Shown: positions 1-64,000 of the stretch, piece after piece
How positions within the stretch are numbered: position 1 is the stretch's first letter
Layout of the letters: every line of letters begins with the position of its first letter
Source of the DNA: Hydrogenophilales bacterium
GTDB taxonomy: Bacteria > Pseudomonadota > Gammaproteobacteria > Burkholderiales > Thiobacillaceae
NCBI GenBank assembly: GCA_024636675.1
Contig: JAGXGM010000088.1
Location: 1-64,000 of the forward strand
DNA length: 64,000 nucleotides
Direction of reading: 5' to 3'
Made by a program: the position numbers and the translations under genes
The notes under the pieces: model-generated
Databases searched by the model: none
What the model was told of the DNA's origin: nothing
The model's input: only the letters and a program-made list of their open reading frames with translations

Positions 1-1
1 C

Positions 2-238
2 AAGCACACGTTCACACGGCCCTATCGGCCGCAAACCAACGGCAAGGCCGAGCGCTTCATTCAAACCTGCCTGCGCGAATGGGCCTATGGCAGGGTCTGG
101 AACAACAGTGCGGAGCGCACTGCCTGGCTACCGGCATTTTTAGCTTACTACAACGCGCGAAGGCCTCACTCGGCCCTCGGCTACAAACCTCCAGCTTCAC
201 GGCTTGCCGGGAACAACCTATTGCAACTCAACATCTAG
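2..238 (+). pseudogene. C-terminal part of an IS3/IS481-type transposase (integrase core), truncated by the window edge
   Basis: Frame 2 reads KHTFTRPYRPQTNGKAERFIQTCLREWAYGR...YYNARRPHSALGYKPPASRL, with the 'PQTNGKAERF' and 'RPHSALGY' motifs of rve-type transposases; stop at 236-238. The 5' part lies outside the window, so an intact gene is possible. Confidence 0.85.
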
Positions 239-247
239 AATGCCAGA

Positions 248-718
248 ATGTCTACGTACGACGCCATCCTTGCTGCCCCGATATGTCGTCTCGGTGTCCG
301 TTTCACCGGCGACGCGCTGACGCGGCTGGATTTCTTGCTTGCGGACGCCCGCGCGTCGACCCGGCTGGACCTGCGGGCGAGGCAGCTGGTGCGCGAACTC
401 GATGCCTACTGGCACAATCCGGCCCACTCCATCGACGTGCTGTTCGTGCCAGCCGGCACGCCGTTCCAGCTGCGGGTGTGGCACGCGCTGATGGCCATTC
501 CGGCCGGTCAGCCGGCCACCTATGGCGCGCTGGCGAAACAGCTCGGTACCGCTGCACGCGCGGTGGGCCAGGCGTGCGGGGCAAATCCATTGCCTATTCT
601 CATCCCCTGCCACCGCGTGGTGGCGGCCGGTGGGCTGGGGGGCTTCATGCATTCGGCCGCGGGCGCGCCGCTGGATGTCAAAACCCGGCTGCTGGCGCAT
701 GAACGACGCGCTGATTAA
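248..718 (+). CDS. ogt: methylated-DNA--[protein]-cysteine S-methyltransferase
   Basis: Active-site motif IPCHRVV followed by GGLGGF; typical MGMT C-terminal domain. Confidence 0.9.
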   Translation: MSTYDAILAAPICRLGVRFTGDALTRLDFLLADARASTRLDLRARQLVRELDAYWHNPAHSIDVLFVPAGTPFQLRVWHALMAIPAGQPATYGALAKQLGTAARAVGQACGANPLPILIPCHRVVAAGGLGGFMHSAAGAPLDVKTRLLAHERRAD

Positions 719-1589
719 CCGGTTCTGCGACCGTCTGTGGCTGGAAGACGGGCTGGCGGATCTGACGCTGGCCGCGTACCGGCGCGACCTGGAGACTTTC
801 GCTGGCTGGCTGGAAAAAGAACGCGCACATCGCCTGGATGCTGCCGTGGCGGGCGACATCGAGGGCTATCTGGCATGGCGCTTCGCCGGTCGCGCGCAGC
901 CGCGCAGCGCGGCGCGCTACACCTCGGCGCTGAAACGCTTCTATCGCTACCTGCTGCGCGAAAACCTGATTGCCCTGGATCCCACGCTCAATCTCGACAG
1001 CCCCAAGCTGCCGCGCTCGCTACCGAAGACACTGACCGAGGCCGACGTCGAACGCCTGCTCAATAGCACCGACGTCAATACCCCGCTGGGCCTGCGCGAC
1101 CGCGCGATGCTGGAAACGCTGTACGCCACCGGTTTGCGGGTGTCGGAGCTGGTGGGGCTGAAGCTGACGGCGGTGAGCCTCAACGACGGCGTGCTGCGGG
1201 TGACCGGCAAGGGCAACAAGGACCGGCTGGTGCCGCTGGGCGAGGAGGCAGTGCAGTGGCTCAAGCGCTATCTGGCGGACGCGCGACCATTGCTGCTGCA
1301 ACGTCAGGTCTCGGATGCGGTGTTCATCACCGCGCGCAGCGACGGCATGACGCGGCAGGCGTTCTGGTATCTGATCAAGCGGCACGCGCGCGCCGCTGCA
1401 ATCACCCGGCCGCTATCGCCGCACACGCTGCGCCATGCCTTTGCCACCCATCTGCTGAACCATGGCGCCGACCTGCGGGTGGTGCAGATGCTGCTCGGCC
1501 ACAGCGACATTTCCACCACCCAGATCTACACCCACGTGGCGCGCGAACGGCTGAAACAACTCCACGCGGCCCACCATCCGCGCGGCTGA
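699..1589 (+). CDS. xerD: site-specific tyrosine recombinase XerD
   Basis: Start MNDALINRFCDRLWLEDGLADLTLAAYRRDL; catalytic-region motifs TGLRVSELVGL, HTLRHAFATHLLNHGADLRVVQMLLGHSDISTTQIYTHV. Confidence 0.93.
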   Translation: MNDALINRFCDRLWLEDGLADLTLAAYRRDLETFAGWLEKERAHRLDAAVAGDIEGYLAWRFAGRAQPRSAARYTSALKRFYRYLLRENLIALDPTLNLDSPKLPRSLPKTLTEADVERLLNSTDVNTPLGLRDRAMLETLYATGLRVSELVGLKLTAVSLNDGVLRVTGKGNKDRLVPLGEEAVQWLKRYLADARPLLLQRQVSDAVFITARSDGMTRQAFWYLIKRHARAAAITRPLSPHTLRHAFATHLLNHGADLRVVQMLLGHSDISTTQIYTHVARERLKQLHAAHHPRG

Positions 1590-1590
1590 C

Positions 1591-2604
1591 TCAGGCGGGC
1601 GTCCTGATCCGTTCCATCAGGTAACACAGGCAGTCCTGGCGGATCACCTGTTCATCGCGCGTCAGCATCGCCGGCATCAGCGGCTTCCTCAAGGTGATCT
1701 CGCCGCGGCTGTAATCAAACAGGCGGTCGCCGATCTCTGCGCCGTTTTCATCCAGCGCCTGCAACCTGGCCGGGCTGCCCGACCGCACCCGGCCCAGCAG
1801 GTCGCCGTGTTTCAATTCGCGGAAATTGTAGTGATCCAGCTCAGGCACAAAGTCGATGTCCGCGTCGGGCGCAACGAAACCGAAGCTGACCTGCTCCGGC
1901 ACCTTGACCGTAGCGACCGTATGAAACAGGTCGACGTCATGCGGCGCCACCGGGTGCGCCGGGAATTCGGACAGATGCAGGCAGGCGTCCATGAACGCGG
2001 CGGCATGCTCGACGCCGCCAGGCGTGCCCGGCTTGCCGCACTCCAGCGTGACCGACGGACACAACTCGGCGAAAGCGGCCGACTGCACGCCGCGCGGCCG
2101 GACGAAATAGACCACGATGCGTGAAAACAGCGTGGCAAGGTGCAGAAAATCCTGGTCCAGCCGGTTCACGCAGGCGTAATGCGGATTGAGACCGGTGTTG
2201 TTGTGGATGTCGATGCTGGCAAACACCTTGCGGGCGCGCATCGCGTCGACCACCTGCTGCATCATCGCCCGTTCGGCCGGATGCGCTTCCTCGCTGCCCG
2301 GCCATACCCGGTTGTAGTCGGGCTGGCCATCGAGCCGGCGCTGACCTGTCCGGGCCGCCTCGATGTTGCCGATGAAAAGTGATAGCGCGCGCGGCAATTC
2401 GGCCGTCGTGTATTGGTTCAGCACCGCTTGCGCTGCCAGCCAGCCGGTGTCCTCGTTTCCGTGCAGCAGCACCGAAGCAAACAGGGGCTGCGTGCGCCGG
2501 CCCGGCAGGTGGATCAGCGTCGGCCCCGGCAGCGCCTCGCCCAGGCGGGAGGCGGGCAGGTCCAGCAAGCCGGACGGCACGGCGTCTAACTGCGTCAGGT
2601 TCAT
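1591..2604 (-). CDS. succinylglutamate desuccinylase/aspartoacylase-family protein
   Basis: MNLTQLDAVPSGLL...VLLHGNEDTGWLAAQ...DIHNNTGLNPHYACVNR, an M14/AstE-like zinc-site pattern (HGNEDTG, DIHNNTG). ATGA overlap with the upstream GCS2-like gene. Confidence 0.75.
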   Translation of the reverse strand: MNLTQLDAVPSGLLDLPASRLGEALPGPTLIHLPGRRTQPLFASVLLHGNEDTGWLAAQAVLNQYTTAELPRALSLFIGNIEAARTGQRRLDGQPDYNRVWPGSEEAHPAERAMMQQVVDAMRARKVFASIDIHNNTGLNPHYACVNRLDQDFLHLATLFSRIVVYFVRPRGVQSAAFAELCPSVTLECGKPGTPGGVEHAAAFMDACLHLSEFPAHPVAPHDVDLFHTVATVKVPEQVSFGFVAPDADIDFVPELDHYNFRELKHGDLLGRVRSGSPARLQALDENGAEIGDRLFDYSRGEITLRKPLMPAMLTRDEQVIRQDCLCYLMERIRTPA

Positions 2605-4034
2605 AGTTCCCACTCGTGCACCGGCGCTCCGGCGCGCTGATTGTCCAGATAAGCGTCCATCATGCGGTGCAGGTCGCCGCCCTCTCGCGCGAGTCGGCTC
2701 AGTTGCCACGCCGCACCGGTCTGGCCGCTGCGCACCCGGGCTTCGACGATGCCCAGATAATGCTCGATCTCGGTATCCGGCAGGCCGAAATCATGCAGTC
2801 CATGGCGCGCCAGCGGCAGCCCGACCTCGAGTATCCAATCACGCACCGGATAGCGCCGGCCATCCAGCCAGGTCAGTTCGGCCCGCAGCCCATGGCGCGC
2901 GGCAGCGTAGAAGTTGGCGCGCGCGGCGGAAAACGGCAAATCGGATTCGACGGCATGCGGCTGACGCGCCAGCGCGTGCACCAGTCCGAAATACAGCGCC
3001 GCATTGGCCACCATGTCCAGCACGGTCGGGCCGCTCGGCAGCACCCGCTGTTCCAGCCGCACATGCCCCTGCCCTGCGGCGTCAAATCCGATCAGCGGTC
3101 GCACCCAGCGCCAGATGGCGCCGTTGTGCAGGCGCAGATGGGGAAAGCGCGATGACGCCTCGGCCTGTGGCATTGGTAGCAGCACCGGATAGTGCTCGAG
3201 ATTTTCCTCGAACAGTTCCAGCGGGCTGTGCGCGACATAGTCGCGTCCGAAGGTCACCCGCCGCACGCTGGGCTCGGCCAGCCCGTTGTAGCCACCCAAC
3301 TCCACCGACTGCTCGAACAGCGGCACCCGCGTTTCCTGCCACAGGCGCCGGCCGAACAGCAGCGGCGAATTGACCGCCGCCGCCAGCAGCGGCGCGCAGC
3401 TGACCAGGGAGGCGTTGTAGTAGCTGCCCGCCAGATCGAAGGGCACCTGCAGGTGCAACTGGAACGAGGTGGTGGCGGCCTCAAGCATGACGTCGGGCCG
3501 GCTCAGATGAAGCTGGTCCGTGCCCTCGATGTCGATGCAGATGGGCGCGCCGCCGCGCTGCTGCAACACCTGCGCATTGAGCACCTCGAAGCGTTTCATC
3601 GCCGACATGTTGGCAAGGCACATGTCCTGCTCGCGGATGGTCGGCAAAATGCCGATCATCGCCAGCACCGCATCCATGCCGTGCGCCACCTGCTGGCACC
3701 TGTCCCAGGTGGCCAGCAGGGATGCCTCCATGGCGGCCAGCACGCCAGCCCCCACCTCCACCGGCGGCGCATTCAGCTCGACGTTGAAGCGCGACAACTC
3801 GGGCACCACCAGTGGATCGCTCAGCGCACGCAGGTAGGCTTCATTAACGGGATTGGGCAAGCCGGCGTGATCGAGCAGCCAGGCCTCGAGCTCGAAGCCA
3901 GCGACATAGCGTACATCCTTGAACCCGCCGGCCTGGGCAAACGACCGCAACGCCGCCGTTTCTCCCGCCAGCCGGGAGGAGAACTGCTCAAGGTCCGCTT
4001 CTGAAAAGCGGGTGCGATTGATTTCCTGTCCCAT
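2601..4034 (-). CDS. glutamate--cysteine ligase-like (GCS2 family) protein
   Basis: FELEAWLLD...RFNVELNAPPVEVG...ASFQLHLQVP-like motifs of the GCS2 carboxylate-amine ligase family. Confidence 0.75.
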   Translation of the reverse strand: MGQEINRTRFSEADLEQFSSRLAGETAALRSFAQAGGFKDVRYVAGFELEAWLLDHAGLPNPVNEAYLRALSDPLVVPELSRFNVELNAPPVEVGAGVLAAMEASLLATWDRCQQVAHGMDAVLAMIGILPTIREQDMCLANMSAMKRFEVLNAQVLQQRGGAPICIDIEGTDQLHLSRPDVMLEAATTSFQLHLQVPFDLAGSYYNASLVSCAPLLAAAVNSPLLFGRRLWQETRVPLFEQSVELGGYNGLAEPSVRRVTFGRDYVAHSPLELFEENLEHYPVLLPMPQAEASSRFPHLRLHNGAIWRWVRPLIGFDAAGQGHVRLEQRVLPSGPTVLDMVANAALYFGLVHALARQPHAVESDLPFSAARANFYAAARHGLRAELTWLDGRRYPVRDWILEVGLPLARHGLHDFGLPDTEIEHYLGIVEARVRSGQTGAAWQLSRLAREGGDLHRMMDAYLDNQRAGAPVHEWEL

Positions 4035-4130
4035 GTGCGTTCGATGGTCACCCCATCGGTTGTGGTTCAGCCCTGACCATCATATCCGACCGTCTCTTTT
4101 ATAAGCGAGGCCGGCGGAAGCGGTGCGCAA

Positions 4131-5087
4131 TCACACCCGCGTGCTGCGTTTGGCAAGGTAGAACCACTCCTGTCCCGGCAGGGCGTTGGGGTTGGGAAAA
4201 ACGATATAGCCATCGCTGTCCGCCACCACAGGGCTGCAGTCATGGCGCGTGCCAATGACTTCGCCCGCGTGCACCCGGTCGAAGCTGGACCAGTCGCGCG
4301 CAAAGGCATCCTCTGCATGGATGCGGTCGACGACCTGATACAGGCGTAGCGCCTCGGTGTCGGCCACGGGGACCGGCACGGGTACGTCGCCTAACCGCAG
4401 ATACGCGAGTGTGTTGCGGATCGCGCGATATGCCACTGCAGGGGCGGCCGGGTCGTCGTGCTGGCCGCATTCCAGCGTGAGCGCAATGCCGCCCTGCGCA
4501 CGCATGTATTCGGTTGTGCCCACCCCATAGTTCACGTCGGCCTCGCGTGACGTCGCGCCTGCCGCCAGGCGGCGCGCGACGCCGGCGGCGTAGGTATCGA
4601 GCCAGCCATCGACAAAGCGGTGCACGCCCAGTCGCAGCGCCAGCGCGGTTTCGTCCGCAGCACGCGCGAACGGCTCTAGCGTGCCGCGGTTGTCCTGCGG
4701 CCCCAGCATGACGAAGGGTTGTCCCGAGGTATGGAACGAATGCAGGTCGAGCAGTGCATCATGCTGCGCCAGCAGCGGGCATAGCCAGTTGGCAATGCGG
4801 TCTTCGTATTCGACCAGCGTATCGGTCGGAATCAGATTGCGGTTAAGGTTGCGGTCCCCCATGCGCTGTTTGCGGGCGTAGGCCAGCGGATTGGTGACCG
4901 GAACGAAGGTGACGCTGCCGGCGACGATGACCAGCTGGCCGGATTCGATCTCCGCGATCACCCGGCGAATCGCCTGGGTGCCGCAGGTTTCGTTGCCATG
5001 CACCGCACCCAGCACGACGAGGCGCGCACCGGGCGCATGCCCGGTGAACGAGATGGACTGGAAATGCAGCGAATCGAGTTCACTCAT
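4131..5087 (-). CDS. succinylglutamate desuccinylase/aspartoacylase-family protein (second paralogue)
   Basis: MSELDSLHFQSISFTGHAPGARLVVLGAVHGNETCGTQAIRRV...GDRNLNRN...LLDLHSFHTSG: zinc-site HGNETCG and DLHS motifs. Confidence 0.8.
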   Translation of the reverse strand: MSELDSLHFQSISFTGHAPGARLVVLGAVHGNETCGTQAIRRVIAEIESGQLVIVAGSVTFVPVTNPLAYARKQRMGDRNLNRNLIPTDTLVEYEDRIANWLCPLLAQHDALLDLHSFHTSGQPFVMLGPQDNRGTLEPFARAADETALALRLGVHRFVDGWLDTYAAGVARRLAAGATSREADVNYGVGTTEYMRAQGGIALTLECGQHDDPAAPAVAYRAIRNTLAYLRLGDVPVPVPVADTEALRLYQVVDRIHAEDAFARDWSSFDRVHAGEVIGTRHDCSPVVADSDGYIVFPNPNALPGQEWFYLAKRSTRV

Positions 5088-5821
5088 ATGGACAGGGCCT
5101 TGAATAACAATGACACGCTCGACACCAGCAACAATACGCCAACCAGCCGCGCCATCTGCCCCGGACCGATCCCGACATGCACACGACCGCCCAGATAGAG
5201 CGCGCCCAGCACGAGCGGCAGCGCGGCAAAAAACGCGACCCACACCGAGGCCGTCATCAGCAGCCCCGCCACCAGAAAGCTGCCGATTCGCGTCAGACCC
5301 TCGGTGAAGAACAGCGCCGAAAAGGTCGCCCGCAATTCGCTTTTGTCGCGGATGCGGTGGCTCAGGTAAATGACGTAAGGCGGCCCGCCGGTGCCGAACA
5401 AGGCGCCCACGGTGCCGCCGGTGAGCGAGGCCGGCACTGCCCAGCCGCGCGAAATCAGCTTGTCGCCGTGGAGGTTGAGGAGGCTGCGCATCGCGAAGAC
5501 GAAGACAAATCCGGCCAGCGCAATCAGCATGGGTTCGGGCGGCAGATTGACCAGCAGGCTGGTACCCAGGATCACGCCAACCATGCCGAACGGGATCAGC
5601 ACACCGACTTCGTCCCATTTCACGCGCTTGAAATTGAAGCCGCCAATCACGATCGACGCGGTGAAATCCAGCAGCAGGATCAAGGGCACGACGAATTGCA
5701 GCGGCAGGAACAAAGCCAGCAGGGGCACCGAAATCAGCCCGGAGCCGAAGCCCGTAATGCCGCGGATGAAATATGCCGCCAGCAGGATGGCCGCAGTCGC
5801 GGCGATCTGCTCAAGACTCAC
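5084..5821 (-). CDS. sulfite exporter TauE/SafE-family permease
   Basis: GTG start; MSLEQIAATAAILLAAYFIRGITGFGSGLISVPLL..., multi-TM TauE/SafE pattern with duplicated GxxGxxxGTGGPP. Confidence 0.85.
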   Translation of the reverse strand: MSLEQIAATAAILLAAYFIRGITGFGSGLISVPLLALFLPLQFVVPLILLLDFTASIVIGGFNFKRVKWDEVGVLIPFGMVGVILGTSLLVNLPPEPMLIALAGFVFVFAMRSLLNLHGDKLISRGWAVPASLTGGTVGALFGTGGPPYVIYLSHRIRDKSELRATFSALFFTEGLTRIGSFLVAGLLMTASVWVAFFAALPLVLGALYLGGRVHVGIGPGQMARLVGVLLLVSSVSLLFKALSI

Positions 5822-6180
5822 AGGCGCGCGCCGCGCTCGATGGTGATTCCCAACTCCTTGATGCCGGGCACGATGGCGAACTTGGTGACCGACACCTTCA
5901 CCCACGGCGCGCCGAATTCATCGCGCACGATCGCGGCCACGTGCTCGGCGACCGATTCGACCAGCGTGATCGGCTGCGGCGCATGGTGCAGATAGTCCTT
6001 CACCCGCGTCGCCACCGCACCGTAATCGATGGTGTCGGCGACGTTGTCCGTGCCGCCGGCCTTGCTGTCAGGCAGCCCGATCTCCAGATCGAGCCGCACC
6101 GGCTGCGGCACTTTGCGTTCCCACTCGTATATGCCGATAATCAGATCGAGGCGAAAGTCCCGCAGAAATAGAATATCCAT
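5818..6180 (-). CDS. folB: dihydroneopterin aldolase
   Basis: MDILFLRDFRLDLIIGIYEWERKVPQPVRLDLEIGL...TIDYGAVATRVKDYL...LVESVAEHVA. Confidence 0.92.
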   Translation of the reverse strand: MDILFLRDFRLDLIIGIYEWERKVPQPVRLDLEIGLPDSKAGGTDNVADTIDYGAVATRVKDYLHHAPQPITLVESVAEHVAAIVRDEFGAPWVKVSVTKFAIVPGIKELGITIERGARL

Positions 6181-6237
6181 ATTTATTTATCCACGGCGGG
6201 CCCCCAGGCCCACCTAAAATCCCGCCATTTTACTGAC

Positions 6238-6846
6238 TTGTTTATGACCACGCTGTTGTTTATTGGTGCCGCCTATCTGCTGGGCTCATTGTCGTTTGCC
6301 GTGATCGTCAGCCGCGCCATGCACCTGCCCGACCCTCGCCAATACGGATCGGGCAATCCGGGGGCGACCAACATGCTGCGTACCGGTCGCAAGACGGCTG
6401 CCGTACTGACGCTGCTCGGCGACGCATTGAAAGGCTGGGTGGCGGTGGTGCTGGCGCGTGCGCTGGCGCCCCAGTTCGGTCTTGACGACAGCATCGTGCT
6501 GCTGTGTGCGCTGGCCGTGTTTATCGGCCACCTGTACCCGGTTTTTTTCGGCTTCAAGGGCGGCAAGGGCGTCGCCACCGCGCTCGGCGTGCTGATCGGC
6601 CTCAATCCCTGGCTCGGGCTGGTGTGCTTGATGACCTGGCTATTGATGGCCGGGGTGTTTCGCATTTCCTCGCTCGCCGCCGTGACCACCGCGGTGCTCG
6701 CCCCGGTCTACGCCGGGCTGTTGATGGGCTGGGGACACACCGCAATTGCCGTGCTGGTGATCACACTGCTGCTGGTCTATCGTCATAAGCGCAACCTCAT
6801 CAAACTGGTCAACGGCGAGGAAGGGCGCATCGGCGTCCGCTCCTGA
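6238..6846 (+). CDS. plsY: acyl-phosphate glycerol-3-phosphate acyltransferase PlsY
   Basis: YLLGSLSFAVIVSR...YGSGNPGATNMLRTGRK...GHLYPVFFGFKGGKGVAT signature motifs. Alternative ATG at 6244. Confidence 0.93.
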   Translation: MFMTTLLFIGAAYLLGSLSFAVIVSRAMHLPDPRQYGSGNPGATNMLRTGRKTAAVLTLLGDALKGWVAVVLARALAPQFGLDDSIVLLCALAVFIGHLYPVFFGFKGGKGVATALGVLIGLNPWLGLVCLMTWLLMAGVFRISSLAAVTTAVLAPVYAGLLMGWGHTAIAVLVITLLLVYRHKRNLIKLVNGEEGRIGVRS

Positions 6847-6863
6847 CCCGGCCCAACGAAAAT

Positions 6864-7664
6864 ATGGCTCTGTTCGACAAAACCATCGAGCACGCAAAGG
6901 ACAGCCTCGCCGAGGTATCGCGCGAGGCCATCGACCGCGCAAGCGAACGGCTGTCGGATGTCGTGAAGGACGGCGTCTTGCAGGCCGGCACCGAGCTGAA
7001 GGATGTCATCTGGCGCGCCAGCCAGGAAATCGACACCAAGCTCGAGAAAATTTCCGAGGAACTGCACGCGCAGCGCCAGTTTACCAAGGACGATGTGCGC
7101 GAAATGGTCGATTACGCGGGGGAAAGATTGGGCACCGTGATGGACGCGCGCATCGTCCACGCCAAATCGGAATTTTCCTTGCTGGTGCAGGAAAAGGTCG
7201 AGTATTTCAAGCGCGAGATCGACAGCTTTTTCATCGAGCGGCAGCGCGATCTCGCGCGCGAGCGGCGGCGGCTGTTCATCAACGTCGCCATCGCCATCCT
7301 GGCCTCGCTGTCGCTCGGCTTCGTGTCCTGGCTGTACCACCAGTATCTGGGTGGCGGGATCGACGTGTATGCCATCTTCCGCATCGTGTTCGCCTCGCTG
7401 ATGGGGGGCTACGCGGCCTACCTCGCGGTCAAGCTGCTGCGCCGCTGGCTGTTGATGTCGGAACACAAGAAGGACGCGCTGTTCCTGGCCAGCCGCTATT
7501 GGGGCGTGCTGCGACCGGAAAGCATTTTTGGCACGGTTGTTCTGGTCTGCCTGATGGCGGTTCTGATCGGATTTTTACTGTTTCCGGAACAGATCGCGCA
7601 ACTCACGGGCAGCGAAAAATGGCTCAAGACCTTGCGCGAGGCCTACCCGATCTTTCGGCATTGA
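6864..7664 (+). CDS. conserved membrane protein with long amphipathic N-terminal helix
   Basis: Open frame in a clean intergenic slot; coiled-coil-like N-terminus and about 3 hydrophobic segments at the C-terminus; family not recognised. Confidence 0.7.
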   Translation: MALFDKTIEHAKDSLAEVSREAIDRASERLSDVVKDGVLQAGTELKDVIWRASQEIDTKLEKISEELHAQRQFTKDDVREMVDYAGERLGTVMDARIVHAKSEFSLLVQEKVEYFKREIDSFFIERQRDLARERRRLFINVAIAILASLSLGFVSWLYHQYLGGGIDVYAIFRIVFASLMGGYAAYLAVKLLRRWLLMSEHKKDALFLASRYWGVLRPESIFGTVVLVCLMAVLIGFLLFPEQIAQLTGSEKWLKTLREAYPIFRH

Positions 7665-7686
7665 ATCGCCGTGAGCTTGCGGCCTG

Positions 7687-8700
7687 TCACACGGCGTCGA
7701 GCGTCGCCAGGTCCCAGCGCGGCTTGATCGCAAACGTAAGATCCGGGATCGATCCCGACTGCGCCACCAGCCGCTGCGCGCCGGCATAGGCAATCATCGC
7801 GCCATTGTCAGTGCAGAACTCCAGACGCGGATAGAACACGCTGATGCCGCGCGCCGCCGCGTCGTGCGTGAGCCGCTCGCGCAAATGTGCGTTGGCGCCG
7901 ACGCCGCCCGCGACCACCAGTCGCGTCGCGCCGCTGTGCGCACAGGCCGCCAGGCTCTTACTCACCAGCACCTCCACTGCCGCACGCTGGAACGCCGCAG
8001 CGATGTCCGCCGCCTCACCCAGCCCCACCTTGCGCACCAGCGTCAGCACCGCAGTCTTGAGCCCGGAAAAACTGAAATCGAAATCGCCCGAATTCAGCAT
8101 CGGACGCGGCAAACTGAAGCGGCCGGCGTCGCCCGTGGCCGCCAGCGCCGACAGCGCGGGGCCGCCCGGATAGCCCAGCCCCAGCAGCTGAGCGGTCTTG
8201 TCGAAGGCCTCGCCCGCCGCGTCGTCGAGCGTCTCGCCCAGCAAGGTGTAGCGACCGACGCCGGACACCAGCATCAGCTGGGTATGCCCGCCCGACACCA
8301 GCAAGGCGACGAACGGGAATTCCGGCGGCGTGTCGGAAATCAGCGGCGACAGCATGTGGCCTTCCATGTGATGCACCCCGACCGCGGGGATATCCAGCGC
8401 AAACGCCAGCGCGCGCGCCATCCCGGCGCCCACCAGCAGGGCACCGGCAAGCCCGGGGCCCTGCGTATAGGCAATGCCATCGACATCGGCAAGGGTACGG
8501 CCGCTCTCGGCCAGCACCTGGCGGGTCAACGGCAGCACCCGCCGGATATGGTCGCGCGACGCCAGTTCCGGCACCACCCCGCCGTACGCGTTGTGCATCG
8601 CGATCTGCGAGTACAACGCATGTGCCAGCAGGCCGTGCGCGCTGTCATACAGCGCGACACCGGTTTCATCGCAGGAGGATTCGACGCCAAGCACCAGCAT
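7687..8700 (-). CDS. tsaD: tRNA N6-adenosine threonylcarbamoyltransferase
   Basis: [19 protein letters not shown]...[14 protein letters not shown]...GGHTQLM...[12 protein letters not shown]. Confidence 0.95.
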
Positions 8701-8874
8701 AATCGGGAGCAATCAGACCAAAACATGCGCATGATAGCGCGGACAGCCTGTTGCTGAATTGTGGCGTCATAACCCGGCCCCCAGCGCACGGTTTGTTTGG
8801 GTAAAATCAACCCGTTGTTTCAGTTTATGCGGACAGAGCCTTTCGCCGTGCTGCAGTCCTCCAAGGAAAGTCCC

Positions 8875-10218
8875 ATGTCGCACGACCCCATGCCACCCTA
8901 CCCCGCCGAACACTGCTGCGACGTCCTGGTGATCGGCGGCGGCCCGGCCGGATCGACGGCCGCCACCCTGCTGGCGGAAAAGGGCCACCGGGTCACGCTG
9001 CTGGAGAAAGCGCACCATCCGCGTTTCCACATCGGCGAATCCCTGTTGCCGGCCAATCTGCCGCTGTTCGATAAACTGGGCGTACGCGCCGAGGTGGAGG
9101 CCATCGGCATGCAGAAGTGGGGGGCGGAATTCGTCTCCCCCTGGCACGAACACCGCCAGACTTTCGAGTTCGCCGACGCCTGGGACAAATCCATGCCGCT
9201 CGCCTATCAGGTGCGCCGTTCCGAGTTCGACGAGATCCTGATCCGCAATGCCGCTCGTAAAGGCGCCAGCGTCATCGAAGGCTGCCGCGTGCGCGACGTG
9301 GAATTCCTGCCGGACGATGAAGGCGCCATCGTGCGGGCGGAACACGACGATGGTCGCAGCGAGTCCTGGCACTGCCGGTTCCTGATCGACGCCTCCGGCC
9401 GCGACACCTTCCTCGGCAACCGTTTCAAGGCCAAGCAGCGCAACCCCAAACACAACAGCGCCGCGCTCTACGGCCATTTCACCGGCGCCCAGCGCAACGC
9501 GGGCAAGAAGGAGGGCCACATCAGCCTGTTCTGGTTCGAGCATGGCTGGTTCTGGTTCATTCCCCTCGCCGACGGCGCCACCAGCGTCGGCGCGGTGGTC
9601 TGGCCGGCCTACCTGAAAACCCGACAGACACCGGTGCGGGACTTTTTCCTCGACCTCATCGCCCAGAGCCCCGCCCTGGCGGAGCGCCTGAAAGACGCCG
9701 AACTCGTCTCGGACGTGGAAGCCACCGGCAACTTTTCCTATAGCTGCGACCGCAGCCATGGCGCCAACTACCTGCTGCTGGGGGACGCCTATGCCTTCAT
9801 CGATCCGGTCTTCTCGTCCGGTGTCATGCTGGCCATGAACAGCGCCTTCGTCGGCGCCGAGGCGGTCGACACCTGTCTGCGCCAGCCGGACCAGGCGGCG
9901 CGGGCGCTCAAGCGTTTCGACCAGGCGGTGAAGCACGGGCCGAAGGAGTTCTCCTGGTTCATCTACCGGATCACCAACCCCACCATGCGAAACCTGTTCA
10001 TGTCGCCGCGCAACTACTTCCGGGTCAGGGAAGCGCTGCTGTCGGTGCTGGCCGGCGACATCTTCGGCAAGACGCCCATCTGGCGTTCGCTGCTGGCATT
10101 CAAGGCGATCTATTACCTCACCTCGCTGGCCAACCTGAAGCGCACGGTCACGGCCTGGAAGCGGCGCAAGACGAATATCCACCCCCTGGAAGAAGCGGAA
10201 GAGGTCGGCTGCCGATGA
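8875..10218 (+). CDS. flavin-dependent halogenase-like FAD oxidoreductase (aryl-polyene cluster)
   Basis: GGGPAG dinucleotide-binding motif; FHIGESLLPANLPLF; WFWFIP (WxWxIP) at 9547-9564; FIDPVFSSG (Fx.Px.Sx.G) at 9796-9822; candidate catalytic Lys in MQKWGAEF. Confidence 0.8.
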   Translation: MSHDPMPPYPAEHCCDVLVIGGGPAGSTAATLLAEKGHRVTLLEKAHHPRFHIGESLLPANLPLFDKLGVRAEVEAIGMQKWGAEFVSPWHEHRQTFEFADAWDKSMPLAYQVRRSEFDEILIRNAARKGASVIEGCRVRDVEFLPDDEGAIVRAEHDDGRSESWHCRFLIDASGRDTFLGNRFKAKQRNPKHNSAALYGHFTGAQRNAGKKEGHISLFWFEHGWFWFIPLADGATSVGAVVWPAYLKTRQTPVRDFFLDLIAQSPALAERLKDAELVSDVEATGNFSYSCDRSHGANYLLLGDAYAFIDPVFSSGVMLAMNSAFVGAEAVDTCLRQPDQAARALKRFDQAVKHGPKEFSWFIYRITNPTMRNLFMSPRNYFRVREALLSVLAGDIFGKTPIWRSLLAFKAIYYLTSLANLKRTVTAWKRRKTNIHPLEEAEEVGCR

Positions 10219-11294
10219 TGCCTGCGGAAGCGATTCTGCGGCTGGAGGTCCTGCCCGCGTCCCGACTTTCCTGCCTGGCCGGTGACGGGCAGGGCAGCGT
10301 GCTGGGCGGCGCCTGCTTTTCCCATCCAGCCCTCACGCTCGATGCCGGGACGCTGCCGTTGCTGGCGGTCGACATGCGCCTGCCGGCCGGCGAAGAGGCG
10401 ATCTGTGAAGTCTGGCATTGCGCGGAACCCTTGGCGTCCGGCCGCCATGGCCCGATCCGCTACCGTCAGGGCGACACGCTGCTGTATGGCTGCCTGAGCC
10501 TGGACGAGGCCACGCTGCAGGATGCGCGTTCACCGCTGCAGGCCACCACGGAGGCCGCTTACCTGGCCATCTTCGAACTGCTTGAAGCCCGCGGCTTTCA
10601 TACCGTCCTGCGCATCTGGAACTACTTTCCCGCGATCAACCGGGAAAGCCACACCATGGAGCGCTACCGCCAGTTCAATATCGGCCGCCAGGATGCCTTC
10701 CTCGCCCACGGCCGCTCGGTCATCGACAAGGTGCCCGCCGCCTGTGCCCTCGGCTCCGCCGGCGGCGGCCTCCACATTGCCTTCCTGGCGACGCGAGCGG
10801 ACGTGGTCGGCGTCGAGAACCCGCGCCAGCTCAGCGCCTACCATTACCCCAGCCAGTACGGGCCGCGCAGTCCGACTTTCGCGCGCGCAGGGCTCGTCAA
10901 GCTGGGCGGGCGCGACATGCTGTTCATCTCCGGCACCGCCAGCATCGTCGGCCATCAAACCCTGCATCACGGCGATGTCGCGGCGCAGACGCGGGAATGC
11001 CTGCACAACATCGCCGCCATCGTCGCCGAGGCCAACCGCCAGGCGCCGGGCGCCGAGTTCCGCCTCGACCAGCTGGCCTACACGGTGTATGTCCGCCATG
11101 CCGAGAACCTGGCCGCGGCACGCCACGAAATGGCACAATTCATCGGCGCCCCGGTGTCGGTTGTCTTCCTGCAGGCCGACGTCTGTCGTGCCGACCTGCT
11201 GGTCGAAATCGAAGCCTCGGGCGGCCATGCCATCGGCCCCAGCCAAGCGAATCGTTCAACCGGGAGCACGCCATGTCCTACCCCCGTCGCCTGA
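10215..11294 (+). CDS. XanB2/FkbO/Hyg5-type chorismatase (hydroxybenzoate synthase)
   Basis: LRIWNYFPAINRE...ERYRQFNIGRQDAF...SAYHYPSQYGPRSPTFARA...ISGTASIVGHQTLHHGDVAAQTRECLHNI; ATGA overlap with the preceding gene. Confidence 0.85.
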   Translation: MMPAEAILRLEVLPASRLSCLAGDGQGSVLGGACFSHPALTLDAGTLPLLAVDMRLPAGEEAICEVWHCAEPLASGRHGPIRYRQGDTLLYGCLSLDEATLQDARSPLQATTEAAYLAIFELLEARGFHTVLRIWNYFPAINRESHTMERYRQFNIGRQDAFLAHGRSVIDKVPAACALGSAGGGLHIAFLATRADVVGVENPRQLSAYHYPSQYGPRSPTFARAGLVKLGGRDMLFISGTASIVGHQTLHHGDVAAQTRECLHNIAAIVAEANRQAPGAEFRLDQLAYTVYVRHAENLAAARHEMAQFIGAPVSVVFLQADVCRADLLVEIEASGGHAIGPSQANRSTGSTPCPTPVA

Positions 11295-12112
11295 CCCCCT
11301 TTGCCCTCCTGCTCGCCTGCCTTCCCGCCAGCCATGTCCTGGCCGCCGAGCAACCCCTGTGGGAACTCGGCATCGGCATGAGTGCCCTGTCTTTGCCGGA
11401 CTATCGCGGTTCGGATGAATCCAGCCTCTACGCCATCCCGTTTCCCTACTTCGTCTATCGCGGCGCGTTTCTCAAGGCGGACCGCCACGGCATTCGCGGT
11501 ACCTTCTTCGATAGCGACCGCATCAAACTCAACATCAGTGCCGGCGCATCGCTGCCGGTGAGCAGCGACGACAGCCGCGCCCGGCGAGGCATGCCCGATC
11601 TGCAGCCAACCGTTGAGTTGGGTCCCTCGATGAACATCAACCTGTGGCACAGCAACGACCGGCGCCGCAGACTGGACCTGCGCCTGCCGGTCCGCGCCGC
11701 GGTCACCGTGAAAGACGGCCTGGATGACGCCGGCTGGGTATTCTCGCCGCGCCTCAATCTCGACATCACCGATGTCGCGGGACTCGCCGGCTGGAATCTC
11801 GGGCTGCTCGCCGGGCCCATGGTCGGTTCGCAACGCAACCATGAATACTTCTATTCGGTGGCGCCGCAATACGCCACCGCCGACCGCCCGGCCTACGATG
11901 CCAAGGGCGGTTACGCCGGCAGCCAGTTCCTGATGTCGCTGTCAAAACGCTACCCGAAATACTGGCTGGGCGCGTTTGCGCGCTGGGACAGCCTCGCCGG
12001 CGCCGTCTTCGCCGACAGCCCGCTGGTCAAGAGTGAAAATTACTTTGCCGCTGGCGTCGGCATCGCCTGGGTCCTCGGGGAATCGTCCACCCGCGTCGAG
12101 GCGGTCGAGTGA
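11273..12112 (+). CDS. MipA/OmpV-family outer membrane protein
   Basis: Signal peptide MSYPRRLTPFALLLACLPASHVLAAE; WELGIGMSALSLPDYRGSDE...PFPYFVYRGAFLKADRHGIRG. Confidence 0.82.
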   Translation: MSYPRRLTPFALLLACLPASHVLAAEQPLWELGIGMSALSLPDYRGSDESSLYAIPFPYFVYRGAFLKADRHGIRGTFFDSDRIKLNISAGASLPVSSDDSRARRGMPDLQPTVELGPSMNINLWHSNDRRRRLDLRLPVRAAVTVKDGLDDAGWVFSPRLNLDITDVAGLAGWNLGLLAGPMVGSQRNHEYFYSVAPQYATADRPAYDAKGGYAGSQFLMSLSKRYPKYWLGAFARWDSLAGAVFADSPLVKSENYFAAGVGIAWVLGESSTRVEAVE

Positions 12113-12942
12113 ACGCAACCCTGCTTTCGCCGTCCAGCCTGCCACGACGCTGGCTGCATCGGCTCTACGAATATTTTGCGCTGTGGTTCGGTCTGGGGCT
12201 GCTCGGCACGGTTTCCCTGACCTGGACGCTGTTCGCCGTGCCCCTCTATCACGTATTGCCGAAGCGTTGGGCCGACCCGGTTGGGCGTTGGGCCGCCACC
12301 CTCTATACGCGCCTCTACATTGGCGCGCTCGCCCTCATCGGGGCCTGCCACTTCGACCTTACCGAACTCGATTCCTTGCGCGCAGAAGGCCCGCTGATCA
12401 TCGCCCCCAACCACCCCTGCCTGCTCGATGCCCTGATGGTCATCTCGCGCCTGCCCAACATGGCCTGCATCATCAAGGCCGACATCTTCGACAACGTCTT
12501 CCTCGGTGCCGGCGCCCGCCTGGCCGGCTACATCCGCAACGACGCGCAGTTGAGCATGATCAAGCAATCCGTGACCGAGCTGAAAAGCGGCAGCCAGCTG
12601 CTGATCTTTCCCGAAGGCACCCGCACCACCCGCTGGCCGGTCAACGTCTGCAAGGGCACCGCCGCGCTCATCGCCTGCCGCGCGCAGGTGCCGATCCAGA
12701 CCGTGTTCATCGAGACCGATTCCGCCTATCTCGGCAAGGGCTGGCCGCTGTTCCGCCGCCCGCCGATGCCGATCACCTATCGCATCCGCCTCGGCCGCCG
12801 CTTCGCGCCGCCGGAAAAAGCCGGAACCTTCACCGAGGACCTAGAACGCTACTTCATCGATGAGCTGCGCGACGCCCCGCATTTCCTGCCGCCCGACGCC
12901 CCGCGGGCGCCGAATCCAGTGCGGTCTGGCTCCGATGTCTGA
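12109..12942 (+). CDS. 1-acyl-sn-glycerol-3-phosphate acyltransferase-like (PlsC family)
   Basis: NHPCLLDALM (NHxxxxD) and FPEGTRTTRWP motifs. Confidence 0.85.
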   Translation: MNATLLSPSSLPRRWLHRLYEYFALWFGLGLLGTVSLTWTLFAVPLYHVLPKRWADPVGRWAATLYTRLYIGALALIGACHFDLTELDSLRAEGPLIIAPNHPCLLDALMVISRLPNMACIIKADIFDNVFLGAGARLAGYIRNDAQLSMIKQSVTELKSGSQLLIFPEGTRTTRWPVNVCKGTAALIACRAQVPIQTVFIETDSAYLGKGWPLFRRPPMPITYRIRLGRRFAPPEKAGTFTEDLERYFIDELRDAPHFLPPDAPRAPNPVRSGSDV

Positions 12943-13732
12943 CACGAAGGTTTCCGCCAGCCATCTGGTGCTGATCCCCAGCTACAACCCGGGGCCGCAG
13001 GTCTACGAAACCGTGAACGCCGCCCGCGCCCAGTGGGCGCCGGTGTGGGTGGTGGTGGACGGCAGCACCGACGGCACGGCCGCAAACCTTCAGGACATGG
13101 CGGCGAACGACCCGCAGCTGAAGGTGCTGGTGCTGCCCGCAAACGGCGGCAAGGGCGCGGCGGTGCTGCACGGCCTGAATCTCGCCGCGCAGCAGGGTTT
13201 CACCCACGCGCTGACGATGGACTCCGACGGCCAGCACCCGGCCGACCTCATCCCGGCCTTCATGGCCGCCTCGCAGCAGACACCCGATGCGATGGGGCGC
13301 GAGGTCATGGTATTGGGCAAACCGGTGTTCGATGCCGATGCCCCCGCGCTGCGGGTGCAGGGGCGCAAGATTTCCAACGGCTGGGCCAACCTGGAAACCC
13401 TGTGGGCGGGCATCGGCGATTCGCTCTACGGCTTTCGCGTCTACCCCATCGAACCCTTGCGCCGGGTGATGCGCGGCCAGCGTTGGATGCGCCGTTTCGA
13501 CTTCGACCCCGAGGCCGTCGTGCGCCTGTGCTGGCGCGGCGTGCGCCCGATCAATCTGCCCGCGCCGGTGAAATACCTGCGCGCCGACGAAGGTGGCGTT
13601 TCCCACTTCAACTACCTGCGCGACAACACCCTGCTCACCTGGATGCACCTCCGGCTGATGCTGGGTTTCCTGCTGCGCTTGCCGCTTCTGCTTGTGCGGC
13701 GCCTGAACACCCACCGGTCAAACACCCCATGA
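12935..13732 (+). CDS. family 2 glycosyltransferase
   Basis: LVLIPSYNPGPQVYETV...VVVDGSTDGTA...TMDSDGQHP GT-A motifs. Confidence 0.85.
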   Translation: MSDTKVSASHLVLIPSYNPGPQVYETVNAARAQWAPVWVVVDGSTDGTAANLQDMAANDPQLKVLVLPANGGKGAAVLHGLNLAAQQGFTHALTMDSDGQHPADLIPAFMAASQQTPDAMGREVMVLGKPVFDADAPALRVQGRKISNGWANLETLWAGIGDSLYGFRVYPIEPLRRVMRGQRWMRRFDFDPEAVVRLCWRGVRPINLPAPVKYLRADEGGVSHFNYLRDNTLLTWMHLRLMLGFLLRLPLLLVRRLNTHRSNTP

Positions 13733-14502
13733 AAAACACCCCCGATTCGTCCGCACAAGCGGTGCATGCCCCGCATCCGCCGCTCACCGGCTACTACGCC
13801 AGCGAACAGGAACGGCGCGGTTACGTCGGCAAGCTGTTCGACAGCACCGCCTCCGACTACGACCGCATCGACCGCCTGCTCGCGCTGGGCAGCGGCCCCT
13901 GGTACCGCAACCAGGCGCTGCAGCGGGCGGGGCTGAAAACCGGCATGCGCGTCGTCGACATCGGCGTCGGCACCGGCCTGGTCGCGCGGGAAGCAGTGAA
14001 GCTCACCGGCGACCCCGCCCTGGTGGTGGGCGTCGATCCCAGCGCCGGCATGATGGCCTGCGCAAACCTGCCAGGCGTCCAGCTCATCGAGGGGCGCGCG
14101 GAAGCGATCCCCTTCCCCGATGCCAGCTTCGACTTCCTCAGCATGGGCTACGCGCTGCGCCACATCGGCGACCTGTCGGCTGCCTTCAGCGAATTCCACC
14201 GCGTCCTCAAGCCCGGCGGCCGCCTGTGCCTGCTCGAGATCACCAAGCCGGAACGTGCCTGGAGCCAGGCGCTGCTCAAGGTCTACATGCGCGGCGTGGT
14301 GCCGGTGCTGGCCCGAATGATCGGCAGCAGCGCCGAGTCGGCCAAGCTGTGGCGCTACTACTGGGACACCATTGAGGCCTGCGTGCCGCCGAGCGGGGTG
14401 ATCGATACGCTGGAGGCTGCCGGCTTTACCGGGGTCAACCGGCATATTGAAAGCCGGGCGCTGTCGATTCTGGGGGAGTATCAGGCGGTGAAGCCGGGCT
14501 GA
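13729..14502 (+). CDS. class I SAM-dependent methyltransferase (UbiE/MenG-like)
   Basis: VGKLFDSTASDYDRIDRLLALGSGPWYRNQAL...VVDIGVGTGLVAREAVKL...FLSMGYALRHIGDL. Confidence 0.85.
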   Translation: MKNTPDSSAQAVHAPHPPLTGYYASEQERRGYVGKLFDSTASDYDRIDRLLALGSGPWYRNQALQRAGLKTGMRVVDIGVGTGLVAREAVKLTGDPALVVGVDPSAGMMACANLPGVQLIEGRAEAIPFPDASFDFLSMGYALRHIGDLSAAFSEFHRVLKPGGRLCLLEITKPERAWSQALLKVYMRGVVPVLARMIGSSAESAKLWRYYWDTIEACVPPSGVIDTLEAAGFTGVNRHIESRALSILGEYQAVKPG

Positions 14503-14664
14503 GTTGCCTGCCGCCGTCCGTAAGCGGGACAAGTTTCGCGGCAGTAGGGACAACGACGAAGATGCCGCTTACGATCGGCTATAAAGCAAAGGGCGGTACC
14601 AAGCCGCACCTGAACTAGTTGGTCGGTGCTCCCAGCAATTTAATGCTCTCGCAGGAGAATCCGT

Positions 14665-14853
14665 ATGCCTCTGATTAACTTGGTCATCGTTTTGATCGTG
14701 GTTGGCGTGCTGCTTTGGCTCGTCAATACCTACATACCCATGGATCGGAAGATCAAAAACATCCTGAATATCGTCGTCGTCATTGTTGTCGTCATCTGGC
14801 TGCTGCAGGTTTTCGGCGTGTTGGGGTCGATGGACAGCATACGTATCGGCTGA
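14665..14853 (+). CDS. small Thivi_2564-family membrane protein
   Basis: MPLINLVIVLIVVGVLLWLVNTYIPMDRKIKNILNIVVVIVVVIWLLQVFGVL; short two-TM protein with RBS-like aggag upstream. Confidence 0.75.
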   Translation: MPLINLVIVLIVVGVLLWLVNTYIPMDRKIKNILNIVVVIVVVIWLLQVFGVLGSMDSIRIG

Positions 14854-14921
14854 CGACCCTCAAAGGGGGTCACTGTCGCATCAGCCGTAGGCGCGATGAC
14901 CTACCGCTTTCGACCGGAGTT

Positions 14922-14967
14922 AAGGGGGCAGCTTCGCAGAGTTTTTATTGCGAAGCTGGCCCCTTTA
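14922..14967 (+). terminator. putative intrinsic terminator
   Basis: aagggggcagcttcgca-gagttttta-ttgcgaagctggcccctt inverted repeat followed by tagtttctt. Confidence 0.5.
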
Positions 14968-14975
14968 GTTTCTTG

Positions 14976-15129
14976 GTCATTGCGAGTACCCAGAGGGTAT
15001 AAACTCCTCGAAGCAATCCCATCGGAGGATTGGCGCGAAGCACGTTGTGAAGTGAATGGTTAAACCTTCGCAGGACTTCTGACCGTTGGCCGGGGGTAGC
15101 CCGGCAGCTAGTCACTTTTCTTGTCTCGC
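14976..15129. repeat. left arm of a long inverted repeat (dispersed-repeat-like) flanking the IS
   Basis: gtcattgcgagtacccagaggg...aagcaatcccatcggaggattggcgcgaagcac...agtcacttttcttgtctcgc; near reverse complement of 16413-16557. Confidence 0.85.
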
Positions 15130-16412
15130 TGTACAGACCGGAGACATGGGTAACGCCCGTGCGAAGACATAGGTAACACTTCCGAAGTTGATTTTTCGGG
15201 AGCCCACCATGCCTTGGCAGGAGCAAAGCACCATGGCGCTACGTCGTGAATTTATCGAGTTGGCGCGGCAACCGGATGCCAACATCCGTGCGCTGTGTCG
15301 CCGTTACGAGGTCAGCCCCAAGACCGCCTATAAATGGCTCAACTGCTTCGCTGCCCTCGATGCACCCGCTGTTGCACTGGCGGATCGTAGTCGGCGACCG
15401 CACATCCAACCCCGCCGCAGCGCCCCGGAACTCGAAGCGAGGGTGATCGAACTCCGACAAGCTCATCCTGCCTGGGGCGGACGGAAGATCGCCAGGCGCT
15501 TGCTCGACGCACACGGCCTCACCGTCGCACCCAGCACCGTCACTGCCATCCTGCGCCGACACGGTCTGATCCCGCCCGCGACAAGCGAGGCTGCCAAACC
15601 CTGGTTGCGGTTCGAGCATGCCGCGCCCAATGCCTTATGGCAGATCGACTTCAAGGGATATTTTTCCACTCCCGCCGGGAAATGCCACACCCTGACGCTG
15701 CTCGATGACCATTCCCGGTTCAACCTGACGATCACCGCCTGCGCCCGCACCGACGCCGCCACCATTCAGCCCTTGCTCGCCGACGTGTTTCGACGCTACG
15801 GCCTGCCGGTGCGGATCAACGCCGACAACGGCGCGCCGTGGGGCAGTCCCAGTCTGGCGGAGCGCGGGTTGAGTCGCTTGAGCGTCTGGTTGATCCGGCA
15901 GGGCATTCGGGTGAGCCACAGCGCACCGTATCACCCGCAAACCAACGGCAAACTGGAGCGTTTCCATCGTTCGCTGGAGACCGAGGTGCTGGCGGGGCGT
16001 AGATTTGCAGACCTCGATACGGCACAGTGCGCTTTCGACCGCTGGCGCGGGGTGTACAACTGCGAACGGCCACACGAGGCGCTTGGGTTGAGTACGCCCG
16101 CGCAGCGCTATCAGCCCAGCCGGATTGCTTATCAGGAGACTTTACCGCCGATCGAATACCCGGCGACGGATCAGGTGCTGACGGTAGGCTGGAATGGCTT
16201 CGTGAAATTCCAGGGACGGCCTATACGCCTGTCGAATGCCCTGCATCGGCTGCCGATCGGTGTGCGCCCAGATCCAGAGCAAGATGGATGTTTCGATGTG
16301 TATTTTTGCCATCAGCGCTTCATGCGGCTGGACATGAAGCACGCCGCGGAAAATACTTAAAACCGTTACCTATGTCTTCGCACGGGCGTTACCCATGTCT
16401 CCGGTCTGTACA
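15130..16412 (+). mobile_element. IS481-like insertion sequence
   Basis: 48-bp inverted ends (tgtacagaccggagacatgggtaacgcccgtgcgaagacataggtaac at 15130-15177, reverse complement at 16365-16412) around one intact DDE transposase. If TGTACA is a palindromic 6-bp target duplication, the IS proper is 15136-16406. Confidence 0.85.
15209..16360 (+). CDS. IS481-family transposase
   Basis: HTH domain, WQIDFKGYF...LDDHSRF...INADNGAPWGS...SHSAPYHPQTNGKLERFHRSLETEV; intact. ORF extends to 15188. Confidence 0.88.
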   Translation: MPWQEQSTMALRREFIELARQPDANIRALCRRYEVSPKTAYKWLNCFAALDAPAVALADRSRRPHIQPRRSAPELEARVIELRQAHPAWGGRKIARRLLDAHGLTVAPSTVTAILRRHGLIPPATSEAAKPWLRFEHAAPNALWQIDFKGYFSTPAGKCHTLTLLDDHSRFNLTITACARTDAATIQPLLADVFRRYGLPVRINADNGAPWGSPSLAERGLSRLSVWLIRQGIRVSHSAPYHPQTNGKLERFHRSLETEVLAGRRFADLDTAQCAFDRWRGVYNCERPHEALGLSTPAQRYQPSRIAYQETLPPIEYPATDQVLTVGWNGFVKFQGRPIRLSNALHRLPIGVRPDPEQDGCFDVYFCHQRFMRLDMKHAAENT

Positions 16413-16557
16413 GCGAGACAAGAAAAGTGACTAGCCGCCGGGCTACCCCCGGCCAACAGCCAGCAGTCCTGCGAAGGTTTAGCCACGGTGTGCTTCGCGC
16501 CAATCCTCCGATGGGATTGCTTCGAGGAGTTTATGCCCTCTGGGTAGTCGCAATGAC
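16413..16557. repeat. right arm of the long inverted repeat flanking the IS
   Basis: gcgagacaagaaaagtgactagccgccgggctacccccgg...gggattgcttcgaggagtttatgccctctgggtagtcgcaatgac; inverted copy of 14976-15129 with scattered differences. Confidence 0.85.
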
Positions 16558-16579
16558 GGACGAAGCAAGCGGATGCGCC

Positions 16580-17896
16580 TCAATGCCGCCCCGCCACCGC
16601 CACCCCCATCTTCGGCAACCACCGCCGCAACCCCGGCGTCGTAATCACCGTGCTGAAAATCGCCATCAGCACCAGCATCGTGAACACCTGCTGCGAGATG
16701 ACGCCAAGATCAAAACCGACGTTGATGACGATGAGTTCCATCAGCGCGCGCGTGTTCATCATGATGCCGATCACCTTGCCCTCATGGTGCGACATGCCGG
16801 CCCAGCGCGCGGCGACGTAGCTGGCGCCGAATTTTCCCAAAGTCGCCAGCGCAATCAACAGCAGACACCAGCCCCAGGCCGCGGCGGAATCGAGGCTGCC
16901 GACGTGGGTGCGCAAGCCCGTGTAGGTGAAGAAAATGGGCAGGAAGAAGACCATGACGAAATGTCCGATGCGTTCCTTCCAGGCTTCGATCAGCTCATGC
17001 TCGTCGTGCAGGATCACGCCCATCATGAAGCCGCCGAAGATGGCGAAGACGCCGAGCTGGTAGGTGGTCATCGCCGAGACGAAGATGGCGGCAAGCAGGA
17101 TGCCGAGCAGGTTGAGCGTGAGCTTGCCGCGTCCGGCCTTCTCGCCCACCGGCACGGGCTTGGCCTGGCTAGCCCGGATCACGCGCTTCATCAGCGGCCG
17201 CACGACGAACCACCATGTAAGGAAAAACACCCCGACCAGCGCCACCTTGAACGCGAAAGCGGCGGCGCTGAACTGGGCCACGGCGAGCGCCGTGATGAGC
17301 GCGAGCAGCAGCCAGCCGATGACGTCGTTGATGGCGGCGGCGCTGATGGCGATGACGCCGATGGGCAGGCGGGTGATCCTGAACTCCATCATGATGCGGC
17401 CGAGGATGGGCAAGGCGGTGATGGAGAAGGCGGTGGCGATGAACAACGACGTGGCGAGCGGATTGATTCCGGGCGACAGAAGCGGCGCGCTGAGCCAGCC
17501 GAAACCGAAGCCGAGCGCGAAGGGCGCAATCATGCTGGCGCTGGCGATGAGGGCGACGGCGCGGCGGTTGTTGTGCGCGGTCAGGTGGGCGAAGTCGAAT
17601 TCGAGGCCGATCTGGAACATCAGCAGCACCAGGCCGATCTGCGACAGCATCTGCATCGGCGCCGCCGGCGTCGAATGAAATACATACTGGAACAGGTCGG
17701 GGGCGAGCAGGCCGAACAGCGACGGACCCAACAGGATGCCGACGATGATCTCGCCCACCGCCGGCGACTGTCCGACGCGCTGCGCCAGTTCGCCGCCGAG
17801 GCGGGCGGCGAGCACGATCAGCGTCAGTTGCAGCAGGGTGAAGAAGAGCAGCGCCTCGGTCTGGTGGACCGCGAGGGCGTGCCCGGGGGGGATCAA
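16580..17896 (-). CDS. CPA2-type cation:proton antiporter
   Basis: Multi-TM; GGELAQRVGQSPAVGEIIVGILLGPSLFGLL...GLVLLMFQIGLEFD...; ATGA overlap with the upstream fabG-like gene. Confidence 0.85.
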   Translation of the reverse strand: MIPPGHALAVHQTEALLFFTLLQLTLIVLAARLGGELAQRVGQSPAVGEIIVGILLGPSLFGLLAPDLFQYVFHSTPAAPMQMLSQIGLVLLMFQIGLEFDFAHLTAHNNRRAVALIASASMIAPFALGFGFGWLSAPLLSPGINPLATSLFIATAFSITALPILGRIMMEFRITRLPIGVIAISAAAINDVIGWLLLALITALAVAQFSAAAFAFKVALVGVFFLTWWFVVRPLMKRVIRASQAKPVPVGEKAGRGKLTLNLLGILLAAIFVSAMTTYQLGVFAIFGGFMMGVILHDEHELIEAWKERIGHFVMVFFLPIFFTYTGLRTHVGSLDSAAAWGWCLLLIALATLGKFGASYVAARWAGMSHHEGKVIGIMMNTRALMELIVINVGFDLGVISQQVFTMLVLMAIFSTVITTPGLRRWLPKMGVAVAGRH

Positions 17897-18612
17897 ATCA
17901 TCCCGCCGTTCACCGAGATGATCTGGCCGCTGATGTAGCTCGCCTGCTCCGAGGCGAGAAAGCCGACCAGGTCCGCCACTTCTTCGGGGCGGCCGGCGCG
18001 CTTCATCGGCACCATGCCCGCAATGGCCTGGGCGTCGAACACGCCGTCGATCATGTCGGTCTGGATGATGCCCGGCGCCACGGCGTTGACCGTCACCCCG
18101 CGGCTGGCGAGTTCCAGCGACAGCGACTTGGTGGCGGCGTGCAGCGCGCCCTTGGCCGCCGAATAATTGACCTGGCCGCGATTGCCGGTAATGCCGGCGA
18201 TGGAGGTGACGTTGATCACACGTCCCCAGCGGCTGCGGATCATCGCCATCGTCAGCGGTTGGGTGACGTTAAAAAAGCCGGAAAGCGACACATCGAGCAC
18301 GCCGTGCCATTGGGCTGCGCTCATGCCGGGGAAGACGGCGTCGTCGTGGATGCCGGCGTTGTTCACCAGCACCTGGATCGGCGTGTCGGCAATGAGTGCT
18401 TCGAGTGCGGCGCGGCTGGCGTCGGCGTCGGTGACGTCGAAGGCGATGGCTTCGGCCTGCCCGCCGCCCGCCTTGATTTCATCGGCCAGTGCCTGCGCTT
18501 TCGCCAGGTTGCGGTTGGCGTGGATGTAGACGTAGCAACCGTCGGCGGCGAGGCGGCGGCAGATCGCCGAGCCGATGCCGCCGCTGCCGCCGGTGACGAG
18601 CGCACGTTTCAT
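17893..18612 (-). CDS. 3-oxoacyl-ACP reductase (SDR, FabG-like)
   Basis: ALVTGGSGGIGSAICRRLAADG...NNAGIHDD...NVTSIAGITGNRGQVNYSAAKGAL. Confidence 0.92.
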   Translation of the reverse strand: MKRALVTGGSGGIGSAICRRLAADGCYVYIHANRNLAKAQALADEIKAGGGQAEAIAFDVTDADASRAALEALIADTPIQVLVNNAGIHDDAVFPGMSAAQWHGVLDVSLSGFFNVTQPLTMAMIRSRWGRVINVTSIAGITGNRGQVNYSAAKGALHAATKSLSLELASRGVTVNAVAPGIIQTDMIDGVFDAQAIAGMVPMKRAGRPEEVADLVGFLASEQASYISGQIISVNGGMI

Positions 18613-19073
18613 TTCAGATTCCCCAGTTTGTCGGCGTCCAGCACCGCCGCATCCAATATCACCGCAGCCCGGCCGCTCAGCAGTTCGCGATCGGCGGCGC
18701 TGACGCGAAAGCCATACAGAATGGTGTTGCCGTCGCCCGACAACCGCTCCGCCTCGATCTCGAGGTCGGCGGCGATGTCGTCGAGCCGCGCCACCTGCAG
18801 CTCGACGCTGCGCACGCTCGCCAGGTAGCCGGCGCGCGGCGCGCCGTCGGCCCCCGCCAGCAGCGCACCGTGGGCGGCCATGGCCTGCGCCGCGTACTCA
18901 ATGCCGCAGGCCGCGCCGAGGCGATCGTGCGCGCGCAGCGGGTTGTCGGCTTCGCGATGGCTGCTTGCCGTGCAACGGATGCGCTGGTCATCCCAGTCGG
19001 TGACGGCATCGAGCAGGCACATGCTGCCCTGGTGCGGCAAGTGGGCGAGCAGCCAGGCGTGGTCTAGCGGCAT
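18609..19073 (-). CDS. 3-hydroxyacyl-ACP dehydratase-like hotdog protein (aryl-polyene type)
   Basis: LLAHLPHQGSMCLLDAVTDWDDQRIRCTASSHREADNPLR...GIEYAAQAMAAHGAL. Confidence 0.82.
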   Translation of the reverse strand: MPLDHAWLLAHLPHQGSMCLLDAVTDWDDQRIRCTASSHREADNPLRAHDRLGAACGIEYAAQAMAAHGALLAGADGAPRAGYLASVRSVELQVARLDDIAADLEIEAERLSGDGNTILYGFRVSAADRELLSGRAAVILDAAVLDADKLGNLK

Positions 19074-19861
19074 GGTTCAATCTCCACGGCCAGACTGAGC
19101 GGCGCCAGGTAGTCCAGAACGACCCGACCGCCCTCCCCGCGCGCAATGGCCTGCAGCAGCGGCAGCCCGCGCGCGCAGGGAATGGCGCGGCGCAGCGCTT
19201 CGAGTTCGGGCGCGGCCAGCGCATCGGGCGCGGCGTCACTAAGGCTGAGCGCGATCCGCGCCTGCGAGTGCGCGCTGCGTTCAGGCATCAGCGCCAGCGC
19301 GATGCCGAAGGCGGCGGGGAGCGGGCGCTTGGCGTGCAGCGGCTCGGGATAGGGCATGTCGTAGGCAACCAAGAGCGTGCCCCAGCCCTCGACCGCGACC
19401 TGAGTCAGCGCTTCCAGCAGGCCGGCGCCGAAGCTGCCGTCGTGAGCGCACAGCACGGTGGCCGGGGTCATGGCGCCGGAGGCGATGCCCCAGTAGCCGG
19501 CCGGGGCGTTGTGCACCGAGTTGTGGAAGCGGGTCGGCGAGATGCTCCGGTCGTCGGAAGCCAGCGTCTTGCAGAGGGCGTCGCAGTTGTCGTTGTCGGC
19601 GCCGGACGAGGAAAACACCGCGGCCAACTGCCGGGCGTCGAGCTGTCCGGCAGCGACGGCCTCCTGCGCCACCGCCAGCGCGACCTTGATCGCGAGGCCG
19701 GTGCGCCGGCGCTCGGCCGGGGGCAGCGACTGCGGCGCGGCCACCGTGAGGGGGCGCGATTCGTAGGGGGTGGCGCCCGCCAGGATGGGCCGCGCCGCGG
19801 GCCAGTTGTCGAGTCCCGGGCCGATCAGGCCAATGCCGTCGAGGTAAGCGGTGAGCTTCAT
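19064..19861 (-). CDS. beta-ketoacyl synthase chain-length factor-like protein
   Basis: MKLTAYLDGIGLIGPGLDNW...RRRTGLAIKVALAVAQEA...FSSSGADNDNC...PTRFHNSVHNAPAGYWGIA. Confidence 0.82.
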   Translation of the reverse strand: MKLTAYLDGIGLIGPGLDNWPAARPILAGATPYESRPLTVAAPQSLPPAERRRTGLAIKVALAVAQEAVAAGQLDARQLAAVFSSSGADNDNCDALCKTLASDDRSISPTRFHNSVHNAPAGYWGIASGAMTPATVLCAHDGSFGAGLLEALTQVAVEGWGTLLVAYDMPYPEPLHAKRPLPAAFGIALALMPERSAHSQARIALSLSDAAPDALAAPELEALRRAIPCARGLPLLQAIARGEGGRVVLDYLAPLSLAVEIEPCR

Positions 19862-21066
19862 TGCGCGCGCCCCAGGATCAGGCTGCAGTTGGTGCCACCG
19901 AAACCGAACGAGTTGCTGAGCACCCGGCGCGGCGCGCGCTGCAGGTTCGCGGTCAGGTACTGAATGGGGATTTCCGGGTCGACGCAGCGGGTGTTGACCC
20001 CGCCCGGCAGGAAGCCCTGCTGCAGTGCCAGCGCGCTGATGACCGCCTCCAGCCCGCCGGCCGCGCCGAGGGTGTGGCCGGTCGCGCCCTTGGTCGAGCT
20101 GCACGCCACCTGATTGCCGAACAGCGTTGCCACGGCACGGCCCTCGGCGGCATCGTTGCTCGGCGTCGCGGTGCCGTGCAGGTTGATGTAGTCGACGTCG
20201 GCAGGCTGCAGGCCCGCAGTCGTGAGTGCGGCTTCCATCGCCATGCGCGCGCCCAGGCCTTCCGGGTGCGGCGACGACATGTGGTGGGCATCGCTCGATT
20301 CGCCCGCGCCCAAGAGCAGCACGGCATCGGCATCGAGGCTGTCGGCCGGGCGCTCAAGCAGGATGAAGGCCGCGGCCTCGCCGATGGACAGGCCGTTGCG
20401 ATCCGCGTCGTAGGGTCGGCAGGGTTCGGACGAGAGCAGCTCCAGCGAGTTGAAGCCGTAGAGCGTGGTGAGGCACAAGGAGTCGACGCCGCCGACAACG
20501 GCGGCGTCGATCACGCCTGCGGCGATCATCCGCGCCGCCGAGGCGAACACCTTGGCGCTCGACGAGCAGGCGGTGGAGACCACCACGGCGGGGCCTTCCA
20601 GATTGAACGCGGTGCGCACGAAGTCGGCCACCGAATAGGTATTGTGGGTGGTGCGATAGTGGAAGTCGTCCGGCAGGGCGCCGGTTGCCGGGTCGCGGCG
20701 GCGGTAGGCCTGCTCGGTCTGCAGGATGCCGGAGGTGCTGGTGCCGAGCAGCACGCCGATGCGCCGCCGGCCGTAGCGGGCGGCCGCCGCGCCGACTGCG
20801 GCATTGAAGCCATCCTGCTGCAACCCCAGGTAGGCGAGACGGTTGTTGCGGCACTCGTATTCGGCGAGGCTCGCCGGCAAAGGCGCCTCGTCCACGCCGG
20901 CTACTTCGCCGACGTATGTCGCCAGGTCGGTCACCGTCTCGAAAGCGCAGGGCACCAGTCCGCCCTTTTGCGTACGCAGGGCGGCGAGCGTCGGCGCCAG
21001 GCCGTGGCCGAGACAGCTTGCAGCGGTGAAATGGGAAAGCCAGAGCGAATTCAACACGTCAACCAA
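19858..21066 (-). CDS. beta-ketoacyl-ACP synthase (FabF-like, aryl-polyene type)
   Basis: VSTACSSSAKVF active site; DYINLHGTATPSNDAAE; STKGATGHTLGAAGGLEAV; SNSFGFGGTNCSLILG. Confidence 0.93.
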   Translation of the reverse strand: MVDVLNSLWLSHFTAASCLGHGLAPTLAALRTQKGGLVPCAFETVTDLATYVGEVAGVDEAPLPASLAEYECRNNRLAYLGLQQDGFNAAVGAAAARYGRRRIGVLLGTSTSGILQTEQAYRRRDPATGALPDDFHYRTTHNTYSVADFVRTAFNLEGPAVVVSTACSSSAKVFASAARMIAAGVIDAAVVGGVDSLCLTTLYGFNSLELLSSEPCRPYDADRNGLSIGEAAAFILLERPADSLDADAVLLLGAGESSDAHHMSSPHPEGLGARMAMEAALTTAGLQPADVDYINLHGTATPSNDAAEGRAVATLFGNQVACSSTKGATGHTLGAAGGLEAVISALALQQGFLPGGVNTRCVDPEIPIQYLTANLQRAPRRVLSNSFGFGGTNCSLILGRAQ

Positions 21067-21109
21067 TCCGATAAAGTGAGTTTTCAGTCAATTCCACAGC
21101 CGGTTTTCT

Positions 21110-21862
21110 TCAGATCCGGCCGGGTGCTGGCGCAGCGTAATGGCTGCGCAACGACAGCCAGGCCGCCACCGCCCCCAGCATGAGGCCGCCCCACACATCG
21201 ACCACCACATGCTGGCGGGTGGCGAGGGTGGAATAAATGATGCCGATGCACCACAGCCAGTTGACCAGCCGGCTCCACCGCGGCGCACCGAATCGACGCA
21301 GCAGCTGATCCAGCCAGACACCCGAAAACAGGGCTGTGGCGACATGCAGCGAAGGGAAGGCATTGCCTGCGGCATCAATATTTTTAAGGAAATCCATCCC
21401 GGGATGGCGAGCCCAGTCGATATCCGCTGCGGGAACCGCGGTGGGCCAGAAGTAGAAAACAATCAGCCCCGCCAGACAGGTTCCGCCCATCGCCATGCCG
21501 TAACGATAGAGCTCGCGTCGCGTCGCAATCAGTGCCGGGGGCAGCGACACATACACCCACAATGAGACATACAGCGGCATCGCCCACGGCTGAAAACTGA
21601 TCATCTGATCCAGCCAGGTAATCGGCATCACCGTGGCCGGGTAGGCCGGGACTTTGAGCACGTAGAAATATGCAGCAAAAAACAGGCCGATAAAAAGCGG
21701 CGTCCCAATCCCTTTCAGATAGACATGCTGGGTGACAACCGCTGCAATCTGCCGGAGCCAGGGCGTTTGCTGACTGTGTTTCAAGGCCTGTTCTCCGGGC
21801 TGCGGCGGTGCCGAGGCGTGCGTTGTATAGGGTTCATGACAGGGCATCCCGTAAACGGACAA
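21110..21862 (-). CDS. PAP2-superfamily phosphatase
   Basis: FPSLHVATALFSGVW...STLATRQHVVVDVWGG acid-phosphatase motifs; upstream start uncertain. Confidence 0.8.
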   Translation of the reverse strand: MSVYGMPCHEPYTTHASAPPQPGEQALKHSQQTPWLRQIAAVVTQHVYLKGIGTPLFIGLFFAAYFYVLKVPAYPATVMPITWLDQMISFQPWAMPLYVSLWVYVSLPPALIATRRELYRYGMAMGGTCLAGLIVFYFWPTAVPAADIDWARHPGMDFLKNIDAAGNAFPSLHVATALFSGVWLDQLLRRFGAPRWSRLVNWLWCIGIIYSTLATRQHVVVDVWGGLMLGAVAAWLSLRSHYAAPAPGRI

Positions 21863-22637
21863 AACGCAGTCCGGCGGTGGCCGCCGACTCCAGCACCGCA
21901 GGCAGCACGTCGAGAATCACCGGCGTGCCCCCGGGTGTCCGTGCAGCATTGCCGTCGTGCAGCAGCAAAATGGCGCCGCCCCGCAGTGCATGCAGCAGCG
22001 CATGCCTGACCCGCCCGGCGTCGCCAATGCGGGTGTCGAACCCCCGCGCCGACCAGCTGGCGAGCGTCAAGCCGAGTCGCGCCAGCACGGGATCGAGAAA
22101 GGGATTGCGCAGGCCGGCCGGGGCGCGAAAGAACACCGGGCGCTGGCCGGTAATCTGGCCGAGGGTACGTTGTGCGGCCTGCAGTTCGCGCATGAAGCCG
22201 CGTGGGCCCAGCAGGGCAAAATAATGGGAATGGTGCTGGCTGTGGTTTTCCACGGCATGGCCACGGCGGACGATTTCCCTGCATATATCCGGATAGCGCG
22301 CCGCTTTTTCACCGACGCAGAAAAAGGTGGCGTGCGCGGCATGGCGATCCAGAATGTCCAGCACCTGCGGGGTGACGAGGGGGTCGGGGCCGTCGTCGAT
22401 GGTGAGGGCGATTTCATGTCTGGCGGCCGCGGCAGCGGGCAGCCGCGTCCAGTTCGGGCCCAGCCAGTTGCTGCGCGGCCACATCCCGGCCGCGGTCAGC
22501 AACAGGTGGTTGACGACCACGGCGCCCAGCGCCCAGCGCCATTGCGCGGGTGCGGCGATTACCGCCGCCAAGGCCAGGCCATGCAGCGCGACGGATGCGC
22601 GGATCAACAGGGTGGGACGCCAGGTTGAGTTAAGCAT
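21834..22637 (-). CDS. polysaccharide deacetylase (NodB/CE4) family protein
   Basis: EIALTIDDGPDPLVTPQVLDIL...HAVENHSQHHSHY...FFRAPAGLRNPF. Confidence 0.88.
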   Translation of the reverse strand: MLNSTWRPTLLIRASVALHGLALAAVIAAPAQWRWALGAVVVNHLLLTAAGMWPRSNWLGPNWTRLPAAAAARHEIALTIDDGPDPLVTPQVLDILDRHAAHATFFCVGEKAARYPDICREIVRRGHAVENHSQHHSHYFALLGPRGFMRELQAAQRTLGQITGQRPVFFRAPAGLRNPFLDPVLARLGLTLASWSARGFDTRIGDAGRVRHALLHALRGGAILLLHDGNAARTPGGTPVILDVLPAVLESAATAGLRFVRLRDALS

Positions 22638-24996
22638 TGGACGGGCGGGCATCGGCTTGCCGGGCAAAAATCGCCGAATAGAACAAGGCCAGGATGACGC
22701 CCGGTGCGACGGTCACACCCAGCGCCTGCAGGAGGGAGACGTCGGAAAACGCGAGCAGGCCAAACCCGGCGACGGTGGTGAGGCTGGCAAACAGCATCGA
22801 GGCCAGCGTGCGCGGCAGAATCGGCGTGCGGGGGTCGGGCCGATCAAAAAACAGGGCGTAATTGGAGCCCACGGCGGCCACCAGCAGCAAACCCACCAAG
22901 TGCAAAATGATCATTTGCTGGCCAAACAGGCTCAATCCCGCGGTGACGGTGATGACCGCTGCTGCCAGCGGCGCGATGATGCGCAGCACGCGCATGGGCG
23001 AGCGAAAAACCACGAGCAGCAACGCGATGATGGCAACCAGGCCGCCGAGCGACAGCGCAATGGCTTCACGCAGGTAGCCGGAATACAGGCGATCCGACTC
23101 CGCCTTCATGTCCACGAACAGCGCATCGGGCATTGCGCTCAAGGCAGCGCGGATAAGCTCGGCGTCGATGCTGCCCCCCTCGGGCGCGGTCAGCGGCAAC
23201 AAAGCCCGCCATTGCCCGTGTTGCCGGATGAGCAGCGCATCGACCGCCATCGCCATCGAGGTCTGCTGCAGGGCGGCCGCCTGCAGCAAACCCTGGCTGC
23301 GCGCGGCGGCGGCATCGTCCAGAAACGGCGCGAACAGTTGTTCGCGCACCGGCAAGCCTTGAACGGCTTGCGCCAGGCGTGTTTCCAGCACGGGCCGGGG
23401 AGGCAGACTGGCCTGGCGTGCGCGTTGCGTGGCCACGCTGGGAAGGTAGCGGCTCGGGCTTTCGAATCCGGCAAGTTCGCCTTGCTCGACCTGGGCTTGC
23501 AGCAACGTGGAAACCCTCTCGGCGGCGCGCAAGACGGATTCCTGATTCGCACCCGAGACAACGACCAGGTAGCGCACGTCCGGCGCACCCATGTCTGCGC
23601 GCAAGCGGGTATCGAGCTCCACATCCGCTTGCGACACCGGACTGAGTGACGCGATTTTGTCGTTCCACAAACTGGCGCGGTTATCGACCACGATGGCGCA
23701 GGCAGCCAGCAACACGATTGCCGCAGGCCAGCGCAATGCGGCCGCGCGTTGCACCACGCGGGACAGGGTGAGCCCGATTGCCGACAAATCGTGGACACGG
23801 AAGCTGGCGGGCAGCAGCGAGGGCAGGACAAAGCGCGTCACCGTTGCGGCCGTAATCAGCCCGGCAATGGCATACAGGCCGAGTTGCGCCAGACCGGGAA
23901 AGCCGGACAGCAGCAGCGAGGCGAAACCGAAAATAGACGTCAGCACACCGAGGCGAATGGTGGGCCAGAGGCGCTTGATCCAGTTCTGATGATCGGCGCT
24001 GTTCTGTTCCGATTGCACGAACAGGTAGATCGAATAATCCACGGCTTCGCCGATCAGCGCGGTGCCGAATCCCAGGGTGATGCCGTGCACCGCGCCAAAG
24101 CCCAGGCTGACTGCCGCAATGCCGGCCAGCGCACCGCTGATCACGGGCAGCAGCCCCAATGCCAGGGCGCTGAAGGAACGATAAACGAGCAACAAGAGCG
24201 TTGCGATGAGGGCAAGGCTGATGATGGACAGGCGGGTAACCTGGCGCTTGATGGTGTCGCGCGAGGTCACCGAAAACACGCCGGGACCGGTCATCACCAG
24301 TTGGGCGGTGGCGGTCGCGCCGGGGGCTTGGTCCAAGGCCTGGTCGAACGCCTGCCGGATGGCGGCCATGGCAAGTTGCTGGGCATCGGTGTCGCTTCCC
24401 GCGGCACGCGTTTGCATCAGCATCAAGGCGCGCGTGCCATCGCGCGATGCCCATGCGCCTTCCACCAGCCGCGGCTGGGTGCCGCTGTTGAGCTGCTCGA
24501 GCAATTGCAGCATTTCCCCGGTCGGGTCACGCGGCAGCAGGGATTTGACCAGCAGTCCGGCGGGCGAGGCCAGGAGGTCGATGCTGTCGCTCAAGGCGGC
24601 ATGCAGGCCGTCTACGCTGAAGCGCTCAGGCGTCACTGCCGGGCTCAGCAGGTAACGATTGTCGAACAGGAAAGCACGGTCGCGTTCGGCGTTGACGGGC
24701 TCGCCGTTATTGACGCTGACAAACGTGCGGTCGGCGCGCAGACGCTCGGCGACTTGCCTGGAAAGACTGGCGCGGGTGGGCGCGTCGGCGCCTTCGATGC
24801 CCACCAGAATCAGGCGCGAGGCGAGGCCGTCGCTGACCTGATCCATGAGCAGCTGCTGCTCGGGCGTGGGCGTGCGCGGCATGAATGCCGACAGATCGGT
24901 GGTGAAGTGGGTGCGGCTAATGATGCCGACGCAGGCCAGCAAGAAAATCAGCCACAGCACGATTGCTGCAGTGCCGCGGCGGCGCATGCGGATCAT
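22630..24996 (-). CDS. MMPL/RND-type exporter (aryl-polyene/xanthomonadin exporter type)
   Basis: Large two-repeat RND-like membrane protein; FTTDLSAFMPRTPTPEQQLLMDQ...GFGTALIGEAVDYSIYL...AAVGSNYALFFDR. Confidence 0.85.
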   Translation of the reverse strand: MIRMRRRGTAAIVLWLIFLLACVGIISRTHFTTDLSAFMPRTPTPEQQLLMDQVSDGLASRLILVGIEGADAPTRASLSRQVAERLRADRTFVSVNNGEPVNAERDRAFLFDNRYLLSPAVTPERFSVDGLHAALSDSIDLLASPAGLLVKSLLPRDPTGEMLQLLEQLNSGTQPRLVEGAWASRDGTRALMLMQTRAAGSDTDAQQLAMAAIRQAFDQALDQAPGATATAQLVMTGPGVFSVTSRDTIKRQVTRLSIISLALIATLLLLVYRSFSALALGLLPVISGALAGIAAVSLGFGAVHGITLGFGTALIGEAVDYSIYLFVQSEQNSADHQNWIKRLWPTIRLGVLTSIFGFASLLLSGFPGLAQLGLYAIAGLITAATVTRFVLPSLLPASFRVHDLSAIGLTLSRVVQRAAALRWPAAIVLLAACAIVVDNRASLWNDKIASLSPVSQADVELDTRLRADMGAPDVRYLVVVSGANQESVLRAAERVSTLLQAQVEQGELAGFESPSRYLPSVATQRARQASLPPRPVLETRLAQAVQGLPVREQLFAPFLDDAAAARSQGLLQAAALQQTSMAMAVDALLIRQHGQWRALLPLTAPEGGSIDAELIRAALSAMPDALFVDMKAESDRLYSGYLREAIALSLGGLVAIIALLLVVFRSPMRVLRIIAPLAAAVITVTAGLSLFGQQMIILHLVGLLLVAAVGSNYALFFDRPDPRTPILPRTLASMLFASLTTVAGFGLLAFSDVSLLQALGVTVAPGVILALFYSAIFARQADARPSNA

Positions 24997-25589
24997 CGCT
25001 GCGGCGCCGGCTGTTCGATGGTCATCAGCGAACGGTCGCCATCGGCCTGGATGATCTCAACGCTGCGCACCACGTTCCTGACCCCCTCCATCCGGATGCG
25101 GGCGATGACAGCGCCCACTTTGGGGTCGAGCGGGGTGAGCGTGAGCGTCCAGCGTTCATGACCGCCGTCCAGAGCCAGGTGGTAGACCCGTTCCAGGGCC
25201 TTGCGATCGCCGGCCAGGGTGGCGCGAATGCTCTCGATCATGCCGGCCACCTCGGGATAATCCTTGAGCTGCAGGACGTGCTTGCGGCGGCCGCGTTCCA
25301 GGGTGAGGGTGTCGCCGTCGAGCACCATGGTCTCGGGCTTCGGTTTCAGGGTGCGCTTTTCCAGGCGGGCCGGCGCGACGAACAGCAGTTCGCCGGAAGA
25401 TTCGATCGGCTGGTCGAGGATGGAAATGGTTTTTGTCTCAGTGAACGTGGCGGCGCCTTGTGGATGCTTCGCCAGGCCGGCCATGAGCTGGGCAATGCTC
25501 AGCGGGGCGGACTGAACGACGGGGCTGACCAGCAGCGCCAGCCAGACCAGGGCGCACAATCGAAAGCGGGGTCGCGTGAGTCGAGTCAT
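24993..25589 (-). CDS. LolA-like outer-membrane lipoprotein carrier protein
   Basis: Signal peptide; LAKHPQGAATFTETKTISILDQPIESSGELLFVAPARLEKRTLKPKPETMVLDGDTL. Confidence 0.8.
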   Translation of the reverse strand: MTRLTRPRFRLCALVWLALLVSPVVQSAPLSIAQLMAGLAKHPQGAATFTETKTISILDQPIESSGELLFVAPARLEKRTLKPKPETMVLDGDTLTLERGRRKHVLQLKDYPEVAGMIESIRATLAGDRKALERVYHLALDGGHERWTLTLTPLDPKVGAVIARIRMEGVRNVVRSVEIIQADGDRSLMTIEQPAPQR

Positions 25590-26533
25590 GGTTTGGCGGC
25601 ATCCTTGGGGCGCCAGAAATCGAAGAAGTTGAACCAGTTGCAGGGGGCGGCGCGGCAATGGCGTTCCAGGCAGGCGGCATAGACCGCCACGGCGGACTGG
25701 ATGGCGGCATCGCGGCCGCTCCGTTCGAGCGCGCTGAAATCGGCCAGCCGCTCGAAGTGGATGGCGTAGCGGTTGCCGCCCAGGTAGAGCCCGCTCATGA
25801 ACAGCACCGGGCGCTTCAGCATCGCGGCCAGGCGCATCGGCCCGACCGGAAACTCGGCGTCCGCGCCCAGGAAGGGGACGCGCAGGGTCGGGTCGCCGCC
25901 GAGAGTACGGTCGCCCAGCACGCCGAGGGCCATGCCTTCGTCCAGGCAGGCCTGCACCCGCAGCATCGAGTCGATCTGCCCCAGCGGGATGATGTCCTGA
26001 ACCGCAGCCGGGTTGATGGCGGCGAGCGCGGCATTGAGCTTGCGGGCGTTTTCCTCGTACATGACCATGGCCACCCGGAGGCCGGGCTGCCGGCGGCCGA
26101 GGGCGCGCACCACCTCGAAGCTGCCCATGTGCGCGCCCATCAGGATGGCACCGCGCCCGGCGGCGAGCACGTCCTGGATGACATCCTCGCCGTGCACCTC
26201 CACCTGAAACAGGTCGAAGCGCGCATTGAGCAGAAAGAGCCGGTCGTGGATGGTGGAGGCAAAGCTGTGGAAATGCCGGAACAGGTCGGCAAATGCGGGT
26301 TCCCGATCCAGCGCCCGGCGCAGGTAGGCACGCGAGGCGGCCTTGGCGGCCGGCGCAAAGAGCAGGAAGTAGAGGCTGATGCCGGCCAGGACAAACCGGG
26401 CGGGCGCGCGACCCATGCGCAACGAGATCCAGGTCATCAGGCGCAGCATGGCGCGATTGCTGCGCTCCGGACGCCGCACCCACTCCGCTTGCTGCGAGGC
26501 CTGGCGTGCGATCTCGGGTGCCGGGGCGCTCAT
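25586..26533 (-). CDS. LpxL/HtrB-like lysophospholipid acyltransferase
   Basis: GRGAILMGAHMGSFEVVRALG...GVLGDRTLGGDPTLRVPFLGADAEFPVGPMRLA. Confidence 0.83.
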   Translation of the reverse strand: MSAPAPEIARQASQQAEWVRRPERSNRAMLRLMTWISLRMGRAPARFVLAGISLYFLLFAPAAKAASRAYLRRALDREPAFADLFRHFHSFASTIHDRLFLLNARFDLFQVEVHGEDVIQDVLAAGRGAILMGAHMGSFEVVRALGRRQPGLRVAMVMYEENARKLNAALAAINPAAVQDIIPLGQIDSMLRVQACLDEGMALGVLGDRTLGGDPTLRVPFLGADAEFPVGPMRLAAMLKRPVLFMSGLYLGGNRYAIHFERLADFSALERSGRDAAIQSAVAVYAACLERHCRAAPCNWFNFFDFWRPKDAAKP

Positions 26534-26856
26534 GCCGCGGGCCTCGCAGAAAAAACCGCGCTACCGCTCGCCACGCTGCGTTCGAGGCCATGATGATCCT
26601 TGCAGCGGATCTCGAAGCGGAAGCCGCCCGCGGGTGACGCGGCGCTGTGCAGCGCCAGAGTCTCGCCGGGCTGGACCGGGCTCAGGAATTTCACCGACTT
26701 GAGCTGCAGCGGTCCGGGCATTCCCTGCTGTGCCGCCAGGGCGTGCAGCGCCGCGTCGAGCAGCACGACGCCGGGCAGGATGGGCTGGCCGGGGAAGTGG
26801 CCGGCAAAGGCCGGGTGATCGGCGGCGACGGGCAGCGGCATGACGTGCTCGCTCAT
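26530..26856 (-). CDS. FabZ/ApeI-like 3-hydroxyacyl-ACP dehydratase
   Basis: DHPAFAGHFPGQPILPGVVLLDAAL hotdog active-site motif. Confidence 0.85.
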   Translation of the reverse strand: MSEHVMPLPVAADHPAFAGHFPGQPILPGVVLLDAALHALAAQQGMPGPLQLKSVKFLSPVQPGETLALHSAASPAGGFRFEIRCKDHHGLERSVASGSAVFSARPAA

Positions 26857-28220
26857 GCCGGCTCCCCGCTCGCAGACTCGGCCTGCAGGGTGGCCAGCAG
26901 GTCCTGAGTGAGCTGGCCCGGGAGCTTGCCGGTGGCGTTGCGCGGCAGGGCATCGACGAACAGCAGCGGGCGCGGCAGAAAGACGGGATCGATGCGTTCG
27001 CGCAAGGCCTGGATCAGCCCAGCCGGCGTGAGGCCGGGGGCGACCACCAGGGCGGTGAGGCGGCCGATGCGATCCGCGTTGTCCTCGCGGGGCAGCACGA
27101 AAACGCCGTCCTGCACCCCGGGGATGGCGTTCAGCTGATGGTTGAGGCAGGCCAGCGAGGTGCGCTTGCCGGCGATGTTGACCAGATCGGCGTGACGGCC
27201 ATGCAGCAGGAAGGTGGTCGACAGCGGGCCGTCGCCGCTGAGCTCGATGACATCGGAAAGGCCGGTCGGGCTGTCGATGTGGCCGCCCTCGGCCCACAGC
27301 GTCTGCCCGTCGCGGCGCAGGTGGATGTCCGGCAGGGTGTGCCATTCGAGGCCAGCCGCGGTGCGCCGCGAGGCGATTTGCCCGGTCTCGGTGCAGCCGT
27401 AGATCTCGTGCAAGGGGGCGCCGAAGCGGGATTCGGCCTCAATGGCCAGATCCTGCGACAGCGGGGCGGTGGCCGAGAGGAGCTGGTCGGCCGCCGGCAG
27501 CGTGGCCTGCTCCGCCAGCACGGCGCGCAGGTGGTAGGGCGTGGTGACCAGCATGCGCGGGCGCGGCAGGCTCGCCAGGCTGGCGCAGATGTCCGCCGCG
27601 TAGAAGGGGTGGCCGGCATGCAGCGCGGCGCCGCTTTGCAGCGGCATCAGGACAGTGGATTCGAGGCCGAACATGTGCTGCGGCGGAACGGTGCCGAGGA
27701 TGGCGTGGGCGGCGCCGATACCCAGGCGCTGCGCTTCCGCCCGCACGTTGCGCACCAGGCTGCCCCAGCGCTTGGCATGCGGCACCGGCACGCCGGTGGA
27801 GCCGGAAGTGAAGACCAGCGCAACGACCTGATCGCGCTCGATAGTTGGAATGGCCGGGTCGGCCGCGGCGGCCGGCATCGATTCCGGATAGCGGAAGGCG
27901 GGCAGCGCAACGCCGGCGTCCCGATCGGCAATACAGAAGACATCCGGGGCGATGCGCTGCATCTGCCGGACCATTTCCGGAGTATGGGTGGAAGGCAGCA
28001 GGCTGATGCGGCCGCTGACGATGCAGGCCGCCAGGGCGACGGTGAAACGGTAGCGGTCGCCACACAGGTTGAGCACATGCCGCCCTGGCGGCAGCTGGCC
28101 GGCGAGGTGCTCGACCTCGCCCAGAAACTGGCTGACGCGGACCGGCGTGCCGCCGCGCCAGGCCACCACGGCGTCGGGGCGGCGATGGGCGATGAGCGGC
28201 AAGGCAGACCGGGACGGCAA
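26853..28220 (-). CDS. AMP-binding acyl/aryl-CoA(ACP) ligase
   Basis: VALVFTSGSTGVPVPHAKRWGSL...IYGCTETGQIASRRT...NIAGKRTSLACLN...ALPRNATGKLP. Confidence 0.88.
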   Translation of the reverse strand: MPSRSALPLIAHRRPDAVVAWRGGTPVRVSQFLGEVEHLAGQLPPGRHVLNLCGDRYRFTVALAACIVSGRISLLPSTHTPEMVRQMQRIAPDVFCIADRDAGVALPAFRYPESMPAAAADPAIPTIERDQVVALVFTSGSTGVPVPHAKRWGSLVRNVRAEAQRLGIGAAHAILGTVPPQHMFGLESTVLMPLQSGAALHAGHPFYAADICASLASLPRPRMLVTTPYHLRAVLAEQATLPAADQLLSATAPLSQDLAIEAESRFGAPLHEIYGCTETGQIASRRTAAGLEWHTLPDIHLRRDGQTLWAEGGHIDSPTGLSDVIELSGDGPLSTTFLLHGRHADLVNIAGKRTSLACLNHQLNAIPGVQDGVFVLPREDNADRIGRLTALVVAPGLTPAGLIQALRERIDPVFLPRPLLFVDALPRNATGKLPGQLTQDLLATLQAESASGEPA

Positions 28221-28229
28221 GCAGGCAGC

Positions 28230-28907
28230 CTAGCGCGGATCAGAGGACGCGCCCGGGCGCACCCCCTGCGTCTTCCAGTAGGCCATCACACCATCCATGA
28301 TGCTGTGTTTTTTCTGATGCGGCAGCTTGTGCCGGCGCACCCCGTATTCGACGACAAACATCAGCAGAATCAAGGGAAAGGAGAGGAAATTGGCGAAAAC
28401 AGACCAGACCCCGATGTCGGCAAAAAAGAACAGGATGGCGGAAACCAGGCTGATCGCCAGCAAAAACAGCGTCCACGCCAGCGTGACCTGGCGCGAATAA
28501 CGGATCTCGTCCGCCGCCAGACTGCCGTGGACCATTTCGGCAAACCGGGTGCACAGCGCTTGCCGCCCGCGTCCAAGGGTGACGCCGAACACGGCGGCGA
28601 GCATGGCATAGGTGCCGGCGTGCTGCAGAAAATAGACCCAGCCGAAATTGCGTTCCAGCACGCCCCAGAACCCCCACAGCAATGCGCCCACCCACACGCA
28701 CACGAGCACCATCGCCCAGCGCATGGGCGAACGCCAGGTCAGCCACAACAGGATGGCGAGGGAAGGCGCCAAGGAAACGGCCACCCCCAGCGACGGCTGG
28801 GTGGTGGCCGCCGAAGTGGCCGCGCTGTAGTGCGCCAGCACGGGATAGGCGATGCACGCGGCGGCGATGACGACCCAGCGGACTGCGCTTGACAGGGGCA
28901 AATTCAT
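28230..28907 (-). CDS. multi-TM membrane protein found in aryl-polyene clusters (COG4648-like)
   Basis: MNLPLSSAVRWVVIAAACIAYPVLAHYS...; position between AMP ligase and ACP. Confidence 0.7.
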   Translation of the reverse strand: MNLPLSSAVRWVVIAAACIAYPVLAHYSAATSAATTQPSLGVAVSLAPSLAILLWLTWRSPMRWAMVLVCVWVGALLWGFWGVLERNFGWVYFLQHAGTYAMLAAVFGVTLGRGRQALCTRFAEMVHGSLAADEIRYSRQVTLAWTLFLLAISLVSAILFFFADIGVWSVFANFLSFPLILLMFVVEYGVRRHKLPHQKKHSIMDGVMAYWKTQGVRPGASSDPR

Positions 28908-29173
28908 TTTGCCCGGTTGGCCGCGATATGCCGGGTCAGGCTGGCGAGGGAGCTGAAAATGCTGACGTTGTCCGCGTTATCCGCGCGCAACTGGAAACCG
29001 AAACGCTTGGAAACGACCAGGGCCACTTCCAGAATGTCGATGGAGTCGAGCCCGAGGCCTTCGCCGTAAAGGGAGGCGTCGGGCTGGATTTCATCCGGGC
29101 TGACGTCGAGGTTCAGGGTCGAGACGATGAGTCCGGCGACTTCGTTTTGCAATTCATGGTTGGTTTCAGGCAT
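28904..29173 (-). CDS. acyl carrier protein
   Basis: Phosphopantetheine site LGLDSIDILEVALVV. Confidence 0.9.
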   Translation of the reverse strand: MPETNHELQNEVAGLIVSTLNLDVSPDEIQPDASLYGEGLGLDSIDILEVALVVSKRFGFQLRADNADNVSIFSSLASLTRHIAANRAK

Positions 29174-29632
29174 GGCGATTTCACATCAATAGGGATGAGG
29201 CAACCCGATGCTATCGGGCCGGCGCCATTATATTAGGTAAGCTGCCTGCCCGATGCGTGCCCGCCGGATGAAGTGCGGCGGGCCAGAACCGGGGGCCACC
29301 GATCGAGCCCCCTCATCATGCATGACTGCGGCAGGTGTACCCCGCGCGCAACAGTGCTTCTCCCTTTTTTGAACCGGGCCTGTCGCTGGCACGGGCATGG
29401 GAACGCACAGGACAGCGACGGAAAATCAGGTAACACCATGAATTCGTTGATGTTTTTTTATTTTATTTTTCCGCAATGAACATTGCGATGCAGCCCGCCA
29501 GCCTCTCGCCCTCCCCTTTTTCAGACGCTGGCAGGGCCGGAAACAGGATTGCGCTGGAAAAAATCGTTCGGGCTTGCTATTATTCTCGTTTTTCCAGTTC
29601 ACAGGAAGCTTTCCCGGAAGCCATCTTCAAAT

Positions 29633-29845
29633 ATGCCCCACGTCAAAGTCAAAGAAAACGAGCCCTTCGATGTCGCCCTGCGCCGCTTCAAGCGTTCCAT
29701 CGAAAAAGTCGGCCTCCTGACCGAACTGCGCGCCCGCACGTTCTATGAAAAGCCCACCGCCGAACGCAAGCGCAAGCTCGCCGCCGCGGTCAAGCGTCAG
29801 AGCAAGCGTCTGCGCGGCCAGCAACTCCCCCCCAAGATGTATTGA
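29633..29845 (+). CDS. rpsU: 30S ribosomal protein S21
   Basis: [55 protein letters not shown]. Confidence 0.95.
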
Positions 29846-29865
29846 TTCTGCGTCCACGCAGAATC
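29844..29865 (+). promoter_or_regulatory. perfect hairpin between rpsU and yqeY (attenuator or processing element)
   Basis: gattctgcg-tcca-cgcagaatc, 9-bp stem overlapping the rpsU stop; no T-tract. Confidence 0.55.
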
Positions 29866-29887
29866 ACCCTCGCGTAGAAGCCCACGC

Positions 29888-30334
29888 ATGTCGCTCAAGG
29901 CTCGCATCACTGACGACATGAAGGCAGCCATGCGCGCCAAAGAGGCGGTACGCCTCGGCACGATTCGCCTGCTCCTGGCCGCGATCAAGCAGAAAGAAAT
30001 CGACGACCGCGTCGAACTGGATGACGCTGCGGTCAGTAGCATCGTCGAAAAACTCATCAAGCAGCGCAAGGATTCAATCAGCCAGTTTCAGGCTGCCGGC
30101 CGGGATGACCTGGTGGCAACGGAGCAGGCCGAACTGGTCGTCTTGCAGGCCTACCTGCCCGAACAGCTTTCCGTTGCCGAAGTTGAAGCCGCGGTCGCGG
30201 CGGCGATTGCCGAATCCGGCGCCGCAAGCGCAAAGGACATGGGCAAGGTCATGGGCCTGCTGAAACCTCGTCTTGCCGGCCGCGCCGACATGGGCCAGGT
30301 ATCCGCGCTGATCAAAGCCCGCCTCGCAAGCTGA
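29888..30334 (+). CDS. yqeY: GatB/YqeY-domain protein
   Basis: MSLKARITDDMKAAMRAKEAVRLGTIRLLLAAIKQKEID...GKVMGLLKPRLAGRADMGQVSALIKARL. Confidence 0.92.
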   Translation: MSLKARITDDMKAAMRAKEAVRLGTIRLLLAAIKQKEIDDRVELDDAAVSSIVEKLIKQRKDSISQFQAAGRDDLVATEQAELVVLQAYLPEQLSVAEVEAAVAAAIAESGAASAKDMGKVMGLLKPRLAGRADMGQVSALIKARLAS

Positions 30335-30374
30335 CCCCCACCCGGCGCCCGCCCGGGTTTAACATGCGGCAACC

Positions 30375-32069
30375 ATGATCCCGCGCGATTTCATCGACAC
30401 CCTGCTCGCCCGCGTCGACATCGTCGACGTTATCGACCGGCGCGTGCCGCTGAAAAAAGCCGGCCAGAATTACCAGGCCTGCTGCCCCTTCCACAGCGAA
30501 AAAACACCCTCCTTTACGGTCAGTCCGACCAAGCAGTTCTACCATTGCTTCGGCTGCGGCGCACACGGCTCCGCGATCGGCTTCCTGATCGAATACGAGC
30601 ACATGGGGTTTCCCGACGCGGTGGCGGCGCTGGCGCAGGACGTCGGCCTGCCGGTGCCCGAGTCCGGCGAACCCGACCGCCCCAGACCGCCGCCCGCGCT
30701 ATGGGATGCGCTGGAACTGGCCGCCCAGTTCTATAAAAAACAGCTCAAGCAGACGCCGCGCGCGATCGACTACCTGAAGCAGCGCGGACTGACCGGCGCC
30801 ATCGCCGCCCGCTACGGCATCGGCTACGCGCCCGACAGCTCGCCGTTGAAGCAGGTCTTTCCCGATTACACAGCGGATGCCCTGGCCGCATCCGGCCTGG
30901 TGATCGACGGCGATCGCGGGCGCTACGACCGCTTCCGCGACCGCATCATGTTTCCGATCCGCAACAGCAAGGGCCAGATCGTCGGCTTCGGCGGACGCGT
31001 GCTCGACCAGGGCGAGCCCAAATACCTCAATTCGCCGGAAACCCCCCTGTTTCACAAAGGCTCGGAGCTATACGGCCTGTTCGAAGCGCGCGCGGCGATC
31101 AAGGCAGCCGGACGCGCCATCGTGGTCGAAGGCTACATGGACGTGGTGGCACTGGCACAGCATGGGGTGGAGTTTGCCGTGGCCGCGCTGGGCACCGCCA
31201 CCACGCCGATCCATGCGCGTACCCTGCTGCGCCACACCGACCATCTGATCTTCGCCTTCGATGGCGACAAGGCCGGGCGCAAGGCGGCCTGGCGCGCACT
31301 TGAGAACACGCTGGAATCACTGCAGGACGGCAAGGATGTCAGCTTCCTGTTCCTGCCCGAAGGCGAAGACCCCGACAGCTATATCCGCACCAACGGCCAG
31401 GCCGCCTTTTTGCAGCTGCTGGACACCGACACGCTGCCGCTCTCGGCCTTTCTGGTGCGCGAACTGTCACGCGGGCGCAAGCTCGATAGCCAGGAAGGCC
31501 GCGCCGCACTGATCAAGGACGCCAAACCGCTGCTGGAGAAAATCGCCGCCCCGCTGCTGGCCCGCCTGATCCAGCGGCAGATCGCCGAACTCGCGAAGCT
31601 GCAGCCCGACGAGTTCGGCCTCATGGGGGTCAAGCCCGGCGCCACCCGCCGGGCGCCGCCGCGACCACAGCGCCGGCCGGCACCCTCGCGCGTGCGCAAC
31701 CTGGCCCGCACGCTGCTGATGAACCCGCAACGCGTTGCCGAAGTCGATCCCTGCTGGCTGGACGCAAACGACCCGCTGAGCAGTCGCATGGGCGAACTGA
31801 TGGCCTGGTTGCGCGAGATCGGTCCACTCAAGCCGCAGACACTCATCGAAACCGCAAAAGGAAGCACACTGGAACCTCTGGTCGATGAACTGATGACGGA
31901 TTTGCTTGACAAAGACGATAGCTGGGACTGGAACGCAGAATTCGATGGCGCGGTCAAACAGCTGCGTGACGACTGGCAGCGCCGCCGCTGGCAAGAGTTG
32001 GCCACACGGCCGCTCAGCAGCCTGAGTGCCAGCGAGCGCCAGGAATTGACTGAACTGGCACGCTCCTAG
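30375..32069 (+). CDS. dnaG: DNA primase
   Basis: CPFHSEKTPSFTVSPTKQFYHCFGCGAHG zinc finger; TOPRIM IVVEGYMDVVAL. Confidence 0.96.
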   Translation: MIPRDFIDTLLARVDIVDVIDRRVPLKKAGQNYQACCPFHSEKTPSFTVSPTKQFYHCFGCGAHGSAIGFLIEYEHMGFPDAVAALAQDVGLPVPESGEPDRPRPPPALWDALELAAQFYKKQLKQTPRAIDYLKQRGLTGAIAARYGIGYAPDSSPLKQVFPDYTADALAASGLVIDGDRGRYDRFRDRIMFPIRNSKGQIVGFGGRVLDQGEPKYLNSPETPLFHKGSELYGLFEARAAIKAAGRAIVVEGYMDVVALAQHGVEFAVAALGTATTPIHARTLLRHTDHLIFAFDGDKAGRKAAWRALENTLESLQDGKDVSFLFLPEGEDPDSYIRTNGQAAFLQLLDTDTLPLSAFLVRELSRGRKLDSQEGRAALIKDAKPLLEKIAAPLLARLIQRQIAELAKLQPDEFGLMGVKPGATRRAPPRPQRRPAPSRVRNLARTLLMNPQRVAEVDPCWLDANDPLSSRMGELMAWLREIGPLKPQTLIETAKGSTLEPLVDELMTDLLDKDDSWDWNAEFDGAVKQLRDDWQRRRWQELATRPLSSLSASERQELTELARS

Positions 32070-32182
32070 CTTGTCACAAACGTCAAGACAAACCCCCGGT
32101 TTACGGTACAATTGCCGGTTTTTGAACGATTTTTTTCTGTCCGCGTGGTTTGCGCGCGACAGAACCTGAGCGGAGAAATGCT

Positions 32183-34126
<1,944 letters not shown>

Positions 34127-34161
34127 GTCCCGCCCCGCTCACGGCGGGGCATCCAATTTCC

Positions 34162-34238
<77 letters not shown>

Positions 34239-34290
34239 TTTAACCCGGCATCAGCGATAATCTCTCCCATAAAAACAGGGAGGGTGACTG

Positions 34291-34875
34291 ATGGAAGGGG
34301 AAGCCAGGAAACCCGGTGAGCGCCGTTTGCAGATCCTGCAAACGCTGGCTGCGATGCTGCAGGAACCCAAACCGGAAAAAATCACCACGGCGGCGCTGGC
34401 GGCACGTGTCGGCGTGTCTGAGGCAGCGCTGTACCGCCATTTCGCCAGCAAGGCGCAGATGTATGAGGGCCTGATCGAATTCATCGAACAGACGCTGCTC
34501 GGGCTGATTGCGCGCATCACGGCGGATACGCCGTCGCCAAGCGCTCAGCTCGAGGCCATACTCGGGATGCTGTTGAACTTTGCAGAAAAGAATCCGGGGA
34601 TGACGCGGGTGCTGATCGGCGACGCGCTGGTGCACGAAAACGAGCGACTGCAAAAACGCATCAATCAACTGCATGACCGCATCGAGGCACAACTGCGGCA
34701 ATGCCTGCGCTTTTGCGGCGGCCGGCAGTCCGAACTCAGTGCACCGCTGGCCAACCTGTTGCAATGCGTGGTGGTGGGACGCTGGCACCAGTTTGCCAAG
34801 AGCGGGTTTGCCCGCCCCCCTGGCGGCGACCTCGAATTGCTGCTGTCACGCCTGCTGGGCGTTCACCCAGCTTGA
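34291..34875 (+). CDS. slmA: nucleoid occlusion factor SlmA (TetR family)
   Basis: GERRLQILQTLAAMLQEPKPEKITTAALAARVGVSEAALYRHFASKAQMYEGLIEFIE. Confidence 0.93.
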   Translation: MEGEARKPGERRLQILQTLAAMLQEPKPEKITTAALAARVGVSEAALYRHFASKAQMYEGLIEFIEQTLLGLIARITADTPSPSAQLEAILGMLLNFAEKNPGMTRVLIGDALVHENERLQKRINQLHDRIEAQLRQCLRFCGGRQSELSAPLANLLQCVVVGRWHQFAKSGFARPPGGDLELLLSRLLGVHPA

Positions 34876-35633
34876 GCGGCGCCTTGCCCGCACACCGGGC
34901 ACGCCGGGTCACGCGGCACTTTCATCACGCGGGCGTCGGCCTGCAGGCCATCCCACAATAGCAACCGGCCGATCAGGGGTACCCCCGTCCGGGCCAGATA
35001 TTTCAGCGCTTCAAGCGCCTGCATCGCGCCGATGACACCGACCAGCGGCGAAAATACGCCCGCCTCGGCGCAACGCATTTCTGGCTCATCCGCGTGATCA
35101 GGGAACAGGCAGTGATAGCAGGGACTGTTGGCGCGACCGGAATCAAAAACCGCCAGTTGTCCGGAAAACCCGATCGCCGCACCCGACACCAGGGGCTTGC
35201 CCAATGCCACGCAGGCACGGTTGACGGCATGCCGGGTGGCGAAGTTGTCTGATGCATCGACCACCAGATCGACTGCTGCCACCGCCTCCAGCAAGGCGGC
35301 GTTCGCCAGCGCCTGAGCCATCGGCTGCACGTTGATTGCCGGATTGATGGCCCGCACGCTGCGGGCCAGCGAATCGGCCTTGTTCTCGCCGATCGCCGCC
35401 GTCGAGTGGCCGATCTGGCGCTGCAAATTGGTGAGGTCGACGCTATCGCCGTCCGCCAGCACCAACCGCCCAACCCCTGCCGCGCCCAGATACAGCGCCA
35501 CCGGGCATCCCAGCCCGCCGGCGCCAACGACCAGGACCGCGGCGTCGCAAATTCGGGCCTGCCCGGACACACCGATTTCCGGCAACAGGATATGTCGGCT
35601 GTAGCGCAGCAGCAGGTCGTCGGTCAGTTCCAT
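34863..35633 (-). CDS. moeB: HesA/MoeB/ThiF-family adenylyltransferase
   Basis: RYSRHILLPEIGVSGQARI...VVGAGGLGCPVALYLGAAGVG...DGDSVDLTNLQRQIGH; paired CxxC. Confidence 0.9.
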   Translation of the reverse strand: MELTDDLLLRYSRHILLPEIGVSGQARICDAAVLVVGAGGLGCPVALYLGAAGVGRLVLADGDSVDLTNLQRQIGHSTAAIGENKADSLARSVRAINPAINVQPMAQALANAALLEAVAAVDLVVDASDNFATRHAVNRACVALGKPLVSGAAIGFSGQLAVFDSGRANSPCYHCLFPDHADEPEMRCAEAGVFSPLVGVIGAMQALEALKYLARTGVPLIGRLLLWDGLQADARVMKVPRDPACPVCGQGAAQAG

Positions 35634-35648
35634 GGGAGCGCCGAAGCG

Positions 35649-36044
35649 TTATTTATAGCCGCGCCATTCTTCCGGCGTGTCGTCACGGTCGCCATGCAAA
35701 TGACGCTCATAGATATTGATGAAGGCCTGCTGGGATTTGACGTCGGGTTCGTCAGCCGCGACGTTACGCCGCTGCACGCTCTCGCTAAAGTAGGCCAGCG
35801 CGCGCCTGAGCTTGCTGAACAAGCTGTTGTCGAGATGGAAGCCCTGGCTCGCCAGCGCTATTTCCAGGCTTTCCAGGGTGTATTCGCAGATGTGGTAACG
35901 CACCAGCAGGCAGTTGTCTTGCGGACCGGCCGTCACCACCAGACCATCCAGTCCGTCGAGCAGAATCAGCGCGCGTTCCGCCTGCCCGGCCGGCAGGTCA
36001 TGGAAAACGATTTCGCGGATTTTTTCGAGGTCACACGGGCGCAT
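35649..36044 (-). CDS. conserved hypothetical protein (betaproteobacterial, uncharacterised)
   Basis: MRPCDLEKIREIVFHDLPAGQAERALILLDGLDGL...; ORF fits between moeB and ctpA. Confidence 0.7.
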   Translation of the reverse strand: MRPCDLEKIREIVFHDLPAGQAERALILLDGLDGLVVTAGPQDNCLLVRYHICEYTLESLEIALASQGFHLDNSLFSKLRRALAYFSESVQRRNVAADEPDVKSQQAFINIYERHLHGDRDDTPEEWRGYK

Positions 36045-36122
36045 GGCACACCTGTCAGACAGAGTTTGCAGTATAGCGCTGCCGTGGCGCTGCGGCTGCG
36101 TCGCAGCCACAGCACGATCGAA

Positions 36123-37538
36123 TTAGCGGCCCTGCATAATCTGCAGGCCTTTCAGCAGATTCAGTGCCTGATTCATCTGGAAATCGTTCTTCGAAACGAT
36201 TTCGCCCGGCTCCAGCGCTGCCGGCTTTTTGTCCTCGCCGTTACTGCCCGGCTTGTTTGCCGGCGGCGCCTTGATGACGTCGTCTGGTTTGTCCGTCGTG
36301 GCGGGCTCTTCGCCGGCAGGATTGACCAGATGCTTGTCGAGGTCGGCTTCGCGAAGGCCGAAACCATTTTCTGATTCCGGCATTGCCGGGTCTTCCACCA
36401 CGATGTCGGGCTCGATACCCTTGGCCTGGATGGAGCGTCCGTTCGGCGTGTAGTAGCGCGCGGTGGTGAGCTTGATCGCCGTGCCGTTGCCGATCGGAAG
36501 GATGGTCTGCACTGAACCCTTGCCGAAAGTACGGGTGCCCATGATGATTGCACGCTTGTGATCCTGCAGCGCACCCGCGACGATTTCGGAAGCCGAGGCC
36601 GATCCCATGTTGACCAGAACAACGATGGGCACGCTCTTCACCCCCTCCGGCAGATTTTTGAGGTAATCGGCCTGCATGGGACGCAGGTAATGCTCACGGC
36701 TGGCAGTCAGGCGCATCTTGGCGTCTGCGCTGCGGCCCTCGGTATAGACCACCAGACTATCGGGCTTGACGAACGCTGCGGTTACGGCAACCGCGCCGTT
36801 CAACAAGCCGCCCGGGTCATTACGCAGATCCAGAATCAGACCCTTGAGCGGCGCCTTGTTCTCCTTGTAGAGATCCTTCAATGCCTCGGCCAGCAGTTCG
36901 CCGGTGTGCTCCTGAAACTGCGTTACGCGCACGTAACCATAGCCGGGGTTGACCAGGGTGGACTTGACGCTGCGAATCTTGATGACCGCACGGGTCAGGG
37001 TCAGCACGATGGGGAGGGACACGCCCTTGCGCGCGATGGTGAGCTTGATGCTCGTGCCAGGCTTGCCGCGCATCCGCTTCACCGCATCGTTCAGCGTCAT
37101 GCCTTTCACCGGCGTATCGTCGAGCTTGATGATCAGGTCACCAGGCTTGACCCCTGCCTTGAAGGCGGGTGTATCCTCGATCGGCGAGACGACCTTGACG
37201 AAGCCGTCTTCCATGCCGACTTCAATGCCGAGACCACCGAACTCGCCCTGGGTCCCGACCTGCAGATCCTTGAACCCCTCGGCATCCAGATACGACGAGT
37301 GCGGATCAAGCCCGGTCAGCATGCCGGTGATTGCCTCGGTAATCAGCTTCTTGTCTTCAACCGGCTCGACGTAATCATTCTTGATCCGGGCGAATACATC
37401 GGTAAAGGCGCGCAGTTCCTCGACCGGCAACGCGGTCGCCGCGTCCTTGTCGGCGATCGCCGACAGATTGACCGTCAGTGCTGCGCCGGCCAGCAAGCCG
37501 GCCAGACCGACGAGTATGAATTTCGCCTTTTGTGTCAT
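36123..37538 (-). CDS. ctpA: S41-family C-terminal processing peptidase
   Basis: Signal/TM N-terminus, PDZ domain (GGLGIEVGMEDGFVKVVSPIEDTPAFKAGVKPGDLI), catalytic region NMGSASASEIVAGALQDHKRAIIMGTRTFGKGSVQTI. Confidence 0.94.
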   Translation of the reverse strand: MTQKAKFILVGLAGLLAGAALTVNLSAIADKDAATALPVEELRAFTDVFARIKNDYVEPVEDKKLITEAITGMLTGLDPHSSYLDAEGFKDLQVGTQGEFGGLGIEVGMEDGFVKVVSPIEDTPAFKAGVKPGDLIIKLDDTPVKGMTLNDAVKRMRGKPGTSIKLTIARKGVSLPIVLTLTRAVIKIRSVKSTLVNPGYGYVRVTQFQEHTGELLAEALKDLYKENKAPLKGLILDLRNDPGGLLNGAVAVTAAFVKPDSLVVYTEGRSADAKMRLTASREHYLRPMQADYLKNLPEGVKSVPIVVLVNMGSASASEIVAGALQDHKRAIIMGTRTFGKGSVQTILPIGNGTAIKLTTARYYTPNGRSIQAKGIEPDIVVEDPAMPESENGFGLREADLDKHLVNPAGEEPATTDKPDDVIKAPPANKPGSNGEDKKPAALEPGEIVSKNDFQMNQALNLLKGLQIMQGR

Positions 37539-37539
37539 C

Positions 37540-38790
37540 TCACTTCACCCACAGGAGGGGATTAACAGGACGGCTTTGATGCCGCATTTCAAAATACAGG
37601 CCGGTGTCGGGCTGACCACCGCTATTGCCGACCGTAGCAATGGGGTCGCCGGGTTGGACGCGTTCACCCACCTGCTTATACAGACTTTCATTATTACTGT
37701 ATAGGCTCATATACCCCTCGCCATGGTCGACAATGATGAGGTTGCCGAAGCCGCGCAACCACTCGGAAAACACTACCTGCCCAGCAGCAATCGCCTTCAC
37801 CGCCGTGCCTTCCGCCGCACGAATGAACAGACCTTTCCAACTCAAACCGCCGCCTTCCCTCTGAGCGCCGAAGCGGTTCATCAGTTCCCCGGCGACCGGC
37901 AGCCGCAGCGAGCCTTTCAGACCTGAGAATGGCTTGTCGGAGCGGAACGCAACCGGGGTTTCGGTATTGACGCTCCAGCCACGACTCGGCTGGCGAACTG
38001 CGCCCTTCTCGGCTTTCTGGTTTTTTTGCACCTGTTGTGCGACACGTGCGCGCGCCGCTTCACGCGCCGCCTGCTGGGCCATTAGCCGGTTGAGGCGCTG
38101 GACCAGTTGCGTCAGGCTGCGCTCATCGCGCTTGAGGGTGGAAATTTCTCGCTGTTGTTTCCGGATTTGCGCCGACAGCTTTTGCAACATCTGCTCGCGT
38201 GCAAGTTTGTCGGCCAGCAGTTTTTTTTGCTCAGCTTCGCGATCCATCCGCAACTGGGTCAGTTCGGCCGATTTTTGTTCGGCTTGCTGTTGCAGCGCGG
38301 CAAGCTGCGCCAGGTCCGCCCGAAGAGCCTCGACTGCCTCATGCTGGGCACGCGACAGGTGCGTCAGATAACGCAGGTCGCGCGCGGCCTGGTTGGGGTC
38401 GGCTCCGTTGAGGATAAGCTTGAGTGCGTCGCCCTGCCCACGCTGGTAGGTGGCCTTGAGCGCCTGGGCGAGGCGGGTCTGCTGCTGGCGGATACGCGCC
38501 TCGGCCGCGTCAGCCTGTTGCCTCAGCGCCTGCAAATCAGTCTGGGCACGCTGACGCTCGTCATCCAATTGCCGCAACTGGCGCACCGCGCCACTGATCG
38601 CACGCTCGGATTGGCGCAGCTCATCGGCCGCTTCCCGACGGTTCGCCTGCGTGCTGCGAAACTCCTTTTGCAGGGTTTGCAGGCGCTGCTTGAGGACACC
38701 GAGTTCGGACTGCTTGCTATCGACCTGGTTGGCGCTGGCGCACAGCGGCCAGACCAGTGCCAGCAGGACAAGAAATGATATGAAGTTCAC
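37540..38790 (-). CDS. envC: murein hydrolase activator EnvC-like (coiled-coil, M23 LytM domain)
   Basis: Long coiled coil plus LytM-like C-terminus FSEWLRGFGNLIIVDHGEGYMSLYSNN...VGERVQPGDPIATVGNSGG. Confidence 0.9.
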   Translation of the reverse strand: MNFISFLVLLALVWPLCASANQVDSKQSELGVLKQRLQTLQKEFRSTQANRREAADELRQSERAISGAVRQLRQLDDERQRAQTDLQALRQQADAAEARIRQQQTRLAQALKATYQRGQGDALKLILNGADPNQAARDLRYLTHLSRAQHEAVEALRADLAQLAALQQQAEQKSAELTQLRMDREAEQKKLLADKLAREQMLQKLSAQIRKQQREISTLKRDERSLTQLVQRLNRLMAQQAAREAARARVAQQVQKNQKAEKGAVRQPSRGWSVNTETPVAFRSDKPFSGLKGSLRLPVAGELMNRFGAQREGGGLSWKGLFIRAAEGTAVKAIAAGQVVFSEWLRGFGNLIIVDHGEGYMSLYSNNESLYKQVGERVQPGDPIATVGNSGGQPDTGLYFEMRHQSRPVNPLLWVK

Positions 38791-38820
38791 CCGGAGGAGC
38801 TTACTCGAACGGCACCTTGT

Positions 38821-40362
38821 TTACTCAAACTGAACGAGGGCCTCGCCGGTCATTTCGGGGGGCGCTGACAAGCCCATCATTCTCAACAGGGTCGGGCTGA
38901 TGTCCTCGAGCGCCCCGGTTTCTGCCAGGGTAGCCGGGCGCTGTCCCACGTAGATCAACGGCACCAGGTTCAGGGTGTGCGCGGTGTGCGCCTGGCCGGT
39001 TTCGGTATCGCGCATCAATTCGGCGTTGCCGTGGTCGGCGGTCACCAGTACTTCGCCGCCGCGCGCCAGCTGGGCTTCCACCACCCGGCCAAGGCAGGTA
39101 TCCACTGTTTCGATTGCCTTGATGGCCGCCTGCAGATCGCCGGTGTGCCCGACCATGTCCGGGTTGGCATAGTTGCAGACGATGACGTCATATTGCTTGC
39201 TCTCGATCGCGGCGACCAGTTTTTCGGTCACCTCGAAGGCGCTCATTTCGGGCTTCATGTCGTAGGTCGCGACGTCGGGCGACGGCACCAGCACCCGGTC
39301 TTCGCCAGGGAAAGAGACTTCCTCGCCGCCGTTGAAGAAGAAAGTGACATGCGGATATTTCTCGGTCTCGGCGATGCGTAGCTGGCGCAAGCCGAGCTTG
39401 GCAACGTGTTCGCCCAGGCCGTTCTTGATGCGCTCGGGCGGAAACGCCACCGACACGGCAAAGTCATCGCTGTAACCGGTCAGCGTGCAGTAGGTGGCCA
39501 GGCGCGGAGTGACATCACGTTCGAACTCGCTGAAGTCACGCTCGATGAACGGTCGCGATAACTGGCGGGCACGGTCAGAGCGGAAGTTGAGGAAGATAAC
39601 CGAATCGCCGTCTTCCATTTTCACAGGCTTGCCGTCCGGCGGCAGGATCGCCGTGGCTTTGACGAATTCGTCGCTTTCGTCACGCGCGTAGGCGGCCTCG
39701 AGCCCCGCCTGCGGATTGTCAGCAAGGAACTCGGCCCGCCCTTGGGTCAGCAGGTCATAGGCCGATTTGACCCGTTGCCAGCGGCGGTCACGATCCATCG
39801 CGAAGTAACGGCCAATCATCGATGCGATATGGCCGACGCCGGTCTGCTCGATTTTTTCGCTCAGGCGACGCAGATAGACCTCGGCGCTTTTTGGTGGCGT
39901 ATCGCGGCCATCCAGAAACACGTGCAGGCACACTTTATTGAGGCCCTCGCGCACCGCCAGATCAAGCAATGCGTGGAAGTGCAATTCGTGACTATGCACC
40001 CCGCCGTCCGACAACAGGCCCAGCACATGCAGGGTCTTGCCGTTGTCGCGCGCCAGGTGCACAGCATTCAGCAGAGCCGGATTAGTGTAGAAGTAGCCGG
40101 ATTCGATGGCGCGGTCGATGCGGGTGAACTCCTGGTAGACCACCCGCCCCGCGCCAATGTTCAGATGTCCTACCTCGGAGTTGCCCATTTGCCCCTTGGG
40201 CAGACCCACTTCAGACTCCGACGCGTGGATGAGCGTATGTGGGTGATGCTTCCACAGCCGATCCCAGTTGGGCTTGCTGGCCTGGGCGATTGCGTTGTCG
40301 GCGCGCTCCGCGCGGCAACCAAATCCGTCGAGAATAATGAGGAGAACCGGCAAGGTCTTCAT
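38821..40362 (-). CDS. gpmI: 2,3-bisphosphoglycerate-independent phosphoglycerate mutase
   Basis: VLLIILDGFGCR...MGNSEVGHLNIGAGRVVYQ...HTGDLQAAIKAIETVD...VTADHGNAELM. Confidence 0.95.
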   Translation of the reverse strand: MKTLPVLLIILDGFGCRAERADNAIAQASKPNWDRLWKHHPHTLIHASESEVGLPKGQMGNSEVGHLNIGAGRVVYQEFTRIDRAIESGYFYTNPALLNAVHLARDNGKTLHVLGLLSDGGVHSHELHFHALLDLAVREGLNKVCLHVFLDGRDTPPKSAEVYLRRLSEKIEQTGVGHIASMIGRYFAMDRDRRWQRVKSAYDLLTQGRAEFLADNPQAGLEAAYARDESDEFVKATAILPPDGKPVKMEDGDSVIFLNFRSDRARQLSRPFIERDFSEFERDVTPRLATYCTLTGYSDDFAVSVAFPPERIKNGLGEHVAKLGLRQLRIAETEKYPHVTFFFNGGEEVSFPGEDRVLVPSPDVATYDMKPEMSAFEVTEKLVAAIESKQYDVIVCNYANPDMVGHTGDLQAAIKAIETVDTCLGRVVEAQLARGGEVLVTADHGNAELMRDTETGQAHTAHTLNLVPLIYVGQRPATLAETGALEDISPTLLRMMGLSAPPEMTGEALVQFE

Positions 40363-40528
40363 GAAAAATATTTATATAACCTGACTCGTTTTTGTGGAAT
40401 CATTTTAATATATGCCTGATTTCTAATCTATACACAGTATGCAATATTGCTCGAAAAATGCTGTGCGTGGCGTGTGTTTCCACTTGAAACCCGACCGCGA
40501 GAGGTACTTCACGAACAGGACCAAGGTT

Positions 40529-40858
40529 ATGAATATGGCAGCTGATTGGGACGAAGTGGACATCATGGACAAGGACGAGCACATCGAGCAGGCTTCGCGT
40601 GCGATGAAAGCCATGTCGCATCCGCTGCGTCTGAAAATTCTCTGCGTGCTGGGCGACAAGGAAATCAGCGTGCAGGAAATCGTCGACCATGTCGGCACGT
40701 CACAAAGCAACATTTCGCAGCATCTGGCCATTCTGCGCGACAAGGGCGTGCTGCGCACCCGCAAGGTCGCCAACCGCGTATTCTACCGCGTCGGCGACAC
40801 CCGCACGCTCAAGCTGCTGAGCATGATGCGCGACGTGTTCTGCGGCTTTACCAAGTAG
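40529..40858 (+). CDS. ArsR-family regulator with BigR/SqrR-like cysteine pair
   Basis: AMSHPLRLKILCVLGDKEISVQEIVDHVGTSQSNISQHLAILRDKGVLRTRKVANRVFYRV...DVFCGFTK; Cys39 and Cys105. Confidence 0.85.
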   Translation: MNMAADWDEVDIMDKDEHIEQASRAMKAMSHPLRLKILCVLGDKEISVQEIVDHVGTSQSNISQHLAILRDKGVLRTRKVANRVFYRVGDTRTLKLLSMMRDVFCGFTK

Positions 40859-40878
40859 ACGCTCATCGCGCAGCACAC

Positions 40879-40914
40879 GGCCCGGCAACGCGCAAGCGTG
40901 CCGGGCCTTTGTTT
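40879..40914 (+). terminator. intrinsic terminator after the ArsR regulator
   Basis: ggcccggca-acgcgcaagcg-tgccgggcc followed by tttgttt. Confidence 0.75.
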
Positions 40915-40975
40915 ATGGTGCATACTTGAGACAGCAACGCGGGCGTGATCCCCGTCAGAACTGCCATCCAAGCGC

Positions 40976-41007
40976 TTGAATTAAATAATAAATTAGAATA
41001 CTCTAAT
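40976..41007 (+). promoter_or_regulatory. candidate promoter with overlapping palindromic operator
   Basis: ttgaat (40976-40981), 17-nt spacer, tactct (40999-41004); palindrome attaga-atac-tctaat at 40992-41007 overlaps the -10. Confidence 0.5.
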
Positions 41008-41032
41008 GTACGCTCTCCTGGAGGTGCCCCCT

Positions 41033-42073
41033 GTGCTGAACCCCGCCCGTTTGCTGGCCTGCCTCATTCTTGTTTCCCCCCCCGCTTGGGCTGCCCTGCC
41101 CTTCGCCGTTGCACCGGTAAAATACCAGATGGTCGACACCGGCTACTCCACCGAAGCCACAGTCGAGGCCGTCAAGCAATCCACCATTGCGGCGCAGGTG
41201 GCGGGACGCGTATCGGCGGTCAATTTTGACGCCGGCGATTACGTCAAGGCAGGAGCGGTCATTGTCCGGCTGTCGGCACAGGAACTGTCGGCCGCCGTGG
41301 CGGGCAGCCGGGCGGAGGTGGCGCAGGCCGAGGCCGCGCTGACCAATGCCCGCGCCAACTACCAGCGCCAGCAGCAGCTGTTTCAGCAGAAATTCATCAG
41401 CCAGGCCGCCCTTGACCGCGCCACCGCCGAGTTCCGCGCCGCCGAAGCGGGAGCACGCGCAGCGCGCGCCGGTGTCGGCCAGACTACTGCCGTGAGCGGC
41501 TACACCGTGATCACCGCGCCGTATTCGGGCGTGGTCGCCGCCCGCCATGTGGAAGTGGGCGAAATTGTCGCCCCCGGCACCCCATTGATGACCGGTTTCG
41601 ATCCCCGGGACATGCGGGTGATCGCCAACATTCCGCAGTACAAGCTGGCCGAAATCAAGGCGGCGCCACGCGTCGCGGTCGAGATCCCCTCGCTCAACAA
41701 ATGGATAGACGCCACCGGTGTCACCGTGCTGCCGTCGGCAGACGCGGCCACCCACACGGTCAAGGTACGGGTCGACCTGCCCGCCAGCCTGGAAGGCGTT
41801 ATCCCCGGCATGTTCGCCCGCGCGCATTTCTCGGTCGGCAGCGCACGCAAGCTCACCATCCCATCGAGCGCAGTGGTGCGCCGCTCCGAACTCACCGCGG
41901 TGTACGTGGTCAGGCAGGACAAGGTGGGGCTGCGGCAGATCCGACTGGGCACGCCCAATGGACGCGGCCGGGTGGAAGTGCTGGCTGGCCTCAACCCGGG
42001 TGATGTCATCGCGCTTGATCCGGTCAAGGCGGGGATCTACGCCAAAAGCGCCGCCACCCAGCCCGCGAAATAA
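41033..42073 (+). CDS. RND efflux periplasmic adaptor (membrane fusion protein)
   Basis: GTG start with ggaggtg upstream; signal peptide VLNPARLLACLILVSPPAWA; AAQVAGRVSAVNFDAGDYVKAGAVIVRL. The track ORF starts at 41006. Confidence 0.88.
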   Translation: MLNPARLLACLILVSPPAWAALPFAVAPVKYQMVDTGYSTEATVEAVKQSTIAAQVAGRVSAVNFDAGDYVKAGAVIVRLSAQELSAAVAGSRAEVAQAEAALTNARANYQRQQQLFQQKFISQAALDRATAEFRAAEAGARAARAGVGQTTAVSGYTVITAPYSGVVAARHVEVGEIVAPGTPLMTGFDPRDMRVIANIPQYKLAEIKAAPRVAVEIPSLNKWIDATGVTVLPSADAATHTVKVRVDLPASLEGVIPGMFARAHFSVGSARKLTIPSSAVVRRSELTAVYVVRQDKVGLRQIRLGTPNGRGRVEVLAGLNPGDVIALDPVKAGIYAKSAATQPAK

Positions 42074-42085
42074 ACGGAGACGCGC

Positions 42086-45000
42086 ATGGGACTCTCCGGC
42101 CGTACCGCCCGCTTCTTCCTTACGTCCCAGCTGACTCCGCTGATCGCACTGATCGCGGCGCTGCTGGGCCTGTTCGCCATCATGATCACGCCGCGCGAGG
42201 AAGAACCGCAGATCAACGTGACCATGGCCAACGTGTTCATCCCCTTCCCCGGCGCCTCGGCCAGGGACGTGGAAGCGCTGGTGGCGACGCCGGCCGAGCA
42301 GGTGCTGTCGCAGATCGCCGGTATCGAGCACATCTACTCCGTCTCTAGGCCCGGCATGGCGGTGCTGACCGTGCAATATCTGGTGGGACAGGATCGCACG
42401 CAGGCGCTGGTGCGGCTGTATGACACCATCCAGGCCAACCGCGACTGGGTCTCGCCCGAGCTCGGCGTCGGTGAGCCCATCATCAAGCCACTCGGCATCG
42501 ACGACGTCCCCATCGTCACCGTCACCTTGTGGACGCGCGACGAGAAACGCGGCGCCTACGAGCTGGAACAGGTGGCGCGCGCCGCGGAAATCGAACTGAA
42601 GCGCATCGCCGGCACACGTGAAGTCACCACCCTCGGCGGTCCCGGCCGCGCGGTGAGGGTGCTGATGGATCCCGACCGCATGGCGGCATTCAACGTGTCG
42701 GCGCAGGACATCCGCGCCGCGCTGCAGGTATCCAACGCGGCGCGGCCGACCGGCACACTGGTGTCTGACAACCAGGAAATCCTGGTGCAGACCGGCACCT
42801 TCCTCACCGGCGCCAACGACGTCAAGCAGTTGGTGGTCGGCGTCACGCAGGGCCGCCCGGTTTACATGACGGATGTGGCCAGCGTCGTCACCGGGCCCGA
42901 CCAACCGACGCAGTACGTCTGGTACGCCCCTGGTGCCGGCGGGCCGCATCAGGCCGAGCAAGGAATCACCTACCCGGCGGTGACGCTGGCCATCTCCAAA
43001 AAAGCGGGTGAAAACGCGGTCGACGTCGCCGAGAAGGTGATCGAGCGGGTGAACTCGCTGCATGGCAGCGTGCTGCCCGAAGGCGTCGAGGCCAGCGTCA
43101 CCCGCAACTACGGCGCCACCGCCGACGACAAGGCGAAAAAGCTAATCCAGAAGCTGATCTTCGCCACCGCCTCGGTGGTACTGTTGGTGTTGTTCGCCAT
43201 CGGCCGTCGCGAAGCGCTGATTGTCGGCGCGGCGGTGCTGCTGACGCTGGCGGCCACGCTGTTCGCCTCGTGGGCGTGGGGTTTCACGCTTAACCGGGTG
43301 TCGCTGTTCGCACTGATTTTCTCGATCGGCATCCTGGTCGACGACGCCATCGTGGTGGTTGAAAACATTCACCGCCGCATGCGACTGGACCACGACGGCC
43401 TCGAAGCCATCATTCCACGCGCGGTTGACGAGGTCGGCGGCCCAACCATCCTCGCCACCTTTACCGTGATCGCCGCGCTCTTGCCGATGGCCTTCGTCTC
43501 CGGCCTGATGGGGCCGTACATGAGCCCGATCCCGATCAACGCCTCGATCGGCATGCTGATTTCGCTGGCGATCGCCTTCATCATCACGCCCTGGCTGGCG
43601 CTGAAGCTGATCAAACAGGACGCGCACGGTGGCACCCACGAAGCGGGCGACAACAAGCTTACCGCGCTGTTTCGCACGCGCCTCGCGCCCTTTCTGCGCG
43701 GCATCGAGGGGCGTGGCGCACGCCGCATGCTGTGGCTGGGTATCGGCCTAGCTATTCTCATATCGGTCGCGCTGCCGATGGTGCAGTTGGTCATCCTGAA
43801 AATGCTGCCGTTCGACAACAAGTCCGAATTCCAGATCATCGTCGACCTGCCCGTCGGGACGCCGCTGGAAAAGACAGCGCAGGTATTGAGCGAGATGGGG
43901 ACCGCCGTTGCCGCCGTGTCCGAAGTCACCGACTATCAGGCCTATGCCGGCACTGCGGCACCGATCAACTTCAACGGCCTGGTGCGGCAGTACTACCTGC
44001 GCGCCGGCCCCGAGGTCGGCGACCTGCAGGTAAATCTGGTCGACAAGCACGAGCGCGAGCGCAAGAGCCACGACATCGCACAGGCGATCCGCCCGCTGGT
44101 CGAGAAAATTGCGAAAAAGCACGGCGCCGACGTCAAGGTGGTCGAAGTGCCGCCCGGGCCGCCGGTGATGTCGCCGATCGTTGCCGAAATCTACGGTCCC
44201 GACTACGACGCGCAGATGCAGGTCGCCAAGCAGGTGCGCGCCGTCTTCGAAAAAACCGATGGCATCGTTTCCATTGACGACACGGTGGAGGACGATGCCC
44301 AGCGCTTCGTGCTGCGCGTGCTGCAGAACAAGGCAGCGCTGGCGGGCGTGGCGCAGAAGGACGTCGTCGCAGCGATGAAGATGGGGCTGGCCGGTGAAAA
44401 CGTCACCCCCATCCATGGCAGCGGGGCCAAGTACGAAATCCCGGTGCGCATCACGCTGCCCCCGGAGCACCAGAGCGCGATCGGCGAGCTGCTGAAGCTC
44501 ACCGTGCGCGGCAGCGGCGGCACGCTGGTGCCGCTATCCGAGCTGGTGGAAGTGATGCCGAGTGCGCGCGAAAAGACCATCTACCACAAGAATCTGCTGC
44601 CCGTGGTGTTCGTGCTCGGGGACACCGGCGGCGCGCTGGATTCGCCGCTGTATGGCCTGTTCGGCATGCGCGGCGAGTTGAAGGACATGCCCCTCGAACG
44701 GGGGGGCACGCTGTCCGAGACGTTCATCCGCCAGCCCGCCGACCCGTATGCCGGATTCAGTCTGAAGTGGGACGGCGAATGGCAGGTGACCTACGAGACC
44801 TTCCGTGACATGGGCCTGGCCTATGCCTTCGGACTGCTGCTGATCTACATCCTGGTGGTGGCGCAATTCAAGAGCTATCTCACACCGCTCATCATCATGG
44901 CGCCGATTCCGCTCACCGTGATCGGCGTGATGCCGGGCCACGCCCTGCTCGGCGTGCAGTTCACTGCCACCTCGATGATCGGTATGATCGCGCTGGCTGG

Positions 45001-45307
45001 CATCATCGTGCGCAACTCCATTCTGCTGGTCGATTTCATCAACGAGCAGGTGCGGGGCGGCATGGACTTCCAGGAAGCGGTCATCCAGGCCGGCGCCACA
45101 CGCGCCAAGCCGATCGTGCTGACCGGCGCCGCCGCCATGATGGGGGCCTTCTTCATTCTCGACGACCCGATTTTCTCCGGTCTCGCGGTATCCTTGATTT
45201 TCGGCATCTTCGTCTCCACCCTGCTCACGCTGGTGGTGATTCCGGTGCTCTATTACGCCGCCAATTTCCGCAAATTTCCTTCACCAGAACAGGAGCCTTC
45301 CCCATGA
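42086..45307 (+). CDS. RND efflux transporter permease (AcrB/HAE1-like)
   Basis: 1073 aa; GASARDVEALVATPAEQVLSQIAGIEHIYS; SIGILVDDAIVVVENIHRRM; GIIVRNSILLVDFINEQ. Confidence 0.93.
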   Translation: MGLSGRTARFFLTSQLTPLIALIAALLGLFAIMITPREEEPQINVTMANVFIPFPGASARDVEALVATPAEQVLSQIAGIEHIYSVSRPGMAVLTVQYLVGQDRTQALVRLYDTIQANRDWVSPELGVGEPIIKPLGIDDVPIVTVTLWTRDEKRGAYELEQVARAAEIELKRIAGTREVTTLGGPGRAVRVLMDPDRMAAFNVSAQDIRAALQVSNAARPTGTLVSDNQEILVQTGTFLTGANDVKQLVVGVTQGRPVYMTDVASVVTGPDQPTQYVWYAPGAGGPHQAEQGITYPAVTLAISKKAGENAVDVAEKVIERVNSLHGSVLPEGVEASVTRNYGATADDKAKKLIQKLIFATASVVLLVLFAIGRREALIVGAAVLLTLAATLFASWAWGFTLNRVSLFALIFSIGILVDDAIVVVENIHRRMRLDHDGLEAIIPRAVDEVGGPTILATFTVIAALLPMAFVSGLMGPYMSPIPINASIGMLISLAIAFIITPWLALKLIKQDAHGGTHEAGDNKLTALFRTRLAPFLRGIEGRGARRMLWLGIGLAILISVALPMVQLVILKMLPFDNKSEFQIIVDLPVGTPLEKTAQVLSEMGTAVAAVSEVTDYQAYAGTAAPINFNGLVRQYYLRAGPEVGDLQVNLVDKHERERKSHDIAQAIRPLVEKIAKKHGADVKVVEVPPGPPVMSPIVAEIYGPDYDAQMQVAKQVRAVFEKTDGIVSIDDTVEDDAQRFVLRVLQNKAALAGVAQKDVVAAMKMGLAGENVTPIHGSGAKYEIPVRITLPPEHQSAIGELLKLTVRGSGGTLVPLSELVEVMPSAREKTIYHKNLLPVVFVLGDTGGALDSPLYGLFGMRGELKDMPLERGGTLSETFIRQPADPYAGFSLKWDGEWQVTYETFRDMGLAYAFGLLLIYILVVAQFKSYLTPLIIMAPIPLTVIGVMPGHALLGVQFTATSMIGMIALAGIIVRNSILLVDFINEQVRGGMDFQEAVIQAGATRAKPIVLTGAAAMMGAFFILDDPIFSGLAVSLIFGIFVSTLLTLVVIPVLYYAANFRKFPSPEQEPSP

Positions 45308-45522
45308 CCGTTGAACGCATGGTCCGCATCATTGTCGGTTTTTTCATCCTGCTGTCGCTGGCGCTGGCGCATTTTTCCGGCAGCGTCGACATGACCCAGC
45401 TGTCGTGGCTGTGGTTCACTGCCTTCGTCGGCTTCAACCTTTTCCAATCCGGCATCACGCGCTTTTGCCCGATGGACATCATGCTGAAAAAAGCCGGTGT
45501 CAAGCCGGGCTGCGGCCTGTAA
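45304..45522 (+). CDS. DUF2892/YgaP-like small membrane protein
   Basis: MTVERMVRIIVGFFILLSLALAHFSG...WLWFTAFVGFNLFQSGITRFCPMDIMLKKAGVKPGCGL; ATGA overlap with the RND permease. Confidence 0.82.
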   Translation: MTVERMVRIIVGFFILLSLALAHFSGSVDMTQLSWLWFTAFVGFNLFQSGITRFCPMDIMLKKAGVKPGCGL

Positions 45523-45534
45523 GCGAGCACATTC

Positions 45535-45951
45535 ATGGACATGCAATTTCTGCAGGACAACTGGATGCTGCTGGCGCTGGCACTGGTTTCGGGCGCCATG
45601 CTGACCTGGTCTTTTATCGGCAGCAAACTTTCCGGGGTAGAGCAGGCCGACACGTTGAAAGCCACCCGGCTGTACAACGATGACGCCCTGGTGCTCGACG
45701 TGCGCGAGGACAAGGAATACGCGGCCGGCCACATCCCCAAGGCGAAGCACATTCCGCTCGGCCAGCTGACCGGCCGCCTCAAGGAACTCGAAAAATTCAA
45801 GACCAAGCCGATCCTGGTCACCTGCCGCAGCGGCCAGCGCTCGGCCCGCGCCTGCGGCATACTGAAAAAAGCCGGCTTCGAAACCGTGTACAACCAGGCA
45901 GGCGGCATCATCGCGTGGGAACGCGCCAATCTGCCTGTTACCCAGAAATAA
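45535..45951 (+). CDS. membrane-anchored rhodanese-domain protein
   Basis: DDALVLDVREDKEYAAGHIPKAKHIPLGQL...VTCRSGQRSARACGIL (CRSGQRS active loop). Confidence 0.92.
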   Translation: MDMQFLQDNWMLLALALVSGAMLTWSFIGSKLSGVEQADTLKATRLYNDDALVLDVREDKEYAAGHIPKAKHIPLGQLTGRLKELEKFKTKPILVTCRSGQRSARACGILKKAGFETVYNQAGGIIAWERANLPVTQK

Positions 45952-45961
45952 GGAGCCTTTC

Positions 45962-46225
45962 ATGGCCAAAGTCGTAATGTACTGCACTGCCGTCTGCCCC
46001 TACTGCGTTGCTGCCGAGCGCCTGCTCAAAAGCCGCGGCGTGACTGACATCGAAAAGATCCGAATCGATCTCGATCCGGCGAAGCAGGAAGAAATGATTG
46101 CGCGTTCCGGTGGCCGCCGCAGCGTGCCGCAGGTTTTCATCGGAGACACCCATGTCGGCGGTTTCGACGACACCTCGGCGCTCGACGCAGCGGGCGAACT
46201 GGTGCCGTTGCTCGCTCGCGCCTGA
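45962..46225 (+). CDS. grxC: glutaredoxin 3
   Basis: VVMYCTAVCPYCVAAERLLKSRGV...VPQVFIGDTHVGGFDD. Confidence 0.93.
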   Translation: MAKVVMYCTAVCPYCVAAERLLKSRGVTDIEKIRIDLDPAKQEEMIARSGGRRSVPQVFIGDTHVGGFDDTSALDAAGELVPLLARA

Positions 46226-46309
46226 TTCCTGCGTCCAACCGGTGCGCGCTTGAATTTTTGGCGCGTGCCGCCATCCTGAAGGACAGATTGTTCACTTCAA
46301 GGAACCCTA

Positions 46310-46738
46310 ATGGAACTCGCCTGCCCCCATTGCCTCGCCGTCAACCGCGTACCGGACGACCGCCTGGCCGATGCGCCCAAATGCGGCCAATGCGGCTCAC
46401 CGCTGCTGCCCGGCAAGCCTGTTGATCTCACCGCAGACAGCTTCGACCGCTTCATCGCGAAGGCCGGCCTGCCGGTGCTGGTCGATTTCTGGGCCGACTG
46501 GTGCGGCCCCTGCAAGATGATGGCGCCGATCTTCCAGCAGGTGGCGGCCGAGATGGACACCCGCGTGCGTTTTGCCAAGGTCGACACCGAGGCACATCCG
46601 CAGGTATCGATGCGCCACCACATCAAAGGCATTCCCAGCCTGATCCTGTTCAAAAACGGCGCTGAAGCGGCGCGCACCTCGGGCGCGATGGAAGCGTTCG
46701 CCCTGAAACGCTGGCTGACGTCACAGGGCATTCAATAA
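46310..46738 (+). CDS. trxC: thioredoxin 2 (zinc-finger type)
   Basis: MELACPHCLAVNRVPDDRLADAPKCGQCGSPL zinc site plus VDFWADWCGPCKMMAP. Confidence 0.93.
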   Translation: MELACPHCLAVNRVPDDRLADAPKCGQCGSPLLPGKPVDLTADSFDRFIAKAGLPVLVDFWADWCGPCKMMAPIFQQVAAEMDTRVRFAKVDTEAHPQVSMRHHIKGIPSLILFKNGAEAARTSGAMEAFALKRWLTSQGIQ

Positions 46739-46760
46739 GCGCGTGTAAAATGCACATCAA

Positions 46761-46787
46761 CCCCGGAGCTCAGGCTCCGGTTTTCTT
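46761..46787 (+). terminator. intrinsic terminator after trxC
   Basis: ccggag-ctcagg-ctccgg followed by ttttctta. Confidence 0.6.
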
Positions 46788-46802
46788 ATTCAGGGAGACA
46801 TC

Positions 46803-47261
46803 ATGGCCGACGCGCAACAACCCGTATTCAACATCGAAAAACTCTTCGTCAAGGACCTGTCGCTGGAAGTGCCCAACGCCCCCTCCATTTACCTGGAGCG
46901 CGAGGCGCCGCAGATCGATGTCAACATGTCGACCGAAAGCCGCGCGCTGGGCGAAGACCTGTACCACACCAGCATCACCGTCACCGTCACCGCCAAAATC
47001 GGCGACAAGACCATGTTCCTGGTCGAATGCACCCAGGGCGGTGTCTTCCGCATCCAGAACGTGCCGCAGGACCAGATTCCGATGGTGCTTGGCATCGGCT
47101 GCCCCAACATCGTCTTCCCGTATCTGCGCGAGGCGGTGTCCGACGTGGTGATCCGTGCCGGCTTCCCGCCGCTGCTGCTGAACCCGGTCAACTTCGAGGC
47201 ACTGTTCCTGCAGCAACAACAGGCGCAGCAGGAACAGGCCGCACCCGAGCAAACGCATTGA
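46803..47261 (+). CDS. secB: protein-export chaperone SecB
   Basis: FNIEKLFVKDLSLEVPNAPSIYLER...GIGCPNIVFPYLREAVSDVVIRAGFPPLLLNPVNFEALF. Confidence 0.95.
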   Translation: MADAQQPVFNIEKLFVKDLSLEVPNAPSIYLEREAPQIDVNMSTESRALGEDLYHTSITVTVTAKIGDKTMFLVECTQGGVFRIQNVPQDQIPMVLGIGCPNIVFPYLREAVSDVVIRAGFPPLLLNPVNFEALFLQQQQAQQEQAAPEQTH

Positions 47262-47308
47262 TAGCGGATTCATTGCGCTTGCGGCAGCGTCAAGCCAGCC
47301 TGCCCGCC

Positions 47309-47749
47309 ATGGCCGGCTTCTGCCTTGCGGTCGGCCTGCTGCTCACGCTGGCCGATCCTGCTGCTGCGCTGGAGTACCGCAGCACCGCGCGCGTCGCCCT
47401 GCTGTACGACGCCCCTTCGACTGCGGCCGGCAAGGTCGCCATCGCAGGTAGCGGCCTGCCGCTCGAAGTCGTCGTCGACACCGACGCCTGGGTCAAGGTG
47501 CGCGACCACAGTGGCCGTCTGGCCTGGGTCGAGGAATCCGCCCTCGGCGGCGCCAAGACCGTCATGGTCAAGGCCGATGCCAGCGTCATCCGGCAACAGC
47601 CGCGTGCCGACGCGGCGGTCGTGTTCCATGCAGAACGCGGCCTCCTGCTCGAGGTTGCCGGCGCAGCCGATCCCTATGGCTGGCTGCCGGTGAGGCATGC
47701 CGACGGCCCGGCCGGCTGGCTCCCGATGCACGAGGTATGGGGACGATGA
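47309..47749 (+). CDS. SH3-domain exported protein
   Basis: Signal peptide; two SH3-like repeats ARVALLYDAPSTAAGKVAI... and ASVIRQQPRADAAVVFHAERGLLLEV; located between secB and gpsA. Confidence 0.8.
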   Translation: MAGFCLAVGLLLTLADPAAALEYRSTARVALLYDAPSTAAGKVAIAGSGLPLEVVVDTDAWVKVRDHSGRLAWVEESALGGAKTVMVKADASVIRQQPRADAAVVFHAERGLLLEVAGAADPYGWLPVRHADGPAGWLPMHEVWGR

Positions 47750-48732
47750 AACTGGCTGTACTCGGTGCCGGCGCCTGGGGCACCGCTCTCGCCGCCAGTT
47801 GGGCGCCGCACCATGAGGTCAGCCTGTGGGGGCGCAATGCAGCCGAGCTCGACGCCATGCGCGCGAACCGCGTCAACACCTGCTACCTGCCCGGCTGCCC
47901 GCTGCCGGACACCCTGCAGCTCAATCCGGATTTCAATGCCGTCGTTGAGGCGGCCGACCTCATCGTCATCGCCGTACCCAGCAGCGGTCTGCGCCCCACC
48001 CTGAGTGCGCTGGCCAGCCACCCTCGCCTGCCGCCGCTGGTCTGGGTGAGCAAAGGCTTCGAGCATGGCAGCCGCAAACTGCCGCATCAGATCATCGCCG
48101 AGCTGCTGCCCACGCACACCCAAACGGGCGTGCTGTCCGGCCCCAGCTTTGCCCAGGAAGTGGCACAGGGCTATCCCACCGCGCTTACCCTCGCCTCGCA
48201 CGACAGCGAACTGGCGCAGCACCTCGCCGAAGTACTGTCCGCCCAGCGGCTGCGCATTTACGCGCACGATGACGTGATCGGGGTCGAGCTCGGCGGCGCG
48301 CTGAAGAACGTCATGGCCATTGCCGCCGGCATCTGCGACGGCCTCGAGCTCGGCCACAACGCCCGCGCCGCGCTCATCACAAGAGGGCTGGCCGAAATGA
48401 CCCGCCTCGGCATCGAACTCGGCGGCCACTTCGAAACTTTCATGGGACTGTCCGGCCTCGGCGACCTCATCCTCACCACCACCGGCGATCTCTCGCGTAA
48501 CCGCCAGGTCGGCCTGCGGCTGGCGCGCGGCCAGACGCTCGACACCATCCTTGCCGAACTCGGCCACGTCGCCGAAGGCGTTTCCACCGCGCCCGAAGTC
48601 GCGGGGCTCGCCACCGAGCTGGGGGTCGACATGCCGATCACCCGCAAAGTCTGCCAGATGCTGTTTGAAGGTCTGCCCGCCACCGAGGCAGTCGATGCCC
48701 TGCTAAACCGCGACATCAAAGCCGAATTCTAA
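47746..48732 (+). CDS. gpsA: NAD(P)-dependent glycerol-3-phosphate dehydrogenase
   Basis: MKLAVLGAGAWGTALAASW...VGVELGGALKNVMAIAAGICDGLELGHNARAALITRGLAEM. Confidence 0.95.
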   Translation: MKLAVLGAGAWGTALAASWAPHHEVSLWGRNAAELDAMRANRVNTCYLPGCPLPDTLQLNPDFNAVVEAADLIVIAVPSSGLRPTLSALASHPRLPPLVWVSKGFEHGSRKLPHQIIAELLPTHTQTGVLSGPSFAQEVAQGYPTALTLASHDSELAQHLAEVLSAQRLRIYAHDDVIGVELGGALKNVMAIAAGICDGLELGHNARAALITRGLAEMTRLGIELGGHFETFMGLSGLGDLILTTTGDLSRNRQVGLRLARGQTLDTILAELGHVAEGVSTAPEVAGLATELGVDMPITRKVCQMLFEGLPATEAVDALLNRDIKAEF

Positions 48733-48797
48733 AGCGCCAGCGCGAACGCACGGAAAGCCATCGGTCGGATGTCCCGCCAGGAAATTGTCCGCATGCC

Positions 48798-51176
48798 TCA
48801 AGCGCTTAACAGCATCCGAGCGTCGTCACAGGCCCGGAACGAAAAATCCCATTCCCTCAGCAACGGCTCCAGCTCCGCCGCCGGGAGCGCCCGGCTGAAC
48901 AGGAAACCCTGCGCGGTATCGCACTGCTGCTCCCGAAGATGGGCAAGCTGGGCCTGGCTTTCAACCCCTTCCGCAATGACCTTCAAGCCAAGGCGGTGCG
49001 CCATGGTGATGATGGCATTCACAATTGCGGCGGCGTCCGGGCTGGTGGCGATGTCATGGACGAAGGAGCGATCGATCTTCAATATCCCCACCGGCATCTT
49101 TCTCAGCTGGCTGAGCGAGGAATAGCCCGTGCCAAAATCGTCGATCGCCAGGCGCAAGCCTTTTACCGCCAGCGATTCAAGCGTCTTGATCGTGTAGGCC
49201 ACGTCTTCCATCGCCACACTTTCGGTAATTTCGAGTTCCAGTACAGACGCCGGCAATGTGGAATCCTGGATGGCCCGTGCAACCAGGCTGACTATATCCT
49301 CCCGGAAAAATTGCCGAACCGACAGATTGACTGACATGACAAGATCGGGAAAACCCGCTTCTCTCCATGCGTGCGCCTGTTTGCACGCGGTTTCAAGCAC
49401 CCAGGCTCCGATCGGGACGATCAGGCCGCTTTCCTCGGCGAGCGGAATGAATTCGGCGGGCGAAATCATGCCCAGTTCCGGATGCTGCCAACGGATCAGC
49501 GCTTCGACGCCACGGATGCGCCCCTCCGCCAGATCGAACTGGGGCTGGTAATGGAGCACCAGTTGCTGCCTTGCCAGGGCTGTGTGCAACTGGTTTTCCA
49601 GCTCCAGCCGGCGCAAGCTGTGCTGATCGAGCGCCTGGTTGTAGAGGAAGAACCCGTTACGCCCTTGTTTCTTGACACGATACATTGCCGTATCGGCGTG
49701 TTTCATCAGGCTCTCGACATCGGGCCCATCATCCGGGTACATGCTGATGCCGATGCTCACGGTCATGAAAATGTCGCGGCCGTCAATCACGAAAGGTTGC
49801 TTCAAGGCGGCCAGTACCTTATCCGCCACCATCATGGCCTCTTCCACATGATCGACGTCCGGCAGCAGGAGGGTGAATTCGTCCCCCCCCAGCCGGGCCA
49901 GAGTATCTGACTGGCGCCGGACGCCACTCAGGCGCTGCGCGACCCGTTGCAGCAACAGGTCACCGACGGCATGGCCGAGGGAATCATTGACCAGCTTGAA
50001 GCGGTCCAGATCGACGAACAGCACAGCTACCTTCCCGTGCTTGAGCCGACGCGCAAATGCAAGCGACTGTTCCAGTCTGTCCGTGAACAGCACCCGGTTC
50101 GGCAGATTGGTAAGCGCGTCGTGGTAGGCCTGATAGGTGATCTTGTCCTGGACCCGCTTGTGTTCGGTGATGTCGGAGAAGGTGGCTACGAAATAATCAG
50201 CCTCACCCGAAGGGGTCCGGATACTGCAGATGGAAAGCCTCTCCGGATATATCTCGCCGTTCTTGCGCCGGTTCCATACCTCCCCCTGCCACTGGCCGTT
50301 AGTCAACAGCGTCTGCCACAAGGTCCGATAAAAACCTGCGCCCTGGCGACGCGACGAGAGCAGCTTCGGGTTACGGCCGATCACTTCCTCGGGGCAGTAT
50401 CCGGTGATGGTGGAAAATGCCGGATTGACCTGCAGGATAAGACCATCACGGGCAGTGATGATGATGCCTTCGGTGGAACTGTCGAATACCGCTGCTGCAA
50501 GGCGCAGGGACTCTTTATCCTGCTCGTGGGCAGAGACAAAGCGGCGACCCAGTACAGCGGCGAGAGCAAAGATGAATCCGGCAAACAACGCCGCCGTCAG
50601 GAATGCCTGCTCGCTTTGTCTGCTGATCCGGCCAGCCTCCTGGTACACCTGGCTTGCGGATTGCTTGATGCCTGGGGTGAAGTCCATTTCCGCACCGAGG
50701 GACTGCTCGTAAAGCGCATGGGTGTGCTCCCTGAACAAGCGTTTCGCCTTGCCGGGGTCCGTCTCCATCCAGGCGATCGCCTCTTGCTGACTGGCGAACA
50801 AGCGCTCATATTGCCTGGAGAAAGCCTGAATCCGGCGCTGATTGTAGTCGCGCCTGAAGTGCGTTTTCAGATAGGCAATGTGTGTCCTGATTTCCGCATC
50901 ATCCCGCGCCAGCCTGTCTTTCCCCTCGGCAAGCGGCTGCACGCCATTCAGGATATCGCTGGCGTGCGACCGCATGTGCAACACGCGCATGGTCATATCC
51001 GAGGCATGTTCCAGATTGCTTATATTGGTGTTGCGCAACCAGTCGACCTGACGCGCCGACTCCTTGATAGCCCACCAGCCGATGGCGCTGACAATGAATG
51101 CGGAGCTGCTGCCCAGAATGAACAGGATTAGCAGGATTTTGGAAAGCGAAAGACCGGGAAGTGCGCGCGTGCTCAC
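48798..51176 (-). CDS. PAS-GGDEF-EAL signalling protein (c-di-GMP cyclase/phosphodiesterase)
   Basis: N-terminal TM/sensor; PAS EGIIITARDGLILQVNPAFSTITGY; GGDEF motif LGGDEFTLLL; EAL motif VEALIRWQHPELG. Confidence 0.92.
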   Translation of the reverse strand: MSTRALPGLSLSKILLILFILGSSSAFIVSAIGWWAIKESARQVDWLRNTNISNLEHASDMTMRVLHMRSHASDILNGVQPLAEGKDRLARDDAEIRTHIAYLKTHFRRDYNQRRIQAFSRQYERLFASQQEAIAWMETDPGKAKRLFREHTHALYEQSLGAEMDFTPGIKQSASQVYQEAGRISRQSEQAFLTAALFAGFIFALAAVLGRRFVSAHEQDKESLRLAAAVFDSSTEGIIITARDGLILQVNPAFSTITGYCPEEVIGRNPKLLSSRRQGAGFYRTLWQTLLTNGQWQGEVWNRRKNGEIYPERLSICSIRTPSGEADYFVATFSDITEHKRVQDKITYQAYHDALTNLPNRVLFTDRLEQSLAFARRLKHGKVAVLFVDLDRFKLVNDSLGHAVGDLLLQRVAQRLSGVRRQSDTLARLGGDEFTLLLPDVDHVEEAMMVADKVLAALKQPFVIDGRDIFMTVSIGISMYPDDGPDVESLMKHADTAMYRVKKQGRNGFFLYNQALDQHSLRRLELENQLHTALARQQLVLHYQPQFDLAEGRIRGVEALIRWQHPELGMISPAEFIPLAEESGLIVPIGAWVLETACKQAHAWREAGFPDLVMSVNLSVRQFFREDIVSLVARAIQDSTLPASVLELEITESVAMEDVAYTIKTLESLAVKGLRLAIDDFGTGYSSLSQLRKMPVGILKIDRSFVHDIATSPDAAAIVNAIITMAHRLGLKVIAEGVESQAQLAHLREQQCDTAQGFLFSRALPAAELEPLLREWDFSFRACDDARMLLSA

Positions 51177-51184
51177 AAGCCCCC

Positions 51185-52852
51185 CTACCCGGTTACTGTC
51201 TGGTTGAGAAAAACGGGGCGGATGCTTCGGATATGGCTTGCAACCGGCTCGCGATCGCGGTCGCGCAGACTAAACATGCTCACCGCCTGCACCAGCTTGT
51301 TCGCCTGTTGATGCAGGCTCTCCGCCGCGGCTGCGGCCTGCTCTACCAGCGCCGCATTCTGCTGCGTCATTTCATCCATCTGGCCTACCGCCTGATTGAC
51401 CTGCTCGACGCCAGCACTCTGCTGCTGACTCGCCGTGGCAATCTCGCCCATGATCCCGGCCACCAGCTCCACCGACGTGACGATGTCGTCCATGGCCACG
51501 CCGGCTTCGCCCACCAGTTTGCTGCCCAGTTCGACCCTCTCTACCGAGGCGCCGATGAGCGACTTGATTTCTTTGGCGGCAGCGGCAGAGCGCTGCGCCA
51601 GATTCCTGACTTCAGCCGCGACTACGGCGAAACCGCGTCCCTGCTCCCCCGCGCGCGCGGCCTCCACGGCTGCGTTCAGCGCCAGGATGTTGGTCTGGAA
51701 CGCGATTCCGTCGATCACGCCGATGATGTCGGCAATTTTCTTCGAACTGGCCTTGATCGAAGCCATCATGTCGACCACCTGCCCGACCACCTCTCCTCCC
51801 TTGACTGCGATCCCGTTGGTCGAGCCGACCAGCTGGTTGGCATGGCGCGCATGCTCGGCGTTCTGTTTCATTGTGCTGGTGAATTCTTCCATCGAGCTGG
51901 CAGTCTCTTCCAGACTCGCCGCCTGCGATTCAGTACGTCCTGACAGTTCGGCATTGCCGGCTGCAATCTCGCTCGCCGCTATCCTGATGCTCTCCACGTT
52001 CGAGCCGATATCGAGCAGCGCCGCCAGCATATTGGCCTTCATCTGAGTGAGCGCACCCATCAGCTGCCCGGTCTCGTCCCAGGCAGCCACCTCGAACTGA
52101 AGTGACAGGTCCCCCCCCGCGATTGCGCGTGCCACTTCGAGGGCACGGTCCAATGGCCGCAGAATCGTGCGCGAGATGAAATAGCCAAACAGCACCGTCA
52201 GGAGCGCGCCGGCACCGCACACAGCGGCGATCAGCGCCGGCAGCCAACTCAGCTCTCCGGCTGCCTTGGCCAACGCAGCAGCTTCCCACCAGCCGAATAT
52301 GCCGATGGCCAGCATCAGTGCCGCCCCGATACTCGTGCTAAACAGAATCCTGAGGTTGACCGGAATGCGCCGGAGCGATTGCAGCCTGCCGATCAGTCCG
52401 GTCCGGACCGCCTGCCCGTGCCGGATCTCCCATTGGCCATGACCACCTTCCTTGAATAGCCGGAAAGTACGGCTTGCTTCATCGATCTGCGGGCGGGATG
52501 GCTTGCTGCGCACCGACAGATAGCCGCTGGTCACGCCGTTTTTCCGTAGTGGCGTGACGTTCGCAATCACCCAGTAATGGTCCCCATTTTTGCGCCGGTT
52601 TTTAACCATTCCATTCCAGGGATGGTCTTTCTTCAGTGTTGACCACATGTCCGCATACGCCTCTGCCGGCATATCCGGATGACGCATGATGTTGTGCGGC
52701 TGGTCAAGAAGCTCTTCCTCCGTGTAACCGCTGGCTTCAATAAAGGCAGAGTTGGCATACGCAATGCGCCCCTTCTTATCGGTCATTGACACAAGTGCCG
52801 CGTCATCGCACAGCGCATATTCGTTGTTCGTAATGGGCAAATTGACACGCAT
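51185..52852 (-). CDS. PAS-containing methyl-accepting chemotaxis protein (Aer-like)
   Basis: N-terminal Aer-type PAS ([29 protein letters not shown]); HAMP; signalling hairpin [57 protein letters not shown]. Confidence 0.93.
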
Positions 52853-53209
52853 GGTTTTCTCTGAATTCTCGTTTTAACAATCGTTGAGTCGACCCGGTGT
52901 CTCGCATTTCGCGCGATAGAGGCGCCATACAGGCAGGGTTTTCCGGCATGATAATTTGAATTTAAATATATTAGTACTTTCTTATATTATTTTGACGCCA
53001 AAGCTCCAGGTTCAATCCGCATGGTGGGCCCAAAAAAAAGTGCGTCAAGCGCATGGGCGCGATCAGCGCTGCCCCACAGAGATCGAGAACAGTGTGCGCA
53101 AGGAATCCAAATGGGACATAGAACCGGCCTGCCCCCATCACGATGCGCAACGACATCAAGCGCCACGATATGGGGGAATTTCAGTCGCAGGAAGCTGATT
53201 CGCTGGCCG

Positions 53210-53331
53210 GATCTACCGAGATCGACGTGCCGATCAACCGCAAACTTTTTTTGCCAGATGCTGTTTGAAGGCCTGCTGACCAGCGAGGCTGGTCGCAGCC
53301 GCGCTGACGGGATATCAAGGCGGAGTTTTGA
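53210..53331 (+). pseudogene. decayed copy of the gpsA 3' end
   Basis: atcgacgtgccgatcaaccgcaaac...tgccagatgctgtttgaagg...gatatcaaggcggagttttga aligns with gpsA 48628-48732; 20-nt exact match 53252-53271 = 48652-48671; frameshifted. Confidence 0.75.
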
Positions 53332-53453
53332 AATCAACCCGGCTCAGACAGGAAGTCAGTTCGATCCGCGACACCTCTGTATCAATCCGGCAAACGCGGT
53401 CGACCGGGCGAATGCCCCCCGTCGCTTTCTTGCCAGATCCGGGATTTCAATGC

Positions 53454-54437
53454 TCAGCGTGCCGGGCAGGCCGGAAGGGCAAGGCAGGCTTCAGCGCTTG
53501 CCGGCAGGCCCTCCATCTCCTTCAGGGTATGCGCGAACGCGGAGTTGTCAGGCGCGATACGCGTGGCGCAGCGTGCAGCTTCCCGCGCGGCTCGGACGCA
53601 TTGGGAAGCCACCAGGGCGTAAGCCAGGTTGTTCCAGGCGACCGACGCATCCGCCTGGAGCTGCAGAACATGTCGAAATGCCGCTTCGGCGGGCACGGCG
53701 TGACCCAAGGCATACTCGGTGTTGCCCAGACCCAGCCAGGCCAGCGGGTTGTCCGGCCATCTTGCGGTTGAAGCCTGGTAGGCCTCCCGGGCGTTCTGAT
53801 GCTGCCCCAGACTTTCCAACGCGCTTGCCGCTTGCAGATAGGTGATTGGATCCGTCTGCGCCGGGAAAGCACCCGGGGCCATCACGACAATACCCCACCG
53901 CTTGGACCGGTTCCAGGTGTTCATGAACACGCCGAAGGGCGTGATGCGTCGCGCCTCGGTTCCGGAACGCAGAATGATTTCCTGCCGCTCAAGATCGTAG
54001 CCGACCGCCACTGCATAGTGCCAGCGGGGCATCCAGTTCAGTCCCAGGTTCTGCAAAACCAGCACTGGGTGACCCGCTGCAATTTCGGCCAACAGGGCAT
54101 TGAACGCGGGTTCGACCGGTAGCGCCAGCAATGCCTGCCGACGCACGGCCGCGATGATTTCGGCTTGCAGGCTACCTTCGCGGGCGGGCAGGTAAACCTG
54201 AGGAACGAGTTCGTCAGGCGTGATTGTCACCCCACGCGTATTGAGCACGGTGGCCAAGGCCGCCGGCCCGCACTGGTAGCGCACCTGGGGAAAGAATGGC
54301 GTGTCGGCCAGTTCCACTCTCGTGGGAAGGCCTGCAGTATCCGCTTCCAGGAGCGGCATGCGATGGGCGCAGCCTGCGAGCACAGTGACGCAAAACCAAA
54401 CGCCCGCCAACAGGCGGGCGTATTGGAGGCTATTCAT
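53454..54437 (-). CDS. PA2778-like C39-type cysteine peptidase with TPR repeats
   Basis: Lipoprotein-like N-terminus; FFPQVRYQCGPAALATVLNTRG...WMPRWHYAVAVGYD (C39 Cys/His); TPR C-terminus. Confidence 0.82.
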   Translation of the reverse strand: MNSLQYARLLAGVWFCVTVLAGCAHRMPLLEADTAGLPTRVELADTPFFPQVRYQCGPAALATVLNTRGVTITPDELVPQVYLPAREGSLQAEIIAAVRRQALLALPVEPAFNALLAEIAAGHPVLVLQNLGLNWMPRWHYAVAVGYDLERQEIILRSGTEARRITPFGVFMNTWNRSKRWGIVVMAPGAFPAQTDPITYLQAASALESLGQHQNAREAYQASTARWPDNPLAWLGLGNTEYALGHAVPAEAAFRHVLQLQADASVAWNNLAYALVASQCVRAAREAARCATRIAPDNSAFAHTLKEMEGLPASAEACLALPACPAR

Positions 54438-54447
54438 CGACACCGGC

Positions 54448-54843
54448 TCACTGGATGGGCCGCACGAAGGCGAAGATGTCGGTGAAGCCCAAGGCATCAG
54501 TAACGATGAAGACCACGAGAATGAAGAGAAGAATCCCCACGGCGTTGCCGCCGGCAGGCAACTGAGCGATCTGCTGGTTGATCCGGGCGACTTCTGCATC
54601 AGTCAACGCTGCTACCCGCTCTTGGGCATGTTGAACATCCACACCCATAGTTGATAGCTGGCGTTGCAAGTCTTCCCGTTCCAGCAGACTCACAAGCTCA
54701 TTACGATCGAGCCTGCCCTGTTCAGCGGCAAGCGCTTGGGCTGTGCCGACCATTGCGGCCTGAGCCGGCGCAACCTGCGCGCCCACAAGCGCGGCGGTCA
54801 GGAGCAGAGAGCCGAATTTTTTCAGTAAGTGATGAAAACGCAT
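54448..54843 (-). CDS. PA2779-like small exported membrane protein
   Basis: Signal peptide, ERVAALTDAEVARINQQIAQLPAGGNAVGILLFILVVFIVTDALGFTDIFAFV; adjacent to the PA2778-like gene. Confidence 0.82.
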   Translation of the reverse strand: MRFHHLLKKFGSLLLTAALVGAQVAPAQAAMVGTAQALAAEQGRLDRNELVSLLEREDLQRQLSTMGVDVQHAQERVAALTDAEVARINQQIAQLPAGGNAVGILLFILVVFIVTDALGFTDIFAFVRPIQ

Positions 54844-55522
54844 GGGTGGAACCTCCTAGGAAAGTTGATTTCAGGTTTGCGCAAAACCCCGTATGCAGAG
54901 TGAGACGCACTTTCAACCTAGCACAGCCTGGCGCATCCATCAGGTTGCATGGAACAGGAATATCCAATCTGGGGGACCATGGCCGGAATAAGTCGGATTT
55001 CGCTCGTTTAGAATCAGTCCGTACGGGGTCTGTTCTTGAGCGGATGTGCGGGCAGAGCATTGTCAAATGCCGAGGACTACGAATAGGCCCGCCCGCTTCC
55101 AGTCCGCGAGCGCAACGGACGCATCTGCGAGCGTTGAAACCGGCTGGCATGGGCGTAACCCGTGGGGGCCAGGTTGACTGCTGCTGCATGGGCGGGATAG
55201 ACTTTAAAACCAGTGCCGCGCTTGTCGCGCCCTCGGCCAACGCTGCATATTCATCAATACCGGCGCCACAAAGCAGTCTTTTGACGACTACGTCGGGCTG
55301 CTGCTGCAAGGCGCAGCGCGCGCTCACCGCCTTGTTTTTTCGCGCTGATATCCGGCTCCGCCGCGATCCCTCGCCGAAAATCCGGCCCACCTCATGCCGC
55401 TGCCGCACGCCTCGACGGCAGTGCTCGGGATCATGGCTCGCCCGGGGCGTGCAACGGCACCTGCCCATTCGCTGTCGGCATCCACGTCGGCAAGTTTCCA
55501 TTCGACAGGAGAACTACATCCC

Positions 55523-57835
55523 ATGCTGCTTGCAACCGATCTGGACGGCACCTTTCTCGCCGGCGACCCCGAAACCCGTCTGCGCCTTTACCAGCTGATC
55601 GCTGACAATCCCGAGATCAAGCTTGCCTTCGTCACGGGGCGTGGGCTCGAGAACGTGATCCCGCTGCTCTCCGACCCGACCATCCCGGTGCCCGACTACA
55701 TCATCTGCGATGTCGGCGCAACGGTCGTCGAAGGTGTCACGCGGCAGCCGGTGCAACCACTGCAGGCGGCGATCGACGCCCTCTGGCCGGGCGAGCGGAC
55801 CGTCGTCGACGCTATGGCGCTGTTCGAGCAACTGGAGCGCCAGGATGTGCCCCAGCAACGGCGCTGTTCATATTTCTGCAGCACCGCCGACGTGCGTCAT
55901 TCGCTCGCCGGCATCGAAGAGGTCGCGGCCGGACTCGGCTGCGAGGTGCTCTATTCGGCCGATCTTTACCTCGACATCCTGCCGCGCGGCGTCAACAAGG
56001 GCAGCACGCTCAAGGCACTGGTCGAGCATCTGGGCATGCATCCTGACGAAGTGGTGGTCGCCGGCGACACGCTCAACGATCTGGCGATGTTCGAGCATGG
56101 CTTCATCGGGGTATGTGTCGGCGAATCCGAACCCGCCCTGCTCGAGGCCACCGCCAAGCGCGCCCGCGCCAAGCGTGCCCGCGTGCTGCATTCGCCCCAT
56201 ACCGGCTGCGGCGGCATCCTCAATGCGCTCGAGCATTTCAATTTCCTCGACCTCAAGGGCGTCGACGCCGAGCCCCGCGTGACGGAAGCCCCGGGCAAGT
56301 CCGATCTGGTGATGGTCTATCACCGCCTGCCCTACGAGGAGAGCGTCGAGGACGGCCAGCTCGTGCGCCGCCGCCCCGCCTCGCCGAACGGCATCATCCC
56401 GACCCTGCTCAGCTTTTTCGGCGATGGCAAGAAGGGCTCCTGGATTGCGTGGGCGATTCAGGACCCGAAAAAGGCTGCGAGCTTCGTGACCCACACCGAA
56501 GTCGACACCCAGAAATACCCCAGGCTGGTGGCCGCCCGCGTGCCGCTCACCAAGAACGACGTCGACATCTTCTACAAGCGGTTTTCCAAGGAGGCCTTCT
56601 GGCCCACCCTGCATACCTTCTGGGAGCGTGCCCGTTTCCGCGAGGAGGACTGGCTGGTGTTCCTCAAGGTGAACCGCCTCTTCGCCGAGCGCACCGCAGC
56701 GGAGGCCGCCGAGGGCGCGGTGGTGTGGCTGCACGACTACAACCTGTGGATGGTGCCGGCCTACCTGCGCGAGCTGCGTCCCGACGTGAAGATCGCCTTC
56801 TTCCATCACACTTACTTCCCTTCGGCCGACGTCTTCAATGTGTTGCCGTGGCGCCGCGACATCGTCGGCAGCCTCCTGCAGTGTGACTACATCGGCTTCC
56901 ACATCCCGCGTCAGGTCGAGAACTTCGTCGACGTCGCGCGCGGCGTCGCGCCGCTCAAGGTGCTCGAAACCCGCGCCTGCGCGCCGCGCTACCTTACCTA
57001 CGGCTGCGCCGTCGGGCTGGACGAGGTGACAACCGCGATCGAGGTGCATGGCCGACGCATCGGTCTGGGGGCGCACCCGGTCGGACTCGACGTCAGCCGC
57101 GTGCGCCTGATCCTCGACGACCCGAAGACGGCCAAGCGAATAACCGCGCTGCGCAACCAGTTCACCGGCACCCGGGTCATCCTGTCGGTCGAGCGGCTCG
57201 ACTACACCAAGGGCACGCTCGAGAAGCTGGTGGCCTTCGAGAAGCTGCTCGAGACCCATCCGGAACTGCATGGCACGATCTCGCTGATCAACGTGTGCGT
57301 GCCGGCCGCGAAGGAAATGACGATCTACCGCACCCTGCAGAACCAGATCGAACAGGCGGTCGGTCGCATCAACGGGCGTTTCTCCAGCGTCGGCTGGACC
57401 CCGCTGCAGTTTTTCTTCCGGGCCATTCCGTTCGAGGAACTGGTCGCCTATTACGCGGTGGCCGACGTGATGTGGATTACCCCGCTACGCGACGGGCTCA
57501 ACCTGGTCGCGAAGGAATTCGTCGCGGTCCAGGGCTCGACTAACGGTTCGGGGGTGCTGGTGCTTTCGGAATTCGCCGGGGCCGCTGCCGAACTGCATGG
57601 CGCGGTGCTCACCAACCCGCACGATCCGCACGACCTGGTCGAGAAGTGCGTCTACGCGCTGGAGATGAGCCCGGTCGAAGCCGAGGCTCGCCTGCGTGGG
57701 CTGTTCGATGTCGTCCAGCACAACGATGTCCATCGCTGGGGCCAGGATTTCCTCGACTCGGTCGAGGAAAGTTGCACCGCGCGAACTGCAACGCCCGGCG
57801 AAACAGCGCAGCCCTCACTCGCCCAGGCACGGTGA
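55523..57835 (+). CDS. bifunctional glucosylglycerol-phosphate phosphatase/synthase-like fusion
   Basis: N-terminal HAD/S6PP-like phosphatase (MLLATDLDGTFLAGD...VVVAGDTLNDLAMF) fused to a GT20 domain (FFHHTYFPSADVFNVLPWR, GFHIPRQVENFVDVARG, SVERLDYTKG). Confidence 0.78.
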   Translation: MLLATDLDGTFLAGDPETRLRLYQLIADNPEIKLAFVTGRGLENVIPLLSDPTIPVPDYIICDVGATVVEGVTRQPVQPLQAAIDALWPGERTVVDAMALFEQLERQDVPQQRRCSYFCSTADVRHSLAGIEEVAAGLGCEVLYSADLYLDILPRGVNKGSTLKALVEHLGMHPDEVVVAGDTLNDLAMFEHGFIGVCVGESEPALLEATAKRARAKRARVLHSPHTGCGGILNALEHFNFLDLKGVDAEPRVTEAPGKSDLVMVYHRLPYEESVEDGQLVRRRPASPNGIIPTLLSFFGDGKKGSWIAWAIQDPKKAASFVTHTEVDTQKYPRLVAARVPLTKNDVDIFYKRFSKEAFWPTLHTFWERARFREEDWLVFLKVNRLFAERTAAEAAEGAVVWLHDYNLWMVPAYLRELRPDVKIAFFHHTYFPSADVFNVLPWRRDIVGSLLQCDYIGFHIPRQVENFVDVARGVAPLKVLETRACAPRYLTYGCAVGLDEVTTAIEVHGRRIGLGAHPVGLDVSRVRLILDDPKTAKRITALRNQFTGTRVILSVERLDYTKGTLEKLVAFEKLLETHPELHGTISLINVCVPAAKEMTIYRTLQNQIEQAVGRINGRFSSVGWTPLQFFFRAIPFEELVAYYAVADVMWITPLRDGLNLVAKEFVAVQGSTNGSGVLVLSEFAGAAAELHGAVLTNPHDPHDLVEKCVYALEMSPVEAEARLRGLFDVVQHNDVHRWGQDFLDSVEESCTARTATPGETAQPSLAQAR

Positions 57836-57941
57836 CTGCACTGCGTCTGCCGCCGGATGGCGGGCGATCCGGCGAGCGAAGTTTCAAGAACAAACCGGCG
57901 GCCTGTAACAACATGGCGCGAACCGTCTTATCATCGGGCCG

Positions 57942-58379
57942 ATGATCAATCTTCAGGCTTCACACGACCGCGGCTGGATGTTCGTTTTCATCGCCTGGAT
58001 GGTTGCCAGCGTGTCGACGCTGGGCGCCCTGTTCCTCGGCGAGGTCATGGGATATACGCCCTGCGTGCTGTGCTGGTACCAGCGGATCTTCATGTTTCCG
58101 CTAGTGCTGATTCTGGCCGTGGGCCTGTTTCCGTTCGACCGCAAGGTCGTGCGCTACGCGTTGCCGCTGGCGCTGGCCGGCTGGCTGCTCGCGATGTTCC
58201 ATTGGGCCGTGGCCAGCGGCCTCATTCCGGAGCGCGCCACGCCATGCAGCCAGGGAGTGCCGTGCTCGGTTGAACTGATCAGCTGGTTCGGCTTCCTGAC
58301 CTTGCCGTTGCTTTCCATCCTGGCATTTTCCGTCATCATCGCGTTGCTGGTTCTGACGCACTTCAAGGCACCCAAATGA
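57942..58379 (+). CDS. disulfide bond formation protein DsbB (BdbC-like)
   Basis: FLGEVMGYTPCVLCWYQRIFMFPL (CVLC) plus second Cys pair PCSQGVPCS; four TM segments. Confidence 0.9.
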   Translation: MINLQASHDRGWMFVFIAWMVASVSTLGALFLGEVMGYTPCVLCWYQRIFMFPLVLILAVGLFPFDRKVVRYALPLALAGWLLAMFHWAVASGLIPERATPCSQGVPCSVELISWFGFLTLPLLSILAFSVIIALLVLTHFKAPK

Positions 58380-59026
58380 AAAAAATGCTGTTTATCTCTG
58401 CCGCCGTGATCCTGCTGCTGGCTTTTGTAGGCGCGGCCATTTTCTATGGCACGCAAAAAACCGAACAGGCCGGGCAGCTCGCCTATTCAAACAAATCCGC
58501 ACTGGTGCGCGAACACTCGCCCGTGCTCGGGAATGCCGACGCCCGGGTGGAGATTGTCGAGTTCATCGACCCGGCATGCGAGACCTGCCGGCACTTCTAT
58601 CCCTTGGTCAAGGACATGCTGGCCGCCCATCCGGACCGGATTCGCCTGGTGCTGCGCTACGCCCCGTTCCACCCGAATTCGGACTACGTGGTGGCGCTGG
58701 TCGAGGCGGCAGCGAAACAGGGCAAGTACTGGCAAACCCTGGAGGCCCTGCTGGCAGCCCAGGACGACTGGGTAGTGAATCACGCCGTGCAGCCGGAACG
58801 GGTCTGGCGACATGTCGAAGGGCTCGGCCTGGACCTGGCGAAACTACGCAGCGATATGGACGCGCCGGAAATTGCCAGCCTGATTGCCCAGGACATGGCG
58901 GATGTGAATACCCTGAACATCAACAAGACGCCGGAGTTTTTTGTCAACGGCAAGCCGCTGCCCAGCTTCGGCTACGAGCCTCTGAAGAAGCTGGTAGACG
59001 AGGCGTTGGCTAGCGAATATCGTTAA
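58376..59026 (+). CDS. DsbA-family thiol:disulfide oxidoreductase
   Basis: N-terminal TM; EFIDPACETCRHFYPLVKDML (CETC active site); NINKTPEFFVNGKPLPSFGYEPL; ATGA overlap with the DsbB-like gene. Confidence 0.88.
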   Translation: MKKMLFISAAVILLLAFVGAAIFYGTQKTEQAGQLAYSNKSALVREHSPVLGNADARVEIVEFIDPACETCRHFYPLVKDMLAAHPDRIRLVLRYAPFHPNSDYVVALVEAAAKQGKYWQTLEALLAAQDDWVVNHAVQPERVWRHVEGLGLDLAKLRSDMDAPEIASLIAQDMADVNTLNINKTPEFFVNGKPLPSFGYEPLKKLVDEALASEYR

Positions 59027-59263
59027 CCGGAATTCATCAACCGATACGGCGGCACAGGCGGCCCGCCCTGGGCAGGGTGCTGAGACCGCTTCAGCCCAAG
59101 CGGTCAATCGTGCCGCCAAGCGCCCTTCCCGGCGCCAGTTCTCCGCGTGACCTCAGACCGCGATAGTCACAGACCGGCCTGGGGAAGGCATAGCCCCGCG
59201 CCTTGACCCGGATGCGTTCGCGAACGGACGCGATGGCTCAAGAGGATACGCCCTTGATCAACG

Positions 59264-59740
59264 CTACGAACGCCTCGCCGCTGTTCCGGCAATTCGCCCG
59301 ATCATCGCGACAAATCCCGGGTCTTCCCCCACCAGCAAAGGCGGCAGCGCGCTGCGAAAATCTTCGCGCTGGCACCACTCGGTCATGTAGTCCTCCCACG
59401 ACTGCCACAGCCGGGCCTGCTGCCGGCTCATGTCGTCTTCGTACACCAGCACGTAGGCACGCTCGAACAAGCTGACCAGAATGGCGAACAGCGCTTGCTT
59501 GCGTTCCAGCTGGTCTTCGTTGAGCGTGCCCTTCACCACGGGCGACAGCAAATGCAGGTCGGCGTTATCGATCACCAGCCGCATGAAATCGGCGTATTCG
59601 TCGGCCAGCCGCAGAAAGATTTCCTCCTCGTCGCTCTGGCGCTCGCGCTGGCGGTCATAGACATACACGCCGATGGCGAGCGGCAATCCGACGATGGTGA
59701 CGATGTAACTGGCCGCTTCCAGCCATTCGAGTCCGCTCAT
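59264..59740 (-). CDS. hypothetical single-TM protein
   Basis: MSGLEWLEAASYIVTIVGLPLAIGVYVYDRQRERQSDEEEIFLRLADEYADFMRLVID; no specific family assigned. Confidence 0.7.
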   Translation of the reverse strand: MSGLEWLEAASYIVTIVGLPLAIGVYVYDRQRERQSDEEEIFLRLADEYADFMRLVIDNADLHLLSPVVKGTLNEDQLERKQALFAILVSLFERAYVLVYEDDMSRQQARLWQSWEDYMTEWCQREDFRSALPPLLVGEDPGFVAMIGRIAGTAARRS

Positions 59741-60205
59741 TCACGCCCCTCCCGCAAAACCGTTTTGCCGCCAGGCTTCGAACACGACTACGCTGACGGC
59801 ATTGGACAGATTCATGCTGCGCGAGCCGGGCAGCATCGGCAGGCGCAGGCGATGATCCGCGTCGAACTGGGCCAGAAGTTCTGTGGGCAGGCCACGCGAC
59901 TCGGGCCCGAACAGCAGCACGTCGTCGGACTGAAATGCGATGTCGGTATAGCGCGTGCTGCCCTTGGTGGTGAGCGCAAACCAGTTCCGGCCGGGCAACG
60001 CCGCACGCACCGACGCCCAGTCCTTGTGCACGGCCACGCAGGCCATGTCATGGTAATCCAGCCCGGCGCGCGCCACCTGCTTGTCGGAAAGGTCGAACCC
60101 CAGCGGCTCGACCAGATGCAAACGGCAGCCGGTATTGGCCGCCAGGCGGATGAGGTTGCCGGTATTGGGTGGAATCTCGGGCTGATATAAAACGATGTCA
60201 AACAT
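59741..60205 (-). CDS. trmL: tRNA (cytidine(34)-2'-O)-methyltransferase
   Basis: MFDIVLYQPEIPPNTGNLIRLAANTGCRLHLVEPLGF...LLFGPESRGLP...LRLPMLPGSRSMNLSNAVSVVVFEAWRQ. Confidence 0.94.
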   Translation of the reverse strand: MFDIVLYQPEIPPNTGNLIRLAANTGCRLHLVEPLGFDLSDKQVARAGLDYHDMACVAVHKDWASVRAALPGRNWFALTTKGSTRYTDIAFQSDDVLLFGPESRGLPTELLAQFDADHRLRLPMLPGSRSMNLSNAVSVVVFEAWRQNGFAGGA

Positions 60206-60250
60206 CCGGCTTGGCCTAAAATAAAAACATTCTTGGAATCCGCCTATTCT

Positions 60251-61546
60251 ATGGTCCCTTACCTCACCACCGCACTCACCGGCCCGCTGCTGGAGCTGGA
60301 AAAGCGCCTGCTCGACGCCCAGCCGATGATCGAACACTGGTTTCGCCAGCAATGGAAGGGACAATCGGCGCCGTTCTACACCTCGGTGGACATCCGCAAT
60401 GCGGGCTTCAAGCTGGCGCCGGTCGATACCAACCTGTTTCCCGGTGGTTTCAACAATCTCAATCCGGCTTTCATGTCGCTGTCGATCCACGCGGCGATGG
60501 GCGCGGTGGAAAAAATATGCCCCTACGCGCAGCGCCTGCTCTTGATTCCTGAGAGCCACACCCGCAACACCTTCTACCTGCAGAATGTCGCGGTGCTCGC
60601 GCACATCCTGCGCCAGACCGGGCTGATCGTGCGCATCGGCACGCTGATTCCCGAGATCACCGAGCCGACCACGCTGGAGCTGCCCGCCGGCGGACGCCTC
60701 ACCCTGGAGCCGCTGGTGCGCAACGGGAACCGCGTCGGGCTGGAGGGCTTCGACCCCTGCGCGGTGCTGCTCAACAACGACCTCTCGGCCGGGGTGCCGG
60801 ACATCCTCAAGGGCATCGAGCAGAACATCATGCCGCCGCTGCACGCCGGCTGGGCGACGCGCCGCAAGTCGCGCCACTTTGCCGCGTACCAGCATGTCGC
60901 CGACGAATTCGCCCAGCTGATCGGCATCGACCCCTGGCTGATCGATCCCTACTTCGACCAGTGCGGCAAGATCGACTTCCAGGCGCGCCAGGGCGAGGAC
61001 TGCCTGGCAGAAAAAGTCGGCGAAATGCTGAAAAAAATCCGCCTCAAGTACGACGAATACGGCATCGACCAGCCGCCCTTCGTCATCGTCAAGGCCGACG
61101 CCGGCACCTACGGCATGGGCATCATGACGGTGAAATCGCCGGACGACGTGCGCGAACTCAACCGCAAGCAACGCAACAAGATGGCGGTCGGCAAGGAAGG
61201 CGTCGAGGTCAGCGAGGTGCTGATCCAGGAAGGCGTCTACACGTTCGAGAGCATCAACGGCGCGGTGGCCGAGCCGGTGGTCTACATGCTCGAACACTTC
61301 GTCGTCGGCGGCTTTTACCGCGTGCACACCAGCCGCGGATCGGACGAAAACCTCAACAGCCCCGGCATGCACTTCGTACCGCTGGCGTTCGACGACACCT
61401 GCGTGATGCCCGACCCCAACGCCAACCCCGACGCCAGCCCCAACCGCTTCTATGCCTATGGCGTGATCGCGCGGCTGGCGATGCTGGCGGCCAGCATCGA
61501 ACTCGACGATACGCTCGACGAGATCGAAAACGCGGCTGCGGCATGA
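60251..61546 (+). CDS. gshA: glutamate--cysteine ligase (betaproteobacterial/acidithiobacillus-type GshA)
   Basis: SVDIRNAGFKLAPVDTNLFPGGFNNL...RLLLIPESHTRNTFYLQNVAVL...FVIVKADAGTYGMGIMTVKSP; ATGA overlap with gshB. Confidence 0.88.
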   Translation: MVPYLTTALTGPLLELEKRLLDAQPMIEHWFRQQWKGQSAPFYTSVDIRNAGFKLAPVDTNLFPGGFNNLNPAFMSLSIHAAMGAVEKICPYAQRLLLIPESHTRNTFYLQNVAVLAHILRQTGLIVRIGTLIPEITEPTTLELPAGGRLTLEPLVRNGNRVGLEGFDPCAVLLNNDLSAGVPDILKGIEQNIMPPLHAGWATRRKSRHFAAYQHVADEFAQLIGIDPWLIDPYFDQCGKIDFQARQGEDCLAEKVGEMLKKIRLKYDEYGIDQPPFVIVKADAGTYGMGIMTVKSPDDVRELNRKQRNKMAVGKEGVEVSEVLIQEGVYTFESINGAVAEPVVYMLEHFVVGGFYRVHTSRGSDENLNSPGMHFVPLAFDDTCVMPDPNANPDASPNRFYAYGVIARLAMLAASIELDDTLDEIENAAAA

Positions 61547-62496
61547 GGCTGCTGTTCGTCGTCGATCCGCTGGCGAGCCTCAAGCCCTACAAGGACAGCT
61601 CGGTGGCGATGATGCGCGCGGCGGTGGCGCGCGATCACGCCGTGTTCGCCACCGAAGCGCGCCGACTGCATGTCGTGGACGGCATCACCCGCGCTGCCTG
61701 TGATGCAGTTCATGTATGTGCAGACGACGACTGGATTCGCATCATCCGCACCGATACCCGCGCCTTGCGCGATTTCGATGCCGTAGTGATGCGCACCGAT
61801 CCGCCGGTGGATACCGACTACCTGCTCGCCACCCACCTGCTTGGCATCGCCGAAGCCAACGGCGCACGCGTCCTGAACCGCCCGGCGTGTCTGCGCGAAT
61901 TCAACGAGAAGCTGGCGATCCTCAGCTTTCCACAATTCGTCACGCCCACTCTGGTTGCTGCCGACGCGGCGGAGATTGTAAATTTCCTCGCCAACCATGG
62001 CGACATCATCGTCAAGCCGCTCACCGAAATGGGCGGCAGCGGCATCTTCCGCCTTCAGCTTGCCGACCCCAACCGCAACGCCATCCTGGAAACGCTGACC
62101 CATCGCGGCCGCCGCCCCATCATGGCGCAGCGCTACCTGCCCGCCATCAGCGAGGGCGACAAGCGCATCCTGCTGATCGACGGCGAGGTGGTGCCGTGGG
62201 CGCTGGCGCGCATTCCGCAGGCCGGCGAGACGCGCGGCAACCTCGCCGCCGGCGGCACCGCCCGCGCCCAGCCGCTGTCGGCGCGCGACCGCGAAATCGC
62301 CGAAGCCATCGCACCGTGGGCGCGAGATCACGGCATCTTCCTCACCGGTCTCGACGTCATCGGCGACTGCCTGACCGAAATCAATGTCACCAGCCCCACC
62401 GGGTTTCAGGAGATCACAACGCAGACCGGGTACGACGTGGCGGCGCAATTCATCGCCGCCGTCGAGCGCGGGGGTTCAACCGCGGTTCGCGCGTGA
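61543..62496 (+). CDS. gshB: glutathione synthetase
   Basis: MRLLFVVDPLASLKPYKDSSVAMMRAA...MRTDPPVDTDYLLATHLL...FLTGLDVIGDCLTEINVTSPTGFQEI. Confidence 0.94.
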   Translation: MRLLFVVDPLASLKPYKDSSVAMMRAAVARDHAVFATEARRLHVVDGITRAACDAVHVCADDDWIRIIRTDTRALRDFDAVVMRTDPPVDTDYLLATHLLGIAEANGARVLNRPACLREFNEKLAILSFPQFVTPTLVAADAAEIVNFLANHGDIIVKPLTEMGGSGIFRLQLADPNRNAILETLTHRGRRPIMAQRYLPAISEGDKRILLIDGEVVPWALARIPQAGETRGNLAAGGTARAQPLSARDREIAEAIAPWARDHGIFLTGLDVIGDCLTEINVTSPTGFQEITTQTGYDVAAQFIAAVERGGSTAVRA

Positions 62497-63491
62497 GATC
62501 GGCGCGATCCGGCTTCTGGCTGGTGTTGCTGTGGGCGCTTGCCGCCTGCAGTCCGCCGCCGCCGCACCAGCAGCAGGCCTACGTGTTCGGCACCCTGGTC
62601 GAGGTCAGCATCCACGGCGCGCCGGAGCCGCAGGCCAAACAGGCGGCCACTGCGGTGCTGGCGCGCTTCGACGAACTGCACCGCGCACTGCACGCCTGGC
62701 AGCCGAGCGAATTGTCGCGGCTCAACGCCGCATTGGCCCGGGGCGAGCGCGCCACGGTCACGCCCGAGCTTGCGGCGATGCTGCGCGATGCGCAGGGCTG
62801 GTCGAGCCAGACGAACGACCTGTTCAATCCGGCCATCGGCGGCCTGATCGCGCTGTGGGGCTTCCATGCCGACACGCCGCAGTCGCGGGTGCCTGAGGCC
62901 GCAGCGGTCGCCGGTTGGGTCGAGCAGCGGCCGCGCATGGCCGACCTGCATATCGAAAACCATACCGTCTGGAGCAGCAACCCGGCGGTGCAACTGGACC
63001 TCGGCGGTTATGCCAAGGGACGCGCGCTGGACGAGGCGACAGCCATCCTCAAAACGCACGGCATTGAAAACGCGCTGGTGAACATCGGCGGCAATGTGAT
63101 CGCGCTCGGCACGCATGGCGACCGCGCATGGCGCGTCGGCATCCAGCACCCGCGCCAGCCGGGCACGCTGGCGATACTGGATTTGCACAACGGCGAGGCG
63201 ATCGGCACTTCCGGAGACTACCAGCGCTACTTTGAAGCCGACAGGCGCCGCTATAGCCATTTGATCGACCCACGCAGCGGCTACCCGGCGCGTGGCATGC
63301 AGTCGGTGACAGTGCTGGTCGCTGGCAAACAGGCGGGAACGCGCTCGGATGCCCTGTCGAAACCGCTGTTCATCGATGGTGCCGCGCGGCTGGCCAATCA
63401 CGCGTCCCGCCTGGGCGTGGCCCACTATCTCGCGGTGGATGACGCCGGCAAAATTCATCACTCCCCGGCGATGAAGGCCCGGCTTCGCTAG
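62493..63491 (+). CDS. apbE: FAD:protein FMN transferase (ApbE)
   Basis: GTG start; lipoprotein-like signal WALAAC; LDLGGYAKGRALDEA; ALVNIGGNVIALG; SHLIDPRSGYPA. Confidence 0.92.
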   Translation: MRSARSGFWLVLLWALAACSPPPPHQQQAYVFGTLVEVSIHGAPEPQAKQAATAVLARFDELHRALHAWQPSELSRLNAALARGERATVTPELAAMLRDAQGWSSQTNDLFNPAIGGLIALWGFHADTPQSRVPEAAAVAGWVEQRPRMADLHIENHTVWSSNPAVQLDLGGYAKGRALDEATAILKTHGIENALVNIGGNVIALGTHGDRAWRVGIQHPRQPGTLAILDLHNGEAIGTSGDYQRYFEADRRRYSHLIDPRSGYPARGMQSVTVLVAGKQAGTRSDALSKPLFIDGAARLANHASRLGVAHYLAVDDAGKIHHSPAMKARLR

Positions 63492-63520
63492 AATGCTGTT
63501 TTTGGCCTGATGCTCACCCC

Positions 63521-63937
63521 ATGATCGGTATCCTCATCGTCGCCCACGGCTCGCTCGCCGACAGCCTGGTCGAGTGCGCCACCCACGTGCTGGGGCAGCG
63601 TCCGCGCGGTCTCGCCACACTGGATTTCATCGGCCACGCCGACCCCGACGAACGCCAGAAGGCCTTGCAGGCCCGGCTGGCCGAACTCGACGAAGGCGAC
63701 GGCATCCTGGTGCTGACCGACATGTACGGCGCCACCCCCAGCAATACCTTGTGCCGGCTGCTCGAACCAACGCACATCGAGGGCGTCTCCGGCGTCAACC
63801 TGCCGATGCTGCTGAAGGCGCTGAACTACCGCGACACGCTGGCGCTGCCGCAACTGGTCGAACGCATCGTCGAAGGCGGGCGCAACAGCATCAAGCATAT
63901 TTCCGAGACCATGTGCCATGCAGCAACGGGACGTTGA
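63521..63937 (+). CDS. PTS EIIA-Man-family component
   Basis: MIGILIVAHGSLADSLVECATHVLG...DGILVLTDMYGATPSNTL. Confidence 0.9.
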   Translation: MIGILIVAHGSLADSLVECATHVLGQRPRGLATLDFIGHADPDERQKALQARLAELDEGDGILVLTDMYGATPSNTLCRLLEPTHIEGVSGVNLPMLLKALNYRDTLALPQLVERIVEGGRNSIKHISETMCHAATGR

Positions 63938-64000
63938 AATCGTCAACAAGCTGGGACTGCACGCGCGCCCGTCGGCCAGGCTGACCCAACTGGCGTCCAG
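63918..64000 (+). CDS. ptsH: HPr phosphocarrier protein, 5' part only (runs off the window)
   Basis: MQQRDVEIVNKLGLHARPSARLTQLAS, containing the GLHARPS phospho-His motif. Confidence 0.9.
   Translation, partial: MQQRDVEIVNKLGLHARPSARLTQLAS

Follow-up and report, generated by a model that had tools for sequence, protein, structure and literature searches.

The closest described counterpart of the locus analyzed here is the arcuflavin (arc) gene set of Azoarcus sp. BH72, in which the pigment is lost when arcK or arcT is disrupted, ArcB produces 3-/4-HBA, and 3-HBA is the substrate that ArcT adenylates (PMC3949708). Similar genes are found in the xanthomonadin (pig/xan) cluster of Xanthomonas and the Lysobacter enzymogenes cluster (PMC3691225), which share with our locus a ketosynthase (KS) with an unusual chain-length factor (CLF), a ketoreductase (KR), dehydratases (DHs), an acyl carrier protein (ACP), an acyltransferase, a LolA-like carrier, exporters, a chorismatase-family gene and a dolichyl-phosphate mannose synthase-like glycosyltransferase (GT). 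The gene order of these clusters is nonetheless unlike that of our locus, the Lysobacter cluster is without a halogenase, and the word deacetylase is absent from PMC3691225. A third system, apeA-apeR of E. coli CFT073, differs in having two ACPs, a second KS (ApeR), a thioesterase (ApeK), a LolB-like protein (ApeN) and ApeJ, listed in the ape gene table as GT/acyltransferase; that table is without a chorismatase, halogenase, deacetylase or PAP2 (PMC8253772).

We analyzed a window of 64,000 nucleotides, the whole stretch of DNA considered here, from a sulfur-oxidizing Thiobacillus (MAG), which is the host of the cluster. A complete aryl-polyene cluster of the arcuflavin/xanthomonadin type lies in this window within a ~20.9-kb insertion (8702-29553), with tsaD (7690-8700, minus strand) on one side and rpsU-yqeY-dnaG (plus strand) on the other. 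In eight empty sites the flanks align contiguously, on the left up to 8701 and on the right from 29554, and tsaD adjoins yqeY in 34 sister Thiobacillus genomes that have no insertion there. The cluster was found in 32-33 of 56 Thiobacillus genomes. Our combined findings suggest, with a probability of roughly 0.9, that the locus is a complete cluster of this type which entered the tsaD-rpsU junction of the Thiobacillus chromosome horizontally, as one unit. The insertion boundaries were missing from an earlier sequence-only reading of this DNA; every gene that it listed in the two arms is present at the position given.

The plus-strand arm begins with a flavin-dependent halogenase-like protein (ArcA-like, 8875-10218; Pfam Trp_halogenase, 1.5e-31), which carries WFWFIP and GESLLP motifs and has the halogenases 3e1t, 8zop, 7fco and PltA as its nearest solved chains. 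Judged by family, motifs and these structures, the cluster probably contains the flavin-dependent halogenase that is a mark of brominated-xanthomonadin loci. The next gene encodes a chorismatase of the FkbO/Hyg5/XanB2 family (ArcB-like, 10215-11294), which scores 7e-76 against TIGR04444, below the cut-off of that model, and matches chain 5ag3 (1e-52) and FkbO 4bps (9e-50). For the MipA/OmpV outer-membrane protein (ArcC-like, 11273-12112; Pfam MipA, 1e-41), the ATG at 11273 is the only in-frame start close to the chorismatase end. The arm continues with a PlsC-like acyltransferase (ArcD/ApeD-like, 12109-12942; Pfam Acyltransferase, 1.7e-15), an ArnC/DPMS-like GT2 glycosyltransferase (12932-13732; Pfam GT2) corresponding to ArcE and to the GT half of ApeJ, and a UbiE-like SAM methyltransferase (13729-14502; Pfam Ubie_methyltran, 1.5e-29). 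Across 14 related loci the GT2 is 69-95% identical, and its profile search returned ArnC (5e-9) and DPMS (1.5e-8).

The minus-strand arm, read from its outer end, starts with a single ACP (ArcV-like, 28904-29173; Pfam PP-binding, 6e-8) carrying an LGLDSID motif. The membrane protein that follows (28230-28907) drew no match in a family search and was placed as ArcU/ApeG by position only; in most related loci it is kept between the ACP and the AMP ligase. Next come the AMP-dependent aryl ligase (ArcT/ApeH-like, 26853-28220; Pfam AMP-binding, 3e-21; NCBIfam 4-coumarate-CoA ligase, 3e-30, below cut-off), a FabZ-like dehydratase (ArcS/ApeI-like, 26530-26856; Pfam FabA, 1.5e-7), an LpxL-like acyltransferase (ArcR and the acyltransferase half of ApeJ, 25586-26533; Pfam Lip_A_acyltrans, 3e-11) and a LolA-like chaperone (ArcQ-like, 24993-25589; Pfam LolA_3, 4.6e-21). 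Three genes then form a block to which we return below: an MMPL/RND exporter (ArcP/ApeM-like, 22630-24996; Pfam MMPL, 7e-16, with tree and AU test), a NodB-family polysaccharide deacetylase (ArcN-like, 21834-22637, with the longest ORF starting at 22667; Pfam, 2e-28), whose catalytic D/H/R motifs are invariant across 16 homologues, and a PAP2-family membrane phosphatase or phosphotransferase (21110-21847; Pfam PAP2_3, 1e-11). The PAP2 profile had no PDB match, and its AlphaFold model (pLDDT 52) was left aside. The arm ends with the KS (ArcK/ApeO-like, 19858-21066), the CLF (ArcJ/ApeC-like, 19064-19861; Ketoacyl-synt_2, 5e-24), a second dehydratase (ArcI/ApeP-like, 18609-19073) between KR and CLF, the KR (ArcH/ApeQ-like, 17893-18612; Pfam and NCBIfam FabG) and a CPA2 Na+/H+ antiporter (ArcG-like, 16580-17896; Pfam, 3.8e-49). 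Both dehydratases fall under the Pfam cut-offs for ApeI-like (3e-5) and ApeP-like (0.027) proteins, respectively, and their positions fit. Neighboring genes mostly overlap, by 4-11 bp, in line with the close packing already described for this DNA; the exceptions are gaps of 9 bp between the membrane protein and AMP ligase genes and 43 bp between PAP2 and KS. We discarded the fused longest ORFs at 24993-26591 (532 aa) and 26530-27345 (271 aa), which are frame artefacts arising over the LpxL/LolA and FabZ genes; the reading frames of these genes had been split correctly before.

Both arms match the arc genes almost one for one in type and order, with orthology read by these two properties from the published gene table, without the BH72 sequences. 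Halogenase, chorismatase, MipA, acyltransferase, GT, antiporter, KR, DH, CLF and KS are common to both, as are deacetylase, exporter, LolA, acyltransferase, DH, AMP ligase, membrane protein and ACP; the gene types of arcA-E and arcG-K/N/P-V are present in equal local order (Table 1, PMC3949708). The two systems also differ. The Azoarcus genes occupy two unlinked loci, whereas those of our locus are all in one insertion. A histidine kinase/response regulator pair lies next to the ACP in Azoarcus but not in our locus. The genes listed for our cluster include no darA/darB, the dialkylresorcinol genes for the hybrid ester of the arcuflavin type. The methyltransferase arcM adjoins the deacetylase in Azoarcus, whereas in our locus PAP2 takes this place, and of all listed genes PAP2 alone has no counterpart in the arc table; sister loci such as L124 keep a methyltransferase beside the deacetylase. 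From the E. coli system, ApeC/O/Q/P/I/H/G/D/J/L/M have counterparts in our locus.

What sets this copy apart, and had not been recognized in the sequence-only reading, is the MMPL-deacetylase-PAP2 block (~4 kb, about 21,100-25,000), which, as the sequence comparisons indicate, was exchanged by recombination inside the operon. Trees of the block genes join the Polaromonas/Ramlibacter clusters and leave out some sister Thiobacillus, whereas the KS and LpxL trees show the opposite grouping. AU tests support the block grouping for two genes (mmpl p=2.7e-6, deac p=2.9e-4) and the opposite grouping for two others (ks p=7e-52, lpxl p=9e-5); the groups were picked after the identities had been seen, and the log-likelihood gaps are large. 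The Polaromonas/Ramlibacter/Rhodoferax loci (L013-L025, L035, L046) have this block in common with our locus, but their other genes are more distant (KS 69-75%, CLF 52-58%), their chorismatase was mostly not found within reach, and their methyltransferase, if any, is on the KS strand. PAP2 stood between the deacetylase and KS in 29 of 29 loci with this exporter type and in 0 of 66 others. The same pattern could stem from ancient paralogues followed by differential loss, as Thiobacillus has both block types. We regard this as unlikely, since none of the loci seen carries both types, DNA identity changes abruptly at about 25,000 and 21,100, and Comamonadaceae are closer within the block while sister Thiobacillus are closer outside it.

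The cluster was previously proposed to form a distinct aryl-polyene sub-family because of its convergent arms, single ACP and extra tailoring genes. In favor of such a status, this copy has PAP2 and is without the second SAM methyltransferase that sister loci have at the PAP2 position. However, the same cluster is found in the best 80 related loci (KS identity 62-92%); the arms converge in 44 of 62 related loci, and a deacetylase gene is present in 75 of 80. The published arc table also has one ACP, as well as the halogenase, chorismatase, MipA, acyltransferase, GT, antiporter and deacetylase (PMC3949708), and PAP2 goes with the exchangeable block rather than with a lineage of whole clusters. 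A separate sub-family is therefore very improbable. The layout is ordinary, and the cluster belongs to the already described xanthomonadin/arcuflavin type, as an ordinary member with an instructive module swap. New here are its insertion at tsaD/rpsU-yqeY-dnaG, the replaced block and an IS481 element within inverted repeats.

This element, also missed earlier, sits right at the point of convergence of the two arms. It consists of an IS481-family transposase (15209-16360, plus strand; NCBIfam transpos_IS481, 2.9e-80) enclosed by inverted repeats that are long but imperfect (14976-15177 and 16365-16557). The insert is not present in the closest relative, and an Rfam search of the inverted-repeat region gave no match. 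With a transposase sitting between both arms, the cluster might be dead or silenced, but the element occupies the convergent intergenic gap without breaking any gene, and every ORF of the cluster is open, making inactivation by this insertion highly doubtful. In other places in the genus Thiobacillus, comparable long inverted repeats enclose one gene each, and this gene varies. A small membrane-protein ORF (~14666-14854) had also been overlooked.

The xanthomonadin/aryl-polyene assignment made earlier held up. Among solved structures, the aryl-polyene pair ApeO/ApeC matches KS and CLF best and outranks FabF: among the matches listed, the KS scores 259 bits against 6qsp_A and 253 bits against 7f28_B, with the next best at 182, and the CLF chains 7f28_A and 6qsp_B are the only PDB matches of the CLF, which is short and lacks the TACSSS motif (KS active-site Cys). 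Along with these ApeO-type and ApeC-type proteins, the locus has a dedicated ACP, aryl AMP ligase, KR, LolA-like carrier, MMPL exporter, acyltransferase and GT, and it has the gene complement of the arc loci with which Azoarcus BH72 produces its pigment (PMC3949708). Although the KR, dehydratases and KS belong to families like those of fatty-acid synthesis, the chance that these are ordinary fatty-acid genes duplicated beside lipid A genes is negligible, given that the KS matches ApeO 77 bits better than any non-aryl-polyene chain listed, the nearest FabF-like protein elsewhere in the genome is 37% identical, and fatty-acid synthesis makes no use of a CLF, chorismatase, aryl ligase or halogenase.

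The predicted product type is a yellow membrane pigment; our literature search found no study of a xanthomonadin/arcuflavin-type pigment in Thiobacillus. Beyond gene content, family, insertion site and mosaicism, which are established here, we infer for the most part how the pathway in Thiobacillus would run. By analogy with published homologues, the chorismatase would convert chorismate to a 3-/4-hydroxybenzoate starter, which the AMP ligase would activate for the single ACP. KS:CLF, KR and the two dehydratases would extend it by malonyl units to an all-trans polyene, whose ring may be decorated by the halogenase and methyltransferase. Attachment of the chain to a lipid anchor would fall to GT2 and two acyltransferases, one PlsC-like and one LpxL-like; GT2 and the LpxL-like protein, the two halves of E. 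coli ApeJ, are encoded on different arms here. GT2 and the NodB deacetylase suggest ArnC/ArnD-like chemistry, in which an amino sugar is placed onto lipid phosphate and then de-acetylated; a literature search on the aryl-polyene anchor sugar found nothing usable. MMPL, LolA and MipA would then move the product into place as an antioxidant pigment of the outer membrane.

The strict tie of PAP2 to one block points to genes acting together late in the pathway. We tentatively suggest, while considering it rather less than an even bet, that the block is an exchangeable finishing module setting polyene attachment to the lipid anchor and export. If so, block-bearing clusters would make a different envelope lipid from sister Thiobacillus with an MMPL-deacetylase-methyltransferase block, despite near-identical polyene synthases; for example, their anchor could be an ArnC/ArnD-like amino sugar on which a PAP2 phosphotransferase acts, and the lipid could have one methyl group fewer. 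The Thiobacillus loci constitute a natural experiment, combining near-identical polyene synthases with one of two alternative export/finishing blocks, and the two block types allow direct comparison of products.

An apparent second cluster in the genome, on contig C47 (KS 64%), was rejected as the host's own because the FtsH on this contig is 72-75% identical to near-full-length Thiobacillus FtsH. It is 72% identical to the genome's own FtsH on contig C67. Tetranucleotide profiles of C47 were by themselves not decisive; judged from its FtsH, the contig is most likely a binning contaminant.

The cluster is made up of a + arm (window 8875-14502) and a − arm (16580-29173) that converge, and searches for open reading frames and protein families bore out the genes and coordinates that the sequence-only reading had listed for both arms. 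Eighteen of the 20 genes were assigned to a recognised family; the dehydratase (18609-19073) gave only a weak ApeP-like score, and family searches returned no match for the membrane protein at 28230-28907. Adjacent genes overlap by 4-11 bp almost everywhere, and each arm is thus plausibly a single transcript. A xanthomonadin/aryl-polyene pathway, as opposed to fatty acid synthesis, was also upheld, with the KS (19858-21066) and CLF (19064-19861) being closer to the solved pairs 6qsp and 7f28 than to any FabF. Gene types and local gene order also agree with those of the arcuflavin (arc) genes of Azoarcus sp. BH72, a comparison made with the published gene list rather than with the sequences (PMC3949708). 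In that strain, disruption of arcK or arcT yields colourless mutants, ArcB produces 3- and 4-hydroxybenzoate, and ArcT adenylates 3-hydroxybenzoate (PMC3949708). Starter formation, activation and KS-dependent assembly would follow these published homologues, with decoration by the halogenase predicted from its family and motifs. The suggestion that convergent layout, a single ACP and extra genes mark a distinct sub-family did not stand: the GT2 gene lies downstream on the opposite strand in 44 of the 62 related loci whose fetched DNA includes it, and 75 of 80 have a linked deacetylase gene. Convergent arms, a lone ACP and the additional genes are thus the usual arrangement.

The three-gene block of MMPL exporter (22630-24996), deacetylase (21834-22637) and PAP2 (21110-21847), all on the − strand at about 21,100-25,000, has been swapped: its history differs from that of the rest of the cluster. 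Compared with three sister loci of Thiobacillus (L121, L124 and L126), the DNA is mostly 70-94% identical outside the block and 35-74% within it; against L018 and L021, which are of the Polaromonas type, the pattern is the opposite, with higher identity inside than outside. Trees of MMPL and of the deacetylase place the window's group with Polaromonas, Ramlibacter and Rhodoferax to the exclusion of these sisters; those of KS and LpxL put the sisters inside it. A constraint holding all these Thiobacillus together was rejected for MMPL (p = 2.7e-6) and deacetylase (p = 2.9e-4), and one that joins the window's group to Polaromonas was rejected for KS (p = 7e-52) and LpxL (p = 9e-5); all four p-values are descriptive because the groups were named once the identities had been seen. 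Exporter identities leave a gap, with no locus between 61% and 70%, and wherever the exporter is of the window's type (29/29 loci) PAP2 sits between the deacetylase and KS genes, as it does in 0/66 others, a few loci in these counts being one genome present in two collections. At the PAP2 position, the sister loci L121, L124, L126 and L138, and some others, carry a SAM methyltransferase. In Azoarcus arcM adjoins the deacetylase, whereas in the window PAP2 occupies that place.

The structure of the Xenorhabdus aryl-polyene lipid has been solved, and in the E. coli cluster, the other one that the window's genes match, ApeJ is annotated as a glycosyltransferase/acyltransferase (PMC8253772), two functions in one protein that in the window are separate genes on different arms, GT2 (12932-13732) and LpxL-like (25586-26533). 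With 69-95% identity across 15 sequences, GT2 ranks with the most conserved genes here, and a profile built from it hits ArnC and dolichyl-phosphate mannose synthase. The deacetylase has a hydrophobic stretch N-terminal to its NodB domain, whose catalytic residues are kept in 16/16 homologues. In lipid A modification, ArnC and then the NodB-family ArnD act on undecaprenyl phosphate, and the likeness of GT2 and deacetylase to this pair suggests an amino-sugar lipid intermediate. The Xenorhabdus lipid carries galactosamine. We put forward an anchor with ArnC/ArnD-like amino-sugar chemistry tentatively, at somewhat less than even odds.

Two features were absent from the sequence-only reading: the sharp edges of the whole locus, and an IS481-family transposase within long inverted repeats where the arms meet. 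The cluster is flanked by tsaD on the left and rpsU-yqeY-dnaG on the right, and tsaD-yqeY spacing is 0.3-1.2 kb in 34 genomes of the genus. Alignment to eight empty sites places the insertion borders at 8701 and 29554; in the empty-site genomes, about 14-20 bp lie between the positions matching the two borders. The tsaD-rpsU slot holds inserts of 14-22 kb in five genomes (G016, G003, G013, G053 and G054), and in G029 it is filled by a more distant aryl-polyene cluster (L146, G029:C11:166956-186955; KS 60%, MMPL 38%), which suggests that the slot is an integration hot spot. Several other genomes, such as G030, G052 and G044, have an empty slot and the cluster elsewhere. The cluster therefore acts like a transferable unit.

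The MAG to which the window belongs, as contig C34, has a size of 2.54 Mb and is 81% complete. Among named genomes, the top matches to the window's KS are Thiobacillus at 85-92%, T. denitrificans RG being one of them. A KS of this type occurs in 32-33 of 56 genomes of the genus, and the distribution of the cluster within it is therefore patchy. Purple sulfur bacteria (Thiodictyon and Lamprocystis; L009, L010 and L012) also carry the cluster, at 76-78% KS identity and nearer to that of Thiobacillus than the Rhodocyclaceae clusters are, a pattern that suggests beta-gamma transfer. A candidate second cluster of this organism, on contig C47 of the same MAG (L084 and L085; KS 64%), was rejected. 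This contig is most likely a binning contaminant from another betaproteobacterium, since its FtsH shares just 72-75% identity with Thiobacillus homologues of nearly full length, and the genome's own Thiobacillus FtsH is on contig C67.

The IS481 copy lies inside the inverted repeats at 14976-16557. Relatives of these repeats, ~330 bp long, were found in 51/56 Thiobacillus genomes and 0/55 genomes of other genera. Among the 150 copies listed, all 28 close pairs face inward, with none direct or outward. Loci with this arrangement include L175, L179, L180, L182-L199, L201-L203 and the window. Three pairs enclose next to nothing (67-75 bp), and the other 25 enclose 0.2-1.35 kb, mostly one gene that differs between pairs; among the products are AbiU2-HEPN proteins (two pairs), RraB, a GNAT acetyltransferase, a P63C protein, a trypsin-like protein that weakly matches LmuA, and a TerB/BRCT-like one that weakly matches PDC-S48. 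Such pairs look like single-gene cassettes, with no mobilising enzyme identified; the window's pair holds IS481 in place of a single-gene cargo. The junction between methyltransferase (13729-14502) and antiporter (16580-17896) carries three different cargos in related inverted repeats, in the window, G016 (L119/L180) and G003 (L120/L179), and in the closest relative, L116, it is a 550-bp gap with remnants only. The stretch that separates the methyltransferase gene from the inverted repeat contains a small + strand open reading frame (~14666-14854) for a hydrophobic two-helix membrane protein of ~60 aa that is 82-93% conserved in L116, L119 and L120.
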